Assembly: GCF_009812055.1 (NCBI RefSeq)
Contig: NZ_WQNH01000043.1
Location: 1-45,463, forward strand
DNA length: 45,463 nucleotides
Reading direction: 5' to 3'
Source of the DNA: Chelativorans xinjiangensis
GTDB taxonomy: Bacteria; Pseudomonadota; Alphaproteobacteria; Rhizobiales; Rhizobiaceae
Made by a program: the position numbers and the translations under genes. How positions within the stretch are numbered: the stretch's first letter is position 1; every line of letters starts with the position of its first letter. The notes below the pieces were generated by a model that did no database searches, had not been told where the DNA came from, and was given only the letters and a program-made list of their open reading frames with translations. Below are positions 1 through 45,463 of this stretch, one piece after another.

Positions 1-2
1 GT

Positions 3-641
3 CTGGCCGTCTGTCTGCCGCCCCCGCGCAAGCCGAAACCCGTGAGCCCGGCGCCGCTCCTGCGCAGCCTCGGCATCGCCGTGATGGCCTCGCCCGCCGA
101 CCTGTCCGCCGAAGCCCGAAGGGCGAAGGCGGAAGCCAGGCGCGCCGCCGCGCCCGCCCGTCCGCGAAGCTTGAGCCTGCCGCTCTTCGACCCGCTGCGG
201 CTTTCTCTGAGCCCTGAGCTTGCCGAAGGGGGCCGCGGCCGCCATGGGCCCGCGCGCGCTGTCCCGCGCATCCTGTTTCCCGGCGTCACCGAGCCGTCTG
301 CCCTCCCGCAGCCACCCTCCCGCGACGATCCCGTCAGCGCCGCGCGCCTTGGCCAGCGCCTCGCGGCACTGGTCGCCGCGCTTGACGATCTGCCGGGACA
401 GGCCATGCGCTTTGCCCGCTGGAAGGCGCGCCGCGATCTGGGGCTTGGGCGCCGTACCTCACCGCTGCGCGGCGGACGGCCGCCCGGCGGCCGGCTGTCT
501 CGCTTCGACCCGTCCGCCTGGCGCGACGCCGCAGGCGCGCGAGGACAAAAAGCACCCCGCAACGTCCGTGAGGTCGACGAAATCCTTGCGCATGCCCATT
601 CGCTGGCCCTGTACGCGCTGGAGAGCCCTGATACCTCATGA
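3..641 (+). CDS. Conserved hypothetical protein, 5' end cut by window
   Basis: The reading frame is open to the left edge, so the GTG at 42 is probably internal. The first visible residues (LAVCLPPPRKPKPVSP) resemble the proline/arginine-rich tail after the PLCRML-like segment of a poorly characterised rhizobial hypothetical protein; that resemblance is from memory. The rest is rich in Ala, Arg and Pro, with one better-conserved stretch (PGQAMRFARWKARRD, near 395-440) and a C-terminal helix (VDEILAHAHSLALYALES). There is no signal peptide, membrane segment or enzymatic motif. It ends 129 bp before guaA on the same strand. No function can be assigned. Confidence 0.6.
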   Translation: MAVCLPPPRKPKPVSPAPLLRSLGIAVMASPADLSAEARRAKAEARRAAAPARPRSLSLPLFDPLRLSLSPELAEGGRGRHGPARAVPRILFPGVTEPSALPQPPSRDDPVSAARLGQRLAALVAALDDLPGQAMRFARWKARRDLGLGRRTSPLRGGRPPGGRLSRFDPSAWRDAAGARGQKAPRNVREVDEILAHAHSLALYALESPDTS

Positions 642-708
642 CACGGGCGGCGCACGCCGGCTTTCGGCGGAGCATTTCAACAAGCTTAGAGGTCAGACGG
701 TGAATACC

Positions 709-734
709 GGGCGTGGCAACGATGAAACACGCCC
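709..734 (+). promoter_or_regulatory. Hairpin in the guaA leader
   Basis: GGGCGTG (709-715) and CACGCCC (728-734) form a perfect 7-bp inverted repeat with a 12-nt loop, 36 bp upstream of the guaA start. It has no U-run, so a classical intrinsic terminator is unlikely. It could be a leader structure or a remnant terminator of the upstream gene. Only the inverted repeat itself is observed. Confidence 0.3.
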
Positions 735-770
735 CTTGCACGGAATCGATTCCTTCCCTAAAGGCTCGCC

Positions 771-2345
771 ATGAGTATCACGACCCATCCCGACACCGTC
801 CTCATCGTCGACTTCGGCAGCCAGGTCACGCAGCTCATCGCGCGCCGCGTGCGCGAGACCGGCGTCTACTCCGAGATCGCTCCGTTCCAATCCGCCGAGG
901 AGGCGTTCCGGCGCCTCAAGCCCAAGGCGGTGATCCTCTCCGGCGGTCCCGCCTCCACAACCGAGATCGGCTCACCACGCGCCCCTCAGATCGTCTTCGA
1001 TGCAGGCGTGCCGGTGCTCGGCATCTGCTATGGGCAGATGACGATGTGCGTACAGATGGGCGGCGAGGCAGAAGGCTCGGATCATCGCGAATTCGGCCGC
1101 GCCTTTGTTCAGATCGAGAAAGAGTGCCCACTGTTCGAAGGCCTTTGGGCGACCGGCCAGCGCCATCAGGTCTGGATGAGCCACGGCGACAGGGTCATCT
1201 CGCTTCCTGAGGGATTCGAGGTGTTCGGTCGGTCGGAAGGCGCTCCGTTCGCCATATTCGGCAATATAGCGAGCAAGATGTACGGCATCATGTTCCACCC
1301 GGAAGTGGTGCACACGCCCGATGGCGCGAAGCTTCTGTCGAACTTCGTGCACAAGATTGCGGGACTTAAAGGCGACTGGACGATGGCCGCCTACCGCGAG
1401 CAGGCGGTCGACGCCATCCGCAGGCAGGTGGGTTCGGGCAAGGTGATCTGCGCCCTCTCGGGCGGTGTCGATTCCTCCGTCGCCGCCCTTCTCACCCACG
1501 AGGCCGTCGGCGAGCAGCTCACCTGCATCCTCGTCGACCACGGCCTGATGCGCAAGAACGAGGCCGCCGAGGTGGTGGAGATGTTCCGCGGCCACTACAA
1601 CGTGCCGCTCATCCTCGTCGATGCGTCCGACCGCTTCCTGGGCGCGCTCGAAGGCGAAAGCGATCCCGAGAAGAAGCGCAAGACCATCGGCCGCCTTTTC
1701 ATCGAGGTCTTCGAGGACGAGGCGAAAAAGCTCGCCAAGGACGGAGAACCGGCCGCTTTCCTGGTGCAGGGCACGCTCTATCCCGACGTCATCGAGAGCG
1801 TCTCCTTCACCGGCGGCCCCTCCGTCACCATCAAGTCGCACCACAATGTCGGCGGCCTGCCCGAGCGCATGAAGATGAGCCTGGTCGAACCGCTGCGCGA
1901 GCTCTTCAAGGACGAGGTGCGCGCGCTCGGCAAGGAACTGGGCCTCCCCGACAGCTTCATCGGCCGCCACCCCTTCCCCGGCCCGGGCCTCGCCATCCGC
2001 TGCCCCGGCGGCGTGACCCGCGAAAAGCTCGACATCCTGCGAGCGGCGGACGCGATCTACCTCGACGAGATCCGCAAAGCCGGCCTCTACGACGCTATCT
2101 GGCAAGCCTTCGCCGTCCTCTTGCCGGTACAGACTGTCGGCGTAATGGGCGATGGCCGCACCTACGAATACGTCTGCGCGCTCCGCGCGGTAACCTCCGT
2201 CGACGGCATGACCGCGGATTTCTACCACTACGACATGGATTTCCTCGGCAGCGCCGCAACCCGCATCATCAACGAGGTAAAGGGCATCAACCGCGTCGTC
2301 TACGACGTGACGTCAAAGCCGCCGGGGACGATTGAGTGGGAGTAG
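771..2345 (+). CDS. guaA: GMP synthase (glutamine-hydrolysing)
   Basis: Converts XMP to GMP using glutamine and ATP, the last step of guanine nucleotide synthesis; cytosolic. The 524 residues match the usual family length. The N-terminal class-I glutamine amidotransferase domain has the nucleophile elbow GICYGQM (Cys near residue 87) and the FHPEVVHT His/Glu motif. The ATP-pyrophosphatase domain has the P-loop ALSGGVDSS (near 230-238). The C-terminal dimerisation domain ends in the family's KPPGTIEWE tail. The ATG at 771 follows a weak ribosome binding site. The 3' end of guaA is a known integration site for genomic islands, which matters here because the terminal TIEWE-stop sequence recurs at 7773. 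Confidence 0.97.
2328..2345 (+). other. Putative attachment site in the 3' end of guaA (left copy)
   Basis: The last six codons of guaA (Thr-Ile-Glu-Trp-Glu-stop) are repeated in the same orientation at 7773-7790, with the identical 10-mer GAGTGGGAGT and synonymous changes on either side. Integrases that use the guaA 3' end are established knowledge. Assigning this pair as attL/attR is inference, since no integrase gene lies between the copies. Confidence 0.5.
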
Positions 2346-2364
2346 AGGAGGGTATAAAAGTAAA

Positions 2365-2401
2365 CTAAATCAATATGTCGCACGAGTTGTTGATGATTTA
2401 G
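2365..2401. repeat. AT-rich inverted repeat just downstream of guaA
   Basis: CTAAATCA (2365-2372) and TGATTTAG (2394-2401) are perfect 8-bp arms separated by 21 nt. The stretch 2346-2415 is clearly more AT-rich than the guaA and hsp20 sequence on either side. It may be a recombinase arm site, a junction scar or a weak bidirectional terminator; the sequence does not decide. Confidence 0.4.
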
Positions 2402-2410
2402 ACTACATAG

Positions 2411-2933
2411 TCAAATAGCTTGAGTGATCGTCCTGCCTGATGCCCGCGCTCGAGCGCGGTTTCTGTTGGCCTTCACGCTGATCTTCTTCTCGTTCTTCTT
2501 CGCTTCCGCCGATTTGGGCAACGTCACGGTCAGCACGCCCTTCGCAAACCTGGCGTCGATCTTGTCGGTGTCGACACCCTCGGGAACGCGGAAGCTGCGG
2601 TGGAAGGAGCCGTAGCGGCGCTCCGACAGGTAATATTCCTTCTCGCGCTCTTCCTTTTCCTCGGTCTTCTCGCCCTTGATCGTCAGCGTGCCGTTGGACA
2701 GCTTGATCTCGATGTTCTTTTCATCGAGCCCCGGCAATTCGGCGCTGATCTCGTAGGCGTTGTCCTTCTCGGCCAGATCCATCGCCGGCGCGATCTCCCA
2801 TGTTGCCACGCGCGGCCAGTCGAACTCCAGGTCGAACAGGGACGGACGGATCGAAGGGGGACCAGAGTTCCCGTTTGGTCCTCGCTGATTTCTTCTCGGT
2901 CTTCACCGGCAGTTTGGTAGCGGCCTCGGCCAT
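2411..2933 (-). pseudogene. Hsp20 small heat-shock protein, frameshifted with internal deletion
   Basis: The ATG at 2933, preceded by a good AGGAG, begins the typical rhizobial Hsp20 N-terminus (MAEAATKLPVKTEKK...WSPF). That frame leaves the family after about 2855 and stops at 2721. The alpha-crystallin core resumes in another frame (SLFDLEFDWP, then ATWEIAPAMD) and continues to 2411 with ISAELPGLDEKNI, GSFHRSFRVPEG and GVLTVTLPK. Compared with homologs recalled from the family, about 20 residues between the WSPF-like motif and the SLFDLE segment are missing, so a deletion with a frameshift near 2838-2860 is likely. A GTG at 2809 could still start a 132-aa core-only product. The C-terminus carries an extra Arg/Ala tail (RNRARARASG), suggesting a second scar at the 3' end. 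Confidence 0.7.
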
Positions 2934-3311
2934 GGCTTCATCTCCTGGTGTTGATCCCGCGGGCACCGCTCCCGCGCGTTTCGCCTTGGGGTTACTTCAG
3001 GCAGCGGGGATGCGGGTCACCCTCCCGAGCATTGTGGCCGGCCCGTCGCTTGCCCGGTTTCCAAGGTGACGCTTTGCCTTGCCTGCTCCGCTCGAAGAGG
3101 TTCTCATCAAAGCCCATTGCGCCGGTGGCTTCATTGACGCGGATCAAGGCCGGTGTCCTAGCGGCACTGAGGGCAGGTGATACAGCCAGATGACGCGTTG
3201 CATCAGCGTGAAGACCCCAGCGTTGACGAAGATCAATGATGGCGGCTCCACCCTTCAATTAAACATGACAGCCGTTACACGGCGGCGGGGCGCAAGAAGA
3301 AGGGATGGGTC
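2934..3311. other. 378-bp stretch without a supportable gene
   Basis: Apart from the ribosome binding site of hsp20 (near 2944) and that of the next gene (3296-3305), I see nothing convincing. Open frames on both strands (for example 2992-3258 minus) have no recognisable family features. I looked for a RpoH-type promoter or ROSE thermometer before hsp20 and found no clear match. Confidence 0.5.
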
Positions 3312-3605
3312 ATGAACCAGATTTCTGCGAGATCTCGCCGCGTCTCAGACCAGGCGAGTGGCGAGAACCGTACTTTGCAGCCGGATTTTCGTGTCGAGTA
3401 CTCCACAGCCGTCGGATGGCAGATCGCAATCGTGTCGCAACGCGCAAGCGAATGGGCAAGGGAGAACGCGCGCTCTCCGGTGTTCAACAACAACGGCGGT
3501 TTCATCCAGACCGATCTTGCCGGCGTCAATTTACTCGTCCACGGTTCCCGCCAGGATGGTTTGTCAACCGAATATATCGGCCCGCAGCGCATACTGAGGT
3601 TCTGA
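3312..3605 (+). CDS. Hypothetical 97-aa protein
   Basis: The ATG is preceded by AAGAAGGGA at suitable spacing. The protein is soluble, has no Cys, and has a polar N-terminus, a middle that could be a strand-helix unit (WQIAIVSQRASEWARENA) and a C-terminal part with the look of conserved coding sequence (GGFIQTDLAGVNLLVHGSR). No domain was recognised. It lies alone between the hsp20 pseudogene and a receiver-domain gene, within the segment bounded by the two guaA-end repeats. The 294-bp overlapping frame at 3305 has poorer composition and was rejected. Confidence 0.5.
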   Translation: MNQISARSRRVSDQASGENRTLQPDFRVEYSTAVGWQIAIVSQRASEWARENARSPVFNNNGGFIQTDLAGVNLLVHGSRQDGLSTEYIGPQRILRF

Positions 3606-3779
3606 TGCGGGGCTCCTCATCTCCCCGAGACTCTGCGCGTCGATGGCTCTTGCCAGGGATTTCGGAACGCAGCTTGGATCCGGCATGCCGCGAGTCACGG
3701 GTCCTTTTGCAGCGAGGTGTTGATCTGGATCATGGTCCCAACAGGCGAAAAGGTCCGATTCTGCATCTTGCAATGCGAG

Positions 3780-4145
3780 GTGCTTGCCTTGAAGCCGACC
3801 ATCCTGATCATTGAAGACGACACGGCAGCCCGCCATTCGCTGAAAATGGTGCTGGAGACCTATGGCTACCGGGTCCGGGATTTCGCTTCCGCGGAGGATT
3901 TTGCGCGAGAGCCGCTGGATCCTCGCAGTTTTCTGATTCTCGATATCAGTTTGCCCGGGGCGAGCGGTCTGGAGACGCTCCGTCGTCTGCGCGCTGCGGG
4001 TTCATCCGTTCCGGCCGTTCTGGTCTCCGGCCGCGCATCCGACGCGCTGCAGGCCGAGGCGGCGCACCTGAATGCTCTCGCATTTTTCGACAAGCCGATC
4101 GATATCGATGCCCTGCTGACAGCAGTAAAGTCGATCAGACACTGA
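3780..4145 (+). CDS. Single-domain response regulator (receiver only)
   Basis: A CheY/FixJ-type receiver with no output domain. It has the acidic pocket IIEDD near the start, the phospho-acceptor Asp in LILDISLPG, the Ser/Thr switch in VLVSGR and the conserved Lys in FFDKPID. The frame is open from 3717, but family similarity begins at KPTILIIEDD, so the start is probably GTG 3780 or TTG 3789; the ribosome binding site does not settle it. It runs convergently towards the fixJ/fixL pair 35 bp away. Single-domain receivers often act as phosphate sinks or feedback modulators of a nearby kinase; a role with the FixL-like kinase is inference. Confidence 0.8.
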   Translation: MLALKPTILIIEDDTAARHSLKMVLETYGYRVRDFASAEDFAREPLDPRSFLILDISLPGASGLETLRRLRAAGSSVPAVLVSGRASDALQAEAAHLNALAFFDKPIDIDALLTAVKSIRH

Positions 4146-4180
4146 GCCTCATCACCATCCGAATGAGCCGCGGGAAGGTG

Positions 4181-4804
4181 TTAGGCTGAGTTGCGGCTGC
4201 TTCCGCCGCGGGCGGCGAGTGCTATTCGGATGACCTGCGATAGGCTCGAGGCGTGGAGCTTGTCCATCACATTTGCGCGATCCACCTCCACCATCCGCGG
4301 GTTGAGGCCGAGCCGGTCGGCTATGGCACTGTTTGGATACCCCTCGGTCAGGGCTTGCAGCACCTGTCTTTCGCGTTCGGTCAGCAGTTCCAGGTGCGCG
4401 AGCGCTTCCGCTTGATCCGCCTCCCAAGAACGGGCCGGATGTTCAAGAGCGGATAGCACAGCGGCAACAATGCGCTCATCCTCGAACGGCTTTTCGATGA
4501 AGTCGTACGCACCCGCCCGCAGGGACTCGATCGCCAGGCTCACGTCCGATTGGCCCGTGATGACGATGATGGGCAGTTCCTTGCCGATCTCACGGAGGCG
4601 GCGAACGAGAGCCAGCCCATTCATTCCGGGCATTCGCATGTCGGTCACAACACAGCCCACTTCCGAGGAGGGGAGGGTGGCCAGGAAGGACTCCGCCGTT
4701 TCATGAGCATCAACTTCGAACGCTGCGGTTCTCAGCAGGAACACCAGTGAACGGCGCATTGCGTCGTCATCGTCGATGACGTGGATACGCTTTGCCTCAG
4801 CCAT
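4181..4804 (-). CDS. fixJ: FixJ-type response regulator
   Basis: A 207-aa DNA-binding regulator. The receiver domain (residues 1-120) has [12 protein letters not shown], phospho-acceptor Asp55 in VVTDMRMPG, the Thr switch in IIVITGQ and Lys in [10 protein letters not shown] LuxR-type helix-turn-helix follows ([15 protein letters not shown], then [16 protein letters not shown]). The chosen ATG overlaps the end of the kinase gene by 8 bp, which implies translational coupling; the upstream extension to 4855 is not family-like. In rhizobia FixJ activates fixK and nifA under low oxygen. The targets here are unknown, and no FixK box was noticed nearby. It may be a FixJ paralog rather than the orthologue. 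Confidence 0.85.
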
Positions 4805-7040
4805 GTCTGGTGCCCTCCGACATGCGCGGTAACGTGAAGCGAAAGACGGTGCCATCGGGCGAGTTTGGCTCAGCCCAGATGCGCCCGCCGTGCGCCTCTA
4901 CGATTGTGCGGCAGATAGACAGGCCCATACCCATGCCATGCGCCTTGGAGGTGACGAAGGGCTGGAAGAGCTGGGTGGCCACGACTTCGTCGAGACCCGG
5001 GCCGGTGTCCGCGATGCTGACTTCGATGGATTCGCTGTCGCGAGCCGTCGTGGAGATCGTGAGTTCGCGTCTTTCCGATCCCTCCATCGCCTCCACGGCG
5101 TTTCGGATCAGATTGACCATCACCTGTTGTATCTGGATCTTGTCCACGACCACGACGCCTGAGGTCGCATCGAGCCTGTAGCGGGCATTGATCGCACGTT
5201 CCTTGGCTCCGACGAGAGCCAGCGCCCCTGCTTCCTCGATTATCTTGGAGATGTTCTCAATCGATCGTGAGCTTTCGCCGCGCTTCACAAATTCACGCAG
5301 TCGGTTGATGATCTGTCCCGCTCGGATCGCCTGTTCGGCCGCGAGGTCAAACGCCTCCACGAGCACTTCCTTTCGCGGAGGACGATCGGCCATGAGCAGG
5401 CGCCGGCAGCCCTTCAGATAGTTCGAGATCGCCCCCATGGGTTGGTTCAATTCGTGCGCGAGGTTCGATGCCATTTCGCCAAGGGCCGTGAATCTCGAGA
5501 CATGGACGAGTTCTGCCTGCAGTTCCTGCAGCCTTGTCTGGGTGTCCTGCCGCTCGGTCAGGTCGCGGATGAAGCCCGTGAAGAAACGTTGACCGCCACT
5601 CTGCATTTCGCCGACGTTGAGTTCCATGGGAAACGTCGAGCCATCCTTGCGCTCGCCGGAGACGACCCGGCCTATGCCGATGATGCGCCGCTCACCCGTG
5701 GCGAGATAGCGGGCGATATAGGTGTCGTGCTCTTCGCGGTAAGGCGACGGCATCAGCATGGACAAATTCTTGCCGACGACCTCGCCGGCCGCATAGCCGA
5801 ACTGGCGTTCGGCAGCCGAGGAAAAGGAGTGCACGTTTCCTCGCTCGTCGATGACGACCATCGCGTCGGGCATGGTATCGAGGATCGATTGCAGATGTGC
5901 TTCCCGCTCGTGTGCTCTGCCCGCGGCGGCCGCGAGCGCTCGCCCCACCTGGTTCACCTCCTCGACGGCCGTCCTCACGGGTCTGATTTCCTCTTTGCGG
6001 CCGGCTGCTGCTCCTGCGCTTTCAAGGCTATGAATCGCATGCGAAAGCGTGGAGCCTATTCGGAAGGCCAGAATGGTTGCCAGCACCACCAGGGCCGAGC
6101 CGATGCCGGCAAGCGTCAGCAGTGCGTTGCGCAAGGGAGCGTTCAGGAGGTGCGTCGGAGCTCCGACGGCTACGATCCACTCCGCATTTTGAGGTCTTGC
6201 GTAAGCGGTGCGCACCTCGATTCCTTCCAGGTTCCGCCCTGTCCGTATTCCCTCATTTCCGGATGTCTGCCCGATCGTTCCAGCCGGCGCTGATTTCCCG
6301 ACGAGCTTCTCATGCTGTGCGGAGCGGGCGACCACCCTGTTCTTGCCGTCGACGAAGTTGGCGAACCACTCTGCCGGGAGGTCAACCTGTCCAAACACTT
6401 GCGCGAGCCGATCCGCTGGAATCCCGACAGAAAGGAAATAGATCACATCGCTGTCCTTCAGCACGGGAACCATGACCACAACCACCCATTGCTGATTGAT
6501 CGGTCCCTTGATCAAGTCGGATACGACCGGCTGCTTGGTTCGAAGAACCTTCCGTTCGAAAAGGGGAATCTCGGGGTTGCCGCCGGCGGGCGGCGTTCCC
6601 CATGGCACCGAAGTGTTCATCAACTGAAGCTGCTCGCCAGGCGCGCGGAGAACGATGTTCGTGTCCAAAGCGGTGTAAATGTCGCTCGCACGCTGATAAA
6701 AACCCTCGATGTCACCCGTCTGCAACTCGATCGATGTTGCAAGTGCGTTCAACATGAGAATGTAGGAACCGAGCTCGCGGTCGAGCGCGATCGAAAGCTC
6801 ACGAGCTGCCGAGACCGCGCTCTCGTCGACGCGCTCGCGCTGGGCGACGACATAGTACCACGTGAGGACGCCGGCGAATATGAGCACCGGCAGAATGAGA
6901 ACTCCCGCCATTCTCAACAGGTGCGTCGACGTGGAGCGTGCTTGAACAGGCTCCTGGTGAAGGTCAGCTTTCTCCCTGTCCGCTCGCATGTGCCGTGGAC
7001 CGGGGAGCAGTAGTTTTGGCAGAGCAAGGGACATGCTCAT
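4797..7040 (-). CDS. fixL: FixL-like oxygen-sensing histidine kinase with extra periplasmic sensor
   Basis: 747 aa. Order: cytoplasmic N-terminus, membrane segment (about 43-66), extracytoplasmic sensor of Cache-like character (about 67-304), second membrane segment (about 305-327), linker, PAS domain (about 380-495), HisKA with LAHELNQP (phospho-acceptor His529), and HATPase_c with N-box [11 protein letters not shown]1 DTGPGL and G2 GMGMGLSI. The PAS matches FixL closely. Aligned to Bradyrhizobium FixL, the proximal heme ligand His200 corresponds to His438 (REEHDT), Arg206 to Arg444, Ile215 to Ile453 and Arg220 to Arg458, so heme binding is expected. The large periplasmic domain is unlike both the soluble Bradyrhizobium FixL and the four-helix Sinorhizobium FixL. 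The ATG at 7040 has GGAG upstream. It forms an operon with fixJ. Confidence 0.88.
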
Positions 7041-7423
7041 GCAAGCTCCACAGGAGCGGCAGAATCGGCATCATACTGAGGAAGCGATAGCTCGGTTCTC
7101 TGCCGCAAACTCCAGCTTAGAACATGCCTGGCAATAAGCAAGAACGAGAGGCCGGGCGCTTCGCCGCCGTGGAGCGTGGTGTCCGGCTCGCTCACGGCAG
7201 GCACATCCCGCCCTCACCCGCGGAAGCAGTGATCTATGGTCCTCGATTACCTTCAGGTCGATGACCCCGCGGTCCGGGGCTCTCGAAGGGAGTGCGTTGT
7301 CGGCAATACTTGGCGACTCTCAGAGCGGGGGGAAGGACATCATCAAGGTCGCGTTCCTGTCGAAGGAATGGGAACGTGTCCAGGGAGAGGGGGTAGGGAC
7401 GATTCCTTGACTAGTGATTGCCG

Positions 7424-7489
7424 TTAGTAAAGACTCCGTTCTCTCCAGACGCAGTCATATAGCTCTTGTCGGGATAATCTCTCTGCCAT
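7424..7489 (-). pseudogene. Remnant of an island-associated gene (RQELYDLVW-type N-terminus)
   Basis: ATG at 7489 encodes MAERLSRQELYDCVWRERSL and then stops after one more residue. The start matches, from memory, the conserved N-terminus (RQELYDLVWSEP) of a widespread uncharacterised protein often found in genomic islands and near mobile elements, where the full protein is several hundred residues. The end of another frame precedes it by 8 bp. It would be the decayed first codons of such a gene. The identification rests on about 15 residues. Confidence 0.35.
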
Positions 7490-7772
7490 CGCTTTGGCTA
7501 CCTCGCCAAGACCTCTTCAAGCCGCGTCACCAATGTGTCGCGCTCCCGGCGAATGACGGTATTTTATGTATGCTCACAGGTGCTCAGCGAAGGGTCGCTT
7601 CCGAGGTTGAAAGGGCCGATCGACGCCGATAGTCTCTGAAGCCCCAAAAAAATTTTTCAGCCGATTTTCCCTTTAAAATCAAGAGCGTAACTTTTTGACG
7701 GCATGGTTGTCAGATTTGTCGCGCTCGTCAGTAAGAATTTCCAGCTATATCAATGGCTTATGGCATATATGA

Positions 7773-7790
7773 ACAATCGAGTGGGAGTGA
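7773..7790 (+). other. Second copy of the guaA 3' end (putative right attachment site)
   Basis: ACA ATC GAG TGG GAG TGA encodes Thr-Ile-Glu-Trp-Glu-stop, the same C-terminus as guaA at 2328-2345, in the same orientation. Ten central bases are identical, and the differences are synonymous third positions and the stop codon. Similarity to guaA stops abruptly upstream of this point, as expected for an attachment core rather than a gene duplication. Confidence 0.5.
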
Positions 7791-7866
7791 TTCAGACGGT
7801 GCGAAATCCGAAGAATGCGGCAGCGGCGCAGGCGCGTTGGCTTCGGCCGCAAGAGAACGCATCGAA

Positions 7867-8760
7867 CTACAGGTCTGCCGCGTCAAGAACTGTGGCGACC
7901 CAATCGAGGAAAACCCGCACACGCGGCGATAACTGGCGGTTCTGCGGATAGTAGGCGGCGAGCGGCAAAGGCGGCGGCGGATGACCCGGCAGAACCTCGA
8001 CGAGGATGCCTCGCGCCAGATCGTCCCGGAATCGGTAGCGCGGCGCCTGAATCAATCCGTAGCCCATCCGCGCCAGATGATGCGCCGTCTCCGCCTCGTT
8101 GGCGGTCACGCGGCAGGGAAGCGTCACCTCCCTGATCCCCTCGGCGGTCTGAAACTCCAAGGGCATCACACGCCCCGTGCGCGACGACACAAAGCCGATC
8201 ATCTGGTGTCCGTCGAGGTCGTCGACTGAGGCGGGCAGCCCATGACGGCTCAGATAGTGCGGGTTGGCGCAGGTTTGCTCGGGAATATCGGGAAGCCTGC
8301 GCATGATCATGCCGCTGTCGTCCGGTTCGCCCGCCCGGATCACGCAATCCACCCCTTCGCGCACCAAATCGACCAGCCTGTCGCCCTGGCCGATCTGCAG
8401 CGTGATCTCAGGATACGCCCCCATGAACTCCGGGAGGCGCGGCAGCAGGAAGGCCCGCGTCAGAGCACCATGGGCATCGATCCGCAGGAACCCAGCCGGC
8501 GCGCCGCCGCGCACGGCGCCCTCCGCCTCGTCAATATCGGCAAGGATCGACAGGCACCGCCGGTAATAGGCTTCTCCATCCGGGGTAGGCGCCACATGCC
8601 GCGTGGTCCGCTCTAGCAGGCGACAGCCGAGATCGCGCTCGAGCCGCCTGATCGCTTCGGTGGCCGTCGAACGTGGCATGTCCAGATCGGCCGCCGCGGC
8701 CGTGAAGCTGCGACGGTCGATGACCCGGACAAGAAGACGCATTGCGTCGAGGCGATCCAT
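7867..8760 (-). CDS. LysR-family transcriptional regulator
   Basis: 297 aa, the usual family length. The N-terminal winged helix-turn-helix covers residues 1-60 (FTAAAADLDMPRSTATEAIRRLE, quoted only as landmark: FTAAAADLDM ... ATEAIRRLE), followed by the linker helix and a periplasmic-binding-like effector domain with GFLRIDAHG, VDCVIRAGE and MGYGLIQAP. It is transcribed divergently from the SDR gene with 94 bp between the starts, so it most likely controls that SDR/tautomerase pair and itself. The effector is unknown. Confidence 0.9.
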   Translation of the reverse strand: MDRLDAMRLLVRVIDRRSFTAAAADLDMPRSTATEAIRRLERDLGCRLLERTTRHVAPTPDGEAYYRRCLSILADIDEAEGAVRGGAPAGFLRIDAHGALTRAFLLPRLPEFMGAYPEITLQIGQGDRLVDLVREGVDCVIRAGEPDDSGMIMRRLPDIPEQTCANPHYLSRHGLPASVDDLDGHQMIGFVSSRTGRVMPLEFQTAEGIREVTLPCRVTANEAETAHHLARMGYGLIQAPRYRFRDDLARGILVEVLPGHPPPPLPLAAYYPQNRQLSPRVRVFLDWVATVLDAADL

Positions 8761-8765
8761 GTTTG

Positions 8766-8780
8766 TTCGAGATATCCGAA
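8766..8780. promoter_or_regulatory. Candidate LysR operator (T-N11-A dyad)
   Basis: TTCG and CGAA arms separated by 7 nt contain a T-N11-A core, directly upstream of the lysR start and within the divergent region with the SDR gene. A second, weaker dyad (ATTATCCGGAAAT) lies near 8803-8815. This fits the family's usual mode of binding; binding itself is inferred. Confidence 0.4.
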
Positions 8781-8854
8781 TTTTATTGTCAGTAAAAGGG
8801 GGATTATCCGGAAATCAGAAGCCTCTACCTCCATGCCAGGCAATGGAGGTCAAA

Positions 8855-9592
8855 ATGACACTGAATGACAAAATCGCAGTCGTGACCGGCGCCGGCAAGG
8901 GCATCGGCGCGGCAATTGCGCGCCGGCTAGCCCATGACGGCTGTGCCGTCGCGGTGAACTACGCACGCGACGAGGCGGCCGCCCGTCAGGTCGTGCAGGA
9001 TATCGAACGGGCGGGTGGCAAGGCGGTCGCGGTACAGGCCGATGTCGGGAACCCCGCCGCCATGCCCGCGCTGTTCGACGCAGCCGAAGCCGCCTTCGGT
9101 CCGGTCGATATTCTGGTCAACAATGCAGGCATGATGCGGTTGTCCCCGCTGGCGGAAGCAGCCGACACGGATTTCGACGACCACTGTGCAATCAATCTTG
9201 GCGGCACCTTCCGCGGCATGCGCGAAGGCGCGAAGCGGCTGCGCAATGGCGGGCGGATCATCAGCGTTTCCTCGAGTGTGGTCGGCTTCTATCAGCCCGG
9301 TTACGGATTGTATGCCGCGACGAAAGCCGGGATCGAGGCCCTGACGCACGTGCTCGCCAAGGAATTGGGGCCGCGCGGGATCACCGTGAACGCGATCTCG
9401 CCCGGTCCGGTCGAGACCGAATTCTTCATGCGGGGCAAGTCCGAGGAGCTGGTGGCCAGCATCATGCGGATGATCCCGCTCGGTCGCCTCGGCCGTCCCA
9501 ACGACATCGCCAGCGCCGTCGCTTTCCTGGCTGGGCCGGAGAGCGGCTGGATCAACGGCCAAACCATCCGCGCCAATGGTGGCGCGGTGTAA
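8855..9592 (+). CDS. Short-chain dehydrogenase/reductase
   Basis: A 245-aa classical SDR, NAD(P)H-dependent, cytosolic. It has the Rossmann motif TGAGKGIG near the start, NNAG (about residue 90), the catalytic Ser in SVSSSVVG, Tyr-x3-Lys in YAATK, and the C-terminal SGWINGQTIRANGG. The ATG at 8855 has GGAGG at 8845-8849; the longer frame from 8603 overlaps lysR antisense and was rejected. It probably forms a two-gene operon with the tautomerase. The substrate cannot be told from the sequence; 3-oxoacyl-reductase-like SDRs look similar. Confidence 0.92.
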   Translation: MTLNDKIAVVTGAGKGIGAAIARRLAHDGCAVAVNYARDEAAARQVVQDIERAGGKAVAVQADVGNPAAMPALFDAAEAAFGPVDILVNNAGMMRLSPLAEAADTDFDDHCAINLGGTFRGMREGAKRLRNGGRIISVSSSVVGFYQPGYGLYAATKAGIEALTHVLAKELGPRGITVNAISPGPVETEFFMRGKSEELVASIMRMIPLGRLGRPNDIASAVAFLAGPESGWINGQTIRANGGAV

Positions 9593-9620
9593 TCGCACCC
9601 CTCAAACCAAGGAACACACC

Positions 9621-9842
9621 ATGCCTTTCGCGAATTACAAACTGCCCCAGGCATCGCTCTCGACGGTGCAGAAGGAAGACCTGATCCACAAGACGACCGA
9701 ACTCATGGTGAGTTACTTCGGGGAGGTTGCGCGTCCAACCACGATGGTTCTCATCGAAGAAGTGCCCGACGGTGGATATGGGCGCGCGGACGAGGTTTTC
9801 ATCCGCCCCTTGGCTGCCGCAGTCAGTTCCAACGGCCTTTAA
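9621..9842 (+). CDS. 4-oxalocrotonate tautomerase-family protein
   Basis: 73 aa. Processing of the initiator Met would expose Pro2, the catalytic base of this superfamily (MPFANYKLP). The helix STVQKEDLIHKTTELM and the strand TTMVLIEEVPDGGYG are typical of the beta-alpha-beta fold. It lies 28 bp after the SDR gene in the same operon. The last 20 bp overlap, tail to tail, the end of the convergent gene at 9823. The precise reaction is unknown. Confidence 0.85.
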   Translation: MPFANYKLPQASLSTVQKEDLIHKTTELMVSYFGEVARPTTMVLIEEVPDGGYGRADEVFIRPLAAAVSSNGL

Positions 9843-10590
9843 AGAGCGGCTTTACAGGATGCCGTGATTTCACCATGCGCAACCGCCGTATCGCGTCGGC
9901 ATCCTGGTACTCTTCGTGCTCGGCCTCCAGATCGATGCCGTAGGCCTTCTCCGGGTCGGTACGTGCGCCCACGAGTAGGAATTCGGCACCCTCGTAGTCG
10001 AGCAGTTCCACATCTTCCCGGCCGAAGCGTCGACCGCGAAACTCTTCTTGCAACTTGTCAGGGTAGTCGGCCTGATCCTGCTCTCGCAGGCCCGCATAGG
10101 CAGGGCTTCCCTTCTCCGGGTTCTTGACGGAAAGGACGTAGCTCGCCTGCGCCAGAATGCGGAGCTCCTTCTGTACATCCCCCCGGCGCTCGGGCAGTTC
10201 GAGCTCGTACGACAGATGCATCTGGCCATCCTCCAGCGTGATGACATAGACACCTTCGCCCGCGGGCCGCGCGGCCGGCGCCGTGCGTTGGCCGCGCGTT
10301 TGGGTTTCATAGGTGCCACCGCGCAGCTCTTTCTCGATGTCTTTGGCCGAGTCGGCAATTTTATCGACGAAGCCCCAGTGCCGCTCATGCTCCTTCGCTT
10401 CCGGCATTCGTTTTCGCCCGACGATCATCAGGCGAACCTTCTCTCCGCCGCGTGGACGCAAGATCACGCCGAAGCGTTGGATATCACCGCCGCCCTTCGG
10501 ATCCTCTTCCTCCACACGCGGGCGATAAAAGAAGAAGATGTCTCCTTCCTCTACGAGTTCCGTGTTCCTGTCGTTTTGCGGATCCGCCAT
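9823..10590 (-). CDS. Conserved hypothetical protein, 255 aa
   Basis: The ATG at 10590 has GGAG seven bases upstream. The protein is hydrophilic and charged with no membrane segment. Recognisable conserved stretches are GDIFFFYRPRVEEE near the start, RLMIVGRKRMPE and HWGFVDKI in the middle, and VELLDYEGAEFLLVGA near the end. I recall similar uncharacterised proteins in rhizobia and actinobacteria and know no function. It lies 28 bp downstream of a small membrane-protein gene and is likely co-transcribed from the EcfG-type promoter at 10838-10862, making it a candidate stress protein. The 3' end overlaps the tautomerase gene by 20 bp. Confidence 0.8.
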   Translation of the reverse strand: MADPQNDRNTELVEEGDIFFFYRPRVEEEDPKGGGDIQRFGVILRPRGGEKVRLMIVGRKRMPEAKEHERHWGFVDKIADSAKDIEKELRGGTYETQTRGQRTAPAARPAGEGVYVITLEDGQMHLSYELELPERRGDVQKELRILAQASYVLSVKNPEKGSPAYAGLREQDQADYPDKLQEEFRGRRFGREDVELLDYEGAEFLLVGARTDPEKAYGIDLEAEHEEYQDADAIRRLRMVKSRHPVKPLFKGRWN

Positions 10591-10618
10591 CACTCTACTC
10601 CTTCGCGACTGCGAAACC

Positions 10619-10816
10619 TCAAGGTTCAGTAGCGTCTCCGGTTTCGCTCGGAACCGGCCTCTGGACGTCCTCGGGCGCCTCCTCCTCGAGCGCGTGGTAA
10701 TCCGGGGCGACATTGCCCGCCGCCGGCCAGCCGCCAGTGATGGCGAGGAACCCCGCAAACACGAGTGCAAGCACCGCGCCTGTCACGATGAGAACGTAAA
10801 GGTCCTTTCTGGGCAT
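10619..10816 (-). CDS. Small single-pass membrane protein, 65 aa
   Basis: MPRKDLYVLIVTGAVLALVF begins a short basic head and a membrane helix (about residues 6-27), followed by an acidic, proline-rich tail (HALEEEAPEDVQRPVP). The start at 10816 has GGGAAGGG upstream; the longer frame to 10945 would run through the promoter. A perfect-consensus EcfG-type promoter ends 21 bp before the ATG. The function is unknown; stress-induced small membrane protein is the reading from context. Confidence 0.7.
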   Translation of the reverse strand: MPRKDLYVLIVTGAVLALVFAGFLAITGGWPAAGNVAPDYHALEEEAPEDVQRPVPSETGDATEP

Positions 10817-10837
10817 GGCCCTTCCCGTTTCCCTCCA

Positions 10838-10862
10838 AACGCCGTTTCTGTGATCGTGTTCC
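10838..10862 (-). promoter_or_regulatory. EcfG-type promoter P1
   Basis: On the minus strand: GGAAC (10862-10858), 16 nt, CGTT (10841-10838), an exact match to the alphaproteobacterial EcfG consensus. It faces the small membrane gene at 10816. Confidence 0.8.
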
Positions 10863-10895
10863 GACGCCTGTGGCGGTGTACGCACGCTCCGGCCG

Positions 10896-10920
10896 GGAAC
10901 AATCTGCCTCCCGACGGGTT
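10896..10920 (+). promoter_or_regulatory. EcfG-type promoter P2
   Basis: GGAAC (10896-10900), 16 nt, GGTT (10917-10920). It faces the CBS gene 140 bp downstream and stands back to back with P1. Confidence 0.72.
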
Positions 10921-11059
10921 CAAGCGGGCAGAGAAATCCTGCCAACCCGGGACCGGAGGAAAGAAGGCAGCCTCCGCATTCACGAAGAGACGGCCGCTAC
11001 CTTTCACGAGCAGGATTGGAGAGCACTGGCATGACCACTGGCAGGAAGGAGAAGGCACT

Positions 11060-11506
11060 ATGAAAATAAGCGAAGCAATGACGCCCAATGTCCGTACCGT
11101 GAGCCCTGACCAATCCATCCTCGAGGCGGCGAAGATCATGGCCGAGATCGATGTCGGCGTCGTGCCGGTCGGTGAAGATGACCGTCTGGTCGGCATGCTG
11201 ACCGACCGCGACCTGGCGGTTCGGGCAGTGGCGCAGGGGCGCGGTTCCGACACGCAGGTCCGCGAGGTGATGACCCGCGATATCAAATACTGCTTCGAAG
11301 ATGAGGATACTGATCACGTCGCGCACAATATGGGCGACCAGCAGATCAGGCGCATTCCGGTCGTGAACCGGGAAAAGCGGCTGGTCGGCATCCTCTCACT
11401 CGGCGACCTGGCGCTTAAGGAAGGGCCGGCGCCTGCCGGTGAGGCGCTTCGGGGCGTAGCGCGTCCGGGCGGTATTCATTGCCAATCGGGCGATGCGCAC
11501 GCCTGA
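11060..11506 (+). CDS. CBS-domain protein
   Basis: 148 aa. Two tandem CBS motifs (about residues 1-60 and 68-130) form one Bateman module and no catalytic domain. Landmarks are MKISEAMTPNVRTVSPD, VGMLTDRDLAVRAVA, VMTRDIKYCFEDED and LVGILSLGDLALKE. Such modules bind adenine nucleotides and report energy state. The ATG has AGGAG at good spacing; the long upstream frame is rejected. The next gene starts 3 bp after the stop, so they form an operon, probably driven by P2. Stand-alone CBS proteins are common members of EcfG regulons in rhizobia. Confidence 0.9.
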   Translation: MKISEAMTPNVRTVSPDQSILEAAKIMAEIDVGVVPVGEDDRLVGMLTDRDLAVRAVAQGRGSDTQVREVMTRDIKYCFEDEDTDHVAHNMGDQQIRRIPVVNREKRLVGILSLGDLALKEGPAPAGEALRGVARPGGIHCQSGDAHA

Positions 11507-11509
11507 GGT

Positions 11510-12433
11510 ATGGCCCGCACCAAGAGGCAAACACGTTCCGCGGTTGTTCTCGGCGGGACTGGATTTCTCGGCCGCCGCATCGTTCGCCATCTGCTTAGAC
11601 ACGGCTTCGAAGTCCGTTCAGGATCTCGCCATCCTGAACGGGCGCGCAGCATCTTCGGGGCGGCGGTCGAGGCTATCCGTGCCGATGTGACGGATGAGCT
11701 CTCGCTCAACGCGGCGCTTGCGCGTTCCGCCAATGTCGTCAATGCCGTCAGCCTATATGTCGAGCACGGCGAGCAAACCTTCGATGCGATCCATGTCAGG
11801 GCCGCCGCGCGCCTCGCGCGGGTGGCGCGTGACGTCGGTATAAGGCAACTGGTTCATATATCGGGAATCGGATCCGATCCGCTTTCCAGATCCGGCTATA
11901 TCAGTGCCCGGGGCAGGGGCGAGGACGCTGTGAGGGAAGCTTTTCCCGGTGCGACGATCGTCCGCCCGGCGGTCATGGTTGGGCAGGATGACGCATTCCT
12001 GACCACCGTCGCCCGCCTCGTTCGGCTGTTGCCGGTCTATCCGTTGTTCGGCAACGGAAAGACGCGGCTGCAGCCGGTCCATGTGGAGGACGTGGCAGAG
12101 GCGGTTGTGCGCGTGTTGGATAACGGGGACAGCGCTCCCTGTTATGAACTGGGCGGGCCGCGCGTCTATCTTTATCGCGATCTCGTCAAAACCATTGCAC
12201 AGCAGTCTTCTGCGCACACCGTCACGGTACCGATGCCTTTCGTTTTGTGGAGCATGATGGCGCGGCTGGCGGAAGAGGTGCCGAGCGTGCCCCTCACGCG
12301 AAACCAGGTCGAGCTTATGCGGCGCGACAATGTCACCGCCGCCGATTTGCCCGGATTTCAGCAACTCGGGATCGAACCTGTGGCGATCGAAGACGTCATT
12401 CGGGAGATGCACGACCGAAAGTCGGAGAGATAG
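11510..12433 (+). CDS. NAD(P)-binding SDR-like protein, complex I NDUFA9 family
   Basis: 307 aa, atypical/extended SDR. N-terminal dinucleotide motif VVLGGTGFLGRRIV, then LVHISGIGSD, where the Tyr-Lys catalytic pair of true epimerases is not evident. It continues with ATIVRPAVMVGQDD and PVHVEDVAEAVVR. This is the pattern of NDUFA9/YbjT-like NAD(P)-binding proteins, some of which associate with complex I; catalysis is uncertain. It is co-transcribed with the CBS gene. Its position is stop +3 bp, with GAGG just before the ATG. Confidence 0.85.
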   Translation: MARTKRQTRSAVVLGGTGFLGRRIVRHLLRHGFEVRSGSRHPERARSIFGAAVEAIRADVTDELSLNAALARSANVVNAVSLYVEHGEQTFDAIHVRAAARLARVARDVGIRQLVHISGIGSDPLSRSGYISARGRGEDAVREAFPGATIVRPAVMVGQDDAFLTTVARLVRLLPVYPLFGNGKTRLQPVHVEDVAEAVVRVLDNGDSAPCYELGGPRVYLYRDLVKTIAQQSSAHTVTVPMPFVLWSMMARLAEEVPSVPLTRNQVELMRRDNVTAADLPGFQQLGIEPVAIEDVIREMHDRKSER

Positions 12434-12503
12434 GCTAGACCCGTCTTTCCGTTGGCTCGCCTATAGCTGCGGCAGCATCATGGTTTCATCTTCAGCGTCT
12501 ACG

Positions 12504-12528
12504 GGAACATCGGCTACCTGCTGCGGTT
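12504..12528 (+). promoter_or_regulatory. EcfG-type promoter P3
   Basis: GGAAC (12504-12508), 16 nt, GGTT (12525-12528), ending 36 bp before the ugd start. It places UDP-glucose dehydrogenase under the same putative sigma factor. Confidence 0.72.
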
Positions 12529-12564
12529 AGGAGCGGCAGAACCTAAACCGAGTGGGAGCCGCTT

Positions 12565-13950
12565 ATGCAAATCGCAATGATCGGGGCAGGCTATGTGGGC
12601 CTTACGACGGCAACGTGTTTTGCCGAGATAGGCCACGAGGTCGCCTGTCATGACGCGGATAGTGAACGCATCAGGCAGCTCGAAACGGGCGAACTACCCA
12701 TTTATGAACCCCGTCTCGAAGAGGCCATGCGGCGCGTAGTAGCCTCCGGTAAACTGCGTTTTTCACGTTCTGGCGCTGATTGCGTAAGTGGCGCCGATGT
12801 GGTCTTTCTGGCCGTCGGTACACCCGCCATGCGCGACGGAGGTATAGACCTGTCGCAAGTGGAAGCCGCGGCGCGGCTCGTCAGCCGTTGGCTGAAGCCA
12901 GGCGCGGTGGTCGCTATCAAGTCGACGGTCGTTGCGGGAACATGTCGCCGTGTTCGCGAGATCATGGCGGAGGAGCGCCAGTCGCTCGATTTCAGCGTTG
13001 CGGCAAATCCCGAGTTCCTGCGCGAGGGATCGGCGATCGAGGACTTCCTGTGTCCGGACAGGATCGTCATCGGCTGCGACGACCGCCGGTCCGCTTCGTT
13101 GCTGTCCGAAGTCTATCGACCATTGACGGAACGAGGCGCACCGAAAGTGCTGTCGAGCACTCCAAATGCCGAGCTGATCAAATATGCGGCAAACGCGTTC
13201 CTGGCTCTCAAGATCGGCTTCATCAACGAAGTGGCCGACCTGTGCGCGCAGACAGGTGCGGATGTCGGCCCCGTCGCCGAAGGCATCGGCCTCGACCGGC
13301 GCATCGGCCCGAGCTTTTTGCGGCCGGGGCCGGGCTACGGCGGGTCGTGCTTCCCGAAGGATACGTGCGCCTTCGCTGCCACCGGCCGTGACCGTGGCGC
13401 ACGGCAGTTTCTGATTGAGACGCTGATCGAAAGAAACGAAAAGCGTAAGGCTGCGCTGGCAGGGCGGGTCATCGCGCAAGGCGGGTTGCGGAAAGGCTCC
13501 GTCGTCGCGGTGCTCGGCCTGGCCTTCAAGGCGAACACTGACGACGTCCGCGAGTCCGCCGCTCTAACGATCGCCCCCATCCTTCAAAAGGCAGGGCTTA
13601 GGGTGAGGGCACACGACCCGAAGGCCATGACAAATGCGCGGCAGTGGCTGCGCGACGTCGAATGGGCGGATACCGCCTATGAGGCGGCACACGGTGCGGA
13701 CGCGGTTGTCGTCCTCACGGAATGGGAGGAGTACAAGAACATCGACCTTGGCCGCCTCGCCTGCACGATGTCCCAGCGTGTCGTCTTCGACTATCGGAAC
13801 TTGCTCGATCCACGGGCGGTCGCAGCGCACGGATTGATCTATTTCAGCCTTGGCCGCCCTCCCGTTTCTCCAGCCGGGAAAAGCACGAGAGGGCGCGTGT
13901 CGGCGTTGGCCGGTACACGCCGACGCGTAGCCGCGCCGGCGCGCGACTAG
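12565..13950 (+). CDS. ugd: UDP-glucose 6-dehydrogenase
   Basis: Oxidises UDP-glucose to UDP-glucuronate with 2 NAD+; cytosolic. 461 aa. N-terminal Rossmann GAGYVGLTTA, the family motif AANPEFLREGSA, the central dimerisation helix with AELIKYAANAFLALKI, the active-site GGSCFPKDT with catalytic Cys262, and the C-terminal UDP-binding domain with VLGLAFKANTDDVRESAA. The last 30 residues form a basic, low-complexity tail beyond the usual end. It supplies UDP-GlcA to the UDP-xylose synthase-like enzyme at 22035, and so links to the glycan operon. Confidence 0.95.
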   Translation: MQIAMIGAGYVGLTTATCFAEIGHEVACHDADSERIRQLETGELPIYEPRLEEAMRRVVASGKLRFSRSGADCVSGADVVFLAVGTPAMRDGGIDLSQVEAAARLVSRWLKPGAVVAIKSTVVAGTCRRVREIMAEERQSLDFSVAANPEFLREGSAIEDFLCPDRIVIGCDDRRSASLLSEVYRPLTERGAPKVLSSTPNAELIKYAANAFLALKIGFINEVADLCAQTGADVGPVAEGIGLDRRIGPSFLRPGPGYGGSCFPKDTCAFAATGRDRGARQFLIETLIERNEKRKAALAGRVIAQGGLRKGSVVAVLGLAFKANTDDVRESAALTIAPILQKAGLRVRAHDPKAMTNARQWLRDVEWADTAYEAAHGADAVVVLTEWEEYKNIDLGRLACTMSQRVVFDYRNLLDPRAVAAHGLIYFSLGRPPVSPAGKSTRGRVSALAGTRRRVAAPARD

Positions 13951-14000
13951 CCCATCAGACCGGGCTCTACGGCCTACGCTGGTCTCCCTGCCACGTCGCC

Positions 14001-14264
14001 TCAGCCACGCTCGACCAGTTTATTGAAACGGCTGATACGATCGTCGTCCGTGGGCTCCTGATAGAGGAACGCCAAGTTGTTCTCATCGAATATACGGAAG
14101 AAGTCGGCCCAGGTAATCGGTTCCAGCTCCTCTTCCGGCTCGCCGAAATCGATCCTCAATATTCCGTCCGGCTTGGTCGCCTTCACACGGGCTGGCTGGC
14201 CGCCCCTGGTCTCGGCCCATTTCCTGATCTCGTCGTGGTCGGTTGTGGTTACTGCCGCGCTCAT
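14001..14264 (-). CDS. Conserved small hypothetical protein, 87 aa
   Basis: The ATG at 14264 follows AGGAGAAGG; the much longer frame (to 15485) is antisense to the epimerase gene and rejected. Sequence landmarks are DHDEIRKWAETRGGQPARVK, GILRIDFGEPEEE, TWADFFRIFDENNLAFLYQ and RFNKLVER. Similar short proteins are frequent in alphaproteobacteria and are sometimes labelled '1,4-alpha-glucan branching enzyme' in databases, a label I do not trust. It is acidic and soluble, with an unknown role. It is driven by EcfG-type promoter P4, divergent from the glycan operon. Confidence 0.85.
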   Translation of the reverse strand: MSAAVTTTDHDEIRKWAETRGGQPARVKATKPDGILRIDFGEPEEELEPITWADFFRIFDENNLAFLYQEPTDDDRISRFNKLVERG

Positions 14265-14296
14265 TCGCCTTCTCCTGCATGTGTTTTGGAGCGCCA

Positions 14297-14321
14297 AACA
14301 CGCGAGAAGGCCTTCTGTTCC
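14297..14321 (-). promoter_or_regulatory. EcfG-type promoter P4
   Basis: Minus strand: GGAAC (14321-14317), 16 nt, TGTT (14300-14297), 32 bp before the start at 14264. Confidence 0.7.
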
Positions 14322-14335
14322 AAATGCGGCCGATA

Positions 14336-14360
14336 GGAACAAAAGCTTCCTGCTGCTGTT
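14336..14360 (+). promoter_or_regulatory. EcfG-type promoter P5
   Basis: GGAAC (14336-14340), 16 nt, TGTT (14357-14360), 42 bp before the first gene of the glycan operon. It is back to back with P4; the two -35 elements are only 14 bp apart. Confidence 0.7.
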
Positions 14361-14402
14361 GGAAGACACTGAAGAGCCCATCTTCGATATAGGCAGGAGC
14401 AA

Positions 14403-15512
14403 GTGAAAGATATCGTACTGATCACTGGAGGCGGCGGATTTATCGGCCGCCATGTGGCACGTGAACTGCTGGACGACGGCTTCGAAGTGCGCGTTTTCGA
14501 CAGCCTCGTCGATCAGGTGCACGGTGGCCGGCCCGCCGTCCTGCCCGACGGAGCCGAGTTCATACGCGGCGACATCCGCGATGCCGATGCAGTGCGGCAT
14601 GCCTTGAATGGGGTGGGCCTGGTGGTGCATCTGGCGGCCGAAGTCGGTGTCGGCCAATCCATGTATGAGATCGAGCGCTACGTCGGCGCCAACGACTACG
14701 GCACGGCCGTCCTGCTTCAGGAGATCGCCGCCCAGCCTGTCCGGCGCATCGTCGTTGCCTCGTCGATGAGTGTTTACGGCGAGGGGCTCTACTGGGATGC
14801 GGCCGGCGGTGTCCATGACGATGTGCGAAGGGACCGTTCGCGTATAAAGGCCAGGTTGTGGGACCCGGCCACCCGCGACGGCCAGCCACTCCTGCCCATC
14901 CCCACGAACGAGGATAAGCCGGTCGAGCTTGCATCCATCTATGCGCTGACCAAATTCGCACAGGAGCGTGCCGTTCTCATCTTCGCCGAGGCCTATGGCA
15001 TCGATGCGGTGGCGCTGCGGCTGTTCAACGTCTTCGGGCCGGGCCAGGCACTGTCGAACCCGTATACAGGCGTGCTTGCCAACTTCGCCGCGCGCCTGAT
15101 CAACGGCGAGCCCCCACTCATCTTCGAGGATGGCGCGCAGCGGCGTGATTTCGTGCATGTGCAAGATGTCGCGCGCGCTTTCGCCTTGACCCTGCGCAAG
15201 CCGGAAGCGCGCGGCAACGTCATCAACATAGGCAGCGGTCGCGCCTATACGATCAGCAGCGTCGCGCGGTTGCTGGCCGAAGCGATGGGCATGCCGGATG
15301 TCGAGCCGGAGATTCTCGGCAAGGCACGCGCGGGCGACATCCGCCATTGCTTCGCCGATATCTCCCGTGCGCGTGCCTTGCTCGCCTTCGAGCCTGAGCA
15401 CCTGCTCGAGGATTCTCTGGTGGAACTGGCCGACTGGGTGCGGCTGTCGGGCGCCGTCGACCGGGGTGCGGAAATGAAACGTCACCTCGAAGAAAGAGGG
15501 CTCGTGTCATGA
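14403..15512 (+). CDS. NAD-dependent epimerase (dTDP-L-rhamnose 4-epimerase-like)
   Basis: 369 aa extended SDR. VLITGGGGFIGRHV binds NAD; HLAAEVGVGQSMYEI, VVASSMSVYGEG (Ser) and IYALTKFAQE (Tyr-x3-Lys) form the active site; LRLFNVFGPGQA and RRDFVHVQDVARA are typical of the family. The GVGQSMYEI and SMSVYGEGLY stretches recall dTDP-L-rhamnose/6-deoxy-L-talose 4-epimerases, but related UDP-sugar epimerases share them. The GTG start has AGGAGC upstream. It is first gene of a run with 4-bp overlaps (stop/start ATGA with the next gene), transcribed from P5. The C-terminus overlaps the next start. Confidence 0.85.
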   Translation: MKDIVLITGGGGFIGRHVARELLDDGFEVRVFDSLVDQVHGGRPAVLPDGAEFIRGDIRDADAVRHALNGVGLVVHLAAEVGVGQSMYEIERYVGANDYGTAVLLQEIAAQPVRRIVVASSMSVYGEGLYWDAAGGVHDDVRRDRSRIKARLWDPATRDGQPLLPIPTNEDKPVELASIYALTKFAQERAVLIFAEAYGIDAVALRLFNVFGPGQALSNPYTGVLANFAARLINGEPPLIFEDGAQRRDFVHVQDVARAFALTLRKPEARGNVINIGSGRAYTISSVARLLAEAMGMPDVEPEILGKARAGDIRHCFADISRARALLAFEPEHLLEDSLVELADWVRLSGAVDRGAEMKRHLEERGLVS

Positions 15513-17542
15513 CCGGCGCGAAACGCCCCTCCTACAGCGAGCGCAAATTCGGGTTCGTCGAGTGGTTCCGCCCCGGCGAGTACGAGCGCACGGAAACGGT
15601 GCTTCCCGAAATTATCGCTTCCGGCGCCTCCTATCTTCGCACACACCTGTCCTGGGCGGAGTATTTCGCGCCAGGGGGCCCGGAGTGGTTCGATTGGCTC
15701 CTGCCAAGGCTGGCCGAGAAGTTGGATGTGTTGCCGTGCATCCACTATACCCCACCCTCCATCTCACGTACGGGCAAGACGTCGGGCGCGCCGCGCCGCC
15801 TCCGCGATTATGCCGATTTCGTCGACCACGTGTTGACGCGCTACGGCCACCTCTTCCGTCATATCGAGCTGTGGAACGAACCGAACAACCTTCTCGACTG
15901 GGACTGGCGCGAAGACACCGATTTCCAGCTCTTTTGCGAGATGATCGGTGACGCCGCCCATTGGGCCCAGGAACGCGGCTGGAGTCCGGTTCTCGGAGGG
16001 CCGTCGCCTTTCGATCCATACTGGCTCGACCTGATGGGCGAAAGAGGCGTCCTGGACCGCGTCAGTGCCGTTGGGTTCCATGGTTTTCCAGGTACGTGGG
16101 ACAGCGAGAAAGGAAGCTGGGGCGGCTGGGATCTGCATATCGGCGAGATGCGGCGCATCGTCGACCGCTACAATAAAGCGGCGGAGATATGGATCACCGA
16201 AACCGGCTATTCGACCTGGCGCAACGACGAGGTCGAGCAGGCGCGGCGCTTCATCAGCGCACTCGATGTGCCGGCCGACCGCATGTATTGGTACAGCTGG
16301 CGCGACGTGCCGCACGACGTGGCTGTGCAGGAAGGTCTATGGTTCGACGTCCGCCACTATCATTTGGGTGCTGTCGATAATTCCGGTCGGCCGAAGTTGC
16401 TGGCGCGGCTTCTGACCGATGGCGGTGTTGAGAAGGTGGCGGAGATCGCACGCCTGGCCGCTCCCTCGATCGGCGCCAGAACCGAGCCCGTTCTGATCAC
16501 GGGCGGCAGCGGTTTTATCGGCGCCAATCTTGCGGACAGCCTGCTCGACGACGGCGAGGAGGTGATTGTTCTCGACAATCTGAGCCGTCCCGGTGTCGAT
16601 GAGAATCTCGGCTGGCTGAAGGAGAGGCACGGCGATCGCGTGCATCCGTTCCTTGCCGACGTGCGCGATTATATGACGATCTACCCCGCCGTCGCCGACG
16701 CCGGCTCGATCTTTCACCTAGCAGCTCAGACAGCCGTTACGAGCAGTCTCCTGCAGCCCTTTGACGACTTCGAGGTCAACGGCCGCGGAACGCTGAACGT
16801 GCTGGAGGCGGTCCACCAGTCGGGGCGGCGCATACCGATCGTCTTCGCCAGCACGAACAAGGTCTACGGATCACTCGAACACCTGGAGATGATCGAGCTG
16901 GAAGACCGCTATATGCCGGCCGACCGACAGGTGCATAAATACGGCATCGGCGAGGACTGCCGCCTTCGGTTCTGCACGCCCTACGGCTGCTCCAAGGGGG
17001 TGGCGGATCAATATGTGCTCGACTACGCCACCTCCTATGGCCTGCCGGCGGCGGTCTTGCGTATGAGCTGCGTCTACGGCCCGCGCCAGTTCGGCACGGA
17101 GGACCAGGGCTGGATCGCTCATTTCCTCATCCGCGCGCTGGAGAACAAGCCCATCACCATCTTCGGCGACGGCAAGCAGGTTCGCGATGTACTGCACGTC
17201 AGCGACGCCGTGGCTGCCTATCGGAAGGTGCTGCGCGATATCGCGGAGCTTCGCGGCGAAGCCTTCAACCTCGGTGGCGGCTCAGCCAACGCGGTTAGTT
17301 TGCAGGTCGTCCTGCAGAAGATCGCACACCTGAAGGGCAGCAAGCCGCACGTCAGGCGCGAAGACTGGCGGGCCGGCGACCAGCTCTATTTCGTGGCCGA
17401 CACGCGTTGCCTGAAACGACGTATCGGCTGGAGCCCCAAGGTGCCCTGGAGCGATGGCCTGGAGGATCTCATGGCCTGGTTGCGCGCGGAAAGGGTGTCG
17501 GTGCCCGACGACCGCGCCACGGCAAGAAGGATCGCGCGATGA
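15509..17542 (+). CDS. Bifunctional glycoside hydrolase-like / NAD-dependent epimerase fusion
   Basis: 677 aa. Residues 1-315 form a clan-A (beta/alpha)8 glycosidase-like domain: the putative acid/base Glu124 is in ELWNEPN, and the putative nucleophile Glu231 is in WITETGYST. Trp/Tyr-rich loops (SWAEYF, YWYSWRD) could bind sugar. No signal peptide is present, so this half is cytosolic. Residues 328-650 are an extended SDR: LITGGSGFIGANL, FASTNKVYG, and Tyr492-x3-Lys496 in YGCSKG. The VYGPRQFGTEDQGW and IFGDGKQVRDVLHV stretches are close to CDP-paratose 2-epimerase/UDP-hexose epimerases. The ATG overlaps the previous stop by 4 bp. A hydrolase fused to a sugar-nucleotide epimerase is unusual and may channel or edit a nucleotide-linked intermediate (inference). 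Confidence 0.85.
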   Translation: MTGAKRPSYSERKFGFVEWFRPGEYERTETVLPEIIASGASYLRTHLSWAEYFAPGGPEWFDWLLPRLAEKLDVLPCIHYTPPSISRTGKTSGAPRRLRDYADFVDHVLTRYGHLFRHIELWNEPNNLLDWDWREDTDFQLFCEMIGDAAHWAQERGWSPVLGGPSPFDPYWLDLMGERGVLDRVSAVGFHGFPGTWDSEKGSWGGWDLHIGEMRRIVDRYNKAAEIWITETGYSTWRNDEVEQARRFISALDVPADRMYWYSWRDVPHDVAVQEGLWFDVRHYHLGAVDNSGRPKLLARLLTDGGVEKVAEIARLAAPSIGARTEPVLITGGSGFIGANLADSLLDDGEEVIVLDNLSRPGVDENLGWLKERHGDRVHPFLADVRDYMTIYPAVADAGSIFHLAAQTAVTSSLLQPFDDFEVNGRGTLNVLEAVHQSGRRIPIVFASTNKVYGSLEHLEMIELEDRYMPADRQVHKYGIGEDCRLRFCTPYGCSKGVADQYVLDYATSYGLPAAVLRMSCVYGPRQFGTEDQGWIAHFLIRALENKPITIFGDGKQVRDVLHVSDAVAAYRKVLRDIAELRGEAFNLGGGSANAVSLQVVLQKIAHLKGSKPHVRREDWRAGDQLYFVADTRCLKRRIGWSPKVPWSDGLEDLMAWLRAERVSVPDDRATARRIAR

Positions 17543-18684
17543 CGCACGCTGTTTCCGCTATATCGACACATCGGCATCCGCAGCCGGGCGCACCGGTGCG
17601 CCTGCTGATGACAGTGGATGCCGTGGGCGGCGTGTGGCGCTATGCGATGGGTCTGGCGCGTGCACTTGCGCCCGACGGAGTCTCCATCGTCTTCGCCGGC
17701 CTCGGACCGGGCCCGACGGCGGAGCAGCGCGCCGAAGCGCAGGTTCTCGGCGAGCTTGTCTGGCTCGATGCGCCGCTCGATTGGACGTGCAAGCGCGAAA
17801 CCGAGTTGGAAGTCTTGCCGGAGTTGCTGCGGCATCTGGCAGTCGAATACCGGATTGACCTCATTCACCTCAATCTTCCCTCCCAGTCCTGCGGCTTGGA
17901 GGTCGACGTTCCCATCCTCGTCGTCTCCCATTCGTGCATCCCGACCTGGTGGCGGACGATGCGCGGAGAGCCGCTGCCCGACGAGTGGCAATGGCACATG
18001 AGACGCAACAAGTCCGGCTTCGAGCGCGCGGACGCCATAGTGGCGCCAAGCCGCAGCCACGCCAAATCTCTCGAAAACTGTTACGGCGCGCTGCCCCGCC
18101 TTACCGTGGTCCCGAATGCGCTCGCGGTCGCTCCGGAACCGGGGCCCAAGGAGGAGTTCGTATTCGCTGCGGCGCGCTGGTGGGACGAAAGCAAGAACGG
18201 CAAAATCTTCGACATTGCGGCGCAGCAGACGTCCTGGCCGCTTCTTATGGCAGGCCCTCTCTCCGCTCCCGACGGCCAGCACTTCATGCCCAAGCACGCC
18301 TACTACTGCGGCGAGCTCAGCAACCGCGAGGTTCTTGAGCACATGCGGCGAGCCGCCGTCGTTGTCTCGCCTTCGCTCTATGAGCCCTTTGGGTTGGTGG
18401 CGCTCGAGGCCGCTCACGCAGACTGCGCACTGGTTCTTTCCGACATCCCCACCTATCGCGAGCTGTGGCCGGACGCCGCATTTTTCTTCGACCCGCATGA
18501 CGCCGCGAGCCTCGTTGCCGCACTTGACCACCTGGTTGCCGATAGGGCGCTGCAGCGGGACTTGGCTATGCGGGCCTCCCAGCGCGCGCGGCATTTCACC
18601 CCAAGGGCGCAGGCCGAGGCGATGAGCGGGATCTACCGCTCGATGATCGCCGCGAGCCGCCGGCACAGCGCGGCGGGAGCGTGA
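17539..18684 (+). CDS. Family 4-type glycosyltransferase
   Basis: 381 aa, GT-B fold. The N-terminal half has the loop MTVDAVGGVWRYAMGLA for acceptor/nucleotide binding. The C-terminal half has RWWDESKNGK and the EX7E-type donor motif in PSLYEPFGLVALEAA, followed by CALVLSDIPTYRELW. It transfers a sugar from a nucleotide donor with retention (family knowledge); donor and acceptor are unknown. It has no membrane segment and is probably membrane-peripheral. The start ATG at 17539 overlaps the previous stop (ATGA). Confidence 0.9.
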   Translation: MTHAVSAISTHRHPQPGAPVRLLMTVDAVGGVWRYAMGLARALAPDGVSIVFAGLGPGPTAEQRAEAQVLGELVWLDAPLDWTCKRETELEVLPELLRHLAVEYRIDLIHLNLPSQSCGLEVDVPILVVSHSCIPTWWRTMRGEPLPDEWQWHMRRNKSGFERADAIVAPSRSHAKSLENCYGALPRLTVVPNALAVAPEPGPKEEFVFAAARWWDESKNGKIFDIAAQQTSWPLLMAGPLSAPDGQHFMPKHAYYCGELSNREVLEHMRRAAVVVSPSLYEPFGLVALEAAHADCALVLSDIPTYRELWPDAAFFFDPHDAASLVAALDHLVADRALQRDLAMRASQRARHFTPRAQAEAMSGIYRSMIAASRRHSAAGA

Positions 18685-18686
18685 CC

Positions 18687-19811
18687 ATGCGCCTTCTTTT
18701 CTATACCCACTCGCTCGTGTCCGACTGGAACCACGGCAACGCACACTTCCTGCGTGGCGTGATGCGCGAGCTCATGGCGCTCGGGCATGAGGTGCTTGCG
18801 CTCGAGCCCGCCAATGGTTGGAGCCGCACGAACCTGAAGGCCGAGCAGAGTTCTGCCGCCGTCGACCGCTTCGCGCGCGCCTTCCCCGGTTTGCGATCAG
18901 TCACTTACGGTCCCGGCTTCCCTCATGAGGAGGTGCTGCAGGACGCCGATATCGTGATCGTCCACGAGTGGACGGAGCGCTCGCTGGTCGAGCGCATCGG
19001 CCGGGCGCGTCGCATGGGGCGCTTCACGCTTCTCTTTCACGACACGCACCACCGTGCCGTCTCGGCGCGCCGGGATATCGAGGCGCTTCACCTTGAAGAT
19101 TATGACGGCGTCCTGGCATTTGGCGAATCTCTGCGTCAGCGCTATGTGGAGGCAGGATGGGGCCGCAGCGTGTTCACCTGGCACGAGGCGGCCGACACCG
19201 CTCTCTTCAAGCCCATATCGCATGAAGGCGACCGCCGTGATCTTATCTGGATCGGCAACTGGGGTGACAATGAGCGCACCGCCGCGCTGCGTGAATTCCT
19301 GATCGAGCCGGCGGCGAGGCTTGGCCTTTCAGGTACCGTGCGTGGCGTGCGCTATCCGCGCCGCGCGTTGGAGGCACTTGCCGAGGCCGGGCTCGACTAT
19401 GGCGGCTGGATCGCCAACGCGGATGTTCCGGCCGCCTTCGCACGCCACCGTGTAACGATGCATATTCCCCGGCGCCCCTATGTCAAGGCGCTACCGGGCA
19501 TCCCGACGATCCGCGTCTTCGAAGCTCTTGCTTGCGGAATCCCCCTGATCTCGGCGCCTTGGGACGATGCGGAAAATCTCTTTCGCCCCGGTGAGGATTT
19601 CCTCTTTGCGCGCGACGGTGCAGAGATGTCCGCACTGCTGCGCGAGATTCTGGCCGATCGCGGCCCCGCGGACGTCCTTGCGGCCTCTGGGCTGGAGACA
19701 ATTCGGGCGAGGCACACCTGCCGTCACAGGGCACGCGAACTTCTGTCGATCGTATCGTTTCTGGGCGGAGCGCGCACGGAAACCTCAATACGAAGGGAGG
19801 CTGCGGAATGA
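18687..19811 (+). CDS. CgeB-like glycosyltransferase (paralog 1)
   Basis: 374 aa. GT-B-type protein resembling the CgeB/spore-maturation family: MRLLFYTHSLVSDWNHGNA, IVHEWTERS, LIWIGNWGDNER and the C-terminal donor-site stretch PTIRVFEALACGIPLISAPW. The preceding stop overlaps a GTG at 18681, but GGGAG at 18675-18679 is correctly spaced for the ATG at 18687, which is preferred. It is followed by two further members of the same family (19808, 20899), pointing to repeated or branched sugar additions. The substrate is unknown. Confidence 0.82.
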   Translation: MRLLFYTHSLVSDWNHGNAHFLRGVMRELMALGHEVLALEPANGWSRTNLKAEQSSAAVDRFARAFPGLRSVTYGPGFPHEEVLQDADIVIVHEWTERSLVERIGRARRMGRFTLLFHDTHHRAVSARRDIEALHLEDYDGVLAFGESLRQRYVEAGWGRSVFTWHEAADTALFKPISHEGDRRDLIWIGNWGDNERTAALREFLIEPAARLGLSGTVRGVRYPRRALEALAEAGLDYGGWIANADVPAAFARHRVTMHIPRRPYVKALPGIPTIRVFEALACGIPLISAPWDDAENLFRPGEDFLFARDGAEMSALLREILADRGPADVLAASGLETIRARHTCRHRARELLSIVSFLGGARTETSIRREAAE

Positions 19812-20902
19812 AGATCGCGTTCTATGGGTCAAGCCTCCTGTCCTCCTATTGGAACGGAGCGGCAACATACTACCGTGGCCTGCTGCAGGCGCTGTCCAAG
19901 CTTGGCTACGACATCACCTTCTACGAGCCCAACATCCGCGAGCGTCAGCAGAACCGGGACATGGAACCGCCCGACTGGTGCCGCGTCGTCGTCTACGACT
20001 GTGACAGCGCATCGATGAAGCAAGCCGCGGCGTACGCGGCGGCAGCCGATGTCGTCGTCAAGGCAAGCGGCGTCGGCTTCGAAGATAACGCGCTGCTGCA
20101 GTTGGTTTTGAACGCGGCCCGACCCGAAGCGCTTACAATCTTCTGGGATGTCGATGCGCCTGCCACACTCGCCCAGATCGACCGCGACCGCGAGCATCCG
20201 TTGCTCCGCGATCTTTCGCGGATCGATCTCATTCTCACCTACGGCGGCGGCGACCCGGTGGTCTACGGGTACCGGGCGCTCGGCGCGCCGCATTGCATCC
20301 CCGTCTATAACGCGCTCGACCCTCTCACCCATCACCCCGTCGCCCCCGATCCACGCTTTGCGGCCGACCTTGCCTTCCTGGGCAACCGTCTGCCGGACCG
20401 CGAGGAAAGGGTGGAGACGTTTTTCTTCCGTGCGGCCTCGCTCCTTCCAGATCAAATATTTCTTCTAGGCGGGGCCGGCTGGTCCAGTCGGCGTCTGCCG
20501 GACAACCTGCGTTATCTCGGCCACGTGCCGACGCGCGACCACAACGCTTTCAACGTTTCCTCCAAGGCCGTCCTCAACATCAACCGGCAGAGCATGGCCA
20601 GCAATGGCTTCTCGCCGGCCACCCGCGTCTTCGAGGTGGCGGGCGCCGGCGCGTGCCTGATCACCGATAGCTGGGCCGGGCTGGATCTTTTCCTTGCCGA
20701 AGGCAGCGAGGCGCTGGTGGCACACGATGGCAAGGACGTCGCCGATATACTGTGCTCGCTGACGCCGGCCGAAGCTGAGAGGATCGGACGGGCGGCGCGG
20801 CAGCGCGTGATGCGCCAGCACACCTATGCCCATCGGGCCGAGCAGGTGCACCAGATACTTTCCGGGTTTCTGCCAAAGCCGCAAACGGAGGCTGCCGAAT
20901 GA
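19808..20902 (+). CDS. CgeB-like glycosyltransferase (paralog 2)
   Basis: 364 aa, same family as its neighbours: MKIAFYGSSLLSSYWNGAA, the central TIFWDVDAPATLAQI, LAFLGNRLPDRE and the C-terminal PATRVFEVAGAGACLITDSW with EALVAHDGKDV. The ATG overlaps the previous stop by 4 bp. It is closest to the next gene: both share the FWDVDAP/FYDIDTP motif (a possible nucleotide or metal site, inferred) and the NINRQSM/NITRADM stretch. Confidence 0.82.
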   Translation: MKIAFYGSSLLSSYWNGAATYYRGLLQALSKLGYDITFYEPNIRERQQNRDMEPPDWCRVVVYDCDSASMKQAAAYAAAADVVVKASGVGFEDNALLQLVLNAARPEALTIFWDVDAPATLAQIDRDREHPLLRDLSRIDLILTYGGGDPVVYGYRALGAPHCIPVYNALDPLTHHPVAPDPRFAADLAFLGNRLPDREERVETFFFRAASLLPDQIFLLGGAGWSSRRLPDNLRYLGHVPTRDHNAFNVSSKAVLNINRQSMASNGFSPATRVFEVAGAGACLITDSWAGLDLFLAEGSEALVAHDGKDVADILCSLTPAEAERIGRAARQRVMRQHTYAHRAEQVHQILSGFLPKPQTEAAE

Positions 20903-22038
20903 GCCGCCGGCTTAACATCGTCGTGATCGGCCTTTCGCTGTCGTCCTCCTGGGGCAACGGCCATGCCACAACGTATCGGTCGTTGCTCAGGGGCTTGCAT
21001 GCCAACGGCCACGACGTTCTCTTCCTGGAACGCGACGTGCCGTGGTATGCCGACAATCGCGACCTGGCCGCACCTGATTTCTGCCACCTCGAATACTACC
21101 GAAGCCTCGATGAGTTCGGTGCGTTCCTGCCGGAAATCCGCAAAGCCGACGCGGTCATCATCGGCTCGTTTGTGCCGGAGGGGGTTGCGGTGATCGACCG
21201 CGTCCGCGCGATGAACCCACCGCTTCTCTGCTTCTACGATATCGACACGCCGGTCACCATCGCGCGGCTGGAGGCCGGCGAGGAGGACTATCTGGCACGC
21301 CATCAAGTGCCGTATTTCGACCTTTACCTCTCCTTCACGGGCGGCCGCGTGCTCGAGCTTCTTGAAAGCCGCTATGGCGCCAGGCGCGCTGAGCCGCTGT
21401 TCTGCTCTGTCGATCCCGACTTCTATTTCCCTACCGGCGAGGACACACGCTGGGACCTCGGCTATCTGGGCACCTACAGCCCGGACCGGCAACCGGCGCT
21501 CGAACGGCTTCTGATGGAGCCCGCCCTGCGGCTGCCGGAGAAGCGCTTCGCGGTCGCCGGCCCGCAATACCCGGCGGATATCGACTGGCCGGAAAATGTC
21601 GAACGGATCGAGCACTTGCCGCCTTCCGCGCATGCGTCCTTCTACAGCAGGTCCCGCTTTACGCTGAACATCACGCGTGCCGATATGGTCGCCGCCGGTT
21701 TCTCGCCCAGCGTGCGCATCTTTGAGGCCGCCGCCTGTGCGACACCGATCATCAGCGATCGCTGGCCGGGACTGGGCGCGCTCTTGCCCGAGGGCGAGGC
21801 GGTTATCATAGCCGACACGCCGGAAGACGTCGTTCAGACACTGACGCAGCTTCCCGACGACGTGCGTCGCAGGGTTGCCAGAAGTGCGCGTGAGCGCGTT
21901 CTGGCAGGCCATACCGCGGTCGCACGTGCGAACGAACTTGCCAGACACATTGAAACGCTGAGCGAGGCCCGGATGCGGAGCGAGCGCCCCCCAATGCGGC
22001 ATGCGCCCGCGGTCAGAAGCGGAGGTCAGCCGTTATGA
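20899..22038 (+). CDS. CgeB-like glycosyltransferase (paralog 3)
   Basis: 379 aa: VIGLSLSSSWGNGHATTYRS, LCFYDIDTPVTIARLEAG, LGYLGTYSPDRQPALERLL, LNITRADMVAAGFSPSVRIF and AACATPIISDRWPGLGALLP. It overlaps the previous stop (ATGA) and the next start, so the operon is very tight here. The last 25 residues are basic, polar and probably disordered. I have seen proteins of this type beside TIGR04290 methyltransferases in rhizobia, but the product they build is not known to me. Confidence 0.82.
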   Translation: MSRRLNIVVIGLSLSSSWGNGHATTYRSLLRGLHANGHDVLFLERDVPWYADNRDLAAPDFCHLEYYRSLDEFGAFLPEIRKADAVIIGSFVPEGVAVIDRVRAMNPPLLCFYDIDTPVTIARLEAGEEDYLARHQVPYFDLYLSFTGGRVLELLESRYGARRAEPLFCSVDPDFYFPTGEDTRWDLGYLGTYSPDRQPALERLLMEPALRLPEKRFAVAGPQYPADIDWPENVERIEHLPPSAHASFYSRSRFTLNITRADMVAAGFSPSVRIFEAAACATPIISDRWPGLGALLPEGEAVIIADTPEDVVQTLTQLPDDVRRRVARSARERVLAGHTAVARANELARHIETLSEARMRSERPPMRHAPAVRSGGQPL

Positions 22039-23030
22039 AGACCGTACTGATCGCCGGCGGCGCAGGTTTTCTCGGCTCCCACCTTTGCGAAGCGATTCTG
22101 CGGGAGGGAAATCGCGTCATCTGCGTCGACAGCTTTCTTACCGGGGCGCGCGCCAACGTCGTGTCCTGGCGCGCCAACGACCGGTTCAAGCTGATCGAGA
22201 AGGACATCTGCATGCCCATCGAAATCGGCGAGAGGATCGACGAGATATACAATCTCGCCTGTGCCGCCTCGCCCCCGCGCTACCGTGCCGATCCTGTCCA
22301 TACCATGATGTCCAGCGTTCTGGGCACGCACAATCTGCTTCGGCTTGCCGAGCGCAAGGGCGCTACCTTTCTCCAGGCATCGACAAGCGAGGTGTATGGC
22401 GATCCTCAAGAACACCCGCAGAACGAGGACTACTGCGGAAACGTCAACTGCACCGGCCCCCGCGCCTGCTACGACGAGGGCAAGCGCGCGGCGGAGGCGC
22501 TGTGCTTCGATTTTCTGCGCCTCAACCGCGCCAATGTCCGCGTTGCCCGGATCTTCAACACATACGGGCCGCGCATGCAGCCGGACGACGGACGCATCGT
22601 CTCCACCTTCATCTGTCAGGCGTTGTCGGGCGCGCAGATCACCGTTCACGGCAGCGGCGAGCAGACGCGTTCCTTCTGCTATGTCTCCGACCTCGTGCAC
22701 GGCCTCATCCTCCTGATGCGCAAGCCGCAAAACCCAGGCCAGCCGATCAATCTCGGCAATCCGGGCGAGTTCACGGTGAAGGAGCTCATCGATCTTTTGG
22801 CGCGGCAGATCGGCACAAGGCCCGAAGTGATGCAATTGCCGATGGCGGAAGACGATCCGCAGCGGCGCCGGCCGGATATCCACCGCGCACAAGCCATCCT
22901 GGGGTGGGAGCCGCGCGTGCCGCTCGAGGAAGGACTGCGCAGAACCATCTCGTGGTTCCAGCTTACGACGCGCCGGCACGGCGGACGCCGGCCGGCCAAG
23001 CGGCCCGCAACGGAACCGCTCATCTGCTGA
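22035..23030 (+). CDS. UDP-glucuronate decarboxylase-like (UDP-xylose synthase) enzyme
   Basis: 331 aa extended SDR. LIAGGAGFLGSHLCEA binds NAD. The UXS hallmark ACAASPPRYRADPVHT follows, then QASTSEVYGDPQEHPQNEDY, GPRACYDEGKRAAEAL (Tyr-x4-Lys region) and RIFNTYGPRMQPDDGR. These match UDP-xylose synthases that convert UDP-GlcA to UDP-xylose with NAD recycling. UDP-GlcA would come from ugd at 12565, under a promoter of the same type. The ATG overlaps the previous stop. The last 25 residues are a basic tail rich in Arg and Pro. Confidence 0.88.
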   Translation: MKTVLIAGGAGFLGSHLCEAILREGNRVICVDSFLTGARANVVSWRANDRFKLIEKDICMPIEIGERIDEIYNLACAASPPRYRADPVHTMMSSVLGTHNLLRLAERKGATFLQASTSEVYGDPQEHPQNEDYCGNVNCTGPRACYDEGKRAAEALCFDFLRLNRANVRVARIFNTYGPRMQPDDGRIVSTFICQALSGAQITVHGSGEQTRSFCYVSDLVHGLILLMRKPQNPGQPINLGNPGEFTVKELIDLLARQIGTRPEVMQLPMAEDDPQRRRPDIHRAQAILGWEPRVPLEEGLRRTISWFQLTTRRHGGRRPAKRPATEPLIC

Positions 23031-23046
23031 CTTGAAGGAGAGCCGA

Positions 23047-23802
23047 ATGAATGTAGGCTTCCATCCGAAGCGGAAGGCGTCGATCCGCCAACGCATCGAG
23101 GAGCTGGCGCCGTGGTTTCACAACATGACCATCGGCGGCGTGGCGACTGCCCCCGACCATTTCCTCGGCGACTATCCGCGTTGCAAGTGGGAGAAATTCG
23201 CGCATGTCCTGCCGCAGGATATCGCCGGCTGCAGCGTCCTCGACATCGGCTGCAATGCCGGTTTCTACGCGATCGAGATGAAGCGGCGCGGTGCCGGTCT
23301 CGTCGTCGGGATCGACTCGAACCCGCGCTATCTGGCGCAGGCGGAGTTCGCCGCCACACAGGCCGGCATCGACCTCGAACTGCACCAGATGTCGGTCTAC
23401 GACGTCGGCAAGCTGGGTCGCAAGTTCGATCTTGTCCTCTTTCTGGGGGTACTCTACCACCTGCGCCACCCGCTTCTGGCGCTCGACCTCATCCATGAGC
23501 ATGTGGCGGGCGACCTGCTTCTCATGCAGTCTCTCCAGCGTGGCAGTGACACCGTGCCGGAGGTCCACGGCGACTACCCGTTCTCGGAATGGGAAGTGTT
23601 CGAGCAGGAAGATTTCCCGCGCCTCCACTTCGTCGAGCACCGCTATGCCGGTGACCCGACGAACTGGTTCATTCCCAATCGTGCCGCCGTGGAGGCCATG
23701 TTGCGCAGTGCCGGCTTCTGCATTGAGAAGCATCCGGAGCGCGAGGTCTATCTGTGCCGGCGCGGCGAGCGGCCGGAGATGGTCGAGCCGCCGCCGCTTT
23801 GA
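23047..23802 (+). CDS. SAM-dependent methyltransferase, TIGR04290-like
   Basis: 251 aa. The class-I methyltransferase motif is VLDIGCNAGFYAIEMKRRG, followed by VVGIDSNPRYLAQA, FLGVLYHLRHPLLAL and TNWFIPNRAAVEAMLRSAGF. It resembles tRNA mo5U34 methyltransferase-like (CmoB/DUF1698) proteins, but the TIGR04290 branch accompanies glycosyltransferases, so a sugar or lipid-linked glycan is the more likely acceptor (inference). ATG 23047 follows GGAG; the TTG at 23032 is less likely. It is eighth gene of the operon. Confidence 0.87.
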   Translation: MNVGFHPKRKASIRQRIEELAPWFHNMTIGGVATAPDHFLGDYPRCKWEKFAHVLPQDIAGCSVLDIGCNAGFYAIEMKRRGAGLVVGIDSNPRYLAQAEFAATQAGIDLELHQMSVYDVGKLGRKFDLVLFLGVLYHLRHPLLALDLIHEHVAGDLLLMQSLQRGSDTVPEVHGDYPFSEWEVFEQEDFPRLHFVEHRYAGDPTNWFIPNRAAVEAMLRSAGFCIEKHPEREVYLCRRGERPEMVEPPPL

Positions 23803-23875
23803 CGCCCTGGATACTCTTGAAACAATCTCCCCCGCTTTCCCGTTTCCGTCCATAACAGGCACAAGGAACAGGGCA

Positions 23876-24271
23876 ATGCAGTTCAACGATGTGCAGGTGC
23901 AGCGGCTCGACGCCGGCGACGGCTATTGGGCGGTGGTGACCTTTCGCGGCACCAGAGGCGAGACCATTGTCGTCCGTCTTCCACAGTCGGACGATGAGGT
24001 TAGAGAGAGCAGCGGCATGCTCGTCGGCAGCGCGCGCGCCGCCCTCCTTGACGCGGTGTCGGCAACCGAAGGCGAGGATCCGCTACCGTTGGCAGACGTC
24101 GAGGTCGATGCCTCGGGTCGCTCCATGGAGACGCCGATCGCGGCACCTTCGCTGGAAGAGAAAGACGACAATCCTTATCAGAGGCCGGGCGAAGCACTTC
24201 CCGGCTCGGAGGAAGAGTCAAACCTTCTGCGCAATCCGTCGCAGGAGAAAGGTCGCTTCGGCGAGGGATAG
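23876..24271 (+). CDS. Hypothetical protein, 131 aa
   Basis: The N-terminal half could form a small beta sheet (MQFNDVQVQRLDAGDGYWAV, then VVTFRGTRGETIVVRLPQ); the C-terminal half is acidic and probably disordered (DDNPYQRPGEALPGSEEE). It has no membrane segment. It starts 73 bp after the methyltransferase with no promoter of the EcfG type in the gap, so it is probably the last gene of the operon. No family was recognised. Confidence 0.65.
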   Translation: MQFNDVQVQRLDAGDGYWAVVTFRGTRGETIVVRLPQSDDEVRESSGMLVGSARAALLDAVSATEGEDPLPLADVEVDASGRSMETPIAAPSLEEKDDNPYQRPGEALPGSEEESNLLRNPSQEKGRFGEG

Positions 24272-24291
24272 CATTTCAACCGTCAGCGCAC

Positions 24292-24624
24292 TCAGCGGTC
24301 ACGTCGACGCGCGGCAAGCGCCCTCTCGAGGCGGCGCGCCAACTGGAGCAGCCGTTCCGGGAGCAGCTCCATTATGGTCTCCCTGATGAGCAGGCGCAGG
24401 GACCGCGGCATCTTCTGCTCCTCGCCGCCAAGCCGCGAGAGCTCATGCCGCATCGCTTCGGCCACTTGATCGGCGGTCGGCGGGTGACCGCCCGCCTCGT
24501 CGTCGGCACCGAGCGGTGCTGCGGCGGGGTCGGGATATGAGACCTTGTCGCCCGCCCGCCCGTGATCGATGTCGTCGCGAAGCTGCTCGACCGTAGGCCG
24601 GTTGTTGCGGGGTCGGGACTGCAT
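24292..24624 (-). CDS. Small hypothetical protein with NepR-like C-terminal motif, 110 aa
   Basis: It starts MQSRPRNNRPTVEQLRDDID, followed by a Pro/Ala-rich acidic linker (YPDPAAAPLGADDEAGG) and a C-terminal helical segment LPERLLQLARRLERALAARR. That last segment matches the 60-aa protein at 27656 (VPERVLALAMELQAALAERR) and loosely the second helix of NepR anti-sigma factors (consensus PVPDRFLDLL). Similar N-termini occur in uncharacterised rhizobial proteins. The start at 24624 is preferred over 24711. It is convergent with the glycan operon. No EcfG-type promoter was seen upstream. Confidence 0.65.
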   Translation of the reverse strand: MQSRPRNNRPTVEQLRDDIDHGRAGDKVSYPDPAAAPLGADDEAGGHPPTADQVAEAMRHELSRLGGEEQKMPRSLRLLIRETIMELLPERLLQLARRLERALAARRRDR

Positions 24625-24707
24625 GCCTGCCCAACCGCCAAACGGTACAGATTGTTCGGGGAAGAGGATATATTTTCCAGTGGCGTGACGCGTTGCGCCA
24701 GCCAATG

Positions 24708-25736
24708 TCACCCATCTCGTCCGTAGATGCGGTCAAGAATCTCGGCCACGTCCATAAGTCTTTCGACGGAGGGATCGAAGCGATCGCTCCTGGCCAGCCG
24801 CGCCGCCCAGTCGACTGCGGCGCGTCCGCCCCACGCATCCGGCGGCCGGGCAAGTGTCTCACGCGCGGTGCCGCGGTATCGTTCGGCCGTGAAATCATAG
24901 AAAGAACCATCGATATTCCTCAGTACGGCACTGCCTTCCGCCCCATGGAAAGCGGCGGAAATGACGGCATCGCAGCCTGCCGAAAGGTGCCAGGAACAGG
25001 CGAGCCGGACCACTGTGTCTCCTTCGAGATCGATCGTCGCGACCGCATAGTCCTCAACGGTCCCAGTGCCGTCGCGTAGCGGCCTCCCGCGCGCGTGCAG
25101 CCTGCTCGACACCCCGTGGGCACGTGGGAAATCCAGGACCCACAGCGCCAGGTCGACCAGATGAACGCCAAGATCCATGACACAGCCGCCGCCCGAAAGC
25201 CTGGCATCATGGAACCAGGGCTTATCCGGCCCGTAGGCATTGTGAAACGTCATTTCCACCGCATGCACGCGTCCGATCCCACCGGAAGCGACCACGTTGC
25301 GGACCCGCCGCGCAGCCTCCGTAAAGCGGTACGACATGTCGACGCCGAGCAGCCGGTCGACCGCGCGTGCGGTATCGATGACGGAGCGCACCTCATCAGC
25401 CGTGCGCCCAAGCGGCTTTTGGCAGAAAACCGCGGCACCATGCCTGAGGGCACGGATGGTCTGCGGCGCGTGCAGGGCGCTCGGTGTGGCGATGACGAGG
25501 CCGTCGACGCCCACATCGAGCACGTCGTCGAGCGATCGCGCGATCGCGGCATCCGGCGCCAGTTCGGCTGCTCTCGCGGCGATTTCCGGCGACTGATCGG
25601 CTATCGCCACGGTCTCCGCGATACCGCTTTCGATGATCGCCTGCATCCTGTGCCGCCCTATCCATCCGACGCCGAGAAAGCCGACGCGTGGTTTGGCAAG
25701 GGTGTGGCGTGGATGTTTTGCCAGTGCGTCGTTCAC
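24708..25736 (-). CDS. Gfo/Idh/MocA-family oxidoreductase
   Basis: 342 aa. N-terminal Rossmann domain VGFLGVGWIGRHRM, the conserved QKPLG (EKPL-type, catalytic Lys) and LDLGVHLVDLALW-like DLGVHLVD with the catalytic-site His. These NAD(P)-dependent enzymes oxidise or epimerise sugars and sugar nucleotides. The GTG start overlaps the stop of the upstream alcohol dehydrogenase gene by 4 bp (GTGA), so the two are translated together. It lies tail to tail with the small gene at 24292. The substrate is unknown; an activated sugar is suggested by the neighbourhood. Confidence 0.9.
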   Translation of the reverse strand: MNDALAKHPRHTLAKPRVGFLGVGWIGRHRMQAIIESGIAETVAIADQSPEIAARAAELAPDAAIARSLDDVLDVGVDGLVIATPSALHAPQTIRALRHGAAVFCQKPLGRTADEVRSVIDTARAVDRLLGVDMSYRFTEAARRVRNVVASGGIGRVHAVEMTFHNAYGPDKPWFHDARLSGGGCVMDLGVHLVDLALWVLDFPRAHGVSSRLHARGRPLRDGTGTVEDYAVATIDLEGDTVVRLACSWHLSAGCDAVISAAFHGAEGSAVLRNIDGSFYDFTAERYRGTARETLARPPDAWGGRAAVDWAARLARSDRFDPSVERLMDVAEILDRIYGRDG

Positions 25737-26764
25737 ATGACCACCATGGCTTTGAGGAAGCCGTGCGGCCTGTCCCGCGTCGCGTTCAGTGCCGCATCGA
25801 GGCGCTCCAGCGGATAGGCGTGCGTGAGCAGCGGCGCCGGATCGAGGCGCCCCTCGGCAACGGCCTCCACGGCCGCGCGCATGCCCTGGACATAGTTCGC
25901 CGGGTTGCGCTCATGGGCATTGATCACGTCGAGACCGCGCCAGTTCCAGAGCTGCATGTTGACCCGTCTTGGCCCGTCCTGGTGATAGCCGGCGATCACG
26001 AGACGGCCACGTTCCCTTGTCAGCTCCGCGGAAAGCTCCAGCGGGCGCGCCAGCCCCGTCGCCTCGACTACGCGGTCGCACAGCGTGCCACCGGTAATCT
26101 CCGAGATCCGGCCGATGACGGCAGCCGGGTCACCCGTGGCCATCGTTTCGGATGCTCCCATCTCGCGAGCCACTTCCAGTGCGAACGCACGTCGGGAGAT
26201 GGCGATCACGCGCGCACCGGCTGCCGTTGCGAGCTGCGTGAGCAGCGCGCCGAGGAAGCCGATCCCGACGATCGCCACCGTCTGACCCGGCTCGATGCCG
26301 CTGCGGTGGAAGACGTTCATGGCACAGCCGAGCGGTTCGCCGGGAAAGGGCTGACCTGCAAAGGCCGGTGGCAACGGCACGACCGAGCTTGCCGGTCCGA
26401 CATCGTATTCCGCATAGCTGCGATAGAAGAGCGCGGCCACACGGTCGCCAGGCCTTAGTCCCTCGACGTCTGGTCCGACTTCATCCACCACTCCCCAGCC
26501 CTCATGGCCGAGATCGCCGGGCTCAGTGGGAAACTGCATCCAGTCGGGACCGAACCACGGCCCAAGATTGGAGGCGCAGACGCCACAGCCTTCCAGGCGC
26601 ACCCGCACCTCCCCGGCTGCGGGTTTCGGGATCGGCACCTCCTTGATCGCCACCCTGCCGGGCTCCGTCACGACAGCGCCGCGCATCGTTTTCTTGGCTC
26701 GGGGCAAAGGTATTCGACCAGATAGCACGGTGGGAGCGGATGCCATTTCGTTCGTTCGGTTCAC
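25733..26764 (-). CDS. Zinc-type alcohol dehydrogenase (MDR family)
   Basis: 343 aa. GROES-like domain with the catalytic-zinc Cys in GCGVCASN and His/Glu in DLGHEGWG; the Rossmann domain has AIVGIGFLGALL. The four-cysteine structural zinc lobe of classical ADHs is absent. It resembles sorbitol/threonine-type or bacteriochlorophyllide-like MDRs acting on polyols or sugars, paired here with a Gfo/Idh enzyme. Start uncertain: GTG 26764, ATG 26746 or ATG 26686. It lies 18 bp downstream of the EcfG-type promoter P6, so a GTG start would leave a very short leader. Confidence 0.88.
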   Translation of the reverse strand: MNRTNEMASAPTVLSGRIPLPRAKKTMRGAVVTEPGRVAIKEVPIPKPAAGEVRVRLEGCGVCASNLGPWFGPDWMQFPTEPGDLGHEGWGVVDEVGPDVEGLRPGDRVAALFYRSYAEYDVGPASSVVPLPPAFAGQPFPGEPLGCAMNVFHRSGIEPGQTVAIVGIGFLGALLTQLATAAGARVIAISRRAFALEVAREMGASETMATGDPAAVIGRISEITGGTLCDRVVEATGLARPLELSAELTRERGRLVIAGYHQDGPRRVNMQLWNWRGLDVINAHERNPANYVQGMRAAVEAVAEGRLDPAPLLTHAYPLERLDAALNATRDRPHGFLKAMVVM

Positions 26765-26781
26765 TGATTCCGTTTCAGCCG

Positions 26782-26806
26782 AACAAGATGCTGCGGGAAA
26801 TGTTCC
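26782..26806 (-). promoter_or_regulatory. EcfG-type promoter P6
   Basis: Minus strand: GGAAC (26806-26802), 16 nt, TGTT (26785-26782), facing the alcohol dehydrogenase/Gfo-Idh pair. Confidence 0.68.
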
Positions 26807-26885
26807 GGAGGCGGAGTGGTGGAGCGGAACTTGTCACTCTTCCGCCCCCGGGCCGCGGCCCACTATCACGGTGTGTTACTTCCTC

Positions 26886-26910
26886 GGAACGCTATCGCTC
26901 ACAACGCATT
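26886..26910 (+). promoter_or_regulatory. EcfG-type promoter P7 (autoregulation candidate)
   Basis: GGAAC (26886-26890), 16 nt, CATT (26907-26910): one mismatch to CGTT. It lies 66 bp before the sigma factor gene, so the sigma factor may control itself. This is the weakest of the set. Confidence 0.5.
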
Positions 26911-26976
26911 AACGGGAAGGGGTGAGACCGGGGGCCTGAGGTTTGGTTGTTACTCGAACCCACAGGAGGTTACGGT

Positions 26977-27561
26977 ATGCTGCCGTCACCGCGCCCGCAA
27001 AATGGCGTTCCGACCCAGTCAGACAACGAAATAGTCGATCTTATTCCCGCACTCAGAGCCTTCGCCCGCACCTTATATCGTAATCGTTGCGATGCGGACG
27101 ATCTGGTGCAGGAGACGCTGACCAAGGGGCTGGCGAACATCCACCGGTTTCAAGCAGGCACCAACATGAAGTCCTGGCTTTTCACCATCATGCGCAACAC
27201 GTTCTACACGCGCGGCAAGATCGCCCGGCGTGAGGTGCCCGGCATTGAGGACTGTGCTTCCTTGCGCCCGGCGGTCGACCCGGAACAGGAATGGTCGGTG
27301 CGCGGGATCGAGGTGCGTGAAGCGGTCCAGCGACTTCCCGAGCAGCAACGCCAGGTGCTTGTGCTCGTCGGCGTTCTCGGTGTCAGCTATCAGGAGGCGG
27401 CGGAGATTTGCGGCTGTGCAATGGGAACGGTCAAGAGCCGCCTCAATCGCGCCCGCCTGCGGCTTCTCGATGAGCTGGGCGAGAATGCTCCCCGTGCGAC
27501 CGTGGAGGCAACTGACGAACATCCCGTAGCTTCGATAAAGAGCAGCTCCTTCGTGGAGTGA
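26977..27561 (+). CDS. ECF sigma factor, EcfG (general stress response) type
   Basis: 194 aa. Region 2: LIPALRAFARTLYRNRCDAD, DDLVQETLTKGLANI, and the -10-contacting TNMKSWLFTIMRNTFY. Region 4: LPEQQRQVLVLVGVLGVSYQ and AMGTVKSRLNRARLRLLDEL. This pattern is that of the ECF15/EcfG family, which in alphaproteobacteria is held by NepR and released by phosphorylated PhyR. The ATG has AGGAGG upstream. No phyR or full-length nepR lies in the window, so this may be a second EcfG paralog. A 60-aa gene with a NepR-like motif is convergent with it (27656-27838). Eleven promoter-like sites of the right consensus are spread around it. Confidence 0.92.
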   Translation: MLPSPRPQNGVPTQSDNEIVDLIPALRAFARTLYRNRCDADDLVQETLTKGLANIHRFQAGTNMKSWLFTIMRNTFYTRGKIARREVPGIEDCASLRPAVDPEQEWSVRGIEVREAVQRLPEQQRQVLVLVGVLGVSYQEAAEICGCAMGTVKSRLNRARLRLLDELGENAPRATVEATDEHPVASIKSSSFVE

Positions 27562-27655
27562 CGTTATTCCACAACACGCCTTGGCGCACGGAACGCCGCG
27601 TCAGTCGGCGCGGTCATACTTGTTCATGCCTCGGACTGGGGGAGAGTGGCGGATG

Positions 27656-27838
27656 CTATCGGCGCCTTGCGGTCTCCCGGCGTCGACGTTCTGCGAGTGC
27701 CGCCTGCAGTTCCATGGCCAAGGCCAGAACCCGCTCTGGAACAGACTCCTTTTCGATCTCTGTCAGAAGAAGCTGTATGTCCCGCGGGTAGACGTCAGGA
27801 GCTGTATACTTTCCGCCTTTGGATTCGTCCTTGCTCAT
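27656..27838 (-). CDS. Small protein, NepR-like candidate (60 aa)
   Basis: The protein begins MSKDESKGGKYTAPDVYPRD, then a helix QLLLTEIEKES and a second helix VPERVLALAMELQAALAERR with an Arg-rich end. NepR anti-sigma factors are about 60 residues with two helices and a PVPDRFLDLL-like second-helix start; VPERVLALAMEL fits that in spacing and character but not closely in sequence. It is convergent with the EcfG gene. The ribosome binding site is weak. Similar short proteins recur in rhizobia without known function. NepR-like role: inference. Confidence 0.55.
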   Translation of the reverse strand: MSKDESKGGKYTAPDVYPRDIQLLLTEIEKESVPERVLALAMELQAALAERRRRETARRR

Positions 27839-27942
27839 GGCGGCATCTTAGAGGATCGGGCGCCGCGGCCAAATAGTTTATGAAATGGCGGCTTGCCGGC
27901 AATTGCTCCCCCGCCTCTCAAATTAAATCGATAAGTTTGAGT

Positions 27943-28101
27943 CTAGCGGCGATAGAGTTCGCGGGTAGCCTCGTCGCGTCTTCTACGCTCTTCCCTTTTC
28001 AGCCGCCGTCGCCTCAGAAGGGCGAATATGAATGCAGCCGCAAGGATGACAGGGCCGCCGGCGACGACGAAAAGCCACAGATAGTTCATCAGCGGTTCCA
28101 C
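27943..28101 (-). CDS. Small membrane protein, 52 aa
   Basis: The GTG at 28101 has GGGAGG five bases upstream. MEPLMNYLWLFVVAGGPVIL begins a single membrane helix (about residues 5-27), followed by a strongly basic tail (RRRRLKREERRRRDEATREL). It is third gene of an operon after the DUF883 and DUF1469-like genes (29-bp gap), in the position where enterobacteria have yqjK beside yqjDE, although sequence relation to YqjK cannot be claimed. Confidence 0.7.
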   Translation of the reverse strand: MEPLMNYLWLFVVAGGPVILAAAFIFALLRRRRLKREERRRRDEATRELYRR

Positions 28102-28130
28102 TGTCACCTCCCGGCTCGGGGACCTCCTCT

Positions 28131-28565
28131 TCAGTTGTCGCCTGACTGAAAGTTTTCCTGGTAGATTGCGTATCCGGCCAATGCCATGAACGGCAGGGCC
28201 AAAGCTCGAACACCGCCGGGACGAGCCAGAAGCGCGGGTAGCAAGGTCAGAACTACCTTCCCCGCGACCATATCCGCGTTGGCCCTCTGCCGTTGACGCA
28301 AGCGGCGGGCGCGCTGTCTCGCCCAAATTCTCAAGGTCACAACGGTCGCGAGAGACAGGACTGCGAATGCCGCGCCAAAGCCAACCGCCGCAGCTACATT
28401 CCCCCAACGTGCCGACGCCAGGATGTAGGCTGCGAAGACAAGGAAGCCCACAGCAACGAGCCCCAGCAAAGCCGCCGCGGCATAGAGCATCGCTATGAGA
28501 CGCAATCTCCTTGCGGCGATTGACATCTCCCCCGCCACCATGGATGTGAGTGATCGCACCAGCAT
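28131..28565 (-). CDS. DUF1469 / YqjE-like membrane protein
   Basis: 144 aa. An amphipathic N-terminus (LTSMVAGEMSIAARRLRLIA) is followed by two closely spaced membrane helices (about 26-48 and 55-80, ALLGLVAVGFLVFAAYI and AAVGFGAAFAVLSLATVV), then a basic loop, and a third hydrophobic stretch near 120-135. This is the layout of the putative holin-X/YqjE family. In E. coli yqjDE are stationary-phase genes. It starts 11 bp after the DUF883 gene and is controlled with it by promoter P8. Confidence 0.78.
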   Translation of the reverse strand: MLVRSLTSMVAGEMSIAARRLRLIAMLYAAAALLGLVAVGFLVFAAYILASARWGNVAAAVGFGAAFAVLSLATVVTLRIWARQRARRLRQRQRANADMVAGKVVLTLLPALLARPGGVRALALPFMALAGYAIYQENFQSGDN

Positions 28566-28576
28566 CGCCGGGCGCC

Positions 28577-28915
28577 TTACCGCCTCGTCGCAAGTGCAAG
28601 CAGGAAGCCGAGCCCGCCTGCGAGCACCAGAGAGCTGACCGGGCGCTCGCGGATCATTTGAGACACTCCCTGTCCCAGTTCCTCGGCGCTATTCCTGACG
28701 TTCTCCATCGCCGCTTCGCTCTGCGCACGCAATTGGTCCAACCCGTCACCCGCGGCCTTGCGAGCAGCGGGCCCGGATTGCTCACCCATCGCTTTCAAGT
28801 GATCCATGAGCTGAGCCACGTCGGTACGCAGTTGCTGGATATCGCTTTCGATATCGCGCGTCGATACACCCATCTTTCCCTCCGTTTTGCGGGATTTCCT
28901 GGTCGTGGTTGCCAT
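28577..28915 (-). CDS. DUF883 / YqjD-ElaB-like protein
   Basis: 112 aa. The basic N-terminus is followed by a long coiled-coil helix (TRDIESDIQQLRTDVAQLMD ... DQLRAQSEAAMENVRNSAEE) and a C-terminal glycine-rich tail anchor (SSLVLAGGLGFLLALATRR). YqjD and ElaB in E. coli are tail-anchored, bind ribosomes and are induced in stationary phase by RpoS; alphaproteobacteria lack RpoS and use EcfG, which matches the EcfG-type promoter P8 here. ATG 28915 has AGGAA upstream; the long frame to 29635 is antisense to other genes and rejected. Confidence 0.85.
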   Translation of the reverse strand: MATTTRKSRKTEGKMGVSTRDIESDIQQLRTDVAQLMDHLKAMGEQSGPAARKAAGDGLDQLRAQSEAAMENVRNSAEELGQGVSQMIRERPVSSLVLAGGLGFLLALATRR

Positions 28916-28957
28916 CTGGAAGGTTCCTTTCTCACTGACAAAGCAACCCTTCACAGC

Positions 28958-28982
28958 AACTCCCAACACACAGCGATGTTCC
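28958..28982 (-). promoter_or_regulatory. EcfG-type promoter P8
   Basis: Minus strand: GGAAC (28982-28978), 16 nt, AGTT (28961-28958), 42 bp before the DUF883 gene. Confidence 0.65.
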
Positions 28983-28997
28983 CTTTCCAGTGTGACG

Positions 28998-29022
28998 GGA
29001 ACATTCGGCGAGTGATTTGGTT
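28998..29022 (+). promoter_or_regulatory. EcfG-type promoter P9
   Basis: GGAAC (28998-29002), 16 nt, GGTT (29019-29022), 44 bp before the gene at 29067. It is back to back with P8, with 15 bp between the -35 elements. Confidence 0.72.
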
Positions 29023-29066
29023 GAGGGCTGCAGAGGTCGGCTATGCGGCTGAACAAGGAGGTTTTG

Positions 29067-29225
29067 ATGAGCGCGACGGGGCTGGAGGTCTTCGACAAGA
29101 CGCTGCAGACCACCAACATCTGGCTCGATGAAACCATGGAGGAGATGGGCCCCCAACGGCAGGTTGCATGGCAAGACGCTCTACGTGTCATGTGCCGTGT
29201 CCGCCATATACGGGAGAGGTTCTGA
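29067..29225 (+). pseudogene. Truncated DUF2267 gene, 52 codons
   Basis: After a strong AAGGAGG, it begins MSATGLEVFDKTLQTTNIWL and continues with EEMGPQRQVAWQDALRVM. This is the start of DUF2267 proteins, which are normally about 120-150 residues. The frame stops at 29225 after a run unlike the family (CRVRHIRERF), so about two thirds of the domain is missing. Its promoter (P9) and ribosome binding site are intact, and its stop overlaps the next ATG (TGATG), so it may persist as a short translated leader for the downstream gene. Confidence 0.6.
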
Positions 29226-29398
29226 TGCCCAAAAAGCTCTCCAGGAACAAAGCGAGACAGGGCCGCCGCGGTTTCCCCGTTCTCATCATATTGATCGTGG
29301 GGCTGCTGCTTGCGGGGCTCGTATGGTGGGGTGCTGAAATCTACGGCGTGGCAATCGAGCCCAGCAACCCTAGTGGTGATCCACAAACACCCCCGTGA
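29225..29398 (+). CDS. Small membrane protein, 57 aa
   Basis: A basic head (MPKKLSRNKARQGRRG), one membrane helix (FPVLIILIVGLLLAGLVWWG) and a polar tail with Pro and Asp. GGAGAGG precedes the ATG, which shares a base with the previous stop, so translation is probably coupled. Such small anchors are often annotated as hypothetical in rhizobia. The function is unknown; expression from P9 is likely. Confidence 0.65.
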   Translation: MPKKLSRNKARQGRRGFPVLIILIVGLLLAGLVWWGAEIYGVAIEPSNPSGDPQTPP

Positions 29399-29483
29399 TC
29401 CCGTGATCGCCGCGCTCATCAAGTGACTGAAAACGTAGGATGAGTGCATCGCTCGCCACGGGGTGTCGTCAACGGGGTGTCGA

Positions 29484-32030
29484 ATGGATAGTAGGCAAGA
29501 CGTAGTCATCGTCACGGGAAGCAGCGGCTTCATCGGTTCCGTACTGATCGAGAAGCTGGCCGACCGCTTCGTGCCGGTCGGCCTCGACCTGTTTGTGCCG
29601 GAGCATCCACCGGCAGGCGCGGAGTACATCCGCATCGACCTGACGTCCGACGAGAGCGTCGACGAAACGCTGGAGCAAGTGCGGAAGCGCTATGGCGACC
29701 GCATCGCCTCGGTGATCCACCTGGCCGCCTATTTCGACCTCACCGGAGAACCGAACCCGAAATATGAAGCGGTGACCGTGCGCGGCACGGAGCGGCTGTT
29801 GCGGGCACTGCAGGATTTCGAGGTCGAGCAATTCGTCTTCTCGAGCACCATGCTCGTCCACGCCCCGGGTAAAGAGGGCCAGCCGATCGATGAGGACTGG
29901 CCGCTCGATCCGGAGCTCCCCTACCGTGCCTCGAAAGTTAAGACGGAAAAGCTGATCCGCGAGCAGCGGGGCCACATTCCGGCCGTGATGGTGCGACCGG
30001 CCGGGGTTTATGACGACATGTGCCGCGCGACTTTTCTGGCGCATCAGATCGCCCGCATCCACGAGCGCCTGCTCATCAGCCATGTCTATCCAGGCGACTT
30101 GGACACCGGGCAGCCCTTCGTCCATCTCGACGATCTCTTGGACGCGCTTCTTGCGATCGTGGAGCGCAGGAAAGAGCTGCCGGCGGAGCTGCCGCTTCTC
30201 ATCGGCGAGACAGACACGCCGACCTTCGGCGAACTGCAGTGCGAGATCGGCCGTCTGATCCATGGCGAAGAGTGGGAGACGCGGCAGATCCCGAAGAGCC
30301 TCGCCCGCACCGGGGCGTGGGTGCAGGGCGAGGTGCTGGATCAGGATCCGTTCATTCGGCCGTGGATGGTCGACATCTCGGACGACCATTACGAGCTAGA
30401 CATCTCGCGCGCCAGAAAACTCCTGGGCTGGGAACCGACGCATTCCCTGCGCGACACCCTGCCGAGGATGATCGACGCGCTGAAGGCCGACCCTGCGCGC
30501 TGGTACAAGACCAACAAGCTCAATCCGGCCTCGGTGGCGGCAGAGCAGGTCGAGACGGAGGAGCGCGAAGAAGGAGAAGAAGAGGCAGGCCCCGAGCATC
30601 AGGGGGCCATGCGCGAGCACATGCAGCACATGCGCATGATGCATTTCGACATGCTCTGGGTGCACTTCCTCAACATGCTGCTCGGCCTCTGGCTGGCGAC
30701 GAGCCCCTTCGTCTTTGGCACCTTCGGTGCCGACACCTTCAATGAAGCGGTCATGCGCGTAACGGAGGAGCGCGGCCTTTGGGATCCCTCGTTGCGCAAT
30801 TCGCTCACCGCCTGGAGCGACCTCTTGAGCGGCATCCTTATCATGGGATTCTCCGCGCTTGCGCTCTCGCCACGCCTGAGCTGGGCGCCATGGGCCAACA
30901 CCGCGGTCGGCATATGGCTTCTGTTCGCGCCGCTCTTCTTCTGGGCGCCGAGTGCAGCCGTCTATGCCAACGACACCTTTGTGGGCGCGCTCGTCATCAC
31001 CTTCTCCATCCTGGTGCCGATGATGCCGGGCATGAGCCACGAGGGCATGATGGACCAGTCCGACATGCCGCCCGGCTGGACATATTGCCCATCCACCTAT
31101 CTGCAGCGCCTCCCCATCATCGCGCTAGGCGCCATCGGCTTCGTCATCGCACGCGCGCTCGCCGCCTATCAGCTTGGGCATATCGATTATGTGTGGGAGC
31201 CGTTCTTTGCGGGAGAGGGCGACCGCAATGGCACAGAGTTCATCATCACGTCCGACGTGTCAAAGGCCTGGCCGATCGCCGACGGCGGTCTGGGCGCGAC
31301 CAGCTACATGTTCGAGATCCTTATGGGGGTGATGGGCGGGCGGTCGCGCTGGCGCACCATGCCTTGGATGGTGCTTCTGTTCGGCATCGTCGTGGTGCCG
31401 CTCGGCGTCGTCTCCATCTATTTCATCATCGTCCAGCCGATCATGATCGGCACCTATTGCACACTATGCCTCGCTGCGGCGCTCGCCATGCTGATCATGA
31501 TCCCCTTCGCGCTCGACGAGTTGGTGGCGATGGGCCAATTCCAGGTCGCCAACACCCGCCGCGGCCGTCCCTTCTGGCGCTCCTTCTTCATGGGCGACGC
31601 CCTGCCGGGGAGCGGCAAGGACACGGATCGGCCCGGCTTCGACGTGCCGATTGGCGAACTTGTCCGTTCGGCCGCGCGCGGCATTACAGTGCCCTGGACG
31701 CTGGTCGCCAGCTCGGTGCTTGGCGCCTGGCTGATGTTCAGCCGACTGGTCTTCGGCACCGAACCGCCGATGGCCGACAGCGATCACCTGGTGGGTGCGC
31801 TGGTCACCACCGTTGCCGTCATGGCCATGGCCGAGGTGGCGCGGCTGCTGCGCTTCATCAACGTCGCCTTCGGCCTCTGGCTGATCGCGGCCCCCTGGCT
31901 CCTGACCGGCGGCGGCACGCTGGCAGCGGCGCACGGCGTCTTCGCCGGCTTGATCCTGATCGCGCTAAGCTTGCCGCGCGGCGCCCGGAGCCAAGAACAT
32001 TATGGCGGCTGGGATCGCTACGTCTTTTAG
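29484..32030 (+). CDS. Epimerase-VKOR-SPW membrane fusion protein
   Basis: 848 aa. Residues 1-345: extended SDR with VTGSSGFIGSVL, VFSSTMLVHAPG, Tyr-x3-Lys in YRASKVKTEK and GVYDDM. A Glu-rich linker and a Met/His-rich stretch (MREHMQHMRMMHFDML) follow. The remainder is membrane-embedded: an SPW-type repeat pair (LWLATSPFVFGTFG, IWLLFAPLFFWAPS), a vitamin K epoxide reductase-like core with Cys659-x2-Cys662 in GTYCTLCL and a lone Cys535, then another SPW-like pair (FGLWLIAAPWLL). VKOR relatives pass electrons between quinone and thiol; the second Cys pair of classical VKOR is not visible. The start could also be GTG 29463. The fusion has been seen in rhizobia but its function is unknown to me. 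Confidence 0.82.
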   Translation: MDSRQDVVIVTGSSGFIGSVLIEKLADRFVPVGLDLFVPEHPPAGAEYIRIDLTSDESVDETLEQVRKRYGDRIASVIHLAAYFDLTGEPNPKYEAVTVRGTERLLRALQDFEVEQFVFSSTMLVHAPGKEGQPIDEDWPLDPELPYRASKVKTEKLIREQRGHIPAVMVRPAGVYDDMCRATFLAHQIARIHERLLISHVYPGDLDTGQPFVHLDDLLDALLAIVERRKELPAELPLLIGETDTPTFGELQCEIGRLIHGEEWETRQIPKSLARTGAWVQGEVLDQDPFIRPWMVDISDDHYELDISRARKLLGWEPTHSLRDTLPRMIDALKADPARWYKTNKLNPASVAAEQVETEEREEGEEEAGPEHQGAMREHMQHMRMMHFDMLWVHFLNMLLGLWLATSPFVFGTFGADTFNEAVMRVTEERGLWDPSLRNSLTAWSDLLSGILIMGFSALALSPRLSWAPWANTAVGIWLLFAPLFFWAPSAAVYANDTFVGALVITFSILVPMMPGMSHEGMMDQSDMPPGWTYCPSTYLQRLPIIALGAIGFVIARALAAYQLGHIDYVWEPFFAGEGDRNGTEFIITSDVSKAWPIADGGLGATSYMFEILMGVMGGRSRWRTMPWMVLLFGIVVVPLGVVSIYFIIVQPIMIGTYCTLCLAAALAMLIMIPFALDELVAMGQFQVANTRRGRPFWRSFFMGDALPGSGKDTDRPGFDVPIGELVRSAARGITVPWTLVASSVLGAWLMFSRLVFGTEPPMADSDHLVGALVTTVAVMAMAEVARLLRFINVAFGLWLIAAPWLLTGGGTLAAAHGVFAGLILIALSLPRGARSQEHYGGWDRYVF

Positions 32031-32052
32031 GCGCGTGCCGATGAACGCCCGG

Positions 32053-32403
32053 TCATGCGCAGGCACTCAGTAAGAAGGCCGTTAGACCGGTCCAGATGAC
32101 CGCCGCCATGCCCAGTACGGCCATGAGGCGCGCTATGAAGTCGTAGGTCGCGCGATCTTCTACGTCCGCCGGCAGCCCCAGCAGTCGCGCTGTGGGCTTC
32201 TGCCAGACCAGAAACGCGAGCACGACGAGCACCGCTACGCCAGTGATGGCAAGGACGAGACCGGAGACCAGCGACGGCGGGGCACCAAACCTGCACATCA
32301 GCGTATGGACGACATAGACGAAAGTGAATTGTATCCCCCACATGAGCAGTCCGGCGAGCAGGTAGCAGAGGGTGCCGAGCGTTGAAGATTGCCTTGTCCG
32401 CAT
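32053..32403 (-). CDS. Membrane protein associated with the caa3 oxidase operon, 116 aa
   Basis: Three membrane helices (about 8-33, 44-68 and 90-113; landmarks LCYLLAGLLMWGIQFTFVYV, LVLAITGVAVLVVLAFLVW and LMAVLGMAAVIWTGLTAFLL). It lies 21 bp after the oxidase gene on the same strand, in the place where a small subunit or assembly protein is usual. It is not recognisable as a known subunit IV. It lies convergent with the VKOR fusion gene, 22 bp between stops. Confidence 0.75.
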   Translation of the reverse strand: MRTRQSSTLGTLCYLLAGLLMWGIQFTFVYVVHTLMCRFGAPPSLVSGLVLAITGVAVLVVLAFLVWQKPTARLLGLPADVEDRATYDFIARLMAVLGMAAVIWTGLTAFLLSACA

Positions 32404-32424
32404 GACTTCATCCCTGAAAATCGA

Positions 32425-34968
32425 TCATACGGCCACCCTGGGAAAGCCATGCACCAGAATGAGCCCGGCCACGAGCTGGGCGGCCGTGTAGTAATAGAGG
32501 ATGGCGCCGTTCTCGATGCTGACGCGGCGCTCGCGGTTGAGCTTGCCGGTGAGATAGCGTGCGGTGGCAAAGCCGAGCAGGACAACGATGGCAAAGCCGA
32601 GCTGGGCGTTGAGCGCGCTGCCCATGAAAACCATGGCCGAATAGGCGTTCTCTGTCGGCCGCAGCCCGGTGAGCCAGTGGCCGGCGATCTCCAGCGCTAT
32701 CGCCGAGGTCAGACAGATGGCGGCGGCGGCGATCGCCCAGGGCAGCGCGGCATTCCTTCCACCCGGTTCCGGCAGGAGGCGCGTTGCCGCAACCATGCTT
32801 GCGGTCCCGGCGACGGCAAGTGCCGCACTTCCGAGTGGCCAGCTTGGCGCCGGCAGCATCGGCGATCCCACGGGCGCCCAAACCTCCGGCGAGACGACCC
32901 AGAGATAGAGATAGGAAAAGACATAGGCGGTGTAGAGAGACGCTATGACGATGATCAGCACAACCATCGCCCACCAGGAATGGGACCGGGGCCCGGCCAT
33001 GTAGGTGGGAAGGCTGATCCCGCCGCCAATGTCGACCGGTTTCCGTCCCGGGCTGGGGTCGAGGCTCCACGTCCAGGCGAGGCAGGCGGCAATGGCAACG
33101 ACCCCGCAAATGATCGCGGGAACGACCAGCTTGATGGTCAGCAGGAGGAAAAAGCCGGCGGTGAAGACCGCCGCGGTCACGTGCGTCCAACTCGGCCCTG
33201 GCATGCGGAGGATATATTCGGGTTCCGCCTCGATCGGGCTCGTCACGATGGTCTCGCGACCGCCGGTCGGCGCGTTGGGCAGAAAGTGGTGGCCTTCCTC
33301 GACCTGGCGTTCCAGGCCTGGCTGCTCCCAAAGCGGTTCACGGCTGGTGATCAGAGGTATGCTGCGCGTCGAGTAGATGTCGCTGGGCAGCCATTCGAGT
33401 GAACCCGCCTTCCACGGGTTGCCCTCTCCACCTGCAGATGTCGGCCTGAAATTAAGTGCCAGGTCCAGCAGGAAGAGCAGGACGCCGGCGGCGAGCATGT
33501 AGGCACCCGCAGTGGAGATCATATTCAGTGTGTCCCATCCGACGCCCTCGGGGTAGGTCCAGACACGGCGCGGCATGCCGCGCAATCCCGTCAGGTGCAT
33601 GGGGAAGAACGCCACGTTGAAACCGACAAACATAAGCCCGAAGACCCAGCGTCCGAGCTTTTCGGAAAGCTGTTTCCGGCTGGCCATCGGTGCCCAATAG
33701 TAGAAAGTGGCGAACAGAGGGAATACCATGCCGCCGATCAGCACGTAGTGGAAATGGGCGACGACGAAGTAGGTGTCGTGAACCTGGAGGTCGATCGGTA
33801 CCAGCGCCACCATCACGCCGGTAAGCCCGCCGATGGTGAAGATGAACAGAAATCCGAGGACGAACAGGGAAGGCGTGGTGATACGAAAACGCCCTTTGCT
33901 GCCTGCGATTGTGGCGATCCAAGCGAACATCTGTATGCCGGACGGGATGGCGACGGCCATGCTGGCGGCGGAGAAGAAACCGAGGCTGAGAGCGGGGATG
34001 CCGGTGGTGAACATGTGATGTACCCACAGCCCGAAGCTGAAGAAGCCGGTTCCGATCAAGGCGACGACGATCGGCCGGTAACCGACCAGCGGCCGGCCGG
34101 CCATGGTCGGCACGATCATGGAGACAAGGCCGGCCGCCGGCAAAAAAATGATGTAGACCTCGGGATGGCCGAAGAACCAGAAGAGGTGCTGCCACAAGAG
34201 CGGGTCGCCGCCCTTGGCAGCGGTGAAAAAGGGCCAGCCGAAGGAACGTTCGATCTCCAAAAGCATGGTTCCGAAGATCACAGCCGGAAAGGCAAGCATG
34301 ATCATCGCCGCGAAGATGAGCATTGCCCAGGCGAAAATGGGCATCTTCGCCAACGACATGCCGGGCGGTCGCGTGCGCAGGGTCCCAACCACAATCTCGA
34401 TCGCTCCGGCGATTGCCGATATTTCGATGAACCCTATGCCAAGTAGCCAGAAATCGGCATTATCGCCGGGGGAGAACTCCTTGAGCGTGAGCGGCGTGTA
34501 CATGAACCAGCCGCCTCTGGGCGCCAGGCCATAGAACACAGTCGAGAAGAACACGAGACCGCCGATAATATACGCCCAGACGGCAAAGGCGCTGAGTCGG
34601 GGAAAGGGCAGGTCGCGGGCGGCCAGCATCTGCGGCAGAAGCATCACGCCCAGCGCCTCCATGGCCGGTACGGCAAAGAGAAACATCATCGTGGTGCCGT
34701 GAACCGTGAAGATCTGGTTGTAGAGGTCCTGGTTCAGAAACGTGTTTTCCGGCACCGCAAGCTGCGTGCGTATGAGAACGCCCAAAGCGCCTGCCAGCAG
34801 GAAGAAGAGAAGCGCAGCCGCGATGTAAATCAGGCCAATGACCGTATTGTTGACGGCCGTTACGATGCGGAACCCTTTGGGTGTAGCCCAGGCCCGCAAC
34901 AGGTCATCCACCTCGCTTTGCGGTCTCGGTGCCGGGTTGGGTAGACTTTTTTCGTCAGAAGCTGTCAT
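32425..34968 (-). CDS. Cytochrome c oxidase subunit I fused to subunit III
   Basis: 847 aa, integral membrane. Subunit I (about 1-560) has His90 (heme a), the CuB-site His268-Pro-Glu-Val-Tyr272 with the D-channel Glu, CuB His317/His318, and His405/His407 in VVAHFHYV. The HPEVY Glu indicates an A1-type proton-pumping enzyme. Residues about 600-847 form a subunit III domain (SHSWWAMVVLIIVIASLYTA, ILYYYTAAQLVAGL). The start at 34968 is chosen because family similarity begins there; the extension to 35073 belongs to a small upstream frame. I/III fusions are known in caa3-type oxidases. With the cytochrome-c-tailed subunit II it makes a caa3-type terminal oxidase. Confidence 0.95.
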   Translation of the reverse strand: MTASDEKSLPNPAPRPQSEVDDLLRAWATPKGFRIVTAVNNTVIGLIYIAAALLFFLLAGALGVLIRTQLAVPENTFLNQDLYNQIFTVHGTTMMFLFAVPAMEALGVMLLPQMLAARDLPFPRLSAFAVWAYIIGGLVFFSTVFYGLAPRGGWFMYTPLTLKEFSPGDNADFWLLGIGFIEISAIAGAIEIVVGTLRTRPPGMSLAKMPIFAWAMLIFAAMIMLAFPAVIFGTMLLEIERSFGWPFFTAAKGGDPLLWQHLFWFFGHPEVYIIFLPAAGLVSMIVPTMAGRPLVGYRPIVVALIGTGFFSFGLWVHHMFTTGIPALSLGFFSAASMAVAIPSGIQMFAWIATIAGSKGRFRITTPSLFVLGFLFIFTIGGLTGVMVALVPIDLQVHDTYFVVAHFHYVLIGGMVFPLFATFYYWAPMASRKQLSEKLGRWVFGLMFVGFNVAFFPMHLTGLRGMPRRVWTYPEGVGWDTLNMISTAGAYMLAAGVLLFLLDLALNFRPTSAGGEGNPWKAGSLEWLPSDIYSTRSIPLITSREPLWEQPGLERQVEEGHHFLPNAPTGGRETIVTSPIEAEPEYILRMPGPSWTHVTAAVFTAGFFLLLTIKLVVPAIICGVVAIAACLAWTWSLDPSPGRKPVDIGGGISLPTYMAGPRSHSWWAMVVLIIVIASLYTAYVFSYLYLWVVSPEVWAPVGSPMLPAPSWPLGSAALAVAGTASMVAATRLLPEPGGRNAALPWAIAAAAICLTSAIALEIAGHWLTGLRPTENAYSAMVFMGSALNAQLGFAIVVLLGFATARYLTGKLNRERRVSIENGAILYYYTAAQLVAGLILVHGFPRVAV

Positions 34969-35141
34969 GACGACTGCCTCAACGCGTACTGCATCCCGAT
35001 AGCAGCGTGGCCGATGCCGGTAGTGTCTGTGGTGGCGTCGGCATAGTGGGTAAGGCGAGCGCCCGCCACCCACACCGCGACCGCCGCGCTCGCGAAGAGC
35101 AGGAAATTGAGAGGGAGGCTGAGCGCGGTGAAGTCAAACAT
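34965..35141 (-). CDS. Small frame resembling the N-terminus of a cation exchanger, 58 aa
   Basis: ATG at 35141, six bases after the subunit II stop. The translation MFDFTALSLPLNFLLFASAA continues with VAVWVAGARLTHYADATTDT and IGHAAIGMQYALRQSS. The hydrophobic start plus WVAGARLTHYAD closely recalls the first helix of YrbG-like sodium/calcium exchangers; those proteins continue with a second helix that is missing. Its stop overlaps the oxidase ATG (ATGA). It may be a remnant, or a small membrane subunit translated in coupling with the oxidase. Confidence 0.45.
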   Translation of the reverse strand: MFDFTALSLPLNFLLFASAAVAVWVAGARLTHYADATTDTTGIGHAAIGMQYALRQSS

Positions 35142-35146
35142 TCATC

Positions 35147-36139
35147 TTACTTCAGGCTGGAGAGATAGGCGGAGAGAGCCTCCAGTTGTTGCGGCGTGAA
35201 GACGTCGAACTCCGGCATGAGGTTCTCGGGCTTTATGTGCTGGTTTTCCGCGATCCAGCGGGCGAAAGCTTCTTCATCGTTGGGCAACGTGGCCGCCGCC
35301 AGCGATCTTCGACTGCCGACATGGGTGAGATCGGGTGCGATCACGCCCCGCGCCTCGGTTCCGCGCACCGTGTGGCAGGCGCCGCAACCGCTGGTCATGA
35401 ATAGCCGCTCTCCCAGGCGTTCCTGCTCGGTTTGCGGCGTCCGTGCGTCTGCCGCTTCCCTCGACAGCCACGCCCGATAGTCCTTTGGCGGAAGAGCGAC
35501 GACGTAAAACGCCATCAGTGCGTGGGCGCCGCCACAATATTCGGCGCACTGGCCGCGGCTGGTGCCCGGTTCCGTGGCCTCAAGCGTGATGACGTTGGAG
35601 CGGCCGGGAATCATGTCCAACTTGCCGCCCAATTGCGGCGCCCAGAAGCTATGGATCACGTCCGCCGTTTCGAGGCGCACGGAAATGGGTCGACCGACCG
35701 GAAGGCGCAGTTCGTTCGCGCTTGCGACCGTCTCGCCGTTCGGGAGATGGTAGATCACCTCCCACCACCACCTTTTGCCGACGATGGTGATGCTCGGCTC
35801 GCCCGAACGCTGGGTTCTGGCTACGCCGGCCTGCAGCAGCGTGGAGCCCTGCACCAACAGGTAGGTCAGCACAAGAACCGGCAGGACGATGCCACCAAGG
35901 AGCACCGCCCTTTCCCGGCTGAGCAGGTCTTTCCACGTTGGCGGCCCCCACAAGGCGAACATGATGGCGATAATGACAAGGATCGTCACCGCTGCACTGA
36001 CCGCGGTTGCGATCCAGAACAGAGAGCCGATTTCGCTGGCTTCACGGCCCCGCGAGACAAGTGCAGATTGCTCGCCCGTGCAGGCGGAGAGAACCAGCAG
36101 CAAAGCCGCGCCCGAACAGCGTTCCAGCACCCGTTTCAT
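35147..36139 (-). CDS. Cytochrome c oxidase subunit II with C-terminal cytochrome c domain
   Basis: 330 aa. Lipoprotein signal LLVLSAC (Cys20), two membrane helices (about 38-63 and 79-98), then the cupredoxin CuA domain: His163, Cys198, Glu200, Cys202, His206 and Met209 (QCAEYCGGAHALM). A cytochrome c domain follows with CGACH (252-256) and a Met in EFDVFTP-preceding NLMPEF. This subunit accepts electrons and passes them to heme a; the fused heme defines caa3-type oxidases. The ATG overlaps the stop of the upstream cytochrome gene by 4 bp. Confidence 0.95.
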   Translation of the reverse strand: MKRVLERCSGAALLLVLSACTGEQSALVSRGREASEIGSLFWIATAVSAAVTILVIIAIMFALWGPPTWKDLLSRERAVLLGGIVLPVLVLTYLLVQGSTLLQAGVARTQRSGEPSITIVGKRWWWEVIYHLPNGETVASANELRLPVGRPISVRLETADVIHSFWAPQLGGKLDMIPGRSNVITLEATEPGTSRGQCAEYCGGAHALMAFYVVALPPKDYRAWLSREAADARTPQTEQERLGERLFMTSGCGACHTVRGTEARGVIAPDLTHVGSRRSLAAATLPNDEEAFARWIAENQHIKPENLMPEFDVFTPQQLEALSAYLSSLK

Positions 36140-37263
36140 GGAGCACCCGTTGCGTCGGCGGGATGCGAGGCAGTGTCCACCGGCGTTTCGCGCTTAGAGG
36201 CGAAGTAGGCAGCGACCGCGTCGATGTCGGCTTGGCTGAGACGGCGCGCAATGGTGGTCATGATGCGGCCATAGGTGGTGCCCATGCGCCGACCGTCGCG
36301 CATCAGCGCCAGTTGGCGGGCGATATAGTCGCTGGAGAGGCTGTCGAGCCGCGGGAACCGGTCCGATGACCGCTCGGAGTGGCAGGCAAGACACGGAGGA
36401 ATCTGGGCGCGTGCGGCCCCGGCCTTGGCAATTGCGCGGCCGCGTGCGATCTGCTGTTTGTCGCCATTCTCCGGCGGCGCGCGAAGTTTGTCGCTGAAAC
36501 GACGGGCAAGCGCCTGCCGCTCATCCTCATCGAGCGCACGGGCGATGGGCTCCATCATGCCGCTCTGCCTCTGGTTGCGTCCATATTCGACCAGCGCACG
36601 CTCCAGATAGGCGCGTCGCTGTCCGTTCAAAGAGGGGACCAGGCCATCCACCGGTTTCGCGCCGGCGTCTCCGTGACAACCAGCGCAGAAGTCGACGCTG
36701 TTTCTCTCGGGGACGAGGAACCGCAAGGCTGATCCGGCATCGCTGGGCGTTTCCCGCCAGGTCACTGGCCGGCCGTCGTTTGCATTCGTTTCTGAAAGAC
36801 GCGAGAGGAAGGCCACGAGCGCCCACACCTCGTCGTCGCGGCCCACGCCGGACCAGGCTGGCATGCCGGTGAATTTGAGCCCGTTTGCGATGATCCAGTA
36901 TAGCTCCTCGGTGCTCCAGTCTTCCGCGGCATGATGGAGGGCGGGAGGTGGGGGATACATTGCACGCGCGACCGGATTTGGCTCCGCATTCGCCGTGCCG
37001 TGGCAGGGTGCGCATCCGAGTGTGAAGTGCCGGGAGCCAAGCTCGGCCAGCCCCTCGTCCGTAAGATCCGGTGTTTCCACCCCAGCGGCATGTGTCGCGA
37101 CGGATCGGCGTAGTGCCAGCCTTAAAATGGCGTCCGTAACCGCAAAATGGGGTATCGAAGCACTGACGTTGTAGACGCCCGACAAGACGATTCCCGCAGC
37201 CAACGCCAGTCCGCCGGCTACGGCGATTACCAAGCCCGCCACCCAGCTTCTGCGCCACCACAT
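36136..37263 (-). CDS. Membrane-anchored triheme c-type cytochrome
   Basis: 375 aa. N-terminal signal anchor (WVAGLVIAVAGGLALAAGIV) and three heme-binding motifs: CAPCH (84-88), CAGCH (193-197) and CLACH (291-295), each in a class-I cytochrome c-like domain facing the periplasm. Many homologs have two hemes; three is notable. It is placed between ctaG and subunit II, and so probably feeds electrons to the oxidase. It overlaps the subunit II start (ATGA) and starts one base after the ctaG stop. Confidence 0.9.
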   Translation of the reverse strand: MWWRRSWVAGLVIAVAGGLALAAGIVLSGVYNVSASIPHFAVTDAILRLALRRSVATHAAGVETPDLTDEGLAELGSRHFTLGCAPCHGTANAEPNPVARAMYPPPPALHHAAEDWSTEELYWIIANGLKFTGMPAWSGVGRDDEVWALVAFLSRLSETNANDGRPVTWRETPSDAGSALRFLVPERNSVDFCAGCHGDAGAKPVDGLVPSLNGQRRAYLERALVEYGRNQRQSGMMEPIARALDEDERQALARRFSDKLRAPPENGDKQQIARGRAIAKAGAARAQIPPCLACHSERSSDRFPRLDSLSSDYIARQLALMRDGRRMGTTYGRIMTTIARRLSQADIDAVAAYFASKRETPVDTASHPADATGAP

Positions 37264-37264
37264 C

Positions 37265-37864
37265 CTACAGCGGGTCTTGCAGGTGCGGCGCCGCTCGATG
37301 CGTCCAACCAGGGTGCCGATCGATGTAGGAAAGCCAATAAGCGGCGATGACGATTGCGGCGAGAACGTAGGTGAGGGGACAGACTATGAGCATGAGCAAC
37401 CCGGCAAGTTGCTGGTCGGCCAGCTGAAGTGCAGGATCGGCAAATTGGCCGCGTTGCGTGTGCAAGGGCATGGTCGGATAGAGCGGTCGTGGCGCAAAGA
37501 CGATGATGACGCCCAAGAGGCAAAAGATCTTCCCTGTCACCAGCAGTGCGGCCAAGGCACGCCAGCCGGTTCTAATCGCCGCGTCGACGACGCTGGCCCA
37601 GAACCAGAGCGCTGCGAGGAAGAGCGATGTGTGCATCAGCAACATGCCTTCGGCGGAGGCCGTTGCATAAGCCATGGGCACCGGCAGATGCCATCCCCAC
37701 AACAGCGCCAGTTGCACCGCCGTAGCCGCGCCGATCGATGACGATGCCTTACGCCATATGAGCCTGTTTCGTTGAGCGAAGAGCGCAACAACGGGGGCAA
37801 CCATGTTCATCGCGACGATGTGCGCGATCATGTGTTGGGTGATGAGGCCGGTCATCATGAGCAT
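37265..37864 (-). CDS. ctaG: Cytochrome c oxidase assembly protein, caa3 CtaG type
   Basis: 199 aa, about five membrane helices. Landmarks: ITQHMIAHIVAMNMVAPVVA with conserved His, LLWGWHLPVPMAYA, LLMHTSLFLAALWFWASVVD and QQLAGLLMLIVCPLTYVLAA. The caa3_CtaG family is thought to deliver copper to CuB. It is shorter at the N-terminus than typical CtaG (which has two further helices). The promoter P10 ends only 7 bp before the ATG at 37864, so the message may be leaderless or translation may start at Met3, Met4 or Met12. It is first gene of the oxidase operon. Confidence 0.85.
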   Translation of the reverse strand: MLMMTGLITQHMIAHIVAMNMVAPVVALFAQRNRLIWRKASSSIGAATAVQLALLWGWHLPVPMAYATASAEGMLLMHTSLFLAALWFWASVVDAAIRTGWRALAALLVTGKIFCLLGVIIVFAPRPLYPTMPLHTQRGQFADPALQLADQQLAGLLMLIVCPLTYVLAAIVIAAYWLSYIDRHPGWTHRAAPHLQDPL

Positions 37865-37871
37865 TCACCGC

Positions 37872-37896
37872 AACCCACAACCTCGCGGATTGTTCC
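37872..37896 (-). promoter_or_regulatory. EcfG-type promoter P10
   Basis: Minus strand: GGAAC (37896-37892), 16 nt, GGTT (37875-37872). Transcription would start at or within a few bases of the ctaG ATG. Confidence 0.7.
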
Positions 37897-37942
37897 CGCC
37901 ACTCTGGCCATCGCAGGTAGAGGTGAAGCAGATCGGCGACAC

Positions 37943-37968
37943 GGAACTTTTCCGTGCACGTTGCTGTT
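37943..37968 (+). promoter_or_regulatory. EcfG-type promoter P11
   Basis: GGAAC (37943-37947), 17 nt, TGTT (37965-37968), 89 bp before the AI-2E-type gene. The spacer is one base longer than in the other sites. Confidence 0.6.
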
Positions 37969-38057
37969 TGTGTTCGTGCATCTAACGTCGCCACGCTTGC
38001 GGGAATCGACGCTTTCCGCGGATGGATCGTTTGAGCGTTTTTCTGATGTGATATTGG

Positions 38058-39110
38058 ATGGCAGAAAAGAACAGTAGGGATTTCGCGATTGTCCACTGGC
38101 AGTTGTTAACTGTTGGCTTGGTCATAGCTGCGGCATTGGCAGTCTGGAAATTGCGGGATCTGGTTCTTCTTGTTTTTTCTTCAATTATTGTATCGATTGC
38201 ACTAACGAGCTTGGCTTCTTTCGTAGAGAGAAACGCACGTCTCAACAGAAGTGCATCGTTCACAATAGTATCGGCGGCAATCGTTGCGTTATTTGTAGTA
38301 TTCTTCATTGTGCTTGGGTCCCAACTCCAGGAGCAACTGGCGCAGCTATGGAATCGGCTACCGGAACTCATCAGGCCCCTAGAGAGATGGCTGGGTGTTA
38401 GCGACACTGAAGCCTGGCTTGCGGAGCGCGCCGAGGCGATGATGTCCCAGACTTTCATGCTCGGCCGCATTGCGGGACTGTCGTCGGCGGCGGTGGGGCT
38501 GCTGGCGAACGTCGTCCTTGTTCTTGTCGCCGCTCTCTACATAGGTTATCGCCCGGAACTGTACCGATACGGTCTGCTCCTTCTATTTCCTCCGCGTTAC
38601 CGCTCGCTTGCGGAGGAAACTCTCGATGTGATGGACATCGGCCTGCGGCGATGGCTGATGGGGCAACTGCTTGCCATGCTGGTCGTTGGGGTGCTGACCT
38701 ACATCGGTCTTCGGTTTCTTGGTGTCCCGTCGGCCCTCGCTCTGGCCGTGATCGCGGGGGTGCTTGAATTCATTCCTTTCGCGGGTCCCGTCCTGAGTGC
38801 GGCTCCGGCAATCGCCATCGCTCTGGCCGAGGGGCCGCAACTCGCGCTGTGGGTTGGCGCTTTGTACCTTCTTATTCAACAGATCGAGGGGAATTTCCTG
38901 ATTCCGCTGATACAGGAGCAGGTGGTCACGCTTCCGCCCGCGGTGACTCTCTTTGCGCTCCTCGCCTTTGGAATTCTTTTCGGGCCCTTCGGCGTCGTTC
39001 TGGCAACGCCGCTTGCTGTTCTCATGCTCATCGCGGTGAAACAGCTCTGGGTCCGAAACAGCCTTCATGAGGCGGTGGAGCTGCCGGGAGAAGACGTGGA
39101 CGAGACTTGA
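38058..39110 (+). CDS. AI-2E family transporter-like membrane protein
   Basis: 350 aa, about seven membrane helices, PerM/YdiK family. Landmarks: LRDLVLLVFSSIIVSIALTS, FVVFFIVLGSQLQEQL, LEFIPFAGPVLSAAPAIAIA, IEGNFLIPLIQEQVVTLPPA and FGPFGVVLATPLAVL. Members are implicated in export of AI-2, other small molecules or ions; which applies here is unknown. The first 280 bp use AT-rich codons (for example CTTGTTTTTTCTTCAATTAT near 38167), the rest GC-rich codons, suggesting a mosaic origin. No good ribosome binding site is visible before the ATG. Promoter P11 lies upstream. Confidence 0.88.
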   Translation: MAEKNSRDFAIVHWQLLTVGLVIAAALAVWKLRDLVLLVFSSIIVSIALTSLASFVERNARLNRSASFTIVSAAIVALFVVFFIVLGSQLQEQLAQLWNRLPELIRPLERWLGVSDTEAWLAERAEAMMSQTFMLGRIAGLSSAAVGLLANVVLVLVAALYIGYRPELYRYGLLLLFPPRYRSLAEETLDVMDIGLRRWLMGQLLAMLVVGVLTYIGLRFLGVPSALALAVIAGVLEFIPFAGPVLSAAPAIAIALAEGPQLALWVGALYLLIQQIEGNFLIPLIQEQVVTLPPAVTLFALLAFGILFGPFGVVLATPLAVLMLIAVKQLWVRNSLHEAVELPGEDVDET

Positions 39111-39241
39111 AGACCGCCCAGCCGCTCTTCGCCCCGTCCGCAGCAGGGAGCGTGTCCGGCAACCGAACGATCCTGGAAATCTTGCGTCAACGTCCTTAGA
39201 TGCAGGTCACCGGCCGATGCATCAGCGAAGGACTCTTCTCC

Positions 39242-39994
39242 ATGGACATCAACAAGCTTCTCGAAGGCTTTCTGGGCTCCCCAAGGAGTGTGCATCCCCC
39301 CAAACAACCGGGACCCTTGCCGGTCGATCAAATCCGATCGGGCCTTCCAGGGGGGCTCGCAGGCGGGGCTGCGGCAGGTGGATTGCTCGCGCTCTTGCTC
39401 GGCACGAAAGCAGGACGCAAGCTTGGCGGAAAGGCGCTGAAGTACGGTGGTATGGCCGTCGTTGCCGGTCTCGCCTACAAGGCCTATCAGGACTGGAAGC
39501 AGAACAAGCCGTCGGGCAACGAGGCCGAGCCGCTCAATCTGCCGAAACCGCCCGATGGCAGTGGCTTTGACGTCGACCATGATCGGGATCACGAGGGACA
39601 GGATTTTCGGCTCGCGCTGATGCGCGCGGTGATCTCGGCGGCAAAATCCGACGACCATATCGACCAAGCGGAGCACGGCCACATTCGCGATCAGATCAAG
39701 GAAATGGGATTCGGCGCAGAGGAGAAGGCAGCCTTGCTCGACTATTTCTCGGCTTCCCCCGATCCCGTCGAAGTGGCGCAGCTTGCTCGAACCGACGCCC
39801 AGCGCGCCGAACTCTATCTCGCCTCCGCACTGGCCGTCGATCCGGACACGGCCGAGGAGCGGCGCTATCTCGACGAACTGGCGCGTCAGCTGGGAATGCC
39901 GGACGGGCTGCGCGATCATCTCGATCTCGAGGCAGCTGCGGCCCGGCGACAACTCAGCGATGCTGAGCGTTCGAGCGAAACAAAGTCAAGTTGA
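39242..39994 (+). CDS. TerB/DUF533-like protein
   Basis: 250 aa. A short N-terminus, a glycine/alanine-rich hydrophobic stretch (GLAGGAAAGGLLALLLGTKA) and a second hydrophobic piece (YGGMAVVAGLAYKAYQDW), then the TerB-like helical domain (RLALMRAVISAAKSDDHID, IKEMGFGAEEKAALLDYF, ELYLASALAVDPDTAEERRY). E. coli YebE is similar. It probably sits in the inner membrane. Start ATG 39242 is favoured over 39200 because the family begins MDxNKLLExF. No EcfG-type promoter was found upstream. The function is unknown. Confidence 0.83.
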   Translation: MDINKLLEGFLGSPRSVHPPKQPGPLPVDQIRSGLPGGLAGGAAAGGLLALLLGTKAGRKLGGKALKYGGMAVVAGLAYKAYQDWKQNKPSGNEAEPLNLPKPPDGSGFDVDHDRDHEGQDFRLALMRAVISAAKSDDHIDQAEHGHIRDQIKEMGFGAEEKAALLDYFSASPDPVEVAQLARTDAQRAELYLASALAVDPDTAEERRYLDELARQLGMPDGLRDHLDLEAAAARRQLSDAERSSETKSS

Positions 39995-40145
39995 CAGACA
40001 TCTGTGGGGGATAACGCGCGCGTGGAGGTCGGCGTGACCTTTCAACCAATGTGATAGCTACTGCCGTAACGACTCAATCTGGCTTGCTATCGGAACACAG
40101 CCTCTTACTGTGGGCGAAATTCGTACTTGGAACAGGATTCATACA

Positions 40146-41119
40146 GTGCTTGAACTGCCCACTGCGGTCGATGTCGGCGATGCAGCCTGTATGATCTCTG
40201 GCGTGGCGTTTCGGACGCCACTTCTAGCCTCACCCGAGCTCGACACCATCACTGGAGCCAGGGTTTTTCTGAAGGCGGAGACGCTTCAGCGAACCGGTTC
40301 CTTCAAGTTCCGTGGCGCCTATAACCGGCTTTCACGCATTCCCGACGACCGTAAATCGGCCGGTGTCGAAGCAATGTCCTCTGGAAACCATGCGCTAGGC
40401 GTTGCCACAGCTGCCAAGTTGCTCGGCATCCGAGCCATCAACCTGATGCCGACGGACAGCCCCGCGACGAAACGGGAGCGCACGGCTGCGGCCGGCGCGG
40501 AGGTCATTCTGTTCGACCGCGAAGAGGACGACCGTGTTGCCATGGTCCGCGCTATCGCCGAGGAGCGTGGTGCCGTCGTCGTCCCGCATACGACGACTTC
40601 TTCATCATCGCCGGGCAGGGTAAGGTCGGCCGCGAGATTGTCGAAGACCTGAACAAGCTGAACCTCACGTCGGACGCGGTTCTCTTTCCGTGCGGAGGCG
40701 GCGGACTGCTCGCGGGGAATTCACTGGCTATCCACGAACAAGCACCGTCAACAAAGCTCTACTCCGTCGAGCCGGAAGAATTTGACGATCACGCGCGATC
40801 GTTCATCGCAGGCGAGCGGCTTGCCAATCAGAAGGCCTCCGGCTCACTCTGCGATGGACTGTTGGTCTCGACGCCAGGCGAACTCACGTTTTCGATCAAT
40901 AAGCAGCATGTCATGGGGGGATTGGTCGTTTCGGAGGAAGAGGTAAAGCGGGCCGTTGCTTTCGCATTCCGTGAGCTGAAGCTGGTCGTGGAACCGTCCG
41001 GAGCGGCTGCACTTGCTGCTTTGCTGAACAGGGGCATCGATGTGAGGGGCCAAACGGTTGTCGCCGTTCTATCCGGCGGGAATGTCGATCCAGGTCTCTT
41101 TGCTGAACTCATATCCTGA
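40146..41119 (+). pseudogene. Threonine/serine dehydratase (PLP-dependent), frameshifted
   Basis: The first part (from GTG 40146) encodes FRTPLLASPELDTITGARVF and the PLP-lysine motif TGSFKFRGAYNR, then SSGNHALGVATAA, up to VVVP at about 40588. There the frame is lost: it runs on to a stop at 40652, while the family sequence resumes one frame away (YDDFFIIAGQGKVGREIVED, FPCGGGGLLAGN, GELTFSINKQHVMGG, VLSGGNVDPGLF) to 41119. A one-base deletion near 40588-40592 explains this. All active-site elements are otherwise preserved, so it is a recent mutation or a sequencing error. Confidence 0.85.
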
Positions 41120-41170
41120 CGTGCTGCGGTATCGCCTATGTCATGATGGGCAGCGGCGGCACGCTCGCCA

Positions 41171-41674
41171 TCATCTCTCGCTGTGCTTGGCGATGGGCTT
41201 GCTCTGAGAGTTCGGATCTTCCGTCCCGCTCAACATTGCGTCTTCGAGCGCGGTCAGGCCGCGTTCAAGCTGCTTCAGGCCGCTTGCGCCGAGAAGGCAC
41301 GCGAGTTCCTCTTCGTAGTCCTGGGCCATTTTCGCCAAGTCGCGATAGCTGTGTAGGCCAAGAGCGGTTAGCTCCAGATGCTCGGTCCGGCGGTCGTTCT
41401 TGTCCTCGATCCTGCGCAGCCAGCGCCGTATTTCCAGGGCCTTGACCGCGCGGCTGACCTTGGTCTTGTGCATGGTCGAATGCGCACCGATCTCGGTTGC
41501 CGTCATGCGGCCATGGAAGCCGAGGGCCGCAAGGGCGCGCCACTCCGGCCGCGTCATCCGGTACTTTGCCTTGTACTGGGCGGCGAAGCGGAGACTGACC
41601 AGCTCTGCCGCCCTGTTGAGCCGATAGGGGAGAAAGGCTCCAAGGTCGAAATCCCCGCTCATGCCGGCCCCCAT
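41171..41674 (-). CDS. MarR-family transcriptional regulator
   Basis: 167 aa (163 if ATG 41662 is used). The winged helix-turn-helix core covers about residues 30-110 (YRMTRPEWRALAALG, MTATEIGAHSTMHKTKVSRA and the wing IEDKNDRRTEHLEL). It is divergent from the MBL/hydroxylase/GST cluster and probably represses it until an aromatic compound binds. Position of the start is uncertain because both ATGs have purine-rich upstream sequence. A palindrome fit for a MarR dimer lies between the genes (41704-41719). Confidence 0.9.
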   Translation of the reverse strand: MGAGMSGDFDLGAFLPYRLNRAAELVSLRFAAQYKAKYRMTRPEWRALAALGFHGRMTATEIGAHSTMHKTKVSRAVKALEIRRWLRRIEDKNDRRTEHLELTALGLHSYRDLAKMAQDYEEELACLLGASGLKQLERGLTALEDAMLSGTEDPNSQSKPIAKHSER

Positions 41675-41703
41675 TTCCTGGTCTTGATAGTTGCAAAATC
41701 AAC

Positions 41704-41719
41704 CGTTACGACCGTAACG
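41704..41719. promoter_or_regulatory. Candidate MarR operator
   Basis: CGTTAC (41704-41709) and GTAACG (41714-41719) are perfect 6-bp arms with a 4-bp centre, 30 bp before the marR start in the divergent region. Size and position fit MarR dimer binding; binding is inferred. Confidence 0.5.
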
Positions 41720-41826
41720 AAATCTGCATTAGCGGGATTGCAGAGGAGGTGCAAGCGACGCTGGACGAAGCGGACAGGACAGCGGCGAGTGCAGAAGCTA
41801 AGGCCGGCGACAACCGGGAAGGAATC

Positions 41827-42777
41827 ATGGCGAAACAATTCGCATCCCAAGGGGACATGACGGAAAAGACGATCTCCTTCACGGAGATAGGCCGTGACTT
41901 GTGGGCCTTTACCGCGGAGGGCGATCCCAATTCCGGCGTGATCATCGGCGATGATTCCGTGATGGTCATCGAGGCGCAGGCCACGCCGAGGCTCGCCGGC
42001 AAGGTAATCGAGAAGATCCGTTCGGTGACGGACAAGCCGATCACCCATCTCGTCCTCAGCCACTATCACGCCGTGCGCGTGCTTGGCGCCTCGGCTTTCG
42101 ATGCGCCGAACATCGTCATGAGCGAGAAGGCCCGCGCCATGGTGGCCGAACGCGGAAAAGAGGATTGGGATTCGGAGTTCGGGCGTTTCCCGCGCCTCTT
42201 CGAGGGGCATGAGAGCATACCCGGGCTGACCTGGCCGACCACCACGTTTTCCGACCGCATGAGCGTCTATCTCGGCAAGCGCCGGGTCGACCTCATGTTC
42301 CTCGGCCGCGCCCACACTGCGGGCGACATCGTCGCCCATGTGCCGGACGCCAACGTGATGTTTACCGGCGACATCGTCGAGTACCATTCCGCCTGCTATT
42401 GCGGCGACGGGCATTTCGGCGACTGGCCGGCGACGCTGGAGGCCATCCGAGCCTTCGATCTCGACGCCATCGCGCCTGGCAGGGGGGATGCGCTGGTCGG
42501 CCGCGAAAAGGTGGACAGCGCTCTCGACCTCACCGCCGACTTCATCTGCTCCACCTATCGACCGGTGGCCCAGGCGGCGGTGCGCGGCGGCCCGCTCAAG
42601 GAGGCGTGGGAGGCCTGCCGGGCCGCCTGCGACCCGAAGTTCTCCAGCTATGCGATCTACGAGCACTGCCTGCCCTTTAATGTCGCGCGCGCCTATGACG
42701 AGGCGCAGGGTATCGATACGCCCCGCATCTGGACGGCGGCGCGGGACAAGGAAATGTGGGAGGCGTTGCAGGGCTGA
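41827..42777 (+). CDS. MBL-fold protein with an altered metal motif
   Basis: 316 aa. Metallo-beta-lactamase fold: VMVIEAQATPRLAGKVIEKI, then the motif LSHYHAVRVLGASAF in the place of HxHxDH, so the first two His are kept but Asp and the last His are Val and Arg. Later ligands are present in part (GRAHTAGDIV with His; MFTGDIVEYHS with Asp). From memory, YHAVRVLGAS is shared by relatives beside aromatic monooxygenases, so the change is a family trait, suggesting a mononuclear or non-hydrolytic site. ATG 41827 has GGAAGGA upstream. First gene of the cluster. Confidence 0.85.
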   Translation: MAKQFASQGDMTEKTISFTEIGRDLWAFTAEGDPNSGVIIGDDSVMVIEAQATPRLAGKVIEKIRSVTDKPITHLVLSHYHAVRVLGASAFDAPNIVMSEKARAMVAERGKEDWDSEFGRFPRLFEGHESIPGLTWPTTTFSDRMSVYLGKRRVDLMFLGRAHTAGDIVAHVPDANVMFTGDIVEYHSACYCGDGHFGDWPATLEAIRAFDLDAIAPGRGDALVGREKVDSALDLTADFICSTYRPVAQAAVRGGPLKEAWEACRAACDPKFSSYAIYEHCLPFNVARAYDEAQGIDTPRIWTAARDKEMWEALQG

Positions 42778-42813
42778 CATGCGCCGGCGCAGACCGGCGT
42801 TCGGGGAGGACGT

Positions 42814-44403
42814 ATGCCGCGCTACCGGTACAGGCGCTTCGGATACACGGCTCCGCCGGAGCTTTCCGGCGGGCCCCGGCGCGACTGCAAGGTCGCCATC
42901 GTGGGCGCGGGACCGATCGGCCTTTCTCTTGCCATCGACCTGGCGCTCAGGGGCGTGGCCTCGATCGTGCTCGACGACAACGACGTCGTTTCGATCGGCT
43001 CGCGGGCCATCTGCTGGGCTAAGCGCACGCTCGAAATCTTCGACCGGCTGGGCGTCGGCGAGCGCATGGTGGAAAAGGGTATCATCTGGAAGGTGGGCCG
43101 GGTCTACCACCGCGAGCGCGAGCTCTACGCCTTTGACCTCCTGCCGGAGCCGGGGCACAAGATGCCGGCCTTCATCAACCTGCAGCAATACTACGTCGAA
43201 GAGTATCTGGTCGAGCGCGCACGCCAATTCCCCGAACTGATCGACCTGCGCTTCAAGAACAAGGTCGTCGGCATCGAGGACGGCAGCGGCAGAGCCACGC
43301 TCAAGGTGGAAACGCCCGACGGTGCCTATAAGCTGCATACCGGCTACATCGTCGCCTGCGACGGCGCGAAATCGCCCATCCGCTCAATGCTGGGGCTCGA
43401 CTTCCGAGGGCAGCTCTTCGAGGAGCGCTTCCTCATCGCCGATATCGAGATGCAGGCGGATTTCCCTGCCGACCGGCGCTTCTGGTTCGAGCCGACCTTC
43501 CATGAGGGGGAGTCCGCCCTCCTGCACAAGCAGCCCGACGGCATCTACCGCATCGACCTTCAGCTCGGCTGGGACGCGGACCCGGAAGAGGAGAAGAAGC
43601 CGGAGAACGTCATCCCGCGCATAAAGTCCATCGTCGGCGAGCGGCCCTTCGAGATCGACTGGGTCTCGGTCTACACCTTCCAGTGCCGCCGGCTGGAGCA
43701 CTTTGTCCACGGGCGCGTCATCTTCGCCGGCGACAGCGCGCATGTCGTCTCGCCTTTCGGCGCGCGCGGCGGCAATGGCGGCATCCAGGACGTCGACGCC
43801 CTCGGATGGCGGCTTGCGGCCGTGGTGAAAGGGGAGGCGCGGGAAGGCATCCTGGAGCGCTACAACGCTGAGCGCGCGCATGGCGCCGACGAGAACATCA
43901 GGAATTCGGCGCGCACCACCACCTTCATGACGCCGAAATCGGACATGGAAAAGATGATGCGCCGGGCGGTGCTCGACCTCGCCGCCGATATGCCGTTCGC
44001 GCGCCGGCTCATCAATTCCGGGCGCCTTTCGGTGCCGTGCTCGCTGGAACGGTTCTACGACATCGAGGCCATCGCGAACCCACCACCGCTTCCGCCTGGC
44101 CGGGTCGCGGTCGACACGCCGCTAGAAAAGCGTGGCGAGAGCACATGGCTCTTGAACCAACTCGACGACGGGTTCACGCTGGTCACCTTCGGCGACGAGG
44201 CCAAGCGAGAAATCGACGGTATCAGGCACCTCCGTGTCGGCGCAGATGGCGGCGATCTCCTTGACCGTGAAGGGTTCGCGCTCGAACGCTACGGCAGCGG
44301 CTTCTCCTATCTCTTCCGGCCGGATCAGCATATATGCGCGGTCCTCCGCGAGCCGACGGCGGAAGGCGTCCGGGCGGCGGTCGACAAGGAACTTGGCAGG
44401 TGA
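42814..44403 (+). CDS. FAD-dependent aromatic hydroxylase
   Basis: 529 aa. Class-A flavoprotein monooxygenase: VAIVGAGPIGLSLAIDLALR binds FAD, YIVACDGAKSPIRSMLG is the DG motif contacting FAD/NADPH, and VIFAGDSAHVVSPFGARGGN is the GD motif. The C-terminal thioredoxin-like part (about 420-529) is typical of 3-(3-hydroxyphenyl)propionate hydroxylase-type enzymes. It hydroxylates a phenolic ring using NAD(P)H and O2. With a zeta-class isomerase downstream, a gentisate- or homogentisate-type route is plausible, but the ring-cleavage dioxygenase is not in the window. The gap to the MBL gene is 36 bp. Confidence 0.92.
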   Translation: MPRYRYRRFGYTAPPELSGGPRRDCKVAIVGAGPIGLSLAIDLALRGVASIVLDDNDVVSIGSRAICWAKRTLEIFDRLGVGERMVEKGIIWKVGRVYHRERELYAFDLLPEPGHKMPAFINLQQYYVEEYLVERARQFPELIDLRFKNKVVGIEDGSGRATLKVETPDGAYKLHTGYIVACDGAKSPIRSMLGLDFRGQLFEERFLIADIEMQADFPADRRFWFEPTFHEGESALLHKQPDGIYRIDLQLGWDADPEEEKKPENVIPRIKSIVGERPFEIDWVSVYTFQCRRLEHFVHGRVIFAGDSAHVVSPFGARGGNGGIQDVDALGWRLAAVVKGEAREGILERYNAERAHGADENIRNSARTTTFMTPKSDMEKMMRRAVLDLAADMPFARRLINSGRLSVPCSLERFYDIEAIANPPPLPPGRVAVDTPLEKRGESTWLLNQLDDGFTLVTFGDEAKREIDGIRHLRVGADGGDLLDREGFALERYGSGFSYLFRPDQHICAVLREPTAEGVRAAVDKELGR

Positions 44404-44410
44404 GGCGGCC

Positions 44411-44608
44411 ATGAAAGATCTCGCGGACGACCGGCTCGGGACAGCGGGCGACGATTTCTACGAAGCGCTGCTGGAGGCGCATAAGGGCTTGAGCTTCGAG
44501 GAGGGTGCGGCCCTCAACGCGCGGCTGGTGCTGATCCTCGCCAACCGCATAGGCGATCTCGAAACTCTCAAGGCGGCGCTCGCCGCCGCGCGCAGGAGCA
44601 AGGAATAG
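44411..44608 (+). CDS. DUF2783-family small protein
   Basis: 65 aa: DDFYEALLEAHKGLSFEEGA, LNARLVLILANRIGDLETLK, then a short Ala/Arg helix. Helical and soluble. DUF2783 proteins are typically encoded beside FAD hydroxylases in aromatic catabolic clusters, and an accessory role is presumed. It starts 7 bp after the hydroxylase stop, and its stop shares a base with the next start. Confidence 0.85.
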   Translation: MKDLADDRLGTAGDDFYEALLEAHKGLSFEEGAALNARLVLILANRIGDLETLKAALAAARRSKE

Positions 44609-45243
44609 TGGCTACGGTCCTCTACGACTACTGGCGGTCTTCCGCGAGCTACCGCGTACGCATCGCGCTCAACATGCTGGGCGAGGATTATGAGATCGTG
44701 CCTGTCGATCTCCTGGCACAAGCGCACAGGAGCGAGGAGCACTTGGCGCGCAACCCGCAGGGGCTGGTGCCGGCGCTCGAGATCGACGGGCGCATGCTCA
44801 CCCAGTCGCTCGCCATCATCGAATACCTCGACGAGACCCGTTCGGCCGGCTTCCTGCCCAAGGATGCCGCGGGACGTGCCCATGTCCGCGCGCTGGCGGG
44901 TGCTATCGCCATGGAAATCCACCCCGTGTGCAACCTGCGCGTCGTCGCCCATGTGGCGGATCTGACCGGTGGAGGGGAGGAGGTTCGCAAGGCCTGGATG
45001 CAGAAGTTCATCGCTGAGGGCCTGCGCGCCTTCGAGGCCATGCTGGGCGTTGCCGGCGACTTCTGCCACGGCGACAGGCCGGGCATGGCGGATTTCTGCC
45101 TCGTGCCACAGCTCTACAACGCCCACCGCTGGGAGGTGGACCAGTCCGGGCTGGAACGGATCCAGAGGATCGGCCGGAACTGCTCCGAGATCGCCGCCTT
45201 CGCGGCTGCCCATCCTGACCGGATCGGGCCGCCCCCGTCATAG
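44608..45243 (+). CDS. Maleylacetoacetate/maleylpyruvate isomerase (zeta-class GST)
   Basis: 211 aa. The GST thioredoxin-like N-domain has the zeta-class glutathione site YDYWRSSASYRVRIALN (catalytic Ser) and NPQGLVPALEIDG, with TQSLAIIEYLDE. The C-terminal helical domain has HPVCNLRVVAHV and KPGMADFCLVPQLYN-like GMADFCLVPQLYNA. It isomerises a cis double bond of a ring-cleavage product using glutathione: maleylacetoacetate if homogentisate, or maleylpyruvate if gentisate. The GTG start overlaps the DUF2783 stop by one base, so translation is coupled. Confidence 0.92.
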   Translation: MATVLYDYWRSSASYRVRIALNMLGEDYEIVPVDLLAQAHRSEEHLARNPQGLVPALEIDGRMLTQSLAIIEYLDETRSAGFLPKDAAGRAHVRALAGAIAMEIHPVCNLRVVAHVADLTGGGEEVRKAWMQKFIAEGLRAFEAMLGVAGDFCHGDRPGMADFCLVPQLYNAHRWEVDQSGLERIQRIGRNCSEIAAFAAAHPDRIGPPPS

Positions 45244-45374
45244 GACTGAGACGCACCGCGCGTCACGCCCCCTCGGAGCGTTTCATGCCTGCGTATCCAG
45301 CGTCATGGCGATTTGCGGCATGGATGGCAGTGGCGAGGAGGCGGCCTCGCAAGCGGTTCCGACCGATCGACGTT

Positions 45375-45463
45375 CTCTAGAGCATGTCCTGTGATCGATG
45401 AATCGATTGTGATGTGACGGCGACATTTTGTTCTGATTCAACCTCCATTTTGACGGAGGTGGA
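45375..45463. repeat. Probable intergenic repeat with hairpin, at right edge
   Basis: The stretch begins with TCTAGAGCATGTCC, a lead-in I associate with dispersed intergenic repeats of rhizobia, contains two ATCGAT palindromes close together, and ends in ACCTCC (45441-45446) and GGAGGT (45455-45460), a perfect 6-bp hairpin with an 8-nt loop. The preceding 45244-45374 holds nothing I can identify. Repeat status cannot be verified within this window. Confidence 0.35.

Follow-up and report, generated by a model that had tools for sequence, protein, structure and literature searches.

The window, by which we mean the whole 45,463-nt stretch of DNA analysed, contains a gene for a second EcfG-type sigma factor, here named EcfG2, flanked by small NepR-like proteins, glycan and oxidase genes, and promoter-like sites located with the pattern GGAAC-N16/17-NGTT (perfect match) or, before the sigma gene, with a CATT box:

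10838..10862, minus strand: island promoter-like site facing a small ORF with a hydrophobic stretch (ATG at 10816); pattern scan
10896..10920, plus strand: island promoter-like site facing a CBS-domain gene (11060-11506; Pfam); pattern scan
12504..12528, plus strand: island promoter-like site facing a UDP-sugar dehydrogenase gene (12565-13950; Pfam); not a divergent region
14297..14321, minus strand: island promoter-like site facing the gene for an 87-aa protein (14001-14264); pattern scan
14336..14360, plus strand: island promoter-like site facing the NDP-sugar/glycosyltransferase gene series (14403-23802)
14403..23802, plus strand: glycan cargo, with NDP-sugar epimerases/dehydratases, four glycosyltransferases and a methyltransferase (Pfam)
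24292..24711, minus strand: NepR-like 2, a protein with a NepR-like C-terminus (GTG at 24711 or a later start), last of three overlapping ORFs
26782..26806, minus strand: island promoter-like site preceding three overlapping ORFs (ADH, GFO, NepR-like 2)
26886..26910, plus strand: sigma-gene promoter-like site, GGAAC-N16-CATT (core-type, putative input), kept in Chelativorans salis
26977..27561, plus strand: EcfG2, an EcfG-family (ECF15) sigma factor paralog (ATG at 26977 after AGGAGG)
27656..27838, minus strand: NepR-like 1, a 60-aa protein whose gene converges on the sigma gene, with 94 bp between the two stops
28958..28982, minus strand: island promoter-like site facing the gene for the 28577-28915 protein, weakly DUF883-like (match below the family cut-off); counterpart in C. 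salis
28998..29022, plus strand: island promoter-like site facing small ORFs and an epimerase-VKOR-SPW protein (29484-32030)
32425..37864, minus strand: terminal oxidase cargo, with COX1, COX2-cytochrome c, a cytochrome c protein and CtaG (Pfam)
37872..37896, minus strand: island promoter-like site facing the CtaG-like gene and the oxidase gene series to 32425 (Pfam)
37943..37968, plus strand: island promoter-like site with a 17-nt spacer, facing an AI-2E-family transporter gene (38058-39110)

EcfG2 has the Pfam domains sigma r2/r4 and PhyR_sigma2; its r2 and r4 domains are of ECF type and closest to EcfG, placing it in ECF15 (the query in most searches was 26986-27561). The nearest solved chain is 5uxx (E 2.7e-34), which we take to be Bartonella RpoE with NepR. 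EcfG2 shares 50% identity with this genome's core EcfG and falls in a clade of 81 paralogs, apart from 31 NepR-linked EcfGs. Only one NepR in the genome scores above the Pfam cut-off; it adjoins an EcfG and sits on another contig (C42), and no PhyR-like match or Pfam NepR linked to EcfG2 was found in the window, indicating that EcfG2 is a non-canonical paralog of a kind known in other species. A preliminary description had placed an EcfG sigma gene in the middle of the stretch; the family assignment stands, but the gene is a paralog and the core nepR-ecfG locus lies elsewhere. The compact make-up given there, with sugar-nucleotide and glycosyltransferase genes, an oxidase and membrane proteins, was recovered, and the label "general-stress island" may be apt. 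Relatives of the cargo are found near other paralog sigma genes: tblastn relatives of three glycosyltransferases, whose mutual resemblance makes cross-matches possible, at 29 of 80 loci, COX2 at 16, COX1 at 13 and the 87-aa protein at eight.

All 11 sites claimed in the preliminary description are present, ten as perfect matches at exactly the coordinates given and the eleventh with CATT. Dinucleotide shuffles of the window (n = 100) averaged 1.39 matches and never exceeded 5, compared with the real 10, and the reversed pattern matched twice. Genome-wide the pattern is not enriched, as it matched 208 times and its reversed control 239 times; the density from these whole-genome counts was ~220/Mb in the window and ~35/Mb outside. 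Within the five divergent regions, which add up to 919 bp with gene starts set by us, there are nine perfect matches, where 0.034 are expected at the genome rate and 0.072 if the rate is taken from non-coding DNA in a 400-kb control of this genome (102,612 non-coding bp, matched 8 times by the pattern and 6 times by its reverse). The statement that all five regions are back-to-back needs, besides these nine sites, the CATT site for one of the ten sides. The site at 12504 does lie upstream of a gene, but that gene is co-directional and the region is not divergent. For the LysR and MarR divergent regions, said to lack the motif, no match was listed in the whole-window scan. The GGAAC and spacing of textbook EcfG promoters are imposed on all ten perfect matches by the search pattern itself; CGTT occurs at -10 in only one of the ten, and the sigma gene's own site has CATT. 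A longest-ORF script placed 6/10 sites inside over-extended ORFs; with the gene starts adopted here they are intergenic. Relaxed xATT matches outside the 10838-37968 stretch occur at 6466(+), inside a called ORF, and 9611(+), and were taken as chance.

The same arrangement recurs around related sigma genes. Around 80 paralogs GGAAC-N17-GTT occurs 425 times and GGAAC-N18-GTT 178 times, whereas other spacings occur 26-59 times, and 95 back-to-back pairs were found in 39/80 loci compared with a single reversed-control pair. GTT sites are absent altogether from 3/80 loci (L018, L025, L029), and none is present at the island of G090, a genome of the same genus. Counterparts exist in C. salis for 5/11 sites; the 25-mer of 26782-26806(-) is identical there (L008), 28998-29022(+) has an N17 spacer and 37943-37968(+) an N16 spacer. 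The clustering of EcfG-type sites is thus real, and the class assigned to them earlier is borne out by the recurrence of clustering, spacing and layout and by the C. salis counterparts. Chance or base composition, for which the whole-genome counts not exceeding the reversed control might speak, has a negligible probability, being contradicted by enrichment restricted to the two right spacings around 80 loci, placement in divergent intergenic DNA and the C. salis counterparts. The similar clusters around related sigma genes suggest a local unit coupled to the general stress response, and the sites are probably active promoters.

The island dialect, GGAACA…NGTT, differs systematically from the promoters of core loci, which mostly have CGTT. 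C is the first -10 base at 55/76 core sites, 39/185 island sites and 1/10 sites in the window; within 20 genomes the figures are 31/41 for core and 34/122 for islands, with the difference in the same direction in 19/19 informative genomes, each of which has just 1-3 core sites. At 63 island loci A follows GGAAC in 249/406 matches at the right spacings compared with 108/476 at wrong ones. The dialect matches 59 times in this genome, nine in the window and 50 outside, and there is no excess outside the window relative to the 44 matches of the reversed control. Islands of the Rhizobium/Neorhizobium type have C at -10 more often (50/111) and are closer to core-type. Residue 154 of the sigma factor does not track the dialect, and sigmas of the Rhizobium/Neorhizobium type share the clade-fixed residues, so that no tested residue explains it.

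Upstream of the paralog sigma genes a promoter-like site is present in 78/80 loci, with CATT in 56/80 and C[AG]TT in 74/80; 4/20 fetched paralog loci have no such site before the sigma gene. The 26886-26910(+) site, described earlier as a promoter with one mismatch, is present, but it represents a conserved, separate class owned by the sigma gene rather than a mere mismatch. Core loci show an excess of CATT (14 observed, 0.7 expected), while at island promoters it is not above background (14 observed, 16.1 expected). The promoter of Sinorhizobium meliloti rpoE5 has been mapped, and RpoE2 raises rpoE5 (PMC6180224); we located this promoter (GGAAC-N16-CATT) in the S. meliloti sequence. By analogy, EcfG1, the core sigma factor, would read the CATT promoter here, RpoE2 activation being printed only for the S. 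meliloti counterpart. Alternatively, the paralog itself could read the CATT site as an attenuated autoregulatory promoter whose weak -10 box damps positive feedback. Overexpressed EcfG2 induces a Rhizobium etli ecfG2 fusion in Escherichia coli, where EcfG1 does not do so directly (PMC3892343), and in S. granuli transcription is lower after a CGTT to CATT or TGTT change (PMC7083833); nevertheless, we consider autoregulation unlikely given the enrichment of CATT at core and not island promoters and the rise of rpoE5, with its CATT promoter, on RpoE2 overexpression (PMC6180224).

Relatives of the 60-aa NepR-like 1 occur in 50/80 loci, 35 of the 50 copies within 1 kb of the paralog sigma gene, and of 22 genomes in which a NepR-like gene is clear 21 have the paralog, compared with 34/151 overall. 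When 14,056 ORFs were searched with a NepR profile, 49 of ranks 2-53 belonged to this family, with NepR-like 1 itself matching weakly (rank 53, E 6.2), as does NepR-like 2 (rank 64, E 20). Homology is seen at the family level: hhalign gave a probability of 91.9 between the family and the NepR core, and the family profile recovers canonical NepRs, that of G081 at E 4e-5 and others at 1.4e-3 to 7.7e-3, including at least one probable chance match (G020). Profile A1 matches NepR-like 2 at 24295-24420 (E 2.6e-4, whole genome). Neither 27656-27838 nor any other part of the window reaches the Pfam PF18557 gathering score. No promoter-like site lies in the stretch upstream of the NepR-like 1 gene, and 6/50 relatives have one in the scanned upstream stretch. 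These proteins are candidate binders of EcfG2. They could instead be decoys for PhyR, as proposed for two Methylobacterium extorquens NepR paralogs that bind PhyR and for which no sigma interaction was found (PMC4814048), and as is possible for the PhyR-binding NepR2 of Sphingomonas melonis (PMC6599016). This seems improbable for a family that tracks the paralog sigma gene, at loci of which 1/80, and not the window, encodes a PhyR-like protein (>=200 aa matched to the PhyR of the same genome).

We therefore propose, and consider somewhat probable, that the stretch forms a local stress module with EcfG2 at its centre. Stress would act through the PhyR-NepR switch on the other contig to release EcfG1, which would transcribe the paralog gene from its core-type CATT promoter; EcfG2 would then read the promoters that lie back to back around it in its own dialect (GGAACA-N15/16-NGTT), and so switch on the synthesis of surface glycans, an alternative oxidase and proteins of the envelope. 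The NepR-like proteins, of which NepR-like 1 is encoded convergently to the sigma gene and NepR-like 2 closes an island gene series, would restrain EcfG2 in a negative feedback. Counter to this mechanism, S. meliloti RpoE5 overexpression raised one gene only (PMC6180224), and that paralog may therefore be weak, silent or held by an anti-sigma factor. The same single target fits an island that is ordinary core regulon, in which all promoters are read by EcfG1, alone or together with the paralog, the paralog gene is one more target and the dialect tunes strength. An EcfG pair in S. granuli seems to share targets (review, PMC8103513), CATT and TGTT boxes are natural there and give weaker promoters in vitro than the consensus CGTT (PMC7083833), for S. 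melonis the core motif is given as GGAAC-N17-20-GTT (PMC6599016), and islands of the Rhizobium/Neorhizobium type are nearer core-type. An ordinary core regulon is a possibility we take seriously yet find doubtful, since in all 19 informative genomes (1-3 core sites each) the difference between core and island sites has one direction, CATT is in excess at core loci and not above background in islands, and outside the window the dialect is not in excess; the R. etli EcfGs each prefer their own promoter, and just 1/19 units down in the ecfG2 mutant matches the EcfG1 motif (PMC3892343). The reading of EcfG2 as the sigma factor of the island promoters is thus the one we prefer.

Tentatively, EcfG2 islands in general may be self-contained general-stress output modules, with their own dialect, a dedicated NepR-like anti-sigma family, an almost wholly local regulon, one conserved CATT input promoter to the core switch and exchangeable cargo (glycan genes, oxidases). 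A 2021 review notes that specific functions of EcfG paralogs are without general consensus and that the R. etli EcfG2 promoter pattern is yet to be determined (PMC8103513). For laboratory rhizobia the proposal supplies a concrete, testable prediction of motif, mostly local target set, input promoter and candidate anti-sigma factor. The island has the sigma family and promoter class in common with the core EcfG-NepR-PhyR switch, but the window is without a PhyR-like match, its NepR-like proteins are divergent, and the genome's own NepR and core EcfG are on C42. The cascade resembles Caulobacter SigT and SigU, where a core EcfG drives a paralog controlling a gene subset, although the description used here (PMC8103513) mentions no local island or dialect. 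By published description, R. etli EcfG2/PF00052 is likewise a non-canonical paralog away from phyR-nepR that prefers its own promoter and whose mutant has 19 units down, but in PMC3892343 and PMC3188799 its motif is unresolved and no nearby anti-sigma gene is recognised. S. melonis NepR2, similar by description as a small, divergent NepR-like negative regulator adjoining ecfG, differs in binding PhyR (PMC6599016). Also close is the S. meliloti rpoE5 locus on pSymB, likewise an ECF15 paralog with a GGAAC-N16-CATT promoter raised by the core RpoE2 and with an unannotated RsiA-like ORF downstream, differing in the one target on overexpression (PMC6180224). In our analysis this RsiA/NepR-like ORF is convergent with rpoE5 as here (matches 48 bp apart; E 1.2e-14, profile A1), with one stop inside the matched stretch, and the surroundings carry EcfG-type sites as in the window, but often with GGAACC instead of GGAACA.

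Ten perfect GGAAC-N16/17-NGTT sites and a CATT variant at 26886-26910(+) had been described within the island (10838..37968), and all were found where they had been placed. The ten perfect matches compare with a mean of 1.39 and a maximum of 5 after shuffling of the window. Nine lie in the 919 bp of the five divergent intergenic regions, the borders of which depend on the gene starts that we picked, relative to 0.034 expected from the genome rate or 0.072 from the non-coding control rate. The tenth perfect site, at 12504, is located ahead of a co-directional UDP-sugar dehydrogenase gene. The -10 box was CGTT in just one of the ten perfect sites, and an A directly followed GGAAC in nine. Genes were called as longest ORFs by a crude codon-position script, making the coding/non-coding split approximate, and its over-extended ORFs swallowed 6/10 perfect sites. 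An Rfam scan of the window gave no match.

Across the whole genome there was no enrichment of the plain pattern (208 vs 239 reversed) or of the CRTT pattern (123 vs 136 reversed), and a 400-kb control contained 15 forward vs 21 reversed matches overall and 8 vs 6 in non-coding sequence. GGAACA-N15/16-NGTT had 59 matches in this genome, nine of them in the window, vs 44 reversed; outside the window, 50 vs 44 is no clear excess.

Recurrence was assessed at the 80 best of at least 571 candidate loci found with the window's sigma as query, many of which are from one genus, so that the counts are not independent. In 1.56 Mb around these best 80 paralogs, GGAAC-N17-GTT and GGAAC-N18-GTT (the spacings of N16-NGTT and N17-NGTT in the window) occurred 425 and 178 times, relative to 26 to 59 for each other spacing from 10 to 25 and a total of 83 for the reversed pattern at both right spacings. 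Five or more sites were present in 59/80 loci, and 95 divergent pairs within 120 bp were found in 39/80 (related loci each tallied separately), vs one for the reversed pattern. Three of the best 80 loci (L018, L025 and L029) had no island GTT site, although each keeps the CATT site of the sigma gene; two of them come from Chelativorans and the third from a Phyllobacteriaceae MAG. The Chelativorans salis locus, L008, has counterparts of the window sites 26782, 26886, 28958, 28998 and 37943, of which one is letter-identical and two swap the 16- and 17-nt spacers; the other five window sites are beyond the coverage of L008 or within the oxidase block.

The gene at 26977-27561 codes for an EcfG-type sigma (EcfG2). 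The nepR-ecfG pair of this genome lies on another contig (C42), where the core sigma, EcfG1, is 50% identical to that of the window and the adjoining ORF, judged from its translation, is a putative PhyR. A FastTree phylogeny of 31 NepR-linked EcfGs and 81 paralogs resolved each set as a clade (support 0.94 and 0.96), the paralogs being those of the window and the best 80 of at least 571 loci, a set gathered by similarity to the window's sigma that does not span all EcfG paralogs. A promoter-like site was present within 400 nt upstream of the sigma gene in 78 of the best 80 loci, with 82 such sites in total (56 CATT and 18 CGTT; reversed control 2). Counted per locus, CATT preceded the sigma gene in 56/80 and C[AG]TT in 74/80, and in 20 paired genomes a site preceded it in 16/20 (CATT in 10, CGTT in 6). 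The site at 26886, described earlier as having one mismatch, is therefore present as a conserved feature of paralog loci rather than as a mere mismatch.

Promoters at core, NepR-linked ecfG loci (taken as the 30 top-scoring positions in 151 genomes) and in islands differed in dialect. After sites were collapsed to unique sequences for Fisher tests, with a gene-proximity filter on island sites and none on core-locus sites, C preceded GTT in 55/76 core sites, relative to 39/185 in the islands of loci L008-L069 and L085, 50/111 in Rhizobium/Neorhizobium-type islands (L070-L087 without L085), both drawn from the best 80 of at least 571 loci, and 1/10 in the window. Within 20 genomes, hand-picked from 33 other paralog-bearing genomes and several probably the same records as loci among the 80, the proportions were 31/41 (core) and 34/122 (islands), and the difference pointed one way in 19/19 informative genomes, each contributing 1-3 core sites. 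The island stretches of these genomes held 122 GTT sites, vs 34 for a reversed control counting GTT and ATT forms. An A followed GGAAC in 249/406 matches at right spacings vs 108/476 at wrong spacings in 63 island loci (from the best 80 of at least 571), and in 15/76 at core loci. CATT was enriched at core loci (14 vs 0.7 expected); in islands, with the promoter of the sigma gene itself set aside, it was not (14 vs 16.1 expected). Sigma residue 154 (region 4), which differs from the core in most paralogs, was ruled out as the cause of the dialect, as loci with the core-like S are equally A-rich (33/52 vs 263/544); residues 63 and 69 were rejected, being fixed in both island kinds.

Two small NepR-like proteins are encoded in the window:
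27656-27838, minus strand: NepR-like 1, 60 aa, with relatives at paralog loci
24292-24711, minus strand: NepR-like 2, a weaker copy with a NepR-like C-terminus (E 2.6e-4)

NepR-like 1 had no Pfam match. Its relatives were found in 50 of the best 80 loci (of at least 571) at E 0.01 when composition correction was disabled, and in 45 at E 1e-4; 35 had the sigma gene less than 1 kb away, and 30 lay directly downstream of it in convergent orientation. When a profile of 31 core NepRs was run over all 14,056 ORFs with a length of 40 aa or more from these 80 loci, the window and locus L001, rank 1 was a core NepR, itself a training sequence, and the NepR-like family occupied 49 of ranks 2-53, four of them labelled under a different start codon. 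The case for NepR-like 1 lies with its family, because its own copy reached only rank 53 (E 6.2). Profile-profile comparison of the family with NepR gave a probability of 91.9, and the family profile, searched against 151 whole genomes of the bacterial family, had canonical NepRs (e.g. in genomes G081, G013 and G019) among its weakest matches, with 34/151 genomes matched at E 0.01, canonical NepRs included. Across the class, the family was found at E 0.001 in 2/289 genomes, one being the window's own. A paralog sigma was present in 21 of 22 genomes with a clear NepR-like copy (E <=2e-4, leaving out G081, where the match is a canonical NepR) vs 34/151 overall, the 34 being set by score gap with the window's genome included; in two of the 22 (G003 and G045), a stop interrupts the matched stretch. 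Genome G073 had the strongest NepR-like match (E 1.7e-25) yet only a single EcfG match at E 1e-30, with a core-like score; its NepR-like gene is possibly an orphan. Three overlapping ORFs follow the 26782 site, and NepR-like 2 comes last among them, a position that would make it a feedback element; no EcfG-type site was seen upstream of 27838. One of the best 80 loci yielded a PhyR-like protein, whereas the window yielded none.

In Sinorhizobium meliloti, according to one study (PMC6180224), the rpoE5 promoter is known from transcript mapping, rpoE5 is strongly upregulated on RpoE2 overexpression, and an unannotated downstream ORF resembles RsiA1/RsiA2. Our sequence check showed that the mapped promoter is GGAAC-N16-CATT and that a NepR-like ORF, the sole match in pSymB (E 1.2e-14), is convergent with rpoE5, the matches lying 48 bp apart, with one stop within the matched stretch. 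The CATT promoter and convergent NepR-like ORF are thus common to rpoE5 and the window's ecfG2. These features and their conservation, established here at the level of sequence, suggest a cascade in which core EcfG1 would activate the CATT promoter of ecfG2, EcfG2 would transcribe the island and the NepR-like proteins would act as brakes. Core-sigma activation of the paralog gene is in print (PMC6180224) for the one relative rpoE5; we infer the remaining steps. In the leading alternative, the island is transcribed by EcfG1; the dialect difference between core and island promoters counts against this reading, and the one target described for RpoE5 in that paper counts for it. We consider this alternative possible but doubtful. 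The single RpoE5 target either argues against an extensive regulon of the paralog or stems from restraint by anti-sigmas, which, as the authors note, their wild-type host kept. In the open-licence literature, no paper was found on EcfG GGAAC promoters in genomic islands or on ecfG2 in Mesorhizobium, each absence being weak evidence.

The cargo that EcfG2 would control comprises genes for sugar nucleotides, for glycosyltransferases and for a COX1/COX2 oxidase accompanied by CtaG. It also includes a VKOR/SPW protein and small proteins, one of which weakly resembles DUF883. Among the best 80 sigmas (of at least 571), 29 have relatives of the glycosyltransferases nearby and 13 have relatives of COX1, which fits a recurring but exchangeable cargo. 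The oxidase genes with the 37872 site (32425-37864) had no match in the 20.6 kb of L008 at E 1e-4, and there the SPW gene adjoins an AI-2E-family transporter gene, which suggests that these oxidase genes were gained or lost as a module within the island. At 29484-32030, a single 848-aa ORF fuses NDP-sugar epimerase and VKOR domains with SPW repeats, and was matched across 853 positions (51% identity) by a relative at paralog locus L045. The 677-aa ORF at 15509-17542 pairs an N-terminal half without a domain assignment with a C-terminal NDP-sugar dehydratase-type domain, and has tblastn relatives near 30 of the best 80 paralog sigma genes.
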